From the NCBI GenBank assembly GCA_030581615.1, contig JAKTTT010000001.1, forward strand, positions 310,001-374,000: a stretch of DNA of 64,000 nt, written 5' to 3'. The number at the start of each line of letters is the position of its first letter. The first letter of the stretch is position 1. Positions 1 to 64,000 of the stretch are shown here, piece by piece. The position numbers and the translations under genes were made by a program. The notes beneath the pieces were generated by a model that saw only the letters and a program-made list of their open reading frames with translations, was not told the origin of the DNA and ran no database searches. This DNA comes from Alloascoidea africana (taxonomy: Eukaryota; Ascomycota; Alloascoideomycetes; Alloascoideales; Alloascoideaceae).

Positions 1-270
1 TTTTTTTTTTTTTTTTTTTTGGGACTTTCTCCTTTTGGTGATCTGCTCATCCATAATCTTTGGAATCTCCTAAATGAGACGCCAAATAGAAAGAAAGAAA
101 GAAAAAACCGCACCTAATAAATAAATAATCATGGTAACCAATAAAGAACATAAATGCCAACATGGATGAATGGATGGATGGATTTCTGCTGCAATAATCT
201 TGAAATGTTTTTGAGAACAAGAATTAAAGCAAAAAAGTCCATTTCGTTCGGTATTGTCAAATATACTTAT
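1..270. other. 3' flank of gene A with poly-T run
   Basis: The window opens with about twenty T residues, followed by AT-rich sequence with a short GAAA repeat near position 90 and a GGAT repeat near 170. This is the downstream side of gene A, which reads leftward. I see no gene here. On the strand of gene A the poly-T is a poly-A tract, but the sequence does not show whether it lies in the transcript. Confidence 0.6.
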
Positions 271-2772
271 TTATGTACGTCTTTGTAGCCGATAATGTTG
301 CCTCTGTTGTTGGAAATTAAGATCCATATTGGACTGTCTCAACATTTCGTCAAATTCGTTTGTCTTCTTCCTAACCATTCGAACCATCAGTCCTTGCTTC
401 TTTTTGATGAATTTGAATTGTTCATCAGTTGTCTCATCATTATCTGGACTACCATGATGCGATGATGATTGTTGAAGTCGATAAGGGTCGTTTTCATCGT
501 TATAATCCAATCGCATTCCTGGGGCAGAAGTCATGCAATCCACTATTACAAAAGGCCCGTTTCCATATTTCGGCACAACTTTTGTCAAGATGTTTCTTGA
601 TTCATCACAGCACATTCCATAATAAACATCCATGAGAATTGAAACAGTAACATCCCGTAAGTTTTCTTCACGCAGTTGTACATGCTTCCATATCGTCTTC
701 ATCATATCCATGGTGTGTGGACTATTCAGCTTCTGTTGTTGCTGCTGCTGTTGTTGTTGTTGCTGATAATGATGATGGTGATAAGATTCTGATGGACTTA
801 GATGATTACCAAACCCATGGTATGATTTCTTGTCAGAGTCTTGAGTCTGTGTTCGGACCACTTGACTGCTACTGGTGTTTGCAAGGCACTCAGAAGGTGA
901 ATGATCGAGAACTGTTCGAATAACCCAAGCACCAACAGGGGCATTATTGTTTGTTTTATCGTTATAGCTACCAGGAACCTTCTAAAGAAATTGAGAGTGT
1001 TAGATAAAGCAAAAAAAAAAAAAAAAAACTTGGAAACGAGAAATTCATACCTCTTTTGCAACAAACAACATCTTATTACATTTTTTGCAGCTGTAAGAGA
1101 AATTCGCACCTAGAGAACCACTCCCACTGGACTGGCGTTTCCCTGTTCCTGCGGTAGAAGAATCCACCAAATCATCAGTTTCAAAATCCAATTCGGAATC
1201 ATCCAACGGCACGTTGCCATTCTTCAATCTTTTAAGACCCTTGGCACGCATTTGATACAGCATGACACCGTTTTTCGCCGTATAGTACAGCCACATGCCA
1301 AATTTTGCAGAGTCCGGATCTCTGAAATAGTTACCTGGATGTAACTCCAAGTTGGCCAAACATTGCTGAAACCAACTTCTCGTATCTTGGGAGCGTGCGT
1401 CATAGCCATAGCCATAGCCTCCATATGGAAAGAAGCTGTCAAGGGTGAAAGGATCAACAAGGCGGGTTTCAATGCCGTCTCGTGTCTTTCTGTAATACGT
1501 TGTTCTGTTTTGTGGTTGCATGTAAGATGATGTCTGCGCACCTGGAGAAGGTTGTTGGAGGGACTGCTGGTTCAGAGTTAAAGAGGTTGAAGAGTTAGGA
1601 CTTGGGTAATCTTTCCTAAAGTACTGGTTATGTTGTGAGTCAGGTAACAGGGATCCTGTAGAGCCAGGTTTTGAGGAAAGTTGGGCCGAAGGGGCTCTAG
1701 AAGAATATGGATGGAAGGACTTGGATCTTGGTTTCCTTGTTGTACTGGAGGTCATGGCTGAGTACTTTGAACTTCTCTTTTGGTAGGCCTGGGTTGAAGA
1801 TCCGGATAAAGAGTGATGATGGCTTTTTGGTGGAAGAAGCGATACATTCAAATCGTGTGAGGAACAAGTTGTTGGGTGTGATTGAGGTGTAATATCAGCG
1901 TTTGTTGTGATTGCATGCTGATCGATCATGGAAGACTGCTGCGGAGAACACCCGGCAGATATGGAACCAGAAACGGACGCGGGAGTTGGGACCGATAGTA
2001 AAGAGTTTGTTATTGTTGGAGAGTAAGGATAAGAGGATGATGAAGGGGAAGAAGATGAAGAAGAAGAGGAGGAGGAAGATAAAGCAGCTGTGGTATAAGG
2101 TACAGTTATGTTTGAGTCGATACAAGAATACGAAGAAGAGTAAATGTTGCTAACGCTGGTATTCATAATCGTACTTGTACTTGTACCAAAGTCTTCCGTA
2201 TTATTATTATTATTGGACAAGGAAGTCACGGACTCTGGAGGACTGGCAAGACCAGGGGGCACAAAGATAAAGTTTGAGACGGAAGAGGGAGAGAAGGAGG
2301 TTTGGTTTGCGGCAGAGCAGGAGGAAGAAGATGTAGAAGAGGAAGAAGGAAAGGAAGGGGAGCAGTAAGGATATATAGCAGTGGAGGTTGAACCCAGGTC
2401 CTGCTGATGAGTATGTGGCGGGTTAATAATGGAAGTCGCGGGATGATTGGGATTGTGACCTCCAAAGTCGGGGCATGGGTATGAGTAAGAAGAGAGCGAG
2501 GGCGATGAGGAAAGAATATCGGTTGGAGGTTGTAGGTACGACGAGGATGCGGATGACGATGACGATGGCGTAGAGTTCATGCCCAAGCCCATGTTCATGT
2601 TCAGGTTCAGCATGTTGTAGTAGTCGGAGGACGAGGAGACGAATAGAGGGTTTTCTTCCTGGGTCTGGGAAAACTGGAGGCCTCGCTGATGTTCGTGACC
2701 AAGTTGCAAGTGTTGTGGTTGGCGTTGTTGGTGTTGAAGAGGGCCTTCTGTCCTGTCATTATTGGATGTCAT
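271..2772 (-). CDS. Family gene A: putative zinc-binding (FAR1/WRKY-GCM1-like) regulator, 2 exons
   Basis: Two exons, 2772-1051 and 981-271, joined over a 69-base intron (GTATGA donor, CTAAC branch point, TTTAG acceptor, phase 0), give about 810 residues. Residues 1-460 are low complexity (Ser, Gln, Asn, Pro, Tyr). The conserved block starts at W467 (WFQQCL), continues with SAKFGMWLYYTAKNG and NFSYSC, and carries C562 and C565. Exon 2 adds AWVIRT and then H601 and C606, completing a C-x2-C ... H-x4-C set. A polyglutamine run precedes the C-terminal block (SPHTMDMMKTIW, then VSILMDVYYG). The arrangement recalls FAR1 or Aft1-type zinc-binding DNA-binding domains, so a nuclear regulator is inferred. 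In the C-terminal block the first Cys seen in the paralogues is Ser. The start is the first ATG below a TATA box. The gene is certain; the function is tentative. Confidence 0.88.
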
Positions 2773-2913
2773 GATGTCGGATTATGGAGAGAGAACCGGC
2801 GATCAGGCAGCACTTGAGGAAAAGGATGAATAGCAATTGGGTCGTGCCAGCTGGACGAGGATGGACTTGGAGAAGAAGAAGAATGGAGAACAGTTCTTGC
2901 AGGCTGGAGAGAG

Positions 2914-2921
2914 TATTTATA
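2914..2921 (-). promoter_or_regulatory. TATA box of gene A
   Basis: TATAAATA on the minus strand, about 142 bp before the ATG of gene A. Boxes at comparable distances precede the other four family members, which supports the chosen start codons. Confidence 0.6.
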
Positions 2922-3874
2922 TCAAAACGAGAAGCAGCACGGCTGCCTGGGGCGGGTTCCTGGAGCGGGTCTTCTAACCGGTGTCAAAAGCACCGACCGT
3001 TCGCAGCGCTTCGGGTTTTCTGCCGGCCCGCGTCGCTGCGGTGCAGATGCAGATGCAGATGTTGCTATGCATGCATATCTATGGTGTATGCATGCATGGA
3101 TGGATGGAAATATATGCACCGCCATGCATGGGTAAGAAGAAGCTGATCAAGATTGACCGTTGTTCTTGCGGGAGAGCCAAGTCCCAATTCGTATATACGG
3201 AAGATGACAATTTTAATATTTTTGAAAGGAGCAACAACTATTTGAGTGAGTGTGTTCTTTTTTTGGTCGTGGCGGTTGTTTTTGTTATCATGGCCTATTC
3301 TTGTGTTATTATTGTGAACATGGCGATTCACCAATTCACGATTCATTTTTTTACTTTTCTACATTTCTATTCTTGGCTTTTTTCTCTTGATTCTTGAATT
3401 CTGAGACATTTAGCCTAGGCACCACCAACCACTGTATATATTTTTGACTTTTTTGTAAATTCTACTGTTTAGTTAGTGTTGGACAGATACATACATGAAA
3501 GACAGACGGTCAGCAGAACAGATCTTAGTTTCTGAATCCACATAGCATGTACACAACAAATGAGAAAAAGAGACATGCTTAGAAAATGTGATGAATCGTA
3601 AAAAACCTGCGAATTCTGTTTTCTTTTTCTGATTATTATATTGATCATCTCTAGTTTCGTGTGTCTCCAGTTGAAGAGAAACATGAACAAAAAAGTGGCC
3701 TTTACCCCAGGCCATGTGTGATAAAAATAAGATTGTAAGTGCCAAAAGTTCTAGATCTTTTTCTTTTTTTATTCTTCTTGTATTGTCATGTTCTTGTCCA
3801 AGGACTCATTCATTTCATTTTGGGAAACATCAAAATCTTAATACTTATTGGGTTGGGTTGTTGGACCCCTCCTA

Positions 3875-3896
3875 TATCTATCTATCTATCTATCTA
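3875..3896. repeat. TATC microsatellite
   Basis: About five consecutive TATC tetramers in non-coding sequence. Confidence 0.8.
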
Positions 3897-4282
3897 ACCA
3901 TCCTGTAAATGTAGTTGCAGCACGTTACTTTGAAGAATCTCTAACCAGTTATCACAACGAAAAACTAAAAAGATTGGTAACTATTAGATTAGAGTGGTAA
4001 GGTTTGGCTTTTCCAGAGGTTATTTTGTCGATATTGCAGAATACCAAATTCTTGCTTCTTGGGGGGCGCTTTCACATTCGCTCGCTTACTCCAACTCTTT
4101 CAAAGTTTAAACATGTTCTCTTGAGTGTCTACAATTTGACGTTCACAAGGGTTCTGCCGGCATGTCTCATAATCATTTTAGTTTTATTTCAGTTCTAGCC
4201 TTTTCAGGTAATCTGGCACAGTATCCAGGGACGATGATGACAGGAACAAGAACAACAAACATCATCATGATGGATGGATTAA

Positions 4283-4315
4283 GATTTGGGATTTGGGATT
4301 TGGGATTTGGATTGG
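4283..4315. repeat. GATTTGG heptamer tandem repeat
   Basis: About four copies of a seven-base GATTTGG/GGATTTG unit, running into a G tract. A related GATTTTG array lies at 8394-8420 in the same intergenic interval. Confidence 0.75.
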
Positions 4316-4783
4316 GGGGGATCCTTCTCCAGTCCAAACTCCGCCCTGCAGCAACAACTCCAACAAAATCTTGTTTCCTGTTTTGTGATGGATCACAACC
4401 AAAAAGCCAAAAAACACTGCCAAGAAATGCAGAACAAGAAGTTCAGTCAGTTTTGCTAGATGATTCCACCTTTTGCTCTATCTATCATGATGAACCATCA
4501 CAATCACCCCCCCTCGTAATAAGCTTAATTGGAATTGATCGATCGTATTGTGGATATTCCTTCTAGGCGCTCTAGTTTGTTTTCTGTCCATCTAGAAAAT
4601 GTTCAAAAATGTTGGGAATAATCAGAATAAAGACTTGAGTATTTGAAAAAGAGTATTGCGGTGATTCGGCAGAATCTAATGCCTATATTGATGAATCGAA
4701 TCCAGATTCCAGTATATTTAGAACCCATGGTTTTCTCAATATTGATTACCCCCTTCCAGGGTTTCCTTATTCCATATTCCATA

Positions 4784-4829
4784 TTCAATTTCAATTTCAA
4801 TTTCAATATTAATCTCAATCTCAATCTCT
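4784..4829. repeat. TTTCAA / TCTCAA hexamer repeat
   Basis: A run of hexamers that changes from TTTCAA units to TCTCAA units along its length, about seven units in all. Non-coding. Confidence 0.75.
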
Positions 4830-5739
4830 AGATTTTTTTTTGAATTTCAATTTCAGTTCAGTGCATATAAAGTTTGTCCATTTAACTTTTACAACTAACC
4901 ATAGAGATTTTAAGCAACATATAGCACATCCCATCAATATTTTCATTATACTTACAACAAGATCCCTGGATTTGCATTGCATCTCTCTTCTTTTGATTTA
5001 CATTTTTACGTTTTTACGTTTTTGGATTTTGCGATGCGTGGCTTGGTGTGTGGCTTACCCGCCCAGAGAGCTCCCTCTTTTACTTCCCCTCGCTTCGCGA
5101 GAGTCATCCCCATTGGGATTCGAACTGATTGGAGCCTGTCAAATCAAATTGAGAAGACCCACGAAATGTAAACTAAAGGTGATTCAGAAATGTGCTTGTT
5201 GTGCATCTGCATATAACATGTGTAGCTTCCCCATTGCTATTATCTGGTCTGCTTAAAAATATTGGAGCCTGTTGATCATCCAGATATAAGCTCTGGGACT
5301 GGGTGTCATGGCAAGGCTCGAATCGGGCACAAAGTAGAGAGTAGACCGTGAGTGTATGGAAATAGAGATGGAGTGGGAGGAGCATTGAGCACTTTGCACA
5401 ATGCTCAAAGTGTCGTCGTGTGCGTTTTGGTCCCTCATCTTCTTCGTTCATCACGGCACAGCACAGCACAGCGGAGCACATTCGAAAGTGATGAAGCAGC
5501 AGGGATTGCATGCACGCTGCGGCGGTTCAGATACGAGTCGCTCCAGCTCCAACTGGAAATGAGGAGGAAGAGAAAGAGAAATAGAAAGAGACAGATGGTG
5601 CTGGGGTCTCGGTTGCAAGATCCAACCAACGCCATCAAGCTACGCTGGAAAGTCTATATGGGTGTTGATTAGAGCATTCGGTCCCTGTGGACAAGCACTC
5701 AGCTACGCAGCTACGCAGCTATTCAGCAATCGCATAGAT

Positions 5740-6560
5740 CTAGAGACGAAAAATGGAATGGAGATACGGGGGAAATTCAGGCGCAGGGCGATGGCAAAAA
5801 GCAACGTCCATGATTAGAGCAAGGAAATAAGTTAGAACGAATGATAATACCAGCATGGGTGGATATTCGGCCGCTCTTTGCCCGAGACGCGAGCGTCGAC
5901 GCCGAGCAGGACACCGAGCAGGACACCGAGATCGAGGCCGTGTGGTTTCTGCTTTCTGCTCGCTGGAGTCTGCTGAGCGCCATCTCCTGGCTGCCACACT
6001 CCAGGGCTTCCCCGGGATCTCGTGAAGGAGTTGTGCAGGTGCAGGTGCCGGTGCTGGAGGGACCGGATCTCCTTGTCGGCCGCCCGGGATTTGCTGAGCT
6101 GTGCAGAGTATGGCTGGGTGCAACGCTCCCGCGTAAAAGCATAACTTCTCTGTGACTTGCACTTGGCTGCGGCGGCTCCATGTGCGTGCGCCAGCGAGTC
6201 AGAGCCCGTGGAGCAGAAAAGAGAAAGGGCGAGAGCATTCCGACTGCCCCCTCTTTTGCCTGATGTGCCCAGTTGGGAAGTTGCAGTGCGATTGCGGCGC
6301 AGGTGCGGTACGCGTGCAGCGCGGGTGCAGTGCGGGCGCAGTGCGGCTGCAGCACGGCTGCGCTTCTGGCTGCGCTTCTGGCTGCCTCCTGTTGTCCTGG
6401 CCGGCCTCCTTCTCGCGGGATCTGGATCTCGAACTCGCCTGTGGCTGGTGAAAACGCCGAGTAATCTAAACCAGAAACAAGCACTCACTCGCGCAATGGA
6501 TCCAAGAACAAGCCGAAACCTTGGGCTATTGTCCTCGCCGCCTTTTGGCTAATAAGTACA
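5740..6560. other. GC-rich island with 12-base tandem repeats, no supported gene
   Basis: This stretch is much richer in G and C than its surroundings. Several reading frames on both strands are open at once, the longest 235 and 218 codons on the minus strand. Their translations are rich in Arg, Ala and His and look like the product of few stop codons in GC-rich DNA, not of selection. Short direct repeats occur: a CCGAGCAGGACA unit near 5902-5930, GTGCAG/GTGCGG units near 6300-6350, and GGCTGCGCTTCT near 6356-6386. It could be a promoter or regulatory island or an old insertion. I do not call a protein. Confidence 0.5.
6356..6386. repeat. GGCTGCGCTTCT direct repeat
   Basis: About two and a half copies of a 12-base unit inside the GC-rich island. 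Confidence 0.7.
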
Positions 6561-8393
6561 TCTCGGCTTGTCATTTACAAGGATGCTAAACACCTCCAAG
6601 GATTCCTTTCATTTACGAGGTTAGCCCAGACTTGTGTTCTCATGCACGAATGCAGACCACTCTCTGGTGAACGTGAAAGTGTTACAATGCATCATCGTAA
6701 AACAGCCATCCATCCAAGGTAGTATATATTGTGAATAAAAGAGCATTGAATAGAAGAGTAACTGGATATTGAATGGCCCAAGGCTCTTGTTGTTTGCTGT
6801 TTGCTATTTGCTACCCCACATATCGACTCCAGTGCAGAAAATTTATTACTTCTTACTTGTGCTTGTATATACTACAAATGGCCTGCCTTTTTGGATGTGT
6901 AATATTTGCTCTATATAGACAAGGAGAAAAAAAAAAAAGCACCCAGTTTATCCTCTTCCAACCCACTGCTGCAACTCCGCAGAACTCTGCAAAAATCCCA
7001 TGTGGGATCGAAGCAGCATTTTCTGGGTCTGTTGCTCCTACTTGTGCTCCATGTATCCCCCATCTCCTCCCATCCATGCCTTGAAAATATACGAAAACTC
7101 ACAGCTGCTGTGAATTTTCTTTTTGGTTTTTTTGCTGTCTTGGCTTGGATTTCCTTTGCAAATTGACATCCATCATCCCGTTTCTTTTCTAATCCTGCCG
7201 ATCCCGATCCCGATCGCCTTTTGATTGCGTCTGACTCTGATTACATCTTGACTGGTGATGAAATCAACAAACCGGGAACCTAAGGCGAAAGAAACGGAAA
7301 GGCTAAGGGGAAAGGCGCCATAATAATGGGAAGCGCCGTATCGGCGTCTAACAGGCGCAACAGGACAGGAGCCTCCACATCACATAAACGATACGGCTTT
7401 CCTGCTTACTTTGTGGATGCCTCCTGTTCTACCACCGCTTGCTACACTATAGGGTAGCATTAGCCGGTCCAGAGTCCTCAACACTGCTATAACCACCATC
7501 ATCACCAGTTGAACCCTCTGGAACCACACGATAGAGGATCAAGTGAACAAAGATAATAAAACCTTTGCTGGGTTTATCATTTTGAGCCCCTGTTACTAAA
7601 TTTTAATAGACCAAGTAGCTAGTAGGTATAACAACCACAATACATGTAGATCACCCACCAAGCTTCCCCCGAGAGCCGCTCTTGACCGAGGCAATCATCC
7701 TCTTTCTTTTATTTCTATATTTTCTAATCATCATCGGGGTTTCACTGCTTAGATAAATGCACCCTCTAAACTTTCCTATTCTCCACTATTCATTTCTGAA
7801 ATTGGACATCTCAAGGGTTATTTGTCACTTGCGTTTGCCTTGCGAGGGGAAGTCAGAAGTTAGAAAAATGTCTGGTCCTGCTCGATCCACCGCCATGGAA
7901 GTGTGCCAAAACCAGGTATTTAATCTACCAAAACTCATATTTTTGTTTTTTTGTTTTGCATGACCTGCATTTTCCAGGATGGCGGGCATTCTCTTTGGAA
8001 CATTATAAGTTCTACAAGGGGCTGTTCATCTTCTGCACTACACTTTCCCATGAAGTGGATGATGAAGAGATTGTAAGTTTTTGGATATCTCGCTCTGGGG
8101 GGTTTGGCCAAAAGGGTAATTCGTACTTGGACGCGAATGAGACACGTTCGAATGCATCGGCATATTATTTCATGCGAAACTCCTCCTTTGTCACCCCCAA
8201 ATTATATGTACTATACATCATTTATCACCAAAAAATGAGCTTTACGAATATGCAAGCATCCAGGCCACTTTTCATTGGCAATTAATTGATTATAATCATA
8301 GTATGATAAAAAAGTGCATTTTTGTGTGTATCGTATTTTATATTATAGTCTTGCATCTTGTCTCGCTGATCTTTAGTGGTCTTTCACTTTGAC

Positions 8394-8420
8394 GGTTTTG
8401 GATTTTGGATTTTGGATTTT
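8394..8420. repeat. GATTTTG tandem repeat
   Basis: Three to four copies of a seven-base unit, similar to the array at 4283-4315. Confidence 0.7.
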
Positions 8421-11298
8421 AAATTTTCTTTGGCTTCCACCCTCAACAATCCCTAATTATTCTGCTGTTAAGTGACCCTAAAGCTTAGCTTTCACAATTT
8501 GGCCCAATCAATTCACTCTGCATTCTTCTCTCCCTTATCTTTTCATCTCTCCGAGGACCCGCAGCCCTTACATTATTAATCAAAAGGCGATGAGCATGTG
8601 GGCAGGTACTCCAAGATCGAGAAAAAAAAAAAAAAAGAAACTCGCTTTATTATCGTGACTTGACTCAACTCGACTTGTTACAACATTTATAATCCATTTA
8701 ACGGCTATTAGGGACTACATTTTTCTACTTAATTAAAAAATATGATATTCATTATTTATTTACCTTTCAAACCGATATAACGGACGAAAACAAATTACAG
8801 TGTGAACTATTATAATCCCAATCACAGTTAGATTTATCGGGTTTTTGTTAATGACTAGTAGCTCCTCGAGATCTAATACACTGGCTGCTTTATGAGAAAC
8901 TGAAACAAACCGGTGGCTGTCAGAGACAAGAGCTGGCCTATTTAGAAATTTACAACCTACAATATAATACAATACAAAATAATTTTTAAGTCAGTTGAAA
9001 AGTTTAATGATGTCATGAGAAGCATATAAAGAGCTTGTAAACCTGCCACCTAGAACTACCACATTTTCAATTACAGAACACATGTTTTTTTTTTGGTTTT
9101 TGTTGTTGTCAATCCTTGTCTAAACAATCTATGGTACTAACTCCACGAGATTCGTAAATAATGGATGACCTTTGTCACTGGTGTCGCAAGGACATTCGCA
9201 ACACGCCTCGGAAAGTGTCCCCTATTGTCGATTTGTCAGCATAAACACGCCAAAAGAAAAAAAAATATATATATATTAGATAGCATAGAGACTAAGAGGG
9301 GTTGACCCCAGACCGGTCCACATGTATTGTTCCGAATGACAGGAGAAGGGCATGGCTGAGCATAGAAATGCTCTTGCAAAAGAATAAAGATTTGAAAGTT
9401 TTGTTCCGTTTTGGTCAATATGTAGATTAACTTCTAATGGCATCCATATTTATCCCAGATCCACAGGGTAGATATCAAAAAGAAAGGTAAATCGAACAAA
9501 TTGGAAACCTCTGTGTAATTGGTATGATGTGCCCGAAACATACAAATGATCAAAAAGAACAATCAATAGCCAGGTAGAGAAGAATGAGGGAAGGAAGAAC
9601 AATCTGGTTCTTCAGATCTCACACCACCAAAAGGCATTTCCGATCCTACCATCATCGCTTCCGTAGACGCCCACTCCCAATTCTTCTCTTTTTTTTTTTT
9701 TGGTTCGCCATTCGCGGTTGAGACAGACAGGCAATCCAATCAGGCGATGGCCAGGTTTCAAAATGCTTGAAAGGAGCTTGGAATAATCCAAACACATGCC
9801 ATGCCAATTTTTTGTTTAAACACATCCAAAAGGGTTTCAAAGTGGAAAAATTCCCGGAAGATCAAAAAAATATTTGAAAAATTTGTGTGGTGTGGGTTCA
9901 GATGACCATTTACTTTTCTGGTTCAGCTTTACCTGCTTTTGATTCCAATCCACTAACCAGTAGTTAATAGAAAGAAAGACAAAAAAATTGCAATCGGGTA
10001 TATGAATTTAAAAAAAATGCCTTGCTGATGTTGGGAAGAATATCATGATGATGTGCACTGATAACCAATTGATTCTTTCAATTCATTTCTCATTTTAAAT
10101 GGATTATGTAAATTAGCGCACTTCAAAGTCCCAACTAATGTTCTACGTATAAAAAAAAACAGGTTTGGTTGACAAGAGCAATCAGAAACAAAGACATGCT
10201 GTATGCTGTCAATAAATATCGTCTCATACACAATACTTCCTTAGCAGCGTTGCAAAAACGGACACAGGTGCTCTGTTCGTGTGAAGACATACGCTACGGT
10301 ATAAAATGCAAGTGGTAACGTATTGACCACACCCCTCTTGCTCCTACTTGTCTCTTGAGAAAAGATATTCATTTATCTTTAGGAAACTCGTAAATGTTCT
10401 CATTTATGGACAAGAGAATTGAAAAAAAGCTGAGGGCTGGATCAAGAGTGAAAACAATCAACAGAATCTATACAACTCCAGAACGATATAAAATGCACCC
10501 GTGCATTTCTTTTTTTGGCATGAGATTTTCTTAGTGATCGTCTACGTACTGAGTGTAAATTCCTACAGACTCTTTTTCTTATCTATGAATAAATATCTTC
10601 AATTCCTGATCTCCCAGACCGTTATTGGTCTCAAATAAGAAGTTATGTGCAGTCTATTGTTCATCCACACATTTTATTACGACCAATTCAAAGCTCGACG
10701 TGGAGATAAAGAGCGGTGTTGAAGCTTGATAATCCTAGCCCCCTTTCTCTCTTTTTTTTAATTCGCTTCCCTCCGGATCGGTCTTCTCAACTGTTTCACC
10801 CAATGGTTGTTGGCCCGGCAGCTCTCCAATTGACACCCTAGATGCGGCATTTAAATTTGATAGCTCTGGTTTATACTCTAAAGTGGTCGGGCTGAACCGG
10901 GTGTCTCTGGTCTGTTGGACTGAACAGGATTGGACCGGACCGTTGAGATCCAAACTGACAGATTCCTCCTGCCTTTACCTACAAGCTTCTCCAGTCCTTG
11001 GGGTTTGAGCTTTATTGTATAGTATTGATGGCATTCACTCTCCGCGCTGGTTATCTACAAGCTTGCTAGCTTCCTCCATATTTAGCTGCTTATCCCTTTC
11101 AATGCCGTTAATACAGCCTTCATTCCATCCTCCTAGAAACGTAGGCGACGATCTTTTCAATCCCAAAACGACAGACAGAAAAAAAAAACATAAACTTGTA
11201 ATGAGATTAGTTCAACGTGCATGACGGTAAAAAGTGACAAAATTCAAAAAATCAGAACCCCTGAAGTTTAACTAAGGAATGTGGCACGCCTTGAATTT

Positions 11299-11334
11299 TC
11301 TTTTTGCTTTTTGCTTTTTGCGTTTTGCTTTTTC
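11299..11334. repeat. TTTTTGC tandem repeat
   Basis: Four to five imperfect copies of a seven-base TTTTTGC unit in non-coding sequence. Confidence 0.7.
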
Positions 11335-14300
11335 TATTTTGCTTATTGGGGTTTATTTGGAGAAATACAGGCATGTCCTTTTTTATGCAAGCGGTGCGAT
11401 GGAAGAGGCAACAAATCGTGAAGTGTTTAGTTGTTGATGTTTCATTTCCCAGGCCAGGAGGTGCCAACACAGAAAATGAACTGCCCGGCCTTTGCACCTT
11501 GGGAAATTAACGCGGTCTCATGCATGGAGTGCGCGAGATGCAGCGAGTCGTAAATCGTCAGCCGTGCCAGGATCCGTGTGCAGTCCAAGGTACGCTTTCT
11601 CGCGCCGTGATTGGCTCGTTGGCCGGGGGAAATTACGACAGAAACACGAGATGGGTGCCCAAGCAACAGCCACTTGCTTGTCGCAGATGCAAGGCGCCAG
11701 CCGTCCTTTCCTGCATCCAAACGCCAGGTCCATGATTCCCCTTTCTTGTGGGCAGTTTTCTCCTACAAATGCTTTACAGACAAGGCATGGGAGTGGGAAA
11801 CGCATGAAGGCTAGTATTTCCTAAAGCCAGGAACTCTCTCTGCTGCCATCCATTATCACCAGCTATACGTACTTCAGGTACTTATGCCCAGAACAGAAGG
11901 ACAATTAAGCGAACAATTGCTTTTTATTTTGTTTTATTTTTTTTTTGATGCAATTGAAAGGGAATTAGAATTGGAGAACCCATACTCCCCGAATTTTTGT
12001 TCAACTACAACCTTGTCACCGCTACAATCCTGAACAGGAAGGTTCTAGATTTATTCTCTTCCAACGTTCAAATCCAATTCCAATTGCAATTGCAATTTCA
12101 AAAGCCCACAAGCATGAGATATTACAAAGCTCGGCGGGCTCTACCTTTATACGCATTCAATTTTTGACTATTAGGGAAACGGTCGGACATTGATTTATTC
12201 ATCCAACCCTTAAGAATAAGAAAGGATGGGCAATACAGGAACAAAATTCTTCTACAGGCGTAATTATCCAATTCCTTTGAGCCATAGTTGCCAGGTCGAC
12301 ATAGACCACAATACTAACATGACTGGGGGATTACAGAATACAGAAAGCCTCAGCACAAGCTTCCGATACACTGCCAGTGGCAACATAATTGTTTGAAAAA
12401 TGGTCAAGACCTTTTCTCCTTGCTGATCCATTGAGTTGGAGCCAGCGCCAATGCCAGTCTCGGTACCCACTGAATAATAAGACTCATAGTTTTACGGCAT
12501 GTTTATAGATCGTTATCTCAACCCGAACCTCTTTAGCGTAATATTCCCCTGTCAGGTTCCTCAATTGTTCCTGGAGTCCGACCCAAATTTCCAGATTTCC
12601 CGAAGTATGCTTCTATCTGTTTTACATCAACAGGTTTTTTTTATTATTATTTTTTCTGTTGGATTAGTAGAACTAGTGGTAATCATCTGTTGAAAATGGG
12701 CTGGCATATAGCCTACCATTCTGTTCACACTGTCTCTATTCTAGCAAAAAGTTTATTCATTGTATATGATAATCATCGCATAATCTTCTCACAGCAGCGC
12801 AAAAGTCCAACGCCCAGCAAACCGGCCATTCATTGAACGGCTCTTTTCCGATTTTAACGAATGAAAAATAGAATTTAAATGAGTAATAGGAGTGGGATGA
12901 TGCCAATATTCGTAGCGGAATCGCCGCTTCTTGTCGTATAGTTTGTCACCAGGATAATATGTGTGATGCAGACATCTTCACGGCTAGGATCAATGCAATT
13001 TACACTGTCATGGAAGAGACAAGACCGTTGGCAATTGGGATTAGAGTTACAATAGAGATCTGATTATACATGATTTTATCAAGCATCACTTTATTCATTT
13101 TATTCTATTGCCTTTGTTTAATCCTGGACTCCAATGTTGTTGGATTTTTTCCGTTCCGGCTTATCCTTGATTGGATCGGCATCTGATTAGATAAATCAAT
13201 GTAACGAATAATCCACAACACCCCTCTCAAAATGCATCATCTAGTTTTTCCAACCGAGATAAACGTACAAATTACCCCGAACCCTGTGAAAAAGTAATTG
13301 GCCAAAGAACTAAACCCAGATAGAACCATCGGCTGACTCACGCTTACTTCTTAGTAAATCTGATAGAAAATAAACAGAAATTGAATACGAATTGATGATT
13401 CTCATTGTTATCCTGGACGAGTGGATCAATTCAGAATTTAATCCAGTGCCTTTCAATAGCCGTAAGGACCGAAACCAGACATGACTCCCAACGTGGATGA
13501 TTCTATTGATAATTCTGTGAATTGGAACATTCCAGAACGTAAATCGAATGTTCCACGGGGAAATTCGATACATCTTTAACTGGTATTATCTTTGTTTTTT
13601 TGACCTTTGCCCGGGGATTCCTCTGCCCATCCCCCTATTTTCTTTTTGAGCTCTTGGTGTTCCTATGTATGTGCTATTTTTACGATTCAAAACCGCAATT
13701 GTCCAACGAGAGGCTATCTTCTCGTTGTGTGTGTTTACACACATTGCGAGGCAGTTCTCTGATTTACAACATCCTCATTCTTTTTATAGAAAAACTACAA
13801 ATGGGTCACATGAAAAACACAGGTCAAGTCGATCTTTCGTTCACCACCATTGCGGGGACCAAAAACCCTGGCAGAAAAGCACCGTTTGTTTTATAAAAAA
13901 TAAATGCATATATATGTTCTAATCCGTTTGTGAGGGGTATTTTGGGTCAACAAGGCCGAAGTAATCAGTTCGTCGCGGGTGATTTGTTTGTCATGTCTCC
14001 TGGGCGGTGACAGCGATGACCATTTCAAAAGAACTTATATAATCTGGCTTTTGTACACACGTCTCTATAGCTTTAATAGTCCAAATGATCTGCTTAATTT
14101 TGAGAAGGCTTTCAAGCAAAATGCCTTCTATGTTGTATAGATCTTGGTGCACCGCCTCTCATATTAGAGTAGAGTCTCACTTCAACCCCTAAACGACAAC
14201 CCAAACCACAATTATTAATACTATGGGGAGACGTGCAATACAATGGAATAGTTCCGCAAACTCCAGATAACGCCATAGTTCTCAATGAATGATATTGGTT

Positions 14301-15658
14301 ATGCCGAACAATTATTTTCACTTGATTGAGAAAAGACTCTATGCAACGATACGGCATCATCATCACTTTTGCGAGCCGGTCCGGTCCTTGCAACTCCTCC
14401 AGAACCAGTTAAATCAAGCGAACAATATACTCTGCATTGTGATTTAATCACACAAATTTGCTCAGTTTTTTCTTTTTCTTTTTTTTTCTTTCTGCTGTGG
14501 CAGTTCATATAAGACTCGACGCATGGAAAACCGGTAACCCGTATCTCGTTTATTAGATTCAGTTTCAGAACAAGAACCACACCGTAGATTTTACGTCTGC
14601 ATGGCGGGGCGCTCGTATCGTATACGCGGTTCGTGGATTTGTAATCAAAGCATATCATTTTTGACACCTGACGGACAGAACAGCCCGGGTCATATCAGCA
14701 GTCCGGTCAGCCGTGAAAAAAAAGTCCCCTGTGAAGCCTTGGGCATGAAGTTTAAGGTGTTAAGGGAGAATCAGATAAATGAAACCTTAAATACCATTCT
14801 CCTTTTTCCTGTGGCATATTTAGACTCATTGTTATATGCGGGGACATCAGCAAACTATTTTTAATCATTTTTTTTTTTTTTCCTTTTTAAACTGGAGAAA
14901 ACCTAGATAAAGATGATATCGCTTGATACTAATCACATTTTCTCTTAAATGTGCAATCGGAATAGCATTTACCAAACGGTTATTAATAACCTTTATTACC
15001 TTTATCGTCAAGAACACGAATTTGGCAAACAGTAGCTTAAGATTTAGAAAAAATAAAGTTCTTAGACCTGTCATTTGGGAGAAAATCGTTTTATGAACGT
15101 TTTTTTCTTAAGAAAAATTCCGCTTAACTCAATTCTCATTAATAATCAATGAATCTCCATAACAGCCATAACCTGTTCTTATCAACAAACTACTAATATT
15201 GGTCTATGTACTAGATCTATCATATGTACTTCCCACAGTTACAACGCTGAACAAAAAGCAACCAAGAAAACAAAATCAAAAATAATGAAAAAAAAAGGGC
15301 TAGAAAATGAAATAGATAGGAGCTCAAATACATGCACCAAAACCTCCTGAAACATTTTGCAAAGTGAATCGTTTGTATCTTTGGATAATAAACCTTGAAG
15401 AGAATTAATGAAGAGTAGATAAAAGAAATAAAAAAGTACACCCATATGATATAGACACCACATATACCTTTGTTTCATTCTCTGGTTTTCTAATCATAAA
15501 AGAACAAATCAAAATAAAAAAAAAACAAATGACGCTTGAAAAAACCCCCACAAAATAAAAATCCAGATTACGCAAGCATTAAAACTTTCAAAACTTTCCA
15601 GATTCCTACAGGGAGAGATTTTTCCGTTCATGCAAGCTTCATTTACGGGGGGTACCTC

Positions 15659-17525
15659 TTACCTAGTAAACTGTCGGAATCGTTTCCCAACCATCCTGTA
15701 CATCAGCTCTTGCCTTCTTTTAATATATTCAATCTCATCTTTTGCGTTCTCGGGATCAGAAGTAGAAGGTTGAGAGTCGTAAAAAATCGGACAATCACCG
15801 GTTTTTGAAACATAACTCAGACATTGTCTATCCTCATCGTACACTTTTCCAAAGAAAATATCCATAAGGATCGAGACCGTAGTCCACTCCAGATTCTCCG
15901 ACATTGCAGCACACCGTTCATGGATCATCTTTATCAAATCTATTGTATGAGCACAATTCAATTTGGCATTTTTGGAAACCTTGGGGTATGTGATGGGTGA
16001 ACAAACAGAAGAGGAATGGGACGATCGACATGAAGCACGGCGTTGTGGAGAGGTAGACAAAGGCGATGATATTGATGAATGGATGCATCGAGGCGATACT
16101 GAAGAAGCGTTACTCCTGCTCTGCAAATTCCTTTCCTCTCCTGACCCCAATCGCTTTCTCTCTAAACCTGAGCACCCAGAAGGAGCGAGGAGATCATTAT
16201 GGTGTTCTTTCATTGTTTTAATAACCCACGAGTTCATAGGAATTTCGGGGTCTCCATTTTCAACCTCGCCATTTGCTTCTGGAACTTTCTGTATACACAC
16301 ATATTAGTTAGGACAAAAACGAGTAACAATGATGCAAAGAATTACTAACCTTCTTAACCACAAAAAGCATCTTGTAACAGTTCTTACACTGGTACGAAAA
16401 ATTTGCTGGCAGATTGGCATTATCAACATCGCCCAATTTGTTACTATTGGCATACTCGTTTGAGTTCAACTCACTGGTGGGTATAGATTTGGCTCTTCGG
16501 AGCCCAGTAGCCCTCATTTGTCTTAATAAAATTCCGTGTTTCGCAGTGAAGTAGAGCCACATTGAGAACTTCGCGTCATCAATGCTCAAGAAATAGTCTC
16601 CCTGGTACATTTGTAAATCTTGGAGGCACTTTTGAAACCATTGTCTCGTAGATAACTTCTGGGAGGCACCCTGTGGAATTGACCTGCCCAAACTAAACGG
16701 GTTCTTGTATGGCAGCTTTCCCGAATGGTGCTCCGATGCCTTTCGCTTTCGCTCCAGGTGCGACGGCGAGCGCGAAAGAGAACGCGAAGAAGAGCGGGAG
16801 CGCGAGTGTGAATGCAAATGTGCATGAGGATGCAAATCCAAGCGCTGCTCGCCTGAATTTGGCCGCATGGGCCGGCCTGCACTTGCGCGTGGAGTTATCG
16901 GGATAGGGCTCTTTTCGGACCTGGGCGCTACACACGCGGCTGACGCCCAGTTTAGTCCCCCAACGGTTCCACCACCACCACCGTCAGCCCCGTTGAGAAA
17001 GTCTTCCAGCTCGAACCTTGTTGGTCCAGGGGTCGGATAGTAGTCGGTGTCAAAGGGATCCCGCCTCCGAGACTGGCGGACGCGTTGCGGGTCCTCTGTT
17101 TTCGTCATCACTATAGTGGGAGTTGGTATCGACGATGCCAGCGATGCTCCGTTCCGCTCGTAGGTCCGTGGCTTGTAGTCATGGTGATAGAAATGGTTAC
17201 TGTCCCCGACAATGGGTTGGTCGTTGCCGGCAGTGGCATTTAGGTCAAACAAACCGTCAAATGTGGGCTGTGTGCTCTTCTCGTATTGTACATAGTTGAA
17301 CTTGTTCAGGTTTGTGTCCAGCATGTTCAGGTTCAGGTTAAGGTCTGGTTCGCTTTGTCTGTTGAACTCAGAAAACATTTTCTGTTCGTGTTTCTCTGTT
17401 GGATAGGCACCTGAGCTAACCATTGAAGAAGGGAATCCCTCTAGTGTTTCGGTAAACAATTGGGTCTCTTCTGCTGGAGTTGGAAACAAGTAGCCATATT
17501 CCTTAAAAACAAACTGGGATGACAT
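15659..17525 (-). CDS. Family gene B: putative zinc-binding regulator with altered last ligand, 2 exons
   Basis: Exons 17525-16350 and 16288-15659 are split by a 61-base intron (GTTAGT donor, CCTAAC branch, ACAG acceptor, phase 0) at the same protein position as in genes A and E; the protein has about 601 residues. The N-terminus is disordered, with an Arg/Ser-rich tract before the conserved block. W296 begins WFQKCL, followed by DDAKFSMWLYFTAKHG and FSYQC with C380 and C383; SWVIKT follows in exon 2. At the expected H-x4-C the sequence is HHNDLL, so His421 is kept but the final Cys of the paralogues is absent (a Cys lies eight residues further on). The C-terminal block has CAHTIDLIKMI, VSILMDIFFG and a basic end. 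The start is the ATG at 17525, because the next ATG upstream (17765) lies above the TATA box. Function is inferred as nuclear regulation. Confidence 0.87.
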
Positions 17526-17702
17526 TACAGTAGGAGAGGATATAATACAGAGCTCACAATAATGAATTGAACATAAAATCACAAAAATTTGTACTTTTTT
17601 GATAATATGAAAAAAGTTTGGAACTATCTGACAAAAAAAAACCCAAAACAAAAAAGAAGGAAGGAAGGAAGAACCTCTAAAGTGTGCAGGAAGGAAGACT
17701 CC

Positions 17703-17709
17703 TTTTATA
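17703..17709 (-). promoter_or_regulatory. TATA box of gene B
   Basis: TATAAAA followed by GG on the minus strand, about 178 bp before the ATG at 17525. Its position argues against initiation at the upstream ATG at 17765. Confidence 0.6.
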
Positions 17710-20700
17710 AGAACCTTTGCTCTGTGGCAAAGTAATGCAGGTTTCTCAAAACGGCCAAACGGCAATAAAATTTGTTTTGTGTTCGTGGCAGTTGCTGCAT
17801 GATCATCGTCATCTGTATTGGTTTAGGATTTTGGCATTCAATCCTAGCTTGTTTGGTGTCTCATGGCATTTACAGCCTATACGGCCAATCTAAACCTGGA
17901 ACAATTATAATCTGTGATTATGATACGCTCTCAATTGTGTCTCCGTAGGTCGAAAATTCGGTCTCGCGGAGGAACTTGAGCCAACCTGGATTGGTCTAAA
18001 AATCAAAAAAATACAATTCTAGTGAACAAACATATAAAATCTGGATGATTTCAATTACTTTATACGTCAAAATGGATCAATCACGGAGATGAATCTTTAC
18101 GCGAAACACTGCCAAACCGCCGATAGCATCACAAACCAAAACCAGGCGAATGGAGTTGGCAGTTGGTCTGCATCTAGGAATTATTTCTAAAATCTAGCCC
18201 TCACTCTTGTTCAATTCTGCCCCCTTTTTTTTTACTCGACAGGCCATCAGTTCTCCGAGATGGGCGTGTAAACTGCTGTGGATTGAGAAGGAACTGCAGA
18301 ACATTCAAAGAAGGCCACAATCAGTCCTCTTGACGCTTGATTTCTTTTAAGGCTCTGTTTACTCAAAAGTAGTTTGTTCGTCCAATTCTTTCTTTTCTCT
18401 CTTTTTTTTTCACAATCTTTTTTTACTCTATGTTCCATCCATTCTGACTGGATGAGCTCATCTGGGTAGAACAGGGCCTAGAATACCAAACTAAAACTTT
18501 AAGCTTTATTTTAACCGAACTTGGAATTGAATTCTAACGCTAATACTATGAGCTTATTGTTATGGCCAACTTATCTGGTCTGAAGCGATTATTGGACTAC
18601 TGAGACTACAAAAATAGTTTGTTCTATCTTTTGTATGATTGACATTCCAAAGTAAACGAACAGGTCACTAAAACGCTGTTCCAGAAGAAACTTGACGTAC
18701 AAGATTGCCCATAAGTAAAATTACTATTTGATCCTTCCTCAAAGATTCAACTTCACTACTTGAAACACAAAGAACTGGTATGGCAAGCACTGTAAAACTC
18801 GAAAAATGAAAAGCAAGGAACCAATATCTTCTCTTTCCTATTCCTACGATATTTTGAGCTAAGTGTGTCTTTTATTCTGGAAGTTTGTTCTTGCTTGGAA
18901 TGGCCAAATATCCGTACAACTTTCTCTCCAAGAGAAAGCGGGGGAAAGTGAAAGGCTAAATAGGTTACTGGACCCTCCACCTTGTTTTCGCAGATTCGCC
19001 GGATTTCGGAACGGCTCTCCTCCAAAGTTTGAAAGTGCCTGATTGATCTTCCAGATGTCCATTGCTATCTTGAAAATTCTACGTCTTCAACCCCTTCTGC
19101 AACGTTGAAAGCCATGTTACAGCAACTGTTTAGCGAAAATCCAAATAGGTTGGCGAGAATGGAAGTTATTCATTTTGAATAGCTTTGTATTGCAATGAAT
19201 AAATCCTAAAATACATTTCCTTATATGATCTTCCTGCCATGACTGGCACAATGTCTCTGATTAGCATTCAGTTTCCATCTTCCGTTTTCTTTGCCATGCT
19301 AACTCCATTTAAGATTGATGACTCAGAAGAATGGTGGAGGAAGTTAGGAAGGGCTATACCCTTATAGAAATGTGGATAACCAATGAAAACGCATGATGAA
19401 GGAGGCAAGAGAGGAGGGGATTAAAAAAAAATCTATACCCTTTTCTACGTACCTTGAAAGATCAACATCTCCTTTAAGTTCCCTCACTGTTATGTTGAAT
19501 AGCTTTCAATCCTCAACTCTAAACCGCCAATATCCAGGACACAAAAAAATGGAACTCCATTCACGTGAACCGACAAGGAAGGGAAATGGCCTTTGAATGG
19601 ACTTCCGCCGTTTACCTACAAAGTCTAATTAGTTTTTGGGTGAGGAGGAGCATGCCCTGACCGATTATGCGCTCTTCATGTGAGAAACGTGTAAGATTAG
19701 CATCGCGCTTTTTTGTACCATACCATACACTACGCTTTTATTGGTTTTTACTCATTTCAGCCCTTCCCTTGGTGTTTGGGTGATCAATACTATCAGATTC
19801 CCCGCTATTCCCTAATTGTTTATCCCTAGATGATAATATCTATTTCAACCTAAGTTAAATATCGTCACTTTAAATGTAGGAGATGGCGTCCATCATCTCA
19901 AAGTGGTCAATTCTAGTAGCAATTACAAGATTAACTTCAGGTATTCAGTTGTACTAGATTAAATAATGCTTTAATTGCCACTCCTCCTTGATTATTTTTT
20001 TTCCTGGAAAAGATAACCGTAATGTTTTAGGTCTTGTTTATTTCCGATTTCCTATTTAACCCGTAGAGGCAAGCATCCACTATGATCTTGTGCAGGATCA
20101 CCCATGAAAACCTTATGGTGAGCGGGATAAATATTGCTGTTTTTCTCTCTCGCGGCCTTTAATATTCTTATTGCTTAGAGTAGTATTTTTACCTTATTTC
20201 TTTTCAGCTTTTGTAATTACAATTTTTTATTCCATTGGGCACAATATCCAATGCATGTATCTAGTAAAACATTGAAGAAATAGGCATACAGCGACAAGAC
20301 AAAACTCTTTCATGGAATTAACACCTTATATTCTGCGTCCTGCTATATAATATAAGATGCCTGTACTTTCCAAGAGTTTATTAACCTGTAAAAGAATGTA
20401 AAGGGCCATAGATCTTACGATGCGGCTTGCCATTTATGAAAATACAAGCTAATATGACACCAATTAAAAAGTATCGGAAACAACTTTTCACAAGTTGGAA
20501 AATTAAGAATCAAAGTACAGCCTTGGCATTGGAAAGGCTTGTTGCCACCAAAATGGCACATAAAGGAAGGGCTGAGTGGCTAGTTTCTTTCGGCATGCAA
20601 GAAGCCTTCTCCTGCCATAAAAATCTCAAGATCCTTTACTTAAACGGATCTATATTCCTGGATATCCCCCTTATTGCTTTTTGAGATACCTAAATGAGAA

Positions 20701-21519
20701 AATCATAAATGAAATGGCGGTGCACTCGTTCCTAGCCTACTCATAAACCGCGGCTTTCGTCTTCTTGATAATGGATCAATAATTCATTCACATAAAGTTT
20801 GAGCTCTAGTATAGCAAATATGTGCACCTTTGAAATAGTTGTAATGTAGACACTGAGGCAGTGCTCGGTTGTAGTAGCTTGAGTAGCCTGATTATTTCCG
20901 GCTAAAACAAGCCGTGGAGCTAATTTGTGTCATATTACAAGTAAGGAGGCAGCGACTTCGCATGGTCCTTTTGTTCTCTTGATAGGATATTTGGATATTT
21001 TAACTATTATGGATTGCATTCACTTCCCCAGAAAAGTGGTTGTATGATATGCGAACTGGCCTCGGTCAGGGCTGTGCAAAGTACGAGGTCCGAAAACCCT
21101 TGAAAATGCTTGGGCACAGGGTGGCATTTTTCCAACAAATGTGGACAAAAGTATTCATTATTTTTTTTTGTTTTCAATTGCTTGTTGGAAAATCGAAAGA
21201 TGATTTGATTAATTTGAAACTTTAGATGTAAACTTTTCGTTGAAAAAGTGTTGTTTTACTTGCCTATAATAACCAAAATTGTAATGACGAGATCATGACA
21301 AGTGATCAATCTAAAGGGCATTACTGAAAGGCAGAAATTAAGCATAATGGTGGCATATTTTGGACGTCAAATAACAACTATTACGAAGTAGAGGCACTGT
21401 CCAGAGTACATGCGGTGCACATATTTTTTTCATAAACATTGGATTTGAGAAAGTATGAGATTAAAAAGGGCTTAGAAGAATGCTATACTTTAGAAAAGCG
21501 ATCCAAATCTAAAACAATT
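17710..21519. other. AT-rich gene-free region upstream of gene B
   Basis: No supported gene. Open frames are short (for example 19025-18756 on the minus strand, 20427-20684 on the plus strand) and have no recognisable domain. Compared with the 3-15 kb interval this stretch is AT-richer and has few tandem repeats. Confidence 0.5.
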
Positions 21520-22038
21520 TCAAATAGAATGAGAAAGAGAAAGCAAGTTCATTGGGATTTTACTCTGTAGAATAGGCAAATGTTTTTGAACAGTTTGTAC
21601 CTTAGCATCTATTTTCTCCAGTAAACATCCAGATTTAAGCAATTGTAACTCAGAGAAAAGCTGAAAATGTTTCCAAATATCTACATCGTAAACCAAGAAT
21701 TTCAAAAGTTAGAAGTGCTTTCATAAAAACTCATGTGTGTTACCAAAATTATTGACTCCTTGCTTGGCTTATCAAATGCCAGAAGTCGTTGCAGGAAGCA
21801 TCATTGTACAGGATTCTGCCCTGTTCTAGAGCATCATATAGATAGAGATTTAGATACCTGTTAGCTTAGAACATAATTCTTGTGGCGGTGGCAATCTGTC
21901 AAAGATATAACTACTTGATTCACTACCAGGGGAAAAATCGCAGTGATGTTTGGAAGATTCTCCGTTCGTGGAGTGAACTATTTTTTTTTCCAGATCGAAG
22001 TTTTGAATAAAACTCTTGTCATTACTAACGTCAGTCAT
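21520..22038 (-). CDS. Possible small two-exon gene, unrecognised
   Basis: I infer exons 22038-21858 and 21680-21520 around a 177-base intron (CAG|GTATCT donor, TTCTAAC branch about 30 bases before the GATGTAG acceptor). They join in frame to give about 113 residues. The first half is polar (SSKHHCDFSPGSESSSY); the second begins DIWKHFQLFSEL and is strongly heptad-like, suggesting an amphipathic or coiled-coil helix, as in small subunits of larger complexes. I recognise no family. The splice signals match those of the firm genes in this window, which is the main support. It could be a chance assembly or a decayed gene. Confidence 0.35.
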
Positions 22039-25000
22039 ATAAAAACAGGCTCTTCTTTTATTTTGAAACACTCTATCTTCCAGTGCTCACTCAATCTTTT
22101 TGAATTTTCGCCGGTGTTTTATCTCCTTGAAGGAAAAAGCTTTCCAGAGCAATTAATAGCTTGGGAAATCAATATTGCTTCCTATACAAGTTGAAATAAC
22201 GTTGAGAAAGTCGAGCCAATTCTATGACTCATTATAAATCGAGTATCATCTGACTAACCCTTTAAAAACACCAATAATTCAAAGTCGTCTAAAGGCAGTA
22301 TCTTCTTTTGTGGACATAGATCGATAGATAAGCTTTTTCAGAGGTTAGAGCATAAACGTTTTTGTTCTCTTTTGACCCAGTCCATTCTTACAGAAAACCA
22401 GCTCTTTTTCCCGAAGAAATATGCCAAACTAGAAAAAGTGGAGACGAATTAGATATCTGTTGCTTTCTCTCAAAAGTTCGGGGTCTATTCAAGTACCAGA
22501 ATGGTAATTGGAATGAAAATGCCGTCTTAAAGGCTGATTGCCACAACCTGAGATGTCTCATAATGATGACAAACGCTCAAATTAAGGGGCTACTTTTGAC
22601 ATTTCATTACGGAGATTAAAACACATGTTTCTATCAACTAATTGCCAATAACAACAGTTTCTAGAGGGAGACACAAATGCTATAGATATTCCAGTCTCAA
22701 TATTTCTCATTCAAAATCAAGTAATACTCAAGATTTAAGACTAGGGGCTATCATTTCAATGGGGGTATTGACTCCTTGAAAAGAAGCACATTTTTTCTAA
22801 CAGTGGATGCCTCTGAACTCAGAATTAAAACAAAAGGCGGAGCACTACAAGTTTGGGGAAAACTTAAGAATTGTTGACCTCACCAGAAAATTTTTCTAAT
22901 AAAGCATTTGCAAAACAAAGTGTATTAGAGGTAAGATGCAGAAAGCCAACGCATAGTTTCTTCAAAAAGAATGCTTTACTCTGCCTTATTAGTTCAAAGG
23001 AAGAACTTTTGCCTTATAGCCTTACTTTTATAGGTATGGGTCTTAGATCCTAAGCTACTTCCATAATGGAATTAGTATGAACAAACGTTATTCTCCATCG
23101 GCTCTTTCATTCCCGTTGAGTTTCAAACGGCAGAAGATCGAAAGATATCTATTTGCAAAAAACACTCAATTATGTCAAAACCGCCATCAAAACTTTCTGA
23201 GGGTTTTCAAAGTCTGTGTTGGGATAGAAAAGTTGGTTTCACCCAATTTCTTGGGATAAACAAGCTTAACATGTGTAAGACCTGCTCTGCTCAAGAACCT
23301 ATATGAAGCTAAACTGAATTCGCCTATCTGAGACAAGTCATTTTTTCCTCAACAGGCGGATACCTTATATCGACAGCTTTTCACCTCAAAACTAGATAGT
23401 TGAATTTCAAAGTCTATGGTTCTCTTAAGCCAATCAAACTTTCTCAAATACGGAAAGAGGCATGTTCAGGTAGGTAGTATGATAACTGGTCATAAATATC
23501 CTAAAATAAATTCTCCTAAGCGATATCTATCAAAAGAATCTTGAACTGAAAGTTTTACAAGTATATTTATAACTAGGACGATAATAAATAGCTCTCGAAT
23601 ATTTGACTTTAATCTATCACATACGAATAAAACCTTCTTTGGGTTCTACAGCCTCTTCCTAATACCACACCACCACCATAAATAAATATCAGTATTTTCG
23701 CCACCATGAACAGATAAAAATAATGTAACTATTGCCTTCAAAAGTCTCAGGAAGGCTCTAAATTGTGTACTGGTAAGTAAGGCTTTCATTGTCAACTATT
23801 TCTTCAACAGCGTATAACTCTGCCTATTCTCTAGTGTCTGTCGCTTGTTGCCGTCTTCAATTCATACAAGGTATTCAACTCGAAGAAATGGCTTGTTTGC
23901 AATGATTATATATTATCAAGGCATGGACAATTAACTCCTGATAATCAATATCATGGAAGAAATCTCAGAGCCATGCGGAGCGTTGAGCTTCAAGGATAGG
24001 AACGGTATGAGCCCCCAGTGGTTTGGAAAAGGTGCACAGTAAAATGCTCAAGTAGTAAAGCAGCCTAGTTTGAGCACATGGAGAGGAGATTATTTAGAAA
24101 GACGATACTTGTACTCTGAGATTTAGGATTGAATCCTCCCAAAACAAGGATTAAAAGGCACTTCAATAAGCGATTCTGTCTAAGTAACACCTCAAATAAA
24201 TACCTATGATACAAACCAAATGTAAAAATTTTGAGGTGAAAACAATTGTCTAGAAAGATGAGAATCCTAGAAAGGAACTTGGGAAACTACTATTGTAAGC
24301 TAAAGATTCATATTTTTGGTGGTTAAACGATTCTATGTGCTGGTTGTACTAACTCAAATGTGATACCGCCCGTAGTTGCGAATTACCGTCGGTTTTGAGG
24401 AGTAGATAACATCTGATCATTGATTCAGATTTCACATTTACAGTAGGAGCCATACCTGAGTACAAACATACTGCCAACCGACACAAGCACCCTAACCCCA
24501 GCCTTACATTGGTTTAATTCCTTGGCATCTTGAGAACATTTTCTTTGCCTTATAGCGCTTAGGGCCTTGTTTTGGTTTTAATTCGTAATTATTGTGGAAA
24601 GATAACATCAGCTCAAGTGTCTAAAGTAATCCTCCCCACTATGAAATGTTTAACTTTCACTTTCTGGAGATTCCCGTCAGTTTCTCGCATATTACCCAAG
24701 TCATTCTTCCATGTGCCCAAATTTTTATCGGAACACTTGTGGAATCTTTGAAATTCGGATTTGAGCTCTGGCAATTTCATTCAAAATTCTTTTATTTAAG
24801 TTTTTTACACTTGCCGTTCAAATCGCCTCCGTAGACACGTCTTTAGTTGATAGTTTTGTTGAGTGATAAGTAGTGCTTCTTTAACAATCACTGATCTATT
24901 AACTCATTTGTCTGTACAAATTGACGTTACAATCAGCAATCGATAACTTGAAATATATCATTTAAGTTATTGATAAAGCTTAAATCTTTCCTACATATTT

Positions 25001-26287
25001 CCTGATGTTTGGTTGTATCCTCTCCTGGCAGGGTAATGTGCCAAAGGACCACCAGCCAAAGCTGGTAGAAATCTACAAGCGGAAGTGCAGAGTGGGAAAT
25101 CAACAAAACTAATGCGTTAAAGTAAGTTAATACATTATCAACTTTGCTGCGACGTGAGAAAAAGTAGGCGATGCAATATGAATTACCAAAAAGTTGACCT
25201 TCAATGGGTGGAATGAATGGACTGCCTAGTAGCGAGTATACATGGGTGTTGGTGTGGGATGAATGAAGAGACCAATTGGAAAAAGGGACCCAAAGATATA
25301 ACCAAAGCATGTGGTTAGAAACAGGTCAAAAGCTTCTCGGGGGAGCGAAGATGTTCCGAAAAGTAAAAGTTTTTCCGTCACGAAGTTCTCGTGTCCAATG
25401 TTGTCTTTTATTTCCCAATTTAGAAATAAGAACAAACGATTTCTTCGATTTGACACCAAATGTTTTGAGTTTTGTTCTATTTTATGACAAAATTGTTTTT
25501 CCTTGGCTAGGGTTCTGTCTTACTTGCGATTAAATATCCCTAAGAATCGATAGCACTACAAAACGATTTTTGGGGTTTGGTTCCAGCTTCCTGTTCGTAA
25601 TTCTACATGATTGTATGGCGTACTTCTATTCTCTCCAGGCTTTTGTTTTACTGTTTCCAAAGTTTTCCTGTCGTGGAACAAGATTCTCAAATTCTGGGAA
25701 ATTCTCAATAGTCTAAGCACCATAAAATGCAGCATAGCCTGCTATGAAGAAGATTAAATAATGTACATTTGCAAAGTATGACTTGACAAAGTTGATTGGA
25801 CAGGTCTCAGTTATGCTGACTTAATGATTCCTATCTGAATATAAAGATTTAATATGTTCATTACTCTATATACAACTGTCTTATGATTTCTACAACTCTG
25901 ATTTCATCAGCTAACGTATCCGAGAGAATAGCGAATATGGTGCTTTGCGACTAAACTTAAAACCGAGAAGACTTCATAAATGAGAGATCTCTGTTCAATC
26001 AAATAGCATGCTTTCTACAGTGAACTAAACCTGCTAGTAATACGACGGTGGATCTATTTTGTACCGATCCTGCCTGTTGCTTTCTACTAACTCGGTGGAT
26101 CAAAACTTCCATTAAACTGATCAGAGGGGTCTCAATTATGCAATAACATTAATAATAATAAATCAATCAAACCAAACCTGGTTCTACATATGCCTGGATT
26201 TCAAAGTAGAGAATAAATAAATGCGCTGAAATTGGAAGATGGAAAGCCTCGTCTGGGTGTTCTGGTTTACCCATTTCTAGTATATTT
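22039..26287. other. AT-rich gene-free region between the small gene and gene C
   Basis: No supported gene. The longest frame is 125 codons on the minus strand (25310-24933); it is hydrophobic and unlike any family I know, and another frame overlaps it. No transposon ends or tandem arrays are evident by eye. Confidence 0.45.
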
Positions 26288-27391
26288 TCAATGTGGATAC
26301 TCCGCTTCAAATTTTGATAACCTTTTTTGAATCATTCTTGAAACATTTTTCCGTCTATCTTTCATTGTTGCAAAAAACTCATCTGTTGAATTGTGCTCAA
26401 CAATAAAGTAGTAGTCACCTTCTCGGACTACTGTCGAAATTTTTTTTTCGCTGTCATCATAAGCGCAGCCATAGTAAATGTCTTGAATTACTCCTATAGT
26501 TGCTCTTTTCATATCTTCGTTACTTGAGCTAGAATTTATTCTATTTTGAACTGTTTCCATTAGATCTTGTACATGAGGACATGTTAAACGCTCCGCACGA
26601 TCTGAGGGATTCGGAGATCTGGACTGTGACATTAATGCTCTTGCTTCAGCTCTCAAAACAGTGGTCGGTTTTATACATTCGGTTTCTGGATGTGAATCTA
26701 ACCTTGAAATAACCCAGTAATATTGAGGAGTCGAATGTGCATGCCTAGATGTACTCAGATCTAATAGCTTTGCTGTGAAAAGCATCTTATCACATTTCTT
26801 GCAGTAGTACGAAAAGTTTGGAGTCTGACTTGACCCACTTCGAAGACCATCTGATCGTAATTGGCGCAGTGGGACTCCATGTTTTGCAGTAAAATACAAC
26901 CACATGGCGAATTTCATATCATCTGAAGTGACACAGAAGTCGCCCTCTCTCAGGCTGAAATTTTTGAGGCATCGCTGAAACCACCCTCGCACCGACTCAT
27001 CGGGGTAAGTAATTGCTATAAACTGATCAGGGTGGTGAGGCGTGAGGAGAATACCATGACTCGACCGGCGTGTCCTGGAAGCATGAGATCGAGAACTGGA
27101 GGGGGATTGGGACGGTATCTGGAATGAGGATGGTGATGAAGACATATCTCCAGGCGAATATGAAGAGATTGATCTTAAATCGTAAGAATTTCTGTGAGTA
27201 TGACTTCGAGAATTGGAAGGTGAACTATACCTAGGAATGGCTGAGACGGAACTAGTTATGTCCCAATTGTAGAGTTCAGAAATGTCGAAATCTGATGCGA
27301 ATGTCTTTGAAGCAGGGTTTAGTCCTAATTGATATTCGTCGATATTGAAAGAATCCTCAGCAAAGTATCTATAGTTGTGTGTATAATCCAT
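26288..27391 (-). CDS. Family gene C: intronless putative zinc-binding regulator
   Basis: A single exon of 367 residues, shorter than A, B and E and without the intron they share. Residues 1-115 are Ser-rich and disordered. The conserved block starts near F124 (DQFIAITYPDESVRGWFQRCL, W137), continues through DDMKFAMWLYFTAKHGV and NFSYYC, and carries C197 and C200. The bridging strand is YYWVISR (W226), then H234 and C239 complete H-x4-C. The C-terminal block starts at LTCPHVQDL and contains IGVIQDIYYGCAYD, ending in a basic helix near KKRLSKFE-like sequence. With gene D it forms a subgroup marked by DMKFAMWLYFTA and RSDG in place of RATG. A DNA-binding role is inferred from resemblance to FAR1/Aft1-type zinc folds, not proved. 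Confidence 0.88.
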   Translation of the reverse strand: MDYTHNYRYFAEDSFNIDEYQLGLNPASKTFASDFDISELYNWDITSSVSAIPRYSSPSNSRSHTHRNSYDLRSISSYSPGDMSSSPSSFQIPSQSPSSSRSHASRTRRSSHGILLTPHHPDQFIAITYPDESVRGWFQRCLKNFSLREGDFCVTSDDMKFAMWLYFTAKHGVPLRQLRSDGLRSGSSQTPNFSYYCKKCDKMLFTAKLLDLSTSRHAHSTPQYYWVISRLDSHPETECIKPTTVLRAEARALMSQSRSPNPSDRAERLTCPHVQDLMETVQNRINSSSSNEDMKRATIGVIQDIYYGCAYDDSEKKISTVVREGDYYFIVEHNSTDEFFATMKDRRKNVSRMIQKRLSKFEAEYPH

Positions 27392-27496
27392 ACTTATAGA
27401 ACAGTGGTATGCCCATTAAACAAGATTGTAAATCTGAGGCTCTGGGTTGAATCTTGTAGAGTAGCCATCTACAAATTGATGTGGGCAGCAGGGTGC

Positions 27497-27503
27497 TTTT
27501 ATA
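27497..27503 (-). promoter_or_regulatory. TATA box of gene C
   Basis: TATAAAA on the minus strand, about 106 bp before the ATG of gene C. Confidence 0.6.
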
Positions 27504-27848
27504 TGGTAAGTTGATAAACTAGTCACAAACGGGTACGAAAATACCCATAATGAATAGTTTTTGTGGAATCAACTCATTTCTTTAACCGCCATATATATTT
27601 AGTACGTGGCGAGTTAGGCATACGTGAATAAGACGCCATGATTAGGTAGCAGCTAGGAACAGAAACGGAAAAATCAGGACAAATGCCAGTGCCACCGAAA
27701 ACTTGATAAGCTTGGGCGATGCGAACTAATGAAAAGTGATGCAAAAGAAATGTCTGCGGCGCACCAAAAAAGACCTGTCACTCCCTGCATTGAAACAATC
27801 CTTTCGAAGTACGAATAGAAGCATTAAGGGCACTCTTTCTTGACTCTA

Positions 27849-28236
27849 TCAAATGCATTTTTCATCTGACATTTCTAGCCGTGTCAACATTGGTTTCATT
27901 CGCTCGACCGCCTCATCAAGAGAAGCTGGGTCAACTTCCAAATCCCTCCCGCTTTCAAAACATGATTCATTTCTTAGCGCCGGGCAGGCTTTGTTTACAA
28001 GAAGACGGCCGCATGATTGGAGACCATAATATTGTAGACAACTCGTCAAACGACTCATTTCCAATGACCTTGGAAAGACGCCGCATAATCAGAAATTTTC
28101 TCTCGGAGTCAAAACGCATCTTTTCAAAGACACTCTCTGTGTCACAACTACTGCCACTATTAGAGACAGGGCAGCTTTCGGTTAAGGAGCGAGCCGTGGG
28201 TGGAGTTGTCGGAAAAAAGGCAGGGTACGAAACATC
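27849..28236 (-). other. Coding-like stretch upstream of gene C, frame unresolved
   Basis: Two minus-strand frames look protein-like and overlap. One is open from 28236 to 27967 and contains SVFEKMRFDSERKFLIMRRL. The other is open from 28064 to 27849 (ATG at 28058) and contains ASLDEAVERMKPMLTRLEMS. A 125-codon plus-strand frame (27881-28258) covers the same DNA. I could not join the minus frames by a convincing intron. It may be a small real gene, a decayed exon or chance. No family is recognised. Confidence 0.25.
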
Positions 28237-28258
28237 TCATTGGAGGAGGGTAACATAG

Positions 28259-31200
28259 ATCATGCAAGCCCAATAAATATGGATGCTGGGAGGCAAGGGC
28301 CCAGTCATCTTTGACAAAGATGAGTGGAATCTAAAAGTATTAGGTGAACATATTAAGAATGGTAAAACCAAGTGTTTTCGAAAAATCTCAGAAGAATTAT
28401 ATTTGGCGCGTGTTATTATATTTTCGCTAGGGTGTTGTGCTCGGAGTTTTATTGGCTTTTTTCTTGAAGATGCAGTATGAATTGCATTCTTTGAAATTAT
28501 CAAAAGTGAACAATGATAGCCTTTAGTACAACTGAATGTCGACAACTTTCTGAAACTTTACAAGAAATTTGAAATGTTTATATTTAGAACCTGTGTCGTT
28601 ATAGTGGAGTGGGGAGCTGTTTGAAAGCTAAAGAACGGTCGTATCTTCTAAGATCTAGAACCACTATTTTGCTTATGAGTATATTTTCAAGCGAGGGAGA
28701 AAACTCCGGATTAAATACCTATTTCGAAGGTTTTAAAGGTTCTAAGATATTTGAGGTTCAGCGTTCAGCTTTTCAAATTGAAATTGTGATCTATGGAAGT
28801 TTAGTTTTTTACTCTCGTTGTTCAGTGCAGAAGCTCGATGCTAACATTGCAAGACAATTTCCAGACTTTGAAGTATTCTGTTTTGACAGTATTTCAAAAA
28901 GGTTTGTGGCATCATGATCAAAAGCCAACAACAATAGGTTGTAGTAAGGTGCCAAGCGATGCAACTCGAATTTTAAGGTAGGCTATATTCGATTAAATAG
29001 AAATTATAAGATAAGACACGAGAGCTTCATATAATTTCAAATCTAGGGGTTAGAGCAGTCTAGAAGCTGACTGCGGAGCAAAGAAGGCGGAAAGGACAAA
29101 GGGGGATTTTGAGCATGTTTTTTCTCTGAAAGCGGATAATGATTGAAAGGATGTCAACAAAAACAACCCACTTTGAGAGTTTTGGAAGTGCCAAGCCTTT
29201 CTGGAAGCCGTAGAGATTAGAATATTGTTCGGGGAGATTTCTACCCTTCGAATGGAATCAATAGTTTGTAGAACCAAAGTTGTGGGTAGTCATTATACCT
29301 TTCTATCATTTTGTTTCTCCAAATCAAGGACGTTGGCGAATTAAGGTGTCTCGTGTAATGGAAGAGATGTTGAAGTAGAACGAAGAGCTAAATGAAGAAT
29401 CAAGTAAAAGGGTGGATTTTAAGCAGTACAAGTTTGATTGATAAAGAGATTGACAGTAGCAGATAATGGAAGGTTTGGCTGTTTTTTAGTAAATATAATT
29501 GTCTTACAATGCAAAGCCAAAATTTTCAGCCCTGTATTTTGCTTGTACTATGTGTGATAAACCTTCAAAAGAGTTCTCGAGGGTTTAAACTTGCTTAAAG
29601 CAGGTACTCCCTCACAAGCTTGTTGCCCATAGAAAGCATTATATAGGGTACTTGTCTTTAATCTCTGAAAAATTTCAGCTTTAAGTTGGCTTGCTTTTAA
29701 ATGGCTTCAGTGATAATCGTTCTAAATGCTGAACAAGATTTCAATTTTTGATACCTCTTCCATGATCCATCTTGTAGTTTCGAAAGTATCTGTTGGCTAT
29801 CAACTATACTTATGTTTAACCGCATTAGACTTACCGTAAGTGTCTTGATACTATCTGATAAGATTTAACTGATCCCTAACTTGGCAGAGAAATGTTGAGA
29901 AGAGCAGATGGCGGTTATGTTCACTTTTTTTCAAATGTTGACAAGTTTTATTCAAGAAAGCGGTGTCAGTGAGCAAGTATAGATTTAAGTGTTACGAGAA
30001 ATACTTCTGAAAAGGCGCCGACTTGGTAAGGATAGGAGAAGAGCTCAAAAATATGTGCTAAAGAATGAGTGAGAAAGCAGCTATAACTCTGCCTCGTGCT
30101 CAAATCATATGTAAATAGACTGTTTCACAATCATGTGGCTTAGAATTTGCAATTCAATGTTATTTTGGTAACAATAACTGAGCTGTTGCCATAAGGTCAA
30201 GCAAAAGCAGTAGTAAAATTTTCCTACTTTCTGTGAAAGGCAAATTTCGACTGATTCTATTTAGCACAAGGTTGCTCTACCCTTGAGCTAAGGATTAATT
30301 CTATTCAGAAATAGTATTTAAAAAGACACTTAGCACCAAAAGCTAGATTCATTGTGAATCAAAACCCAGATATTGCCTTTTCAAAAACGACATTCTTATT
30401 AATGAAACGTAGCTCTTTGAATGCTGCATCTTGAAATTGTCCAGAATTATTTAAAAGAAATGGATCTTTTCTTCTGCTAAACATTTTTGAAAAATAGGTT
30501 AAACAAAATGCGTGATTTAGTTTTGTTCAATCTTTCAGCTTAGTGAGATTTGAATTTGCCAATCAAGTGTGCTGCTGATTTACCATGCATCGGTAAACTC
30601 CAATTGTTTTTTCCAAGGGTAAAAATGGTACAAGTAGGTCTTGTTCTTTTACAATAAACGCCAAAGCTTTTGGAAATATCAGCCAACCCTGAAAGTATAT
30701 GATTATTAGAGGCCAAAAAGTTAACACTGGAAACAAAAAAATAAATCAAGATGGTTGTCAACATAGTTTTCCTTTTGTCACTCTCTTTCATTCCAAAGTA
30801 AAAGGTCTACAAGGCGATTCAAAAGATCATCTTCTTTGACATATTATTCAAATAAAAATACAAAAGGCTGATTAAAAGACACATATTTTACCATTTGCTT
30901 TTTTTTAAATGAACAAGCTTATCTACAGAGAACTATTGACTCAAATAAAGCCAGCCTCATTTAAAATTTTCGTCTTAATGACCTACAAAACAAATAATAT
31001 CTCCACTATATCAAAAATCACGCTTATGGCAATACTTCAAGGACAGCTCTCTATGAAAGAGATAGCAATTTATGAGCATCTTATGATGTTAGTTTCTTTG
31101 TATTTTAAATGCCAGGCAAAGCCTAAACTACAATGACCATTCTTTTTGAAGAATATTTCTACAAGCGTAACAACTGGGTGACAGCGAAATTCTGTACAAC

Positions 31201-32392
31201 AAAAGCCTAGCCTAGTCTGAATAAAGCGAGCGATATTTCTGAGTAACTCAAGCTATGAACCATGCCGCCTACTTCTTTCTTTTTCAGATGTCTGTCTATT
31301 TGTTCAAGGCAGAATTCGAACTGGTTATCTTTGGATAGAATCTCTCCAACTTGACCGAATATATGAACAGTATGTCTCTTTCAAAAGAGACAAGGGTCAA
31401 GCAATAAGCCAATAGTACTTTTCAATCTATAATGGATGTAGGGGAATCCCTCCTATACTAAAACTCACCCAGGGGAATGAGACGCATTTGCTTTAGCTTG
31501 TTAGGTTTGTCATACTGGTCCCCCACCCAGTCAAGTCTTTTGTCCTCTGCTGAGTTTTTACTTTTTCCAAATCAAATATTTTGATGGTAAATTTTTATAG
31601 TAAGGGCAATACTAATTGATGATTCTTGAAAGACATTCTCTAGTATATATATATTATGTGCCATAGGTACTAATTGACAAAGAAAAACAACTAGGAAGCA
31701 TTTTAGAACCGAACTCACTAATAGAATCAAGCGTTGAGTAGGGCATAATACAACACGAATAAAACAAAGGTTTGCTAACATAGGTTCTTTGAACCAATCA
31801 AATCTTATCTGATTTTCTCAGAGTTCCTTCTCTAACGTACAAAGTCCTTAAGTTAATCATATTTTATTACAGTCATCTCGTCCTAAAGAGATATTTTGAA
31901 CTTGCCTAACACAATGTATCGCCGTTTAGTCATACAAACAAAAGCAAACATCTAAACCAGTCTTGAATCAGCTTAACTCACCAAACGAAAAAAATTCAGC
32001 TGCTATTATGTGCAATGTAACTAAAATTGTACCATTTTACTAGTCAGAAAAATGTAAAGTGACTGTCTGTCTTTTCCTTTTTTATAAAAAAATGTCCATT
32101 TACATTAAAGTCCTATTAAACTAACATGAAAAGATAGTGCCAGTACAGGATTCTTAGTGGTGTGTCATCTGTATCGTGGTTGATGTGGACAACAAGAACC
32201 AGTTTGGTGCTGTGTTGGAGCACCAAGATCTACTACTACAACATCAATTTAATAAGAGCCAAAGTTCGGAGCATTCCTACCTAGTTTTTCCCTCGGATAC
32301 TTACCATGGGATAATGATATTTATTCTTTTCTTTCTGTTTATCAGATTTATGACTATCATATAAATATTACGATTCAGATACAAAATATAAA
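28259..32392. other. AT-rich gene-free region
   Basis: Four kilobases with no supported gene, RNA gene or repeat. Frames are short, and none carries a recognisable motif. Confidence 0.5.
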
Positions 32393-34504
32393 TCATGTCA
32401 AATATCGGACTCTAACAGGAACCCTTAGTATAATGTCTTGCTTAACACCATCGTTCAAGCTTTGAAAATTTGCTGTTCCACCTCTCCCTCGATCTAAGAC
32501 AATATTAAACTCCAACTCATATATCCTCGAAATCATATAGGAGTGAAAACTAGGAGGGAGGACAATATTTTTGGATTGAAGAATTTTGGCCATGTCTAAA
32601 GAGACACAAACGGTTTTTTCCCATGCATTATTTGGCAGCTGTTTCCAAGCTGAACCGCCATCTTCGGGGTTAGACTCGCCAGTTCGGCTAGCTGAGTTAG
32701 CCATAGCCTTTGAAGTCTCAGAAGTTTGCATCTTTATTGCAGAGAAAAAGCTCCTGTGCCTGACCTTTTCAAAGTTGTTGACCTGTAAAGGAACGACTGC
32801 TGTCTTGTATCTCAACTCTTCCAGCTTCTTCACTCCTTTTAAACTCTCAGGACAAAGTCCACCAGTATTGATCATGTCTGTGCTGAAAGTTATCGGGCTT
32901 TTGTCATTATTGTATATCGTATGGGCTTTTAGCACGGTGGATATCTTTGCTATCGTTGGTGGAGATGTGAAAGGCGTACTATCACATGCTTTGAGCCAAT
33001 TTTCATTGGGTTCGAAGGTTACTTTGATTTTGAACTGATGGAGTTCATCGTAATCAGATGGTATCAGATCAAGTGCGTCATGGACCACTGCTTCATAATC
33101 TGGAAGCTTGGGGTTTTTGAGATTGTATTCCTCTTGCTGCTTTCGAATGAACTTTGCAGTGACGTATTGAAAACCTCTTTTAGGTACCTCCGTTTCCAAT
33201 TGAACCCTACCTACCCTGGTCGGAATCTTTCCTGGTAGATACATCGGATAGGATTCTCGGACCTTTTCTGTGCACAGTTTTTGTTCCGCACGACATTTAG
33301 CGGACGTCTTATCACCAATTGGGACACTATAACTAAAGCACAAGTCCTCAGGAGAATACAATTCTTTGCATCCCCATTGCAGTTGTCCTTGTTGTTGTAT
33401 GTCTGAGTCATTTTTACCTTTCTTCAACATCCACAAGATTTGTTCCTGTAGATTCTCTTCCGATTTATCATAAAAGTACCCATTCGGAATGAAACGGAAT
33501 TCTTGTTTTATATCCTTCAAGATTTCTTTTGTTGACGGAGTATTGAAAGTATTCTGTCCAATGATTCGTAGGTGAATCATATAAGCAATAGAAGCATATT
33601 TTGGTGTCTGGTCATTAACAATGATAATCGAGGATCCGGTGGTTGAATTCAATCGTGTATATCCTAGAGCAGGATTAACTGGGATCTCAGGAAAGTCCTT
33701 TTTAAAATCGTTCAAATGGAAGGAGAACGTTTCCTTATCCAATCCAAGTGTTGGGGGTAATCGAGAGTGTGCCTTTAAATCACTGCTTGGCTCTAAAATG
33801 TTATACGGGATTCGGAAACGAAATGGCACTTTGAACTTTGAATTGGGTGCCAAAATTCCATTCACTGGGAGCCCAATTACCTGGCCATCTTCATCAATCG
33901 ATGACCTGTTATACTCCGAATTAGGCTCATCGTAGTAGTAGCTTGCTTCATGGTCGTGAACTTTAAAAAATGTTAACATTGAAGACTTCTGTCTATATTT
34001 TATTTTCTTGTCTTTTGTCTCCAGCATCGCCGAAACGGTTGACTTTCCTTCCAGAGATACGTAAAAGTCAAACAATTTGACTTCTTTATCCATTGCATTT
34101 TCTAAAATCACATATCCTAGAATATCTTCGCCATTTGTGTACTCCTTAACGGTTGCTTTACTTGACTCCTTCTTGTCTTCCAAGATTATTTTGGCACGGA
34201 GCGAATAGGTCCATCTGTAGTCTTCTGTCTTTTGCACTCCTGCAAATCTATCACTTCCAGGGATTAGCGACGAGAAAGAAGACGCTATTGACTGTCTTGA
34301 TGTTGGCGGGCTTGAATATCTTGTTGCTGACTCATCATTCGATTGGGTCGATTGCGGGTTTAAATCTGGTAATTCAGATACATGGTGTGGATGAGGTAGA
34401 GTGGGATCTATAATCCGGAGTCCTTGCCAGCATGGGGGTCGAAGTTCATGTGGAATTTCTTGGGGTGGAGTAGCATCATTGTCTCGACATCTATAGTCTT
34501 CCAT
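32393..34504 (-). CDS. Arrestin-related protein (Bul/Spo23-like)
   Basis: A single exon of about 703 residues. After a disordered, Pro/Ser-rich N-terminus of about 95 residues, the arrestin-like fold begins near DYRWTYSLRAKIIL, continues with NGEDILGYVILENAM and SKFKVPFRFRIP, and ends in a C-terminal sandwich with LPPSFHSYMISRIYELEF, typical of Bul-type adaptors. In yeasts such proteins link the Rsp5 ubiquitin ligase to membrane cargo or to meiotic regulators. A variant PY-like motif, LPDY, sits between the two halves; no classical PPxY is seen. The first in-frame ATG (34504) is used; the frame is open slightly further. Assignment to the Bul or Spo23 branch is from overall pattern and could be another alpha-arrestin branch. 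Confidence 0.8.
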   Translation of the reverse strand: MEDYRCRDNDATPPQEIPHELRPPCWQGLRIIDPTLPHPHHVSELPDLNPQSTQSNDESATRYSSPPTSRQSIASSFSSLIPGSDRFAGVQKTEDYRWTYSLRAKIILEDKKESSKATVKEYTNGEDILGYVILENAMDKEVKLFDFYVSLEGKSTVSAMLETKDKKIKYRQKSSMLTFFKVHDHEASYYYDEPNSEYNRSSIDEDGQVIGLPVNGILAPNSKFKVPFRFRIPYNILEPSSDLKAHSRLPPTLGLDKETFSFHLNDFKKDFPEIPVNPALGYTRLNSTTGSSIIIVNDQTPKYASIAYMIHLRIIGQNTFNTPSTKEILKDIKQEFRFIPNGYFYDKSEENLQEQILWMLKKGKNDSDIQQQGQLQWGCKELYSPEDLCFSYSVPIGDKTSAKCRAEQKLCTEKVRESYPMYLPGKIPTRVGRVQLETEVPKRGFQYVTAKFIRKQQEEYNLKNPKLPDYEAVVHDALDLIPSDYDELHQFKIKVTFEPNENWLKACDSTPFTSPPTIAKISTVLKAHTIYNNDKSPITFSTDMINTGGLCPESLKGVKKLEELRYKTAVVPLQVNNFEKVRHRSFFSAIKMQTSETSKAMANSASRTGESNPEDGGSAWKQLPNNAWEKTVCVSLDMAKILQSKNIVLPPSFHSYMISRIYELEFNIVLDRGRGGTANFQSLNDGVKQDIILRVPVRVRYLT

Positions 34505-34558
34505 GTGCAAAGATTTTGTGGAGGTGTTTCAACAGTGGCTTTTCCAGAGAAGTGTGAG

Positions 34559-34568
34559 TATATATATA
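34559..34568 (-). promoter_or_regulatory. TATA-like element of the arrestin gene
   Basis: Ten bases of alternating TA within a short palindrome, about 55 bp before the start codon. The distance is short for a TATA box, so it may act closer to the start site or be fortuitous. Confidence 0.4.
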
Positions 34569-36034
34569 CTCAGGGTGAAAGATAGCATCTGCATGAACAG
34601 TTAGCAGAAACTCTGGCATTGGCAGGCAGACTGGCAACTCAATTCCTCTTTGGGGAGCTCATCCCAAGCATTCATAATACGGAGCTGATTCAGCAATTTC
34701 TGGCGAAACTGTGATGTGTGAACACAAAACAGATTTGCCTTTTCAAAACCCCAAGCTGCAGGTGTAAGGCATGAACTAAGGGATGTTGTCTACTACAGGT
34801 GGAGAAGGGCTTGTGACTCATAGATTCCTAAAAGGTTTGGAATGCTTTCCAGAACACCGGTATCGGCAATATCACCTTTCTCCGAAGGGTTTGCACCTTA
34901 TTTGTATAGGTTGGACTCGTTGATATCGGGGGATCAACTTGCCCTTTTACTTTTACAGTTCTGATGACAAACCAGGCGCGCGCTTAAACGGCTCTCAAGG
35001 AGCGACACAAAACCAAAAACTCAGAAAATGACGGGAGTCTTCTATGGTTCCATCCATGAAAATGTAATAAATCAATAAATAAATGAAATGCCAGGTCAGG
35101 TCTACGAATCCAATTTCGTCAATCAGCGTGCACGTTCCATACATTTTCCCAGATCGAAGTGCCATAATTGAATGGCCATATAGGGAACAGAGCGCCCACA
35201 GACGGACAGAAGTCTATTGAATTGGCCCGAACGGCTTCGTATTCTGCTCTGACCTGGAGCCCTTCATGCATGGATAAGAGACCCTGGACTGCTGAAGTTC
35301 TCTCAGAGAATATTCAGGAATCAAAAAGACGGCAATCGAAGGGCACACTGGCTGCTAAGCCATACATGCAATTGTGGCGGCAATCGCCCTGAATCGGACG
35401 CTGTGCATGAGAGAAGATGAGGACTGCATCTATCAATGCTTCACCGTTGCGAGGTTAACTCCCTAAGATCTTAACGCGGAGGCTGGTTCGTGGTGACTCA
35501 CAAAAACCACCCACCAGATACCCAAATACATGGTGAATCTAATTGGCTCTATTAGCTTACTCCCATTAAAAGTGGCTAGAAAAAAAACCCTAACCCGCTT
35601 TTGGCCCAATCGCCGAATATGGATATTCTAGATTCTGTTTTCTATATTTGCCGCAGAGTTATTATATTCTCTTTGTCAAAAGTCAATCCATTTTTAAAAC
35701 AAATTCTCTTTTGTAAACATTAGGAATCAGATTCTTTCAATTAAGGTCACACGCCACTTTAGAACGGAAGATACCAGCCATAATTTTGAACGCTTTGTTT
35801 TGCCAAAGATATTCAAGAATTGCTAATTTATGTTCTTCAAAATGTGTGTTTTGAGTATAGTATATCATAAATTCATTGACATTGGAGTCAATCGGAATGA
35901 TTTGCTGTCAACCTTCCACATTTTACATCATTTTCCATTTCCACATAATAAAACTCCCATCTTGTGTGGGAAATTTGATACGAAAAAAAAAAAAGAGAAG
36001 TAGAATAATGATCAAGTAGTATAAAAGTCCACTA
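34569..36034. other. Gene-free region between arrestin gene and transposon
   Basis: I see no supported gene. The longest frame is 74 codons at 35168-35392 and has no recognisable features. An A-rich run lies near 35983. Confidence 0.5.
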
Positions 36035-36067
36035 ACGTAGTTCACATGCGAGCGGACCACCTTTCAC
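36035..36067 (+). repeat. Left terminal inverted repeat of the Fot1-like element
   Basis: Thirty-three bases that match the reverse complement of 37107-37139 exactly; flanked outside by TA at 36033-36034. Confidence 0.9.
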
Positions 36068-36826
36068 TACCTATCTTAATATAACAGACAATTAAAACAC
36101 AACCACAATAAAAATCTACTCGCTATTACCCTTATCTGAATCTACAGACATTTCTACATCTTTTGTACAAGACTGCAAATTATGACCAGTTTTCCCGCAA
36201 GTACGACATCGCCGAACAGTCGCCGCAGCTCGCCTCGACCGACCACCAGATTGCCTTGTTTCATGAGCTACCTGCTTATCCACCTCCTTCTAAGCTATAA
36301 AGTCTTGACCTTCTCCTACCGAAAGGGCTCCTCCTTGCTGTATGTGCGTCTTTTTGGCCCTCCGTCGCTTGCTAAGTCTCTCATTAGCCTCGCGAAGTGA
36401 CTTGGTCTCAGCACGAAGGAGGGCCACCTAATGCATAAAAGACTGAGTTCCTTTAACAATCTTATCAACAGCTTTATAAATTGATGTTGGAGAGCTGCTC
36501 TGGTGTCGGGAAATTTGATATTTGGTGTAGGCAGACTGTGAAGCGGTTTGTGGAAGGATCTGTGGTGTCGAAGAGACCCAAGTTGTAGATATCCGCATGA
36601 GCAACACCATACTTGGCTCTCATATTCACCACAAGCCGAAACCACACGTTTATCTCATCTGGATCTTCGCATTGAGCCCTCTGACAGTCGTTAGCGCAAT
36701 CAAAGCGTGTCTTGAGCTCTGCTTGTCGCTTGACGAAGTGTGTAGCCCAGTTCTTCCCGACGAGTCAGCCCTCTGCAACAAGGAATTGGCCATATCTTCA
36801 ACACCAGAGAGGCGGGGAGAAAATCC

Positions 36827-37057
36827 TCAGGCATCAAGGTTAAGGAGGAACTTGACTATAGTCTCCTCTTCTAGCAGACTTAATCTCATTGAATTGGCAG
36901 GAGTATCAGCGCGAGCGTGTCGTCTGTTCATTCTGGCGCATAAGATTGTATGAGTGACAGAGTAGATCTGGGCTGCTTTCCGGATGCTAAGTGTTGGGTC
37001 TTGTTTGATAGCCTGGATTTCAAGGAGGAGATTGGCTTCTTTAGAATTTGAATACAT
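36827..37057 (-). pseudogene. Fot1-like transposase N-terminal remnant
   Basis: Seventy-six codons from an ATG, preserving the helix-turn-helix part of a Fot1/pogo transposase (IQAIKQDPTLSIRKAAQIYS, then RRHARADTP). The frame closes after FLLNLDA. In Fot1 this is followed by a GF.PRL..V.DMA motif, and matching residues (GFSPRL, DMANSLL) are visible immediately after the stop. It cannot encode an active transposase. Confidence 0.75.
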
Positions 37058-37106
37058 GTTATGTGGCAGAAGAAATTAATAGTTAAATAAGGAGTTTGGT
37101 AGAATT

Positions 37107-37139
37107 GTGAAAGGTGGTCCGCTCGCATGTGAACTACGT
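37107..37139 (-). repeat. Right terminal inverted repeat of the Fot1-like element
   Basis: Exact reverse complement of 36035-36067; flanked outside by TA at 37140-37141. Confidence 0.9.
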
Positions 37140-37141
37140 TA

Positions 37142-37729
37142 ACTATAATAGAACTATTAGTAAACAGATACAACTCTAAGAAAGAAAGAGAAAATAGAAA
37201 AGAGAAAAGAACATAGCCAATAAACAAAATGCCTTCAGAGAAGAATGCTTTGAAAGTTATCAAGATCACTAAGCTCAAGCTCATGTGCTACAGTTCTCAG
37301 CGAAGATCTCAACTCATCCTCGTTTTAGTAATCTTTGATTAACCTGATAACCGATTTTGGCGAAAGGTTCATAATACCTGACTCCTACCGTGATTATCCT
37401 ACTTCATTCGTGAGAAGCTTCACTTTCTAATCCTTCTCCGTTCTAATTCCGCTGCTCCACAAAGAACAGCAACATCTCTAAAGTTCCAATATTAATTAAT
37501 TTCTCGGAGTCGATTAGATTATATAAATATTCCAGCGTGTTGGGGCTCTTTTTGGGACAATAACCATTTAAAATATTCCCACTTAAAATCCCGTTCTCTA
37601 AATGCTTGACAACCTGGTAAGTACAATTTAAAAGTAGAATGAAAATTGAAGACTATTATTATTATCAGTCGATGAATAATAATCCAAAAAAGTGAAAGGC
37701 AAAAAGAATTAGTAGCTTAGACTGCAATC
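37142..37729. other. Short intergenic region between transposon and tRNA
   Basis: AT-rich sequence with no supported gene. Confidence 0.5.
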
Positions 37730-37734
37730 AAAAA
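37730..37734 (-). terminator. RNA polymerase III terminator of tRNA-Val
   Basis: Five T residues on the transcribed-sense minus strand, directly after the tRNA 3' end, as expected for Pol III termination. Confidence 0.75.
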
Positions 37735-37735
37735 T

Positions 37736-37809
37736 TGATTCGACCCAGGATCGAACTGGGGACGTTCTGCGTGTTAAGCAGATGCCATAACCAACTAGAC
37801 CATCGAACC
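37736..37809 (-). tRNA. tRNA-Val(AAC): tRNA-Val(AAC)
   Basis: A 74-base cloverleaf on the minus strand: acceptor stem GGTTCGA with TCGAATC and discriminator A; D arm with box A TGGTCTAGTTGG; anticodon stem TCTGC/GCAGA enclosing loop TTAACAC, anticodon AAC; T arm CCCAG-TTCGATC-CTGGG containing box B. No intron. It is very close to the budding-yeast tRNA-Val(AAC) sequence as I know it. It reads GTT, and GTC through inosine at the wobble position. Confidence 0.95.
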
Positions 37810-37810
37810 C

Positions 37811-38559
37811 GTTTTTTGATTTTAAAAATGTGCTATTATTCACCCTCATTTAGTATAATTGTAACTTTTCATTCTTATCAAGCTTAGCTAGGTATCATTC
37901 CCTACTTAGCTGGCACCATTGTTATTAATGAGCTAACCAGGATCCATTAGAAGAACCTTATAATGGGCTTTGAAGGACCGAGACCGAGCCGAAGAATCGA
38001 TTAATCTCTCTCTGAGGGATGACTTGGACCGACCAGCCTAGGAACAGTCTCTCAACCGATGGCCTTCGTAGAATATCACGACGATTCTCCAGATAGAATT
38101 CTTTTGTTAACTTCACTTTCCGTCATTTCCTTTTGTCAGTTTTTGAATTTGAGAGTTTTTATGGGACGGCACATATACCTATCCACATAGTACGTATTAT
38201 CTCTCTCTCTTGATAGTTTCATAGATGTATCTTTCTATTCTCTTAAGAGGTATCTTTTACTCTTCTCTTTAATTTTGTAGCCACAGCTTTTCTCCAGGTC
38301 TTATACACTTATTATCCCTATCCAGCCTTCCCGTCTCCAGCTTTCTTTAGGTTTCTGGTTCAGTACGTATAGTTATCACCTGTAACTTACTCCTTGCATC
38401 CAATCCGATGACCTCTTAATACCTATTCTCCATGGTCCTTTCATCTCTATTATTTTATTAATTACTCTATATCTATATAAATACAAGTTTAGTACATTTT
38501 CTAGTCTTTATCTATAATTAAGCCTTCTTTTTGAACCCTTTTGTTCATTCCCTAAGCTC
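37811..38559. other. Region upstream of tRNA-Val, possible old LTR or leader
   Basis: This pyrimidine-rich, AT-rich stretch has no supported gene. Its position directly before a gag-like fossil suggests it could include an old LTR or element leader, but I could not find a matching second copy in the window. Confidence 0.35.
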
Positions 38560-39310
38560 CGAAACCCCGCCATGGTTAAGTGGATGACCAACACAATTCT
38601 GACTCCCAGGGGAACTCGCCCCAAAACATCGAACAATTCGTTATCCAAGTATTGAACCATTTGCTAGAAGGAGGCGCGATCCACACTCACTCTCTGAAGA
38701 CAGCGACTGCTAGCATGACTCAGGTGTGCAACAGTGTTTCTGCTCAGGTACAAAAATCGATGCGGGAGCTGAAGCATCGTCGTGTGGAAGAGGCCGACAC
38801 CCCCAAAATTCCATACAAGACGGAATTGAAAAAGTTTAACTGAGTGTGGAATATCAAAGAGGCGAGCAACTGCTTTGAGAGTTAAAAGCTGCCTGCTCAG
38901 CATTACTTACCAACCACTAGACGCTTAGAATATGCGAGATTCGAACTCATGTTAAATCTGGTTTGATGAGGTTTAGGAGAACTTCGGAGGCTGTGACGAT
39001 TTTACGACAGCTTTCTGAAAGTGATACTATCCGGAGGGCTACCATAGGTTTATACTAAGGAAAATGTGGAATTTGCGCAAAGACGGAAGCGTTGCGACTT
39101 GCATTGAATACTTCAGACAATGGAACGACAGGCCACCGGGGAGCAAACTCACATTTGTTCACAGAAAGAAGATCTTTTTGAAAGGACTTCATCTTTCCAA
39201 CAAGGCCGATATCACCAATCCATTGGGTGCACCATGGACGGAGTGAGAAGATGTATTAATATGCCTATTAGAACCATTCTTATCGATGTATGCTTTCAAA
39301 CTCTATAGGC
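38560..39310 (+). mobile_element. Fossil gag-like region of an LTR retrotransposon
   Basis: The translated segments have the composition of a retrotransposon capsid gene: a polar N-terminal part (IEQFVIQVLNHLLEGG; 38580-38843) and a later segment with YFRQW and KIFLKGLHLSNK (39064-39246). It is clearly broken, with several breaks, and no polymerase part is seen. The family is uncertain, perhaps Ty3/gypsy. It lies about 750 bp upstream of a tRNA gene, an insertion preference known for several fungal LTR elements. It looks old. Confidence 0.4.
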
Positions 39311-39645
39311 TCTGTAATATTTCAGAGAAATCATCGAGAACGCTTATGGATTGGTTTGATAATCCCATCTCAGAAATGTATTAAGCAATATCAATATTTT
39401 AGTTTTTCGCAAAAAGCAAAACCAGAATAAGCTGCAATTTTTCTAATTTCAAGGTAAAGCCTCAAATGCTGAATAACTTTTGCAATTGGAGCCGAAGTGG
39501 TATCAAAACCAACACCAAATGAAAAGGCAAAAAAACACTTCCAATAGAGAATGTTTATATAAACAATATATGCATTTTCTAATAATAAACGAAATGCAAA
39601 AAAAAATAACAGTCAATCGATGAACTTTGAAAATCTCCCATTACA
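39311..39645. other. Spacer downstream of DSD1
   Basis: AT-rich spacer with no supported gene. Confidence 0.5.
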
Positions 39646-40935
39646 TTACCAACCCCTCCACACTGTCCAAATATCTTCAACCACTTCATTCCCGTCAACC
39701 ACATAAATAAATGGGAAAGAAGCAGCATTAATGCAAGAGTGTTGGGGAAGAATTGTAAGCCTTTCTCCAATCTTTGGCATCACAACCTGCTTCCGATGTC
39801 TCTTATCCTTCTCCAAAATAGGTGTCAAAACTCCATGCTCTTGACTGACTCGCCCCACAACCCAATTAGAATAAATTTCAGGTCTGTAGACTTTTCCATG
39901 ACCAGGGACAGGTCCTGTTTCTCTTGTTAGCGCTAACACTCCCGCATTACAAAGTGCTTCGCCAGGAGCAATTTTACCACGACCTGGATACTGAGAAAGC
40001 ACATCTCCAAGAATCCGGCAGGCAATGTTCTCCTCTGTAACACAACCAGTGGCTACTTGTTGTAAGTCACAAAATGGGTAATTTCCAGCATGTATCTCTA
40101 GCTTGCCGAAGAGACCTGTCAAGTCAATTGTGTCCATCACGGAAGACGCATGAGCAGTGGGAGTAGCGCCGACCCCAAGGTGTAAAAGAGGCAAATCGGG
40201 ACGGATCTGGAGCGCATGTTCAGCAGCAGTGTTTGCAGCCTCAATCTCCTTTTCTAGGTAATATTTCGCAACATCTAGAGATCGAGATTGATAGGCATGC
40301 CCAGCGTGACAGTAGAAGCCAAAAAGTTCAATATGCTTATTGATGCTTTTGTCCAAAAGTAGCGCCTCCAAGATTTGCTTGAACTTGCGACTGCCTGTCT
40401 CTTGTCCGGCTCTATGGCTTCCCATGTCGAGTTTGAAATAGACGGACCATTTACGAGGGTTATTGCGTTTTTCGTTATAATCAGCCAGCATTTGGATCTG
40501 TTCCAGATCGTCAATCATTATCCGAAAATTCGGAACCTGGGCCGCAAGCGCAACAAAGTCCTCAATTCGAGATTTAGCGGGTGGTAAACCATATAAAACA
40601 TCGTCAATCAGACCTTCTTTGACTAACTCCACACACATCCATCCTTCTACAAGAGTGGATATAATGACCCTGTTCACTTTGGCTTTGTGTCCAGGTTGTA
40701 AAGATCCGCATAATTGCAATTTTGTGCCTTCGACAGTCTTATGAGTCTTCACGTGTGCTCGAAACTCAACGTTTAGCTTCTCAATGTTACTGATCATCTT
40801 GAGACAATTTTCAGCCATAATCTTGCGATCCACTACAAATGCAGGAGTAGGGATCTCCGAAAGACTCTTGCCCTTATATCTAGCAAGTAACGTTGACTTG
40901 TCGGAGAATGAATCCAGACCATTGAACTGCGGCAT
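39646..40935 (-). CDS. DSD1: D-serine dehydratase (DSD1-type)
   Basis: A single exon of 429 residues that breaks down D-serine to pyruvate and ammonia using pyridoxal phosphate and zinc; probably cytosolic. The N-terminal alanine-racemase-like barrel shows IPTPAFVVD, then FRAHVKTHKT near residues 58-67, which holds the cofactor lysine. YFKLDMGSHRAG, FYCHAGHAY and GVGATPTAHASS follow in family order. The C-terminal domain has GNYPFCDLQQVATGC, then VGRVSQEHGVL and LPQHSC, whose His and Cys match the zinc ligands known in the family. Length agrees with the budding-yeast enzyme (428 residues). The first ATG (40935) is chosen; the frame is open a little further but starts there only with TTG. A few N-terminal residues more than in yeast. 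Confidence 0.93.
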   Translation of the reverse strand: MPQFNGLDSFSDKSTLLARYKGKSLSEIPTPAFVVDRKIMAENCLKMISNIEKLNVEFRAHVKTHKTVEGTKLQLCGSLQPGHKAKVNRVIISTLVEGWMCVELVKEGLIDDVLYGLPPAKSRIEDFVALAAQVPNFRIMIDDLEQIQMLADYNEKRNNPRKWSVYFKLDMGSHRAGQETGSRKFKQILEALLLDKSINKHIELFGFYCHAGHAYQSRSLDVAKYYLEKEIEAANTAAEHALQIRPDLPLLHLGVGATPTAHASSVMDTIDLTGLFGKLEIHAGNYPFCDLQQVATGCVTEENIACRILGDVLSQYPGRGKIAPGEALCNAGVLALTRETGPVPGHGKVYRPEIYSNWVVGRVSQEHGVLTPILEKDKRHRKQVVMPKIGERLTILPQHSCINAASFPFIYVVDGNEVVEDIWTVWRGW

Positions 40936-41400
40936 AGGCTTGTTGGGGCCGGAGGTCAATTATCTCAGCCTTTTTGTGGAGGTTTGCTAGAGGAAAGACG
41001 GGGTTAGCAAGATGAAGAGTCATCACGTGAAATGGAGATTTGAAGATCGTGGGGCATGCAACCTCCTTTGGGTGTGTGGGTGTTTGGATCTAGAACTTGA
41101 GAGGAGGAAAGAATAGGTAGAAAAAACATTATTGCGTAGCGAAAACAGTTGGAACTATGGCTTCTGACTGTTGAATCTTTATTCAACAGAATCTGCAACA
41201 TAGTGAGCACTCTCAATAAAAGAAATTCGTGAAAATTTCTTGTCTAATTAAAGCAAAGAAACCAGTATGTGATGTAAAAAAAACCTTTCCAAAAAAGTAA
41301 AAAATTAAAAACCTAGAAAAAGATCTATGAACTCGTAAGATACATATACGAAAACCATCTCGACCTAGGCCCAATCCAAATAAAAAATACAGAACCAAAT
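40936..41400. other. Spacer between DSD1 and bZIP gene
   Basis: No gene seen. This is the promoter side of DSD1 and the 3' side of the bZIP gene. Confidence 0.5.
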
Positions 41401-42262
41401 TCATTTTCCTTCAGCAGTCTTCTTCCATCGTTCAGCTTCCATTTTCCACCATTTCGCTTCAACAGCCAATTCATTCTTCTCCTTCTCTAGCTTCATGACC
41501 AATTCTTCTAAGCGACTAACTTCCTGTTCTCTCTGTTGACGATACTTTCTAGCGGCCAAAGTATTTGCAGCACGCTTTCGTTTCACAGGATCAGGGTCTT
41601 CCAGAGAGATGTCTGTACTTTCCGCAGGCTTCCGTCGTTTTCGTTTTTTGATTCTTTTGAGGACATCGTCCGTTGTCAACTGAACATCAGCATCAACTTT
41701 AAAAGTAGATTTTAGTTCATCTGGAACGGTATTGGAAGTTGACGGAGGATTGGAAGGCAAAGGGCCAGGAGAAGGTTGTGAGTTATTTATTGGCGAAGAA
41801 TCTTTTTTGGTATCCTCGCTTGGTAAAGGTTGTATGTCAGGAGAAACAGAAACAGAGTTGATCAGTCTTTCAAACTCCTCATCAGCATTACTCAACTCAA
41901 GAGGAGGAATGCAGGACGAGTTAACAGCGGAAGAAGAGGAGGAAGAGGATGCCATGCTGATGGATTCAGGATCAGAAAGAGATTCAATATTCAAGTCAAA
42001 ATCAAAGGGAACAAACGGGTTAAAATCAAGTAAAGATGGGGCAGGACCAGGGACCGATTTACAAGTAGTATCCACAATATCTTGAGGATTTATACAACTT
42101 TGGTGCAAACTGTTATTAACAACGTAAACCTGGTCCGAGCTCGCCGGCGGTTTGTAACCGCTCGGCGGCAAGTATGTGAGCCCATTGTCCTCCTCGTAGA
42201 AGGAACTGTCGGAAGTTGCCGTAGGCGGCAGGAATTTCTTGATCGAATGTATATGAAGCCAT
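41401..42262 (-). CDS. bZIP transcription factor (Gcn4/CpcA-like), N-terminus unresolved
   Basis: The C-terminal 65 residues form a bZIP: the basic region KRKRAANTLAARKYRQQREQ has the N-x2-A-A-x2-x(R) signature, followed by leucine heptads starting LEELVMKLEKEK. The N-terminal half is Ser/Pro-rich with an acidic-hydrophobic stretch (LLDFNPFVPFDFDLNIESL), like an activation domain. This resembles Gcn4/CpcA amino-acid-control factors, but the branch is uncertain. The main frame is open back to about 42327 yet contains no ATG before Met at 41955. The ATG at 42262 (MASYTFDQE) is in another frame. Either a weak 49-base intron (42129-42081, GTTTAC donor), a non-AUG start, a +1 shift or a sequence error must explain this. 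The 3' end is firm. Confidence 0.75.
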
Positions 42263-42576
42263 TGCGTATGAGCAGTGTCACCGAAAACAGAGTCAGTCAG
42301 GTAGCTGTCTTGGAGTGGTATGTGTCTCCTTTAGTAGGGGGTTTTAACAGAGGGTTGTCACAAAAACTGTCGAAATTAATGTGATCCTCTGTTCCAGGTG
42401 TATAAAGCGCTTGGAAGAGGTAGTGGTGGTGGAACCAGTAGGGAAACTTTTCTAGTTTCGCTGATACTATTTCAAGTGACACGGAAATACCTGAAGAAGG
42501 GAGAAAGTTGGGAGGCAATGGAGCAAGTTATATCAAAGCTGGGGCGGGTAACTGGGAGGCAATGAATCAGTTCGAC

Positions 42577-42867
42577 TCATTTTCGATTCCAAAAATGGCC
42601 GTGCGGCTCGAGCGAGGGCGTGGCCGACTTCTCCGGGCAGCTCCCGGGGTGAGCTCCCGAGGTGAGCTTCCGAGGTGAGGACTTGTGCCAGGGAGCATCC
42701 CGAACAGAGACTGGCGGGAAGCGGCGAAAGGCTAGGTTGGCATGTGTGGACGGCCAGTTCACAAAGTCGTCGTTGTCGCGCTTCAGCTTCAGTAGAAGCC
42801 GTGTTTGTGTCTCGCTGAAGGGAGCTTCATCAGGCCTTGTGGCCCATATGTTCTTCCCAGATTTCAT
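42577..42867 (-). other. 96-codon frame upstream of the bZIP gene
   Basis: The frame starts with ATG (MKSGKNIWATRPDEAP) and lies 315 bp or more before the bZIP coding region on the same strand. It is GC-rich, and a 14-base GAGCTCCCGAGGT-type repeat (42638-42680) lies inside it. It could be a leader reading frame, a separate small gene or chance. I recognise no family. Confidence 0.25.
42638..42680. repeat. GAGCTCCCGAGGT direct repeat
   Basis: Three imperfect copies of a 13-14 base unit (GAGCTCCCGGGGT, GAGCTCCCGAGGT, GAGCTTCCGAGGT). Confidence 0.7.
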
Positions 42868-45299
42868 AACTTTGAGTGTGGTTCTTATCTTCTGCTGGCC
42901 ATAAATGCTGATCGTTTCAGATCAAAGAAGGTTTACCTTCATATTTTGCTTTGCTTTCGTAGATTTTACTACACCCCTAAAGATAGGATTAAGGGCAAGG
43001 TTGCTTTCTGTTTACCGTAGTCGGGCACTTTACAGGTTCGGAACGATCTAAATCAGTTCCGTTTGGGCGTCTTTCTAGTAATGTGAACTAAAGAGTGGAC
43101 CCAACACCGAGCTGAGCTCATAAACAATCACTGTTGTTGTAGGTGACTTACCAGACATGATTCGTTTTCTTTGCTCTCAAGATCATCCACCCAAAGGAGT
43201 TCTTTTGTTTTTGTTATTCTTCATCCGTGAGCTATTGTAGAATAATTGAAAATGTTCTTTTTACCTGCTCGTTCCCTTTTACAAGCGATAATCTTAAACC
43301 AATCTCGATGACTTCAAATTTCTGAATCAGGAGCTTGCAAATCTATCGGCATTTCTGCATGAACATGTTGAAGCCAGTGGGTCCTTGAATGAATAAGGAT
43401 TTGACCTTCTTTGATAATAGATTGAATGACGATTAGTTACAGAGCAGTACTGTGGAAAAGGAGAAGAGTTGGGACATCTAAGGAATGCTCATTCATAATG
43501 AATCAAAAATGGTTGATGGGATTTACCGTTCTTTCTGAAGCTCATTAAAGAGGCTTCTGTTACAACTAGCGCCAGTAACCACATTTTGGGGCGTTTACAC
43601 AGTCACTAGTGTCATCGGCTGATCGTTTATTTAGACGTGCTAAGCATTCAATGCTTTTGGGACTCTCCTGGGATTCAAGGAACAACGGTGGTTTTGACGG
43701 TTCGCATTTCATCTGATAGTCCATATTCTCTTAATTTCGTGCATTTCTCAAACATCACAGTAAGATAGTTCGTATGTTCAAATTAAGAACTAGTTTATGA
43801 GAGTTTCTTTTTGCTTTAGAAGCTCACTGGAAATATCGATTTGTTAATGGCGCCAGTGATGGTGGTCTACAATCTCTTTCCTGGAGTAAGCCAGATGCAG
43901 ATCCTGCCTCTTTGCATGACCTGAGTTCTTGTCTTTTGGACAAGCTGTTAGTATAGGACAGTTGAACAGAAAACTGTATTCAAACTAAAATTTTATAAAG
44001 TTTCTGATGGCAACTATGCCCTAAGCATTCTGATACTTGATAATGCTGTGATGTGTTCGTTCATCTGTCTTAATACTCAATATGGCGCTTTCTTTCACCA
44101 CTTCCGGAAAGTCATCTGACTCTTTCACGCTTATCTTGTGGAGAAAATCATAATAAAAGTTGTATTGAAAGACTGATTGCATTGATATATCAAAGCGTTA
44201 ACTACTTAAATAATTTGCCTATCATGTCCCACAAAGATAGAGACTCAATGGGCTGAGGTTGACAGACCTGAGAACTTGAGTCCTAATGCTCGTACAAAAC
44301 CTAACAATTGTTAGCATTCTTAAGATCAATTGAATCTTTTTTTATCAAGGTAATGATAATGGAGATAAATGAGTAAATTTCGATTTCTACAGATCCAATT
44401 GAGTTCCATTGAGTATTTGTGGCGTTAGAGCCAAACTTGCAGATTATGCAGGTCCGTTTTCTCTGCGTTTCTGTCTCTGCGCATTTGGACATCAGAAATC
44501 ACGAATAATCCATGGTATAGTTTAACGGACATTTATTTCGCTGGTGGGAGAATTTCGAGGCAATTGAGGAGTGTACAAGAAAAATGTCTTGATGGCGCGT
44601 GAAGAGTAAAGGAATAAGCACTGTGTTCCAGGACAGTAATTTGTATCTATTGATCTTGCAGAACAGCCTTTTGCTGTCAACATAAAGGGAAAAGCTCAAT
44701 GAGTCATGTACTGTAGTCAATATCCTCAGTTAGAGTCATTGGTAGAGATATTTCTGTTAAAAAAGCCAATGGCGTTTAAAAATCCTTTAAAGTGTTCTAT
44801 TTTTTAGTATTAATAACTCATAGAACAATAGAAACGTTCAAAAGTCTTCAATACCATAATAAAAAATATTATTTCGACTTGCTCCATCTGCATCTGTCCA
44901 CACCAAGGTTGCATAAGAGACTTATTTAGGCCAACCTCAACGCCATGGCCATCGGTTTCAAACGTCATTCTGATCCAGTTGCAATTCAAGTTTCCAATTG
45001 AAAAGATTTTGATTCTCAAAAAATCCCGACTGGTCATGTCAGAGTCATGCATCTTCGGAAACGGTTAGTGTTTTTCTGTTTTTCAAAGTAACGGCGTAAT
45101 GCCCAAGAAGTCATCTATTGGATCGTACGAGGATGGCGATACAATATACTTGAACCTATTGCCCTTGGCCTGCAACCCAAATCGGAGCTCTACTCATATA
45201 TCTACTTTCTGAAAGTTAACAGTGTCAATATTCTGACTCTTTTGGAATTTTCCCGCTCTCTCTTCCGATTGTTCACATGCCAGCGTGCTATGAAAATCA
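42868..45299. other. Divergent intergenic region between bZIP gene and gene D
   Basis: No supported gene over 2.4 kb. It holds the divergent upstream regions of the bZIP gene and gene D. Confidence 0.5.
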
Positions 45300-45307
45300 T
45301 ATATATT
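45300..45307 (+). promoter_or_regulatory. TATA box of gene D
   Basis: TATATATT about 160 bp before the ATG at 45464. Confidence 0.5.
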
Positions 45308-45463
45308 CCATTGATATCGCTGTTGGAAAAGTTTATTAAGCCTGTTAGTTTCTGTCGCTCCTTTTTAACAATTCCCATTTATTAATATCCCTCCAAAGCC
45401 TTTCAGCTTCTAGAAATTTCATTTCTTGTGAATTCTTTAACAATCAACGTTAATCATTTTATC

Positions 45464-46597
45464 ATGTCCTTCCCGCATCAGTTTTACCACTCTCCCAGGA
45501 ACGACGACGATCAAGACGAAAACTCGGAAAGTCACAATTGGCTTCCATTAGATTATGGTTTCCCAACGAGCTGGCCTCAATTGCCACAACAGCCTTTGCC
45601 TTCGCAGCTTCAGTTTAGCGAATTGAACATGGAGCAATCAGGTCTGCCCATTACATCCTCAATAGATTCCAGTCTATATCACGGGCTTCCCACTACAGGA
45701 AGCATTGACACATCTGCGCCTATGACAACTATGGGATACATTGGAAGCCATCAAGAAGCTATTTCTAGTCACAATATCGGACATTCCTCTCATTCCCAGC
45801 AGCCTTACACTGGCCATAGTTTAGGACCCCACCAGAATGACCAAACAATGCAATCAACTTTAAATCTTGCCACAACGGTTACCCATCATAGTAGATTGAT
45901 AACACCTTTTGAACCTGGCCAATTCCTGGATTGCAGTTATAGCAGGGAACCAGTCCGTGCTTGGTTCCAACATTGCCTGCACTATTATGACCTACAGAAA
46001 GACGACTATTGTCAAGGACCAGAAGATATGAAATTTGCAATGTGGTTATATTTCACAGCACGAAATAAAGTAGAGTTGAACCAACAAAGATCAGATGGGC
46101 GTAGCTTTTCTTACCTATGCACCAAGTGCAACAAAACAGTATTCTCAGCTAAAAAGGTCAGCTCTCGTTCATCATCCTCTTCACAAAGAGATCAACAGTG
46201 GTACATAAACAGGATAGATCGCCATCATCATTACGAATGTACTCCTATTGCTCAAGAGCTAGCGAGAAGGAGGCAAGGCTCCTCGACATCATCACGAGCG
46301 TCCAGCGAGGAGCGAGCCTCATGCCGTTACATTCCCCAATTAAAGCAAATGATTGAATTAAGAATAGCATCTATTTCAAGCTATGAGAATGTTAAAAATG
46401 CGCTCACTGATGTAATTCAGGACATTCTTTATTCTCGCGCTTATGACGAGCGATCTGGGGTAGTTACTATTGTGCAGAACAACTCGGGGATGTTTTACAT
46501 AGAGGCAGTTCCGGCGGATACCTCTACCATTGAAGCCATGAGAAAGAAGAGGAGAAACGTAAAGAAAATGATTGATAAAAGGGAAAGGCCTCGTTAA
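45464..46597 (+). CDS. Family gene D: intronless putative zinc-binding regulator
   Basis: A single exon of 377 residues, starting at the first ATG (MSFPHQFYHSP). The N-terminal 145 residues are Gln/Ser/His-rich. The conserved block begins FEPGQFLDCSYSREPVRAWF (W167), then EDMKFAMWLYFTARN and FSYLC with C219 and C222. The bridging strand is QQWYINR (W246), and H254 and C259 complete H-x4-C. The C-terminal block has CRYIPQLKQMI, DVIQDILYSRAYDE and a very basic tail with RKKRRNVKKMIDKR, a possible nuclear localisation signal. It is closest to gene C and, like C, lacks the intron of A, B and E. It is the only family member on the plus strand. Regulator function is inferred. Confidence 0.88.
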   Translation: MSFPHQFYHSPRNDDDQDENSESHNWLPLDYGFPTSWPQLPQQPLPSQLQFSELNMEQSGLPITSSIDSSLYHGLPTTGSIDTSAPMTTMGYIGSHQEAISSHNIGHSSHSQQPYTGHSLGPHQNDQTMQSTLNLATTVTHHSRLITPFEPGQFLDCSYSREPVRAWFQHCLHYYDLQKDDYCQGPEDMKFAMWLYFTARNKVELNQQRSDGRSFSYLCTKCNKTVFSAKKVSSRSSSSSQRDQQWYINRIDRHHHYECTPIAQELARRRQGSSTSSRASSEERASCRYIPQLKQMIELRIASISSYENVKNALTDVIQDILYSRAYDERSGVVTIVQNNSGMFYIEAVPADTSTIEAMRKKRRNVKKMIDKRERPR

Positions 46598-48050
46598 ACC
46601 CATAATTTACTCAACATGCATCTTTCCTCTTTCTCATTTCCTTGCTTGATGTGGCAAAGCTTTCTTTCTCGATTGTACAGTGACGTCACTTTTGGTTTGA
46701 GATTAACAGAAGATCATTTGTTACGTTGCTCTTCATTTTCTATTTCTATTATTTGCTTTGTATTCTAAGCTTTTCTGTCGCAAGCTTTTTCTTTCAATTG
46801 TTACACATTATAGCATCTTTTTATTTTTGATTGCATTCACAACACTAATTGGATTTTGAATTGGTTGGTACCTGCATAGTGTATAGTTCTATATCCGGCA
46901 CATATTTCTCTACGATCATATTTTTCAGTGGCCCACAAAACAATTTTTATCTTATTTTGATCTTCTATTTTCTTGAGATTGCAATAATTGCCCCTTAGCA
47001 TACTATAGAGTTAGGCAATGTTCACTATTGTCTTGAAAGATCAGGAAGTGCTTTGTAATATGGGGACATTAAAAGCGGTAGTATTATCCTCAAGATGTGT
47101 TATGATAAAACATAAAAATCCCAGGTTTGAAAAAAGGAAATGCTTTTTCAAGCCATTTCAGTTTTCTACTCTTTTAAAACAATTCATCCATAATTTCTAC
47201 AATATACGAATCAACCGACTATGAATGCAGGTCAAAGTCATTTGGATCTACAGCCCGATCTAATGACAACCCACTAAGAGTCCTGTGCCATCACGGACGA
47301 GCATGTTAGATTATAAGACTATAATATAAAAGACGATACACACAGCCCGATCTTGGCGATTGTGTCATACAGGTTGTCTTTGAGATTTGAGCTGTTTCAA
47401 CAAGCCCAAGAGCTTTCTCCGGAATCTATCAATGCTGATGTTGATAGTCATTGTCAATAATTAATTCCAGTGCCATCTTTAAGTATTCAGTTCCAAAAAA
47501 TAGCAGAATCCCCGCCATACTCGAAAGTCTTTTTCTTAGCCTATTCAGGAGATAAAACATAGTGTCATTTTCAAATTTCATTCATTGGCTTAGCACTTCT
47601 AAAATATTGGAGGTCTTCAATAGACACAGGAATTACTGTGAATACCATAAAAGCAAAGAATAGCGCTATGCTGTAAATAAATTGCTCTTCTTATTGAACA
47701 GCCATATCTTATTCATCCGCAGTGTGTTCTATTATAAGGAGTAATGGCAAGTAAAATGAACAATTGATATTGTCACTGTATCACTATATTTTTCAAAGCG
47801 TATCCAATGACGAGAATGGTTAGTGACTATATATCACTTATCAGCAAATGCTAGAAGGATCAAATAAACTGCTTGCTTTGTGTTACGCTTCCTAGATTTT
47901 AAACTACGCCCTGAAAATCAAAATCAGAAACTACTTTTGTCCTGACACCATAAAAAATCCAATTCCTCAAGAGCGGGCAAACTATTTACACGTCGGATAA
48001 TAACCACAAATAAAATTCAGTTTTCAGTTCTTCTGCAAATAATGTGATTC
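46598..48050. other. Gene-free region between gene D and COQ11
   Basis: AT-rich, with no supported gene. It contains the convergent 3' ends of gene D and COQ11. Confidence 0.5.
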
Positions 48051-49121
48051 TTATCCCTGCAAAATTTCCTCTAGCAACACAGGTCCCCTTATAAATTCAT
48101 CGTCCAGCGCTTCAACACCTTTTTTTGCAACAGCTGTAGTGCTGACAGCCGGTCTGATAATTTCATTCACAAGGTCTACATTTTTACCCAACAAGCGCTC
48201 ATTAAGACAGTTCATTCCAACCAACGCCTGTCTTAACACAAACCTTGGGGTTGTCTTGTCAGTTGTATCAAACATAAAGCCCGGCCTTAGGAAAATGGGC
48301 CGCAGACTCTCCAATTTTGAAATCTCGCGTTCCGCGCTTCTTTTCGAGTTTATGTAGCCTGCTGGAATAAGGGGAAATCCTTTGTCTGCAGAGATGTAAA
48401 TAAAGGGTTGAGTTTTGTTTTTTGATTTTGAGATTTTGCTAAAAGCTTGGGCCAATGTGATGGCTTGAGAGATAGCAGTTCATGACTGTTAGCACAACAG
48501 AAGCAAAACTGCACTCATAAATAAGCCTTACCAGAGTCTCTATTCACAGATTCATAGCTCATGGACTTGCTCTTAACTCCCTTCAGCATCGGATTTCCAG
48601 TTCCAAGGAAACAGTCCAACATTTTTCCGGGGCTCTTTGCCAATGCTTCTAATGCCCCGCCATTTGTGCTTCTTCCATCTGCTTTTAAAAACCCCTTGTA
48701 GTCTGCTTCAAGCAGAATCCCAATGGAATGAACAACAGCATCTGCATGACTGATGTCAGACTCATAGCTCGATGAGTCAAAGATATCTGCTTTTCTCCAT
48801 GAGACCTGAGAAAGGGCAGCTTGCATAGGGATAGGTTGCGAAGACAATTCAGGAATTTTCCCAGAGCGGCTAAAATCACATAGAATAGCTCCTATCTGTT
48901 AATAGACCACTTCATTTTAGAAAAATCAATGAACAGCACTCACGATAGCGATGTTACTTTCCATCCAGACTCGATCGCTTGTTGACATATTCTTCTCCCT
49001 AAAAGGCAATTATGCCAGGTTAACCATTCAATTCGCTCAAGATTGTCGGCTAAAACAACCCTCAAAAATGATAAATACCTAGCAATCCAGATCCCCCGAA
49101 TACAACAAGAGACCGACTCAT
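48051..49121 (-). CDS. COQ11: Coq11-like NAD(P)-binding protein of the coenzyme Q synthome, 4 exons
   Basis: Four exons (49121-49079, 48998-48944, 48869-48532, 48463-48051) join in frame to about 282 residues. The donors are GTATTT, GTGAGT and GTAAGG. The N-terminus is the Rossmann motif LVVFGGSGLLGRRIC, split by intron 1 at the last Gly. SRSGKIPE, split by intron 2, and ADAVVHSIGILLE follow. Exon 4 contains YISADKGFPLIPAGYINSKR, LRPGFMFD and IIRPAVSTTAVAKKGVEAL, ending VLLEEILQG, as in yeast Coq11 (YLR290C). This is an atypical short-chain dehydrogenase family member; in yeast it associates with the mitochondrial CoQ biosynthetic complex and modulates CoQ synthesis. No mitochondrial presequence is obvious. 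The exon joins restore conserved motifs, so the model is firm. Confidence 0.93.
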
Positions 49122-49492
49122 CTTATAAGATTCCTCTGTGAATCGAATTAAGATTTCAACAGTTTGACAAGTCCACCTGGGTGAAAGGGTGTTTTGTGAG
49201 TGTTGATCAGTAGCACCATTTTGTACTGTTACTTTGTACCTAATACATACAGGCAAGTTAGGACCATATTCAGAGCCATCTTCAACAAGCTACTAAAAAA
49301 TCGGATCAGTTTATGGGACCACTCATTTTTCATTTGGTTCGAGGGCTAACAAGGTTTGTTATCATAACACAGCGGATATATAAATAATAAACGTCTGCTC
49401 CAATGCTCAGTAATAATATAGAAAGAAAAATAGCAATAATGTCGTTATAAACAAGTGTCAAAAAAAAAATCGCTCGTCAGTGGCCTAATTGT
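49122..49492. other. Spacer between COQ11 and the YTH gene
   Basis: 371 bases with no supported gene; the COQ11 promoter must lie here, after the 3' end of the YTH gene. Confidence 0.5.
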
Positions 49493-52148
49493 TCAACAAT
49501 AATGATGATACTGGCGGTTGTTTCCTCTCGATTTAACACTGGATCCTCCTATCCAGCAATCATTAAACTTTTCAACAATAGTTCTTCCTATGTCCTTTGG
49601 AATTCTAGTTCCATCTCGTGCAACCTTCACCTCTTTGTTATGGTTAAACTTATTTTTCAAATTTTGAACTTTGTGAAATGGAACAGTTTTTCTAGGAAAG
49701 TTGTTGAGTGTCTCTAGAGTTGGAGATAGCCATTCAATTTCAAAAGGATAAGTCCAATTTGCAGCTAATTTTAACGAGTTTGTCGATGCGGTGTCACCGA
49801 TTCCATTACTTATTGTTTCGTTAGTCATTTTCGAGTCCAATCCCTCTCTTTTCCAATCATAGATCTCCCAAAAAAACACTCCTCTTGAAGAATCATCCAC
49901 AACTCTACCTCTCCGTAGGTGTGGTAATTCAGGTGTGTAAATTATCTGTGGCTGGCAGTTGCTGTTATTGCCAGAGCTTCTACCACGACTCGCACTTAAT
50001 GGGAAGCTTCCAGACCCTTGATGATAGGACATTTCTGCAATCTTTGCATTTGCGTTCAATTCCGCAAGCTTCTTCTCAAACTTTTTAATACGCGGATCTT
50101 CTTTCGATGTCGGGATTTCCTCTTTCATTCTGGCGTACCCAAAGTACTCACCAGAACGGTTCGCTGAGAAAATGAGGAAAACGTTGTCATATGCCTAGGG
50201 ACCAAACAAGTTAAAACCATTGTAGGAAAAGACAATAAAATAATGAAGGAGCAAAGCTTTGTCATGTAAAAGAGCTAACAGTATCCAGGAGAAGTCACTG
50301 ATAATAAAAAGAAACGCTACGTGAAGAGTGGAAAAAGTCACATACCCTGAAAAACCAATTCAGCATTTCGATATTATGACTCTGAACGGACCAAGCCCCA
50401 AGCAAAACGCTGGTAGTCATATCCTCATAGGTCAAGCTTTTCATGATAAAGTAACAATCTTTGGATTCTTCGCTTTGGTATACTTCATTCGCATAGACTC
50501 CAGATTCGGTTTCTCTCCGCACACCCGAATTTTCGGGCTTTCCCACAGAACTAGTTAATTCATCCTCATATTGAAAATCGTCTTTAATCTCATCCTTATC
50601 TCTTCTAGGTTTCTTCACTTTAACGGTCAGCTTCCTGCCTCCCACGGAGATTTTGTTCAAGTTACTCGGATCTCCATTTGCCGAGCATTTCTTTAACATT
50701 CTCATCATTGTTTTTTCGTCTTGAAAGTTCACTATAGCGCATCCACTGTCTTCAATATATTTGATACTAACCAGATTTCGGCTTTCAAATATCTCAATTA
50801 TGGAAACTAGATGGGAGTAACTTGGCAATGAAGTCGACTTAAATATGTTGTAAAAGTTATTTCTAATGTCAAGTTCTTGTGTTCCATTTGCACTAGGTAT
50901 GTTGTGTTCATTTAGCTTCATGAAATATTGATTCATTTGAATTGCTCGAGTTTCTGGAATCACTGATCCCACTTGCTCGTCAGGCCTTTTCTGGGGAAGG
51001 TTACCAACCCAAAGGGAGTATTTTGTCATTATAGGCTGTTTTGGTGGACCCCTGGGTAAAGATGGCCGAAACGGCAAAGGCACTACTGATTTAAACGTAG
51101 AATTGAAACCATCTCCGGTTTCTATGATTGGTATCTGAAATAATTGATGTGACAACTGAGTTCTATTGCTGGCGTTTGTTCCTGCAATATTTGGGTTGCC
51201 TCTGGCGTAGCCTGCACTAACATTGTTCCTTGCAAGATTTACGTCTACAGTGGCACCAGTTTGGTTATATGCTTGTTGGCTATAGTTATAGTTATTTTGA
51301 GACATTATGTTTGGGACGACTGGTTGCATTGGAGCTTCTAGGTAATACCCATCTGGTAGAAAAGCTTGCTGCTGTAAGCTTTGAGAGCTCGAGCTCCTAA
51401 CGCCAGTGTAGTACGTCCTATGTGATCTGTGTGCTTGATTTGAAGCTATTTCTGAGGCATAAACTGGAGATGGCTGGATGCTGGGGATTGCTGAGTCCAT
51501 TGTAGGGACAATTCCAGAAGATGGCGGAGGAGGTCTTGTTTGAAAAAGAGAATGACCTGCAATTGTCGGTGACAAGCGAGCAGTCCCATAGTAATTGCTC
51601 GATGAGGTTCCAGGATTCGATGCAATAAACTGAGGCAAATAAAAATTATATGGATCACCATAATTATATGGTGGTACTTGAGACTGTCCTAGAAAGCTCA
51701 TAGGTTGATTGAAATTGTTAGAGGTAGATGAGCTATAAGCTGTTGGCTGTCCAGATTGTGCCATCTCTCTAGGTCTGTAGTTGTAATCATTTGAATGACG
51801 ATCATAGACATGTTCTCTTCGAGTGCCTTTAGATTTCTGTTTTTGGGCCAATTGATGGTAAGATCTAGGGTACTGCTTCTGATTTAAGTAGTTTAGCTCT
51901 TCTTTTCTGGACCCCTGGGCAGACATTGACACTGAAAGATCCATCTGTTGGCAGTTTATTCTATTATCGCTTTCGCTGAATAGTGACTCTGTAGTATCCT
52001 CTGAATGCATAATGTCAATTGAAGTTGTAGTATCAACGACGGCCAAAATGTTCTCGTCTGAAAAAGAGTGGTTAGGAGATAAAGAGTTATCAGGTTCAAC
52101 ACTTTTTGTTTTTCCGGACCGAATTTTTCTGTTCTCTGCTCCTGACAT
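49493..52148 (-). CDS. RRM- and YTH-domain RNA-binding protein (m6A reader-like), 2 exons
   Basis: Exons 52148-50346 and 50194-49493 with a 151-base intron (GTATGT donor, CCCTAG acceptor) give about 834 residues. Residues 1-370 are disordered, rich in Ser, Gln, Asn and Tyr. An RRM spans about 373-500: RNP2-like LWVGNLP and RNP1-like SGCAIVNFQD. The YTH domain starts near 562 with CYFIMKSLTYEDMTTSV and GAWSVQSHN, whose Trp matches the first cage residue. Across the intron come VFLIFSANRSGEYFGYARM, then a polar insertion of roughly 100 residues, then WTYPFEIEWLSP with a second Trp, and NHNKEVKVARDGTRIPKDIG. YTH domains bind N6-methyladenosine in RNA; the RRM-YTH pairing occurs in other ascomycetes. 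The intron splits the YTH domain, and splicing restores its strand order. Confidence 0.93.
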
Positions 52149-53900
52149 TTTCTATCTTCTCTCAAAGTGAACGTTTCTATCAAAAAAACGTTTGAGATTA
52201 AAAGTAGGATGGTTAAAAAAGCTGGATATTCAAAGATTCAAATTGCTTTTCTACGTGTTGACATTCCCTGTTCCTGATAATTTGCAACTAGTTGAAGAAT
52301 AAACGGTTAGAAAATCGCCAAAACTATTTGGATCGGCTTCATCACTACCTTGTAAGATTACTGTTGGTGAGAACCTGTGTGTGAGTAAGAATTTTCGATC
52401 TTTGGCTCTCCAGATGAAAATGCGCACTCAATCTTTCAGATGATTAAGGGGTAAACAGGCGGGCGTTAGCTTGCCTATGAATCCAAAAATAAGAAACTCT
52501 AAAGTAAAGTATTTCTTTTAGAAGTATTTGAAACTTGAGTTTTCCGCTAATTGTTCTCTTGATTTAAGGGTTATCTCAAAATGCCAAATGCCTAAGACTG
52601 GAAAATCTGATCTGCCAGTACGTCTTGCTTCAATAGCCAAGGATCTCAAGCTTAAAAGAGTTGAGGATTTGCGAGGATGATCTATGCAGTAGGACTACTC
52701 AACTCAGCAGTAAAACAACCTAGGTAATTGCTGGTGGGAGCAATAGGGGTATAAAAAGTGGGAGAAGAAGAGAGCGAACCAAGGACAGAAAGGTAGATTT
52801 TAATGAAAAATGGCAACACCACTTTTTGCTCTTTCCCTCTCAGGCCGCTAGTGACTGACCACATAGTATCTGGAATCAAAATTTATGCATATGCATTTTT
52901 TCCCTACAAGGGTTCGCATGGTCATGCCTTGGGCTCGATGGGACCAGCCAGCCCTACAAGCACCAGCCAACAACACCAGTCAAGCGAGCCAGCCCACTGC
53001 AAACCAAATTTTGCATTGGACTATACACACTCTTCTTCTCTATCAATTCAAACATAGGAAGAATCTACAAATCCTAGTTAGGAGTCTCGACCTGTAGGAG
53101 TCGCATTCTGGATCACTAACGTCACTAGTGTTACGTGGTCGCCAATTATTAAGTTGAGCCGATTCTAATGTGAGAGATCTCGGTCAATTGGCAAATTTTT
53201 GTCACCCAGTAGAACGAGACCCAAAAACTTTAATTTGGTTTGTATATGAAAACTAAGACCAAAAAGTCTCGGATCTTGGTAGATTTATGTGTTTTTGGCT
53301 CTCTTTCAGCCAATAAACCGATATTTTTTTCTTACCGCTTATAGACCAAATTTAAGCTATAACTAAGATCTCGGGTTCGCTTTTGTTCAGGAAACATTTA
53401 CACAGTTCTCAAACTTGCAAATATGTTAATAAGGATTCTCGTTGAACAGAAAATAGTGAAAAAGACACAATGTTTCCCACGCTCTCTCAACTCCGTTCCA
53501 TTCTAATCCACCATCAATCGCTGTTATTGATCACCCAATTCTCATTAGCCCGTGTTCGCTCGCCAAAAAAAAGTAATACCGGCTACAGACTGTGTGTTTG
53601 TCAGCAATTACTGAGGGATATCGAAAAGACTGTTGACCCACAAAGGAAATAGAAACCAACAATTCTGTAGAAGAGGAGATATAAATCCTTTCTATTGGTC
53701 CTAGGCGAGCAAAAGAGGAGCAAGGAAGGGGTATTTGTCCCAAGTTCAAAGTTAATCAGAAAATTTAGTTAATAGATGACACGTCTATGATTTGAAGCTA
53801 GACTTCGTCAGATCCAATTTCGCCTGGACTTTCGTTGACACAAGCTATTTCTTAAGCAACCACCACGTTGACATAATTAATTAATAGTTTGTGTATCATT
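52149..53900. other. Upstream region of the YTH gene
   Basis: No supported gene. The frames near 52803-53097 overlap one another and lack recognisable motifs. Confidence 0.5.
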
Positions 53901-54267
53901 CTATCTAACAGTACTGTAAAAATGTCTTGAATTAGAAAGGATTATTTGGCTATGACCATGCAAATTTTCTATCTGAACATTTTCTGAGTATGGATTTATG
54001 TGAGTGAGCAGTTTTTTTTCAGAGTTAATTGATGCTCTAATAAGGCCTGCAACAAACGTTCCTTCAATGATATCCCTCAGGTTGAAGCATTTTAGGGCCA
54101 AAATTATGGCTAAAATATACTACTTGGAACGGTTACTAACCGAATCAAATGAACACTGGCAAAATCGTTCTTTATTCAGGCAATACGCTAGCTTTTTATT
54201 ATTTAATTCGCTGAATGGCTTTAACCGAAGCATACTAAAACGTCACTATTTTTTTGATTGTTCATAA
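53901..54267 (-). other. Exon-like fragments of an unrecognised gene
   Basis: A minus-strand frame (54101-53901) begins with MALKCFNLRDIIEGTFVAGL. Just upstream, separated by a GTTAGT ... TTTTAG pair, lies a second coding-like piece with AYCLNKERFCQCSFDS. A plus-strand frame of 87 codons overlaps them. Either strand may be meaningful; I recognise no family, and decay is likely. Confidence 0.2.
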
Positions 54268-56510
54268 CTTTAGAAAATCCAGGATTCTTTTATCAGGATC
54301 TGGGAATCGCTTTTGGACCGGGCATTTTACTCATTTAGACTTCTTTTCACGGCCAGATAAATCACACATTGGTTATCTATTGGGTCCAAACTGCACTTTT
54401 CAACAGTACCTTTAAAGTAATTAGTTAGATCTACTATTTTTATGTCTGTGCAAAGAATGTTTTCTTGTCATTTTTACGATCTTACTATACTTAAGGCGTG
54501 AAACTGTGTACTCCGATGACCATGCCAGATCTGAGGCATGCAAAGATAAAGATTTCAATAAGAAAGAGTTAAAAAATTCATACTATCTCGGATCAAAGAA
54601 ACAATAATTGGTTCTTGTTTCGTTTTTCGACATGCGATTGGGAACCAGCCAATAGATCTATGAGGCGAGACTGTACTATATATAAAGAAAGAATCTGACC
54701 ATTCTGTTTTGAACAGACGTTTCTACATGATTATTGTTGAAACTCATCGGAACAGAAAAGGTGCTCTTTTAGCAGTCTATCTGGATTCCAGCTCAACCTT
54801 CTTATAGTGTATGATCCAATAATAGCCGATTTAATTGTGGAGTATATATTGCTTTTAAAGAGTACGTAAAATACAAGAGTTCCTTTACGTCAGAACCATA
54901 ATCATTGATATTTTAAAATCTTGAGTTGGATTAAAAATTTGCTCTAACCTCATTTCTATCATTCTCTTTTCCGGGAGCAGTTATCATCAATTGAAGTGGC
55001 ATCAATCATCAGTGTGAAATTCATGCGGCAAGCACATCTTTTATTCGACTGCAAGAGGATACTAGTACTTTTATAAAATGAAAGCTAAATGCTCGACTTA
55101 TAGCTCTAAAACGAATTTCCATATACAACATCTAGAACGGGCACCACCTGAGTTGCTTCATTACTTTTCAATATCATTTCCTTATGTCTCTTACACTAGA
55201 TGAGAACAACGTGTTGTACACTACACTGATAACATTGATCTAAATGAGGGCTTGCTCTTTGCAACATGAAAGAAATGAACTGAGCTGCTCTTCCACACTC
55301 TCATGGTTGAGAATAACCATTTAGTTGAATAATCTGGTTCGTTTTGGTAAGACGGCAAAAAGTGAAGTGGGACAGCACAAGAAATAAACCATCAAATTGG
55401 GCCCGAACAAATTACTATAAAACCCCAAAGACCAGTCATGTTTAAAAATGAAACCTGATTTTATAGGATAGACTGGTCCATGATTCTGATCCGTTTAGGC
55501 AACTTTTCCTGAGTAAGAGAGGGTTCAACCAAGGAGAAGGCAGATGAAGACTTCACTCCCCAGCTAATGCTCCGGTAACATGGTGATCAATGACTGGCAT
55601 AAATATCACCAAATTAATCACTCTCATTGAATTGAAGGAGGCTAGATGAAGCAGCAGCAACCTTCTATCTATAAAATCAGCTGAATAACTGAAATCAAAT
55701 GCGTTTAGATTTGAGATATTGACTAAAGCCCAACAATCAGCAGTAATTTCTAACGTTTAATAAAAAGTAGGTCCTTTCCACTCTATCTTACCTGAAGAGT
55801 TTTCGTCCATATAATATTGATAAAGCTGCGTTCGCGTTTCTTTAAAACAAAGTAACTTATTCTATGTTCTGAGATCACCTGAGATTCTTTATATGATAGC
55901 ACTGCCAGCAAGATTGGTCAATAGTGTTTGACAAGGGTGAGTTGTAAATATTTTTAGGACTTTTTAACCGATTCACTACCAGCAATACTAATACTAAAAG
56001 AAATTTACACTAGATTGTCCTCAGTTGTAATTTTTATTCCTAACTGGGTCAATCTAAGCAAATGTTTTCTGCGCGAATTCATTCTTCAAAAGTATGCAAA
56101 CGGGTAATCTAACGAAAAAACAGGAAGCATTATTTGAACAAAGCCCTTCTAATTGATAGAGTTCGAGGGAAATCAATTCAACTTATGTATATCAAATCTT
56201 TTTAAGAGATATCATATGATCAATAGTATTATGTTCCACAAAGTTTTCAACAGTTACGAGAAATTCTTTTCTGTTTATCAAAAGACCATTATCCTTATTG
56301 AAGATACAGACAAGGTCATAGTTCTTTCTGTAGTTGATAGCAATATTAAAACCCAGTTTTTCTATACTCAATAGTGACCGAGTAAGAACATGACTGATTC
56401 AATAACTCCAGTATCTTTCTGTCACTGCTGTTTTCACAATGAAATCGTGTATGGCTGTGAAATGCTACTCAAACAGCTCTTCACTTTAACTACTATTAGT
56501 CCTAAGCATT
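54268..56510. other. AT-rich gene-free region
   Basis: I see nothing supported here. The only frame above 70 codons is 56153-56374 on the plus strand, without recognisable features. Confidence 0.5.
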
Positions 56511-57289
56511 CTAAAAGGAGAATTTGATGGTCCCTATCCATTCATTTATGATTAGATTACACAATTGTTTTGAAAGTGGAAGTTTAGGTTCAATATACAG
56601 CAAGTCAAGTGTCTCCCTAGTTGTAATCATCCAAGTTTGTTTTTGAGGATTTTCAGCAACAACACTAGTGAAGTCCCGTATGCAATCCATCAAATGTAAT
56701 ATTAATAACTCGGGATGCTGAATTGACTTTCTTGAAAAACTTACGCCTGCTTTCCTTTTGTTTTTGCTCATTGTTCTGTTCAAGATGTTACCAAAGCAGG
56801 TTACTTCTAACAATCCATCAGGTTGGCCTGTTCTTTGATCCCGAAAAGTTAAACGTTTGCTCAAAAGCGCGTGTAATACTATTGCTAAGCTCTTTGGCAA
56901 ACGTCATAAGTGGTATCCAGTTCCACCCTCTGTCTTCACTGTTTAGCTCAAGACTTACCTGTCGAATAGATTAAGATAACTAGAAAATCAAACTTGTAAG
57001 GGGACCCTTTCTATTGTGCGGCATGTGCGGTACAAAGACAATACTTATTGATTAGCCTATCTTTGAACAAAATTTGGTGGTGGGTAATGCTTTTCGCCAA
57101 CCTAAGGAACAGCTTTCTTATCTTGCGATTGAAAATGATTTTTAGGCCTAGGGCTTTTTCATAATCTCTTATAATACTTCTCAATAGGTCTATCGACTGC
57201 AAAACATTAACTTCGAATTCATTGTTCAAAGCTTTATCGGGTAAATGCCTTAACAAAAGTGCAAGAAGCGTACCAAAGAATAATAACAA
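56511..57289 (-). CDS. Possible multi-exon gene or gene relic, unrecognised
   Basis: Minus-strand pieces look like exons. The first (about 57286-57045) contains LLALLLRHLPDKALNNEFEV and DLLRSIIRDYEKALG. The next, around 56950-56850, reads DRGWNWIPLMTFAKELSNSI after a possible intron with GTATTG donor and AAACAG acceptor. The last (about 56840-56511) has QPDGLLEVTCFGNILNRTMS and HPELLILHLMDCIRDF. GT...AG pairs near 56910-56860 could join the last two. No start codon or family is certain; a possible upstream start exon lies near 57480. It is helical and hydrophobic at the start. It may be intact or decayed. Confidence 0.28.
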
Positions 57290-59310
57290 CAGCTATTAAA
57301 TCGTCTGTTTCTTTACGAATGGAAATAAACGAATCAATGATATAAAAGCTGTAAGGTAGATAATATACTAATGGGAAGCTTTAAATCCGATCCAATTTGA
57401 ATCCAGGTAACAGAAAAAAGAAGCACATGGCTCTGGAGATTGCGTAACAGTGTCTAGAAAAATTGCCATAAAAGCACCAAAATCACATTTTTTATAACCC
57501 CTAGATCCTTTTAAATTGCTTTAATATTCTGGTTTCAAATCATATAGAAACAAAAGCCATAGGGACAAATTTTGTTTGAAGATCCGAGGGATAAACCTGG
57601 AGTTTACGGCTGCTTATGATGCATCCCAGCGACCAGACCATACTGATTTACAAATTTTTCACCTGTGGTTAACTAAATTGGAATTCATAGCCCCATAGAT
57701 AATTTGTTACATTTCTCCAACCCCAATCAAAAGGATCCCTTTATAATCTCCTCCTAAGTTTTGTTCTTATTCTTTGGTTGATTTGCGCTCTTGTGGAATA
57801 ATACAATATGCTAATAGAGGTTGATGATTCTTTAAGCTGGGAATATGTTCAACGAACGGACCAAGTCTATTTAAAATTTTTGTGTTGCTTTTTCCCAAAA
57901 TGAAATCATTTCTCAAACTATCTGCACAGATCCACAAGAGCTATAAAATTTATTAAAACCCCTTTCAATTTCTTGGTTACTGTTGACCTTTGCTAAAGTT
58001 TTGGTCATTTTATTTGACCAAATAACAAAAGATAAATTGAAGAGGAAGGCGAATATTGACAGTAAAATCTCTTATGAAATTACTTTGTCGAGTGACTGAA
58101 TCTTAAAGATTTACAATAAGTATTTACGCGTGGCCACTTTTGATTGTTTTGTCTTAACTAACCTAATCCTTAATACAGGGACTGGCCAAAAGCCAGTCAA
58201 ATAATATCATTCATAGGAAAACTAAAGAGATAAGCATATGCTTCAAGGCCGACGATCAATATCCAAAGTTTCTAGAGATTGGAAATTTTGAAATAACATA
58301 AAGATTACGCCGTTCAATGTTCTTGTATGGCAAGAGAAGATGTAAAACATGTGTTTACAATTTCAGTCCAAGGATCTATAAACTTTCATCAAGGAGGGGA
58401 AAATTCCCTACTACTTTGCATTTTTGTTTGAGATATAGTCGCCCGTGGTGAGACTTTTCACATATGAAGCAAATGGTTTTTAAGATTTTCTCTTTCGGGA
58501 TTAAGATCCATCTTTTAGATTTTATATAAGCGCCTTGTGAGGCTAATTGGTCTTGGGACTCTATCTGGCCCGTTCAAAATTTTATTGAAGTCAAGCAAGT
58601 TGGCGATATGCCAAATCATATTGGACATTCTCTAAGTAATGTCCAATATGTGTACTTTAGATCTTTACTTTTTAGCAGCTGTGAATGTACCTCAGTGACT
58701 AATCAAAGATAGTCCCAAGACAATTTCCGCTTTTAACCTAAGAAATATCGCAACATCCAGCTCTATCAATAATTAGGCGATCATAAAAATTTATGGTCCA
58801 TGTTCTTGAAAGCTAACAATCATAGAATTACATAGGAAAGATACATTTCTCTAATACCAATTATCCCTTCCCGATTCATTTACATAAAAAGTATATCAAG
58901 AAACTAAATGCTCGAGGATTGCAACGATGAAGCTCTTGCTCTGCTCATTGATGGAGTATACTGTAATCAATAAAACCCTAGGCAATTATGGAGTTTCATA
59001 ACCTATTCGCTTTCTAAAACTCCATTTCGAATTATGATCTACATACACAATTCCTCTCTGCTCTTAGTTTTTTTATGTATAAAGGCTCTATCAATTCTTA
59101 TTGTTGTGTGTACAATCTAGTTTGTATTGCTGTAAAAAAATAGGTACAATTGTAGTTCAAGATGAGCTTGATCTCTTGAAAGGGAAACAAGTACCATCCT
59201 TATATTTGTACGACGAAAGCAACTAGAACTTCTGAGAGTCGGCTGACTTCAAATTAAGGCTATTTCTTAGCGGTTTCTTGGTTTTTTGAGCTGGTACTAG
59301 ATCGTAGTAG
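57290..59310. other. AT-rich gene-free region
   Basis: No supported gene. A short frame near 57470-57375 (minus; MAIFLDTVTQSPEPCAS) might be a 5' exon of the gene-like segment at 56511-57289. Confidence 0.4.
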
Positions 59311-59632
59311 TCATATACCATCCGAACATATACGGCGGAGTTTCAAATTTTTGATTGATGTTTTTCTTTCTATTATGACAGCCTCTATGTGTGAAAATTC
59401 AAGTAAACATATTGCAGAATCGTTTTTGCCTGGCAAAAGTCCGAGTAATTTGAGTAACAAGACCCTGACTATTCTGTCAATCGGTTTACCCAAAAAGCTT
59501 TCTTTCTATCGGGATTGGGTGCTTTGAAGTTGCTTTGCAAGCAGAGACATAAGCTCCTCGACACTAAGAGAAGTCTTGGACGAGTTCTGCAGAGGAGGCG
59601 AAGGATATGACAAATCCATGAGAGAAGATAAT
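59311..59632 (-). pseudogene. Small coding-like relic, faintly RRM-like
   Basis: Two adjacent minus-strand pieces lie in the same area. One starts at an ATG near 59620 (MDLSYPSPPLQNSSKTSLS) and ends near 59510. The next (59493-59311) contains RIVRVLLLKLLGLLPGKN and SAICLLEFSHIEAVI, faintly like the second half of an RRM (a C-[FL]-[VL]-E-F strand and a helix). The pieces do not form one continuous frame. I treat this as a degenerate copy of an unknown gene. Confidence 0.22.
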
Positions 59633-61342
59633 CAAGAAACCAGAAAAAAAGGAAAGAATCTGTATTCCCTCGATCCCAGAAATGATGCGAAATATATCAC
59701 TACTTACACATAAAAATCTATGAATGAGAAACAACAAACAGGCCTCAAAAGGCCGAGAAAAGAAAAGAAAAATCAAATGGTGGATTGTGAATTCATGTCT
59801 ATCACCAACACTTTCTATTGTACTTTGCAATCTTAATAATTTTTGAGTAAACCACTCAGCTACACTATGTGGTAGACAATACCAGCTAGTTAATCTGGAA
59901 CTTTTAATCTCGGTTGAAGCTGAGACTATTTCAAATGTTCAATAGTCGAGTCCAAAGCTGTCTGTTTTCAACACTCAACTGTACGCGCTCTAAAATATTG
60001 TCAGCTATTCACTTTATTTTCTAATCAAGTCAATTTTCCAATTAAAAACACAAAACATGCTGGTCTTATTAGTTGGTTTTCTTTATTCTGTTACAGTCCG
60101 CCCTCCAAGTTAAAGATCTCATTGTCACAACTTTCGGTCCGGTAAAGTTTTTCCAGCCAAGAGCCAGTTGAAACTCATTAAAGCTTTAGAAACTTCGTGG
60201 AAACAAAAAGCTACCTTTCTTCATCTGCTTTTCTTCAGTTTCTTCGGCATTAAGTTTCCCCCAGTGTGGTATATCAACGGATAACTCTCCCTTAATAACA
60301 ACTTTAAAATCTGAAACAACAAACTCAGGGGTTCCTAAATAACGGTTCAATAGTCTTATTAATCAAGAGGTTCAAGATAATTAATAGGGGGGACGTTTAA
60401 CTTTTGATCAAATGATTTACACTCACAAAACTTGTAATGTGGATTACTCAAGAAAATTATTACCTAACTAGAAAGAGACAAATCAAGAAAGCCTTGGATA
60501 CTTGTTAGTTAAGAACTCCTAACCGTTGAACAAGAATTTTTTATGCATTTCCTACTCATCAAAATGTAAAACTGTCTTTGAAAAAATATAAACACAATCT
60601 ATAACCCAGTAACGGACATCATAACTTGGAGAAACCGAAAACCAATACAATTTGAACATTTTTCTGCCATCAGAAAGCACATTAACAATTTTAAGAATTG
60701 TTCAAAAATTTGCTATAAAAATTTGATTCTTATGAATGCTTAGCTATAACTTACTTTCTAATGATCATAAACTCCTGTGTGTTTGAATATTCAAGTCAAC
60801 TCTATCAATTGAAGTTATCTTCGAACAAAGTCTTATAATTATATACAACAAATTTTTTAATTCACCCATTTTATACCCTTTTTAGAAATCCTGTCTAAAC
60901 TAATTATTCGTATCTCGTTTTGCATGCAATTGAATAAATATCAAAACAACCAGAGAGTAAAAAAAAAGACATAATAAAAAAAACGAGATATCCATAATAA
61001 TCATAATATAAAGCGAATGTCATTAAAAGTCACAAGATGAGAGAAGAATGAAGAATGCAATATAAGGTTTTCTGGACAGATTGCTCCTCTTAGAAGATAC
61101 AGGCCCATATACTGCCAAGAAAAAAAAAAAAAAGGAGCAGTTTCAAAGTGCTAGTGTATCACTAGGGAGTATGGATATTTGCTAGTATTCTATCTTATTC
61201 AGATTTTCATTGTCCAGTTTAAGGATTCGCCATCTCTAGGAGACTTTGGAAGATAAAGCAATTCTACCAGGATTGCTTTCATTCAGCGGTTGTAAACCCA
61301 AAGTTCACAGGCCAATCGAAATCAATGTTCAAAAGATTGGAA
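59633..61342. other. AT-rich gene-free region downstream of gene E
   Basis: No supported gene. The 88-codon minus frame at 59830-59564 is hydrophobic and overlaps the relic described separately. Confidence 0.5.
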
Positions 61343-62911
61343 TCAGGACAAAAAATATGGATTCTGCCTTAGCTTTTTATGCACCATTCGTTCCATCAGG
61401 GACTGTCTTCTCTTGACATACTCAATATCCACAGCTGTCCCATACCAATCCCAGTTGCTGTATGCTTCGTTCATATGATAATTTTGCTCTTGGATACAGT
61501 AATAATATTCCTGGTCTGAATTATTGCTGCCGGCAGCCCCTGCCCTTGGAATTACAGTCCTGGAAACAGATGTCAACCTCTGAATGCTTTCATCATAAAC
61601 TTTACCATAATAAATGTCCATCAATATTTGAACAGTTGCTTTCTCCAGGTTTTCACTCATTTTCCTAACATTTGGAAAAATCGTCTTTGTCAATTCTAGA
61701 GTATGAGGACAAGAAAGTTTTGGTTGCTGCTGACGTGTTTGAGACAGCATGGGGCTTGGAGACAAGGAACTTCGATTTGAAGAGCGAGAGGAGCCTTCTG
61801 GTACGTTCTGATTTTGAAGTGACCGAACACATTCCTCTAGAGGGTGGTCTTCGACTGTTCGGACAACCCATGTATTCGTTGGAGCATTGTTGTTGAAGCT
61901 ATCATTGTAAGAGCGGCTTATTTTCTAAAAAGGGGAAAAAAGGGTTAGCAATCTTCGTCCCATATGAAATAGTATTCTTTTTTGATAAATGGCGCTTACC
62001 TTTTTACAAACAAAGAGCATTTTTTTACAACTTTTGCATTGATATGAAAAATTGGCAGGCGTAGCATTCCCGTTATCTGGTTCTTTTGTACTCGTAGTCG
62101 GGGCCTCAGAAAAACTTTCTCCAGAAATGTCGTTTTTTTTCAGGCCAGTAGCTCTCATTTGTCGAAGAAGAACGTTATGCTTAGCAGTATAGTAAAGCCA
62201 CATTGCATATTTTGCTTCCTGATACGTCCGAAAGTAGTTGCCCGGAGATATCTGATAATTTTCTAGGCACATTTGAAACCAAACCCTCGTAGGACAAGCC
62301 ACCAAGCCGGAAGGCTCCCAGGCCGATAGATCATAAGGGTTGACTACTTTGGTCTCTGCTATCCGAAGTCCTCTTCTGGCTCTATCTGCGAAAGTCCTTC
62401 TAATTGGTTCAGGTGGAAGTATAGTAGGTGTAGATCTACTTCTCACGGCATGTGGATGTGGTGGTGGTGGGGGTTGCAGAGCTTGATCAGCCTGAATTGG
62501 TAATTCGCCAGTTTCCATGGAATAAACATTTTCGCGAAAACGGTCAAATGCGCTGGTGGTAGTGCCGTCTAGGATGAAATCATGCGCAGGAGGATAATTT
62601 GGCGCAAGCTCGCCTCCATCCCAACTATTATTGCTGGTAAAATTGCTAACATTGCTGTAAGCCTCTGAGGAGGCGATATCTTGGGAGCTCTGAGCAATTG
62701 GCTCAAAGTATTCAAGGCCAATTGGATTCCGAGGCTGGTGAAATGGAGATCCAGAGGAGCTGTGATACGATATGGTGCTCTGGGGAGAGTCTGTAGAACT
62801 GCTATAATCCGAGGCTAAGGAATGATAATGCAGCACGTTGAAGGTGCCCATATCGTCATCAGCATACTGTTGGGATTGTTCTTGGTTTGGATTGTAATTG
62901 TAATAGGCCAT
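61343..62911 (-). CDS. Family gene E: putative zinc-binding regulator, 2 exons
   Basis: Exons 62911-62000 and 61924-61343 with a 75-base intron (GTAAGC donor, TGCTAAC branch, TTTTTAG acceptor, phase 0) give about 497 residues. The intron position equals that of genes A and B. The start is MAYYNYNPNQ, six residues inside the open frame. The N-terminus is Ser/Asn/Pro-rich. W211 begins WFQMCL, then EAKYAMWLYYTAKHN and NFSYQC with C292 and C295. Exon 2 opens KISRSYND..NNNAP, very like gene A, then TWVVRTVEDH with H331 and C336. The C-terminal block starts SCPHTLELTKTI and has VQILMDIYYGKVYDES, with an insertion before KRRQSLMERMVHKKLR. It is closest to gene A. Regulator function is inferred from the zinc-binding block. 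Confidence 0.9.
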
Positions 62912-63024
62912 GAAAGTCAAAGAGAACAAATAGATATTTGCTCAATTGGAAGTTTGTATTGGAGGTTTGTTTTTCTACCTTTTAGGCAGTCTTTTTTGTT
63001 TTGAATTTTCAGAGGATCGTGAAC

Positions 63025-63031
63025 CTTTATA
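63025..63031 (-). promoter_or_regulatory. TATA box of gene E
   Basis: TATAAAG on the minus strand about 114 bp before the ATG at 62911. Confidence 0.55.
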
Positions 63032-63134
63032 TTATTAGGGATATGCTGATGCAACCCGACGAGAGCGGAAGGTGGCTCACCCAAGTAGCCTCATTCGTCC
63101 CTTGGTGCGTTCAAAAGGCATGAGCTCAGACTAT

Positions 63135-63497
63135 TTAATCGATTAAAGCTGGCAGTTGCCCAGTCCATTGCAAGAGTGTTTCTATGCAAGGAAACTTAAC
63201 TGTTGTTCTTCGATCATGCATACTTCGCCTAGTTGTGGCCATTTTAATTAGCCCCATTATGTATTGGATGTCTTGTACTAAATGCGTGGGTCTCACCTTA
63301 GAGAATAAAGAAACCCAAGGGAATGGGGGGGAAACAACCTGTAGTGGAGAATGATTGTTTTTCCTCTGCCCAAATTGTTTTGCATAGTTTAAAGTCAATT
63401 CTTCGTCTATTTTCAAATACGATGTAAATTTCGTGTCGTAATTTGTTCCGACCAGCTGAGAAGGGCAGGATTCAACGCTCTTAGACACCTGTTCCAT
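63135..63497 (-). CDS. Hypothetical ORF upstream of gene E
   Basis: About 120 codons from the ATG of MEQVSKSVESCPSQ. It contains TKFTSYLKIDEELTLNYAKQ and, later, an AAG|GTGAGA site that could be a splice donor, so the 3' part may not be coding. I recognise no family. It may be a small gene, a remnant or chance. Confidence 0.25.
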   Translation of the reverse strand: MEQVSKSVESCPSQLVGTNYDTKFTSYLKIDEELTLNYAKQFGQRKNNHSPLQVVSPPFPWVSLFSKVRPTHLVQDIQYIMGLIKMATTRRSMHDRRTTVKFPCIETLLQWTGQLPALID

Positions 63498-63515
63498 CCT
63501 CGGGTATGATGACAA

Positions 63516-64000
63516 TACGAATAATTCATCACCATCTCAAGGCTTTAGAATAAATAGAAGGTTTCTTTTAGCTATCTAAGACAATTATTATTTCCAACTG
63601 CTCGAATCGACACCCTATTTTTTGTTCCAAATGGAAAAAAAAAGTTCTATAATTATGGAGTGACCTGGCTTCAATCTAACCACCTGTTTTCATGAGTCTG
63701 ATATAAAACGACGAATTTACGATAGTGATTATTCTTTGGTGGGCTAGATAAGGGGTTAATGACTCAAACTTTGAGGAGGCTGTCCATCTGGTTACCGCAG
63801 CCTTCTACGAAAAGAGAATAACCAAACACTCATTTTCCAACGGCAGTTCACCGTTCGCTGGATCATTCATCGTCGGCAGCTTCATTGCCGTGCGCATGAG
63901 CAGGGAGGCCAAGCAGGAACAACTCTACGTATTAGGCAGTCAGTCGTCTCTCGGCTGTTGATTATGGGAATATATTATTCAAATATTTTAGAGTCTGTGC
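63516..64000. other. Right end of the window
   Basis: I see no supported gene. The stretch near 63790-63950 is GC-richer than its surroundings. Confidence 0.5.

Follow-up and report, generated by a model that had tools for sequence, protein, structure and literature searches.

A contiguous 64,000-nucleotide stretch of the Alloascoidea africana genome (the window) carries five genes, A to E, that share two conserved blocks and belong to a family of at least 15 members. I propose that this family has not been described before, has expanded locally and consists of zinc-dependent DNA-binding regulators built on a sheet like that of WRKY and Aft proteins, a reading to which I give a probability of roughly 0.55. 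For members of the family, zinc, DNA binding and regulation are all inferred, and the regulator role is likely.

Five paralogues in the window

The genes are laid out as follows.

Gene A exon 1, 1051 to 2772, minus strand: a 463-aa N-terminus rich in Ser, Pro, Gln and Asn, then the first half of the zinc domain through FSYSCKKC
Gene A intron, 982 to 1050: phase 0, GT-AG
Gene A exon 2, 271 to 981, minus strand: Trp strand, HSPSEC, polyQ spacer, C-terminal block (about 271 to 732)
Gene B exon 1, 16350 to 17525, minus strand: N-terminus and first half of the zinc domain (FSYQCKNC)
Gene B intron, 16289 to 16349: phase 0, GT-AG
Gene B exon 2, 15659 to 16288, minus strand: WVIKTMKEHHNDLL (without the last Cys) and C-terminal block (about 15659 to 15964)
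Gene C, 26288 to 27391, minus strand: single exon, 367 aa; zinc domain 26663 to 27004; C-terminal block about 26288 to 26590
Gene D, 45464 to 46597, plus strand: single exon, 377 aa; zinc domain 45941 to 46252; C-terminal block about 46313 to 46597
Gene E exon 1, 62000 to 62911, minus strand: N-terminus and first half of the zinc domain (FSYQCKSC)
Gene E intron, 61925 to 61999: phase 0, GT-AG
Gene E exon 2, 61343 to 61924, minus strand: WVVRTVEDHPLEEC and C-terminal block (about 61343 to 61720)

Each gene has one clean frame up to its stop, with one short intron in each of A, B and E. The spliced models are 810 aa for A (2772-1051 joined to 981-271), 601 aa for B (17525-16350 to 16288-15659) and 497 aa for E (62911-62000 to 61924-61343). 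Once spliced the frames are clean, which rules out a reading of these genes as pseudogenes. The first block, ending in FSYxCxxC...W...H, has 25 columns identical in all of A to E, and six columns of the C-terminal block are likewise identical in all five. Clean models and two common blocks confirm the initial annotation in treating the five as true paralogues at these positions, each with the second, C-terminal block.

A family of at least 15 members

The genome (23.2 Mb) is that of an ascomycete, probably a budding yeast, and its RPB2 fragment has its best scores with PDB entries 5x4z, 1i3q and 3h0g (742, 739 and 711 bits), proteins of Komagataella, S. cerevisiae and S. pombe. Searching all of it in six-frame translation raised the count to at least 15. 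Six members fall within 69 kb here, the sixth about 4.6 kb past the end of the window, and nine lie elsewhere in the genome. The expansion first suspected is borne out as a local one, and the original figure of five copies in 64 kb is right for the window and too low as a total. In the same search genes C and D match one another at E 1.5e-40, far beyond chance. Chance similarity is ruled out by leave-out profiles: when each of five outlying groups (seven sequences in all) was withheld from the profile, that profile still found it, at scores of 22 to 188 bits, against 3.7 to 11.7 bits for the best shuffles. One copy, C126, was counted as a member only after this test, having had an initial E of 0.94 and then a leave-out score of 22.3 bits (best shuffle 3.8); used as a query, it retrieves none of the other members at E up to 1. 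One further candidate (E 0.10) was dropped, its 161-aa open reading frame having no motif of the FSYxCxxC type. In a tree of the members only 2 of the 12 inner branches have good support, and long branches come together; no order of duplication is drawn from it.

The four putative ligand positions are near-invariant across the family. CxxC and the Trp are found in all 15 members, and the last pair is H-x2-5-C in 13. The exact spacing H-x4-C, originally taken as a mark of the five genes, occurs in A, C, D and E. It fails in B, which has H-x4-L and its next Cys only at H-x9-C, and it is no constant of the family, occurring in 6 members of 15. Another member, C2, has lost the His. In WRKY-GCM1 zinc domains the ligands are spaced C-x(4 or more)-C-x(20-30)-H-x-H/C, from which the family departs in its first pair (C-x2-C in 15 of 15) and its last (H-x2-5-C in 13 of 15). 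Three of the 15, namely D, F and C53, allow a reading as H-x-H, which the others do not share.

In overall architecture, the proteins have the look of regulators. The N-termini are 34 to 60% Ser, Thr, Pro, Gln, Asn and Gly, and the region from the zinc domain to the C-terminus is basic in 15 of 15 members (pI 8.7 to 10.0). The domain is conserved more strongly than the N-terminus in one young pair, C20a and C20b, where dN/dS is 0.82 upstream of the last 185 aligned codons and about 0.25 over them, the latter value coming from 17 changes in this single pair. Long N-termini rich in Ser, Pro, Gln and Asn, joined to a basic conserved region, thus speak for the initial annotation's view of the family as regulators, a role that is likely rather than proven.

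Predicted fold

The AlphaFold models of C (pLDDT 78.5, pTM 0.77) and of the zinc domain of D (pLDDT 79.7, pTM 0.67) concur on the order of elements: two helices, then a four-stranded sheet. I take this to be the topology of WRKY-GCM1 zinc domains (WRKY, FAR1, Aft, FLYWCH, GCM), in which an antiparallel sheet of four or five strands carries one zinc site at its end. In the D model, with strands at 55-60, 66-73 and 86-92, the putative ligands are C60, C63, H95 and C100, and the topology would place all four at the same end of the antiparallel sheet. To that extent structure prediction, suggested earlier as a check on whether the ligands converge on one metal site, is compatible with the idea.

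In the fold comparison, ranking the 50 PDB matches listed by query-normalised TM-score puts an Aft2-DNA complex first, at 0.43, and a second Aft2-DNA chain scores 0.40 (17 to 18% identity over the two chains). The better match has an E of 0.84, which is not significant, and 17 matches of other folds in those 50 outrank Aft2 by E-value. The predicted fold is thus consistent with the FAR1/WRKY-GCM1 likeness first put forward, but a TM-score below 0.5 at such an E does not establish it. The two-lobe model found no match to PDB folds at E up to 0.001, nor did a viral fold search at the same limit. Their weak matches include cereblon (two-lobe search) and an aldehyde-activating protein (viral search), both of which I take to have the zinc-binding beta-tent fold.

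Sequence kinship to known families not supported

Sequence kinship to FAR1, WRKY or Aft, with which the initial annotation compared the family, was not supported. Pfam scans of all 15 zinc domains and seven longer pieces, ending with the zinc domain in exon 2 of A, B, E, F, C17a-c, C2 and C32, gave no accepted match (best E 0.01) and listed none of WRKY, FAR1, AFT, FLYWCH or GCM. A family with an invariant Cys-x2-Cys thus does stand outside Pfam, so far as those pieces go. No sequence-library match identified a DNA-binding family. Searches of PDB sequences with four family alignments fared no better: A3 had no match, and the best E was 1.2 for A1, 0.24 for A2 and 0.23 for A7 (a fly zinc-finger protein). 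Alignment by hhalign failed with both Aft2 (P 0.54) and a WRKY domain (P 0.055), and no relative turned up in pattern-based scans of the prokaryote and viral collections. With a home-made profile, one WRKY sequence reached z 6.8, at first strongly in favor of WRKY, and four WRKY sequences printed in PDB entries reached 2.6 to 4.8, with GCM1 and FLYWCH pieces no better than shuffles. The traceback did not align the Trp and the His sensibly. HMMER put the four printed sequences within the shuffles, and because it did not confirm the signal, I do not count it.

In plant WRKY domains one Cys pair sits in a hairpin of a four-stranded sheet and the last ligand pair follows the final strand. The predicted fold of the family has this plan, and its FSYYC resembles the RSYYKC of WRKY, but it has no WRKYGQK, a different ligand spacing and no Pfam match. 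The FAR1 or MULE DNA-binding domain (PF03101) has a helix before the sheet and W and H near the end, as does the family, from which it differs in Cys spacing and last pair; no transposase part was found in the member pieces scanned. Searching the genome for FAR1 at E up to 10 gave nothing, and the same search had no match in the control genomes. Aft1/Aft2 (Rcs1; Pfam AFT PF08731; Aft2-DNA structure 4lmg) are iron regulators with a CDC iron-sensing motif beyond the domain. Aft2 is 18% identical to the query over 82 columns, with a similar order, by eye, of helix, RSD segment, aromatic-x-Cys, Cys, Trp and His, the RSD segment being present within the family in C and D only. The AFT model, with which the Aft2 piece reaches 136.7 bits, likewise matches nothing in the genome at E up to 10, but since the control genomes are prokaryotes this absence is not firm. 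Aft2 has Cys-x22-Cys ... His-x-His, its ligands assigned by analogy with ScAft1, where the family has Cys-x2-Cys ... His-x2-5-Cys. The ScAft1 ligands are given as Cys143, Cys215, His239 and His241 in PMC4161868.

A model for the family

How might such a protein work? The variable, low-complexity N-terminus would be an activating or repressing arm, if these are transcription factors. The compact zinc domain would follow, with two helices ahead of an antiparallel sheet of four strands. Cys-x2-Cys, in the hairpin of strands two and three, and His-x2-5-Cys, after the last strand, would hold the zinc. The C-terminal part would form a conserved lobe, helical with a beta hairpin, ending in a basic helix. 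Zinc would pin one end of the sheet, and contact with DNA may be made by the edge of the sheet or by the basic helix at the C-terminus, broadly as in Aft2 and WRKY. Local and dispersed duplication would then yield copies that retain the domain while their N-termini diverge.

If the members are regulators, this yeast holds a transcription-factor family of at least 15 that has no name in the annotation library searched, and annotation pipelines that depend on that library would therefore miss part of its regulatory network. In that case the copies, clustered and diverging, would lend themselves well to following the birth of a regulator family. They would also reveal if a zinc site of the WRKY-GCM1 kind can accommodate the ligand set Cys-x2-Cys / His-x2-5-Cys.

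Alternative explanations

The domain may instead be a class of its own. It is possible, though I hold it doubtful, that this zinc-dependent DNA-binding domain is a separate one that shares no ancestry with WRKY-GCM1. It would be a CCHC sheet module fused to a conserved lobe of helices and a hairpin at the C-terminus, and would have grown by local duplication into a sizeable regulator family in one yeast lineage, its fourth ligand drifting in spacing and sometimes lost.

Somewhat less probable is that the module is an ordinary zinc ribbon, or another small zinc-stabilised fold, serving protein-protein contact in a co-regulator or scaffold rather than DNA binding. As in ribbons of the TFIIS and RPB9 type, an aromatic-x-Cys-x2-Cys knuckle sits on a beta hairpin, and three named zinc ribbons are among the weak Pfam matches. 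Of eight outside sequences tried with the HMMER family profile, TFIIS and RPB9 ribbons scored highest (7.0 bits, reached by 3 of 500 shuffles, and 6.2, by 5 of 499), above Aft2 (3.3, by 10 of 480) and WRKY (at most 2.2); sequence profiles favor neither WRKY nor Aft kinship over ordinary ribbons. Classic ribbons, however, have two Cys-x2-Cys knuckles, while most members here have His-x2-5-Cys as the second pair, with two conserved helices ahead of the sheet, and no zinc ribbon is named among the 50 PDB fold matches listed.

It is improbable that the domain was captured from the DNA-binding domain of a MULE-type transposase, the family being a domesticated and still amplifying derivative. The genome does have MULE transposase matches, one open reading frame showing by eye a C...C...H-type region ahead of its core. 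Against this, no MULE core or clear remnant, nor any transposase family by Pfam, was met in the member pieces scanned; hhalign of a five-member profile with part of the MULE region gives P 0.27; and the region's family-profile score is ordinary (reached by 44 of 400 and 33 of 486 shuffles). C20a, C20b and C53 each lie less than 2 kb from a repeated pogo/Fot1-like element, where 40 such places in the genome predict 0.17 (naive Poisson P 7e-4). This P is too small, because 40 is a lower bound (40 of 61 candidates scored) and the three belong to one subfamily. The 40 come from 46 repeat matches, four 25-base end matches and one 103-base fragment having been dropped and two pieces joined. The repeat presumably belongs to a superfamily other than MULE, and each of the remaining 12 members either lies 8.3 kb or more from any listed copy or sits on a contig that has none.

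Least credible is that the genes are not regulators at all but, for instance, RNA-binding or structural proteins with a zinc-stabilised fold: function is argued here from architecture, and neither the two-lobe model nor the C-terminal block profile (best E 0.24) matches a solved structure, but a basic conserved region, long low-complexity N-termini and local copy-number expansion are together more typical of transcription regulators.

The family in the window and beyond

The initial annotation gave genes A-E, five paralogues, two shared blocks (a zinc domain and a C-terminal block) and a common final cysteine. All five do carry both blocks, with 25 columns identical in 5/5 in the first block and 6 in the second, but the cysteine is not universal: gene B has leucine where A, C, D and E have it. 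The copies were correctly described as interleaved with unrelated genes, because a Bul1-like arrestin, a D-serine dehydratase, a bZIP-like protein (scoring slightly below Pfam cut-offs) and a YTH-domain gene separate them. A, B and E have one intron apiece, of 61-75 bases and phase 0, at a common position directly 3' of the CxxC hairpin.

The genome comprises 23.2 Mb in 138 contigs, the window being C1:310001-374000. In the PDB, yeast entries give the top scores for a fragment of the RNA polymerase II subunit encoded here, which points to an ascomycete and probably to a budding yeast. Six-frame searches with C, E, D and one divergent member, together with excerpted loci, bring the family to at least 15 members, a lower bound because only the best candidates of each search were scored. 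Those placed here, named by contig except for the window genes and F, are:

Gene C: window 27391-26288, minus strand, single exon
Gene D: window 45464-46597, plus strand, single exon
F: C1, 378.6-379.7 kb, just beyond the window
C17a-c: three members, C17, 272.6-279.1 kb
C20a, C20b: two members, contig C20, about 310 and 323 kb
C2, C32, C53, C126: one member apiece on the contigs so named

Members cluster, 6/15 within 69 kb of C1 and 3/15 within 6.5 kb of C17. Nine of the 15 have an intron at or near the common site (that of F is one codon off, with less certain borders), and C, D, C20a, C20b, C53 and C126 have none.

Seven outlying members were scored against profiles from which they had been withheld (C20a, C20b and C53 jointly), with 169-196 of 200 shuffles scored per sequence as control. 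C2 reached 188 bits, C32 132, F 121, C20a and C20b 32 each, C53 24 and C126 22, while the best shuffles over the seven sequences reached 3.7-11.7. When C20a, C20b, C53 and C126 were all omitted from the profile, they scored 19.6-30.3 bits, the best shuffle 8.5. Membership is least certain for C126, because a search started from it matches itself only.

A putative metal site

As read from the sequences, the constant of the family is a putative metal site, CxxC ... W ... His-x(2-5)-Cys, to which two members do not conform. Cys-x2-Cys and the tryptophan occur in 15/15. The last pair is His-x4-Cys in six members (A, C, D, E, C17b, C17c), His-x2-Cys in five (C17a, C20a, C20b, C53, C126), His-x3-Cys in F and His-x5-Cys in C32; the exceptions are B, with the histidine only, and C2, where Cys-x-Cys replaces the pair. 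Since several histidines lie in this region in D, F and C53, these could alternatively be read as H-x-H.

AlphaFold was given window sequences only for its two models, with introns read through in the rows for A and E. That of gene C (256 residues, 6 rows; pLDDT 78.5, pTM 0.77) has zinc-domain helices and strands and, after them, a C-terminal lobe in which helices and a beta hairpin precede a long final helix. That of the D zinc domain (104 residues, 5 rows; pLDDT 79.7, pTM 0.67) has helices at 5-15 and 27-42 and strands at 46-49, 55-60, 66-73 and 86-92. C60 and C63 lie within the hairpin joining strands two and three, and H95 and C100 follow strand four. If the sheet is antiparallel, as the topology suggests, all four would sit at the same end of it, a placement that would match what a single zinc site requires.

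Relative of WRKY-GCM1 or independent fold

Is this the WRKY-GCM1 zinc fold, to which the genes were first likened, or an independent one? Searching the PDB with the D model gave no match at E up to 0.001 (561 at E up to 10). Among the best 50 of the 561, the highest query-normalised TM-score, 0.43, belongs to the Aft2-DNA complex 4lmg (E 0.84, rank 18); its second chain has 0.40 at rank 50, and both are 17-18% identical to D. Neither the search with the two-lobe model of gene C nor that of a viral library gave a match at E up to 0.001; cereblon and an aldehyde-activating protein, which bind zinc but have other folds, are among their weak rows.

Pfam gave nothing over cut-off for extended pieces of C, D, A, E, C20a, C53 and C32, and no match below E 0.01 for all 15 zinc domains, the scans covering the nine spliced genes up to the end of the zinc domain. 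Profile comparison gave P 0.54 against Aft2 and 0.055 against a WRKY domain. A home-made profile scorer gave z 2.6-4.8 to four WRKY sequences printed in the PDB, 2.3 to Aft2, 1.7-2.3 to ribbons and values no higher than zero to GCM1 and FLYWCH; in local mode, 26 unrelated control chunks got as high as z 2.6. In HMMER the same alignment led to the opposite order: TFIIS 7.0 and RPB9 6.2 bits (both ribbons), Aft2 3.3 and WRKY at most 2.2, none convincing. I conclude that sequence does not settle whether the family is related to WRKY-GCM1 or has an independent zinc fold. The suggested ligands of ScAft1 are Cys143, Cys215, His239 and His241 (PMC4161868), a spacing that differs from that of the present family.

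The family is not named in the titles and abstract openings listed on WRKY-GCM1, FAR1/Mutator-like, Aft and yeast topics, a limited survey with no name to search by. Judged against that limited literature, it is an undescribed zinc-domain family.

A possible regulatory role

From the zinc domain through the C-terminus, all 15 members are basic (pI 8.7-10.0), the last 40 residues holding 7-13 Lys/Arg and 2-7 Asp/Glu. Ser/Thr/Pro/Gln/Asn/Gly make up 34-60% of the N-termini, where acidic residues exceed basic ones in 13/15, the exceptions being B and C126 (whose N-terminus is incomplete). For C20a/C20b, a young pair, dN is 0.020 and dS 0.081 over the final 185 aligned codons (17 changes in 555 bases), against dN 0.122 and dS 0.148 upstream of them (46 changes in 393 bases), a contrast that indicates a conserved domain beside a drifting N-terminus. 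A basic region with drifting N-termini is what a DNA- or partner-binding module with disordered arms would be expected to show. I propose, at a probability of roughly 0.55, that the family regulates transcription, its DNA binding being putative; its probable mode of action is that of known sheet-type zinc regulators.

Repeats and other features

Window 36033-37141: repeat of 1.1 kb whose inverted ends match perfectly over 35 bp
Window 37736-37809, minus strand: tRNA-Val (AAC), separated by about 0.6 kb from this transposon remnant
Window 5651-6700, L059 4201-5050, L060 2501-3200: GC-rich islands upstream of A, C17b/C17c and C2
L088 301-1200: GC-rich island adjoining an open reading frame
Window 11451-11850, 16551-17300 (within gene B), 42401-42900: weaker GC-rich islands
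Window 2773-15658 (upstream of A), 17526-26287 (upstream of B): long stretches where convincing genes are absent, though intron-rich ones may be missed

The repeat, which carries remnants resembling a pogo/Fot1 transposase, occurs at 40 or more places in the genome (of 61 candidates, 40 were scored). C20a, C20b and C53 have a copy at distances of 282, 1403 and 289 bases, so that three of the 15 family genes have one within 2 kb, where 0.17 would be expected.

The islands upstream of A, C17b/C17c and C2 peak at 62-68% GC in a window of 40%. Such islands are not exclusive to the family, since another occurs at L088, beside what is presumably an alcohol-dehydrogenase-like frame, and weaker ones elsewhere in the window. 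Coding sequence makes up about a quarter of the window by a rough count of nameable genes, which intron-rich genes may escape because it was made by hand and not by a gene predictor.

Rpb2_6, an RNA polymerase beta-subunit family, has four matches in the genome (C9, C71, C11, C6) where three are expected (Pol I, II, III); the fourth may be the duplicate of a subunit gene or an allele that has diverged. Open MULE-type transposase frames occur elsewhere in the genome, at L002 1069-2862 (597 codons) and L004 400-3009 (869 codons).
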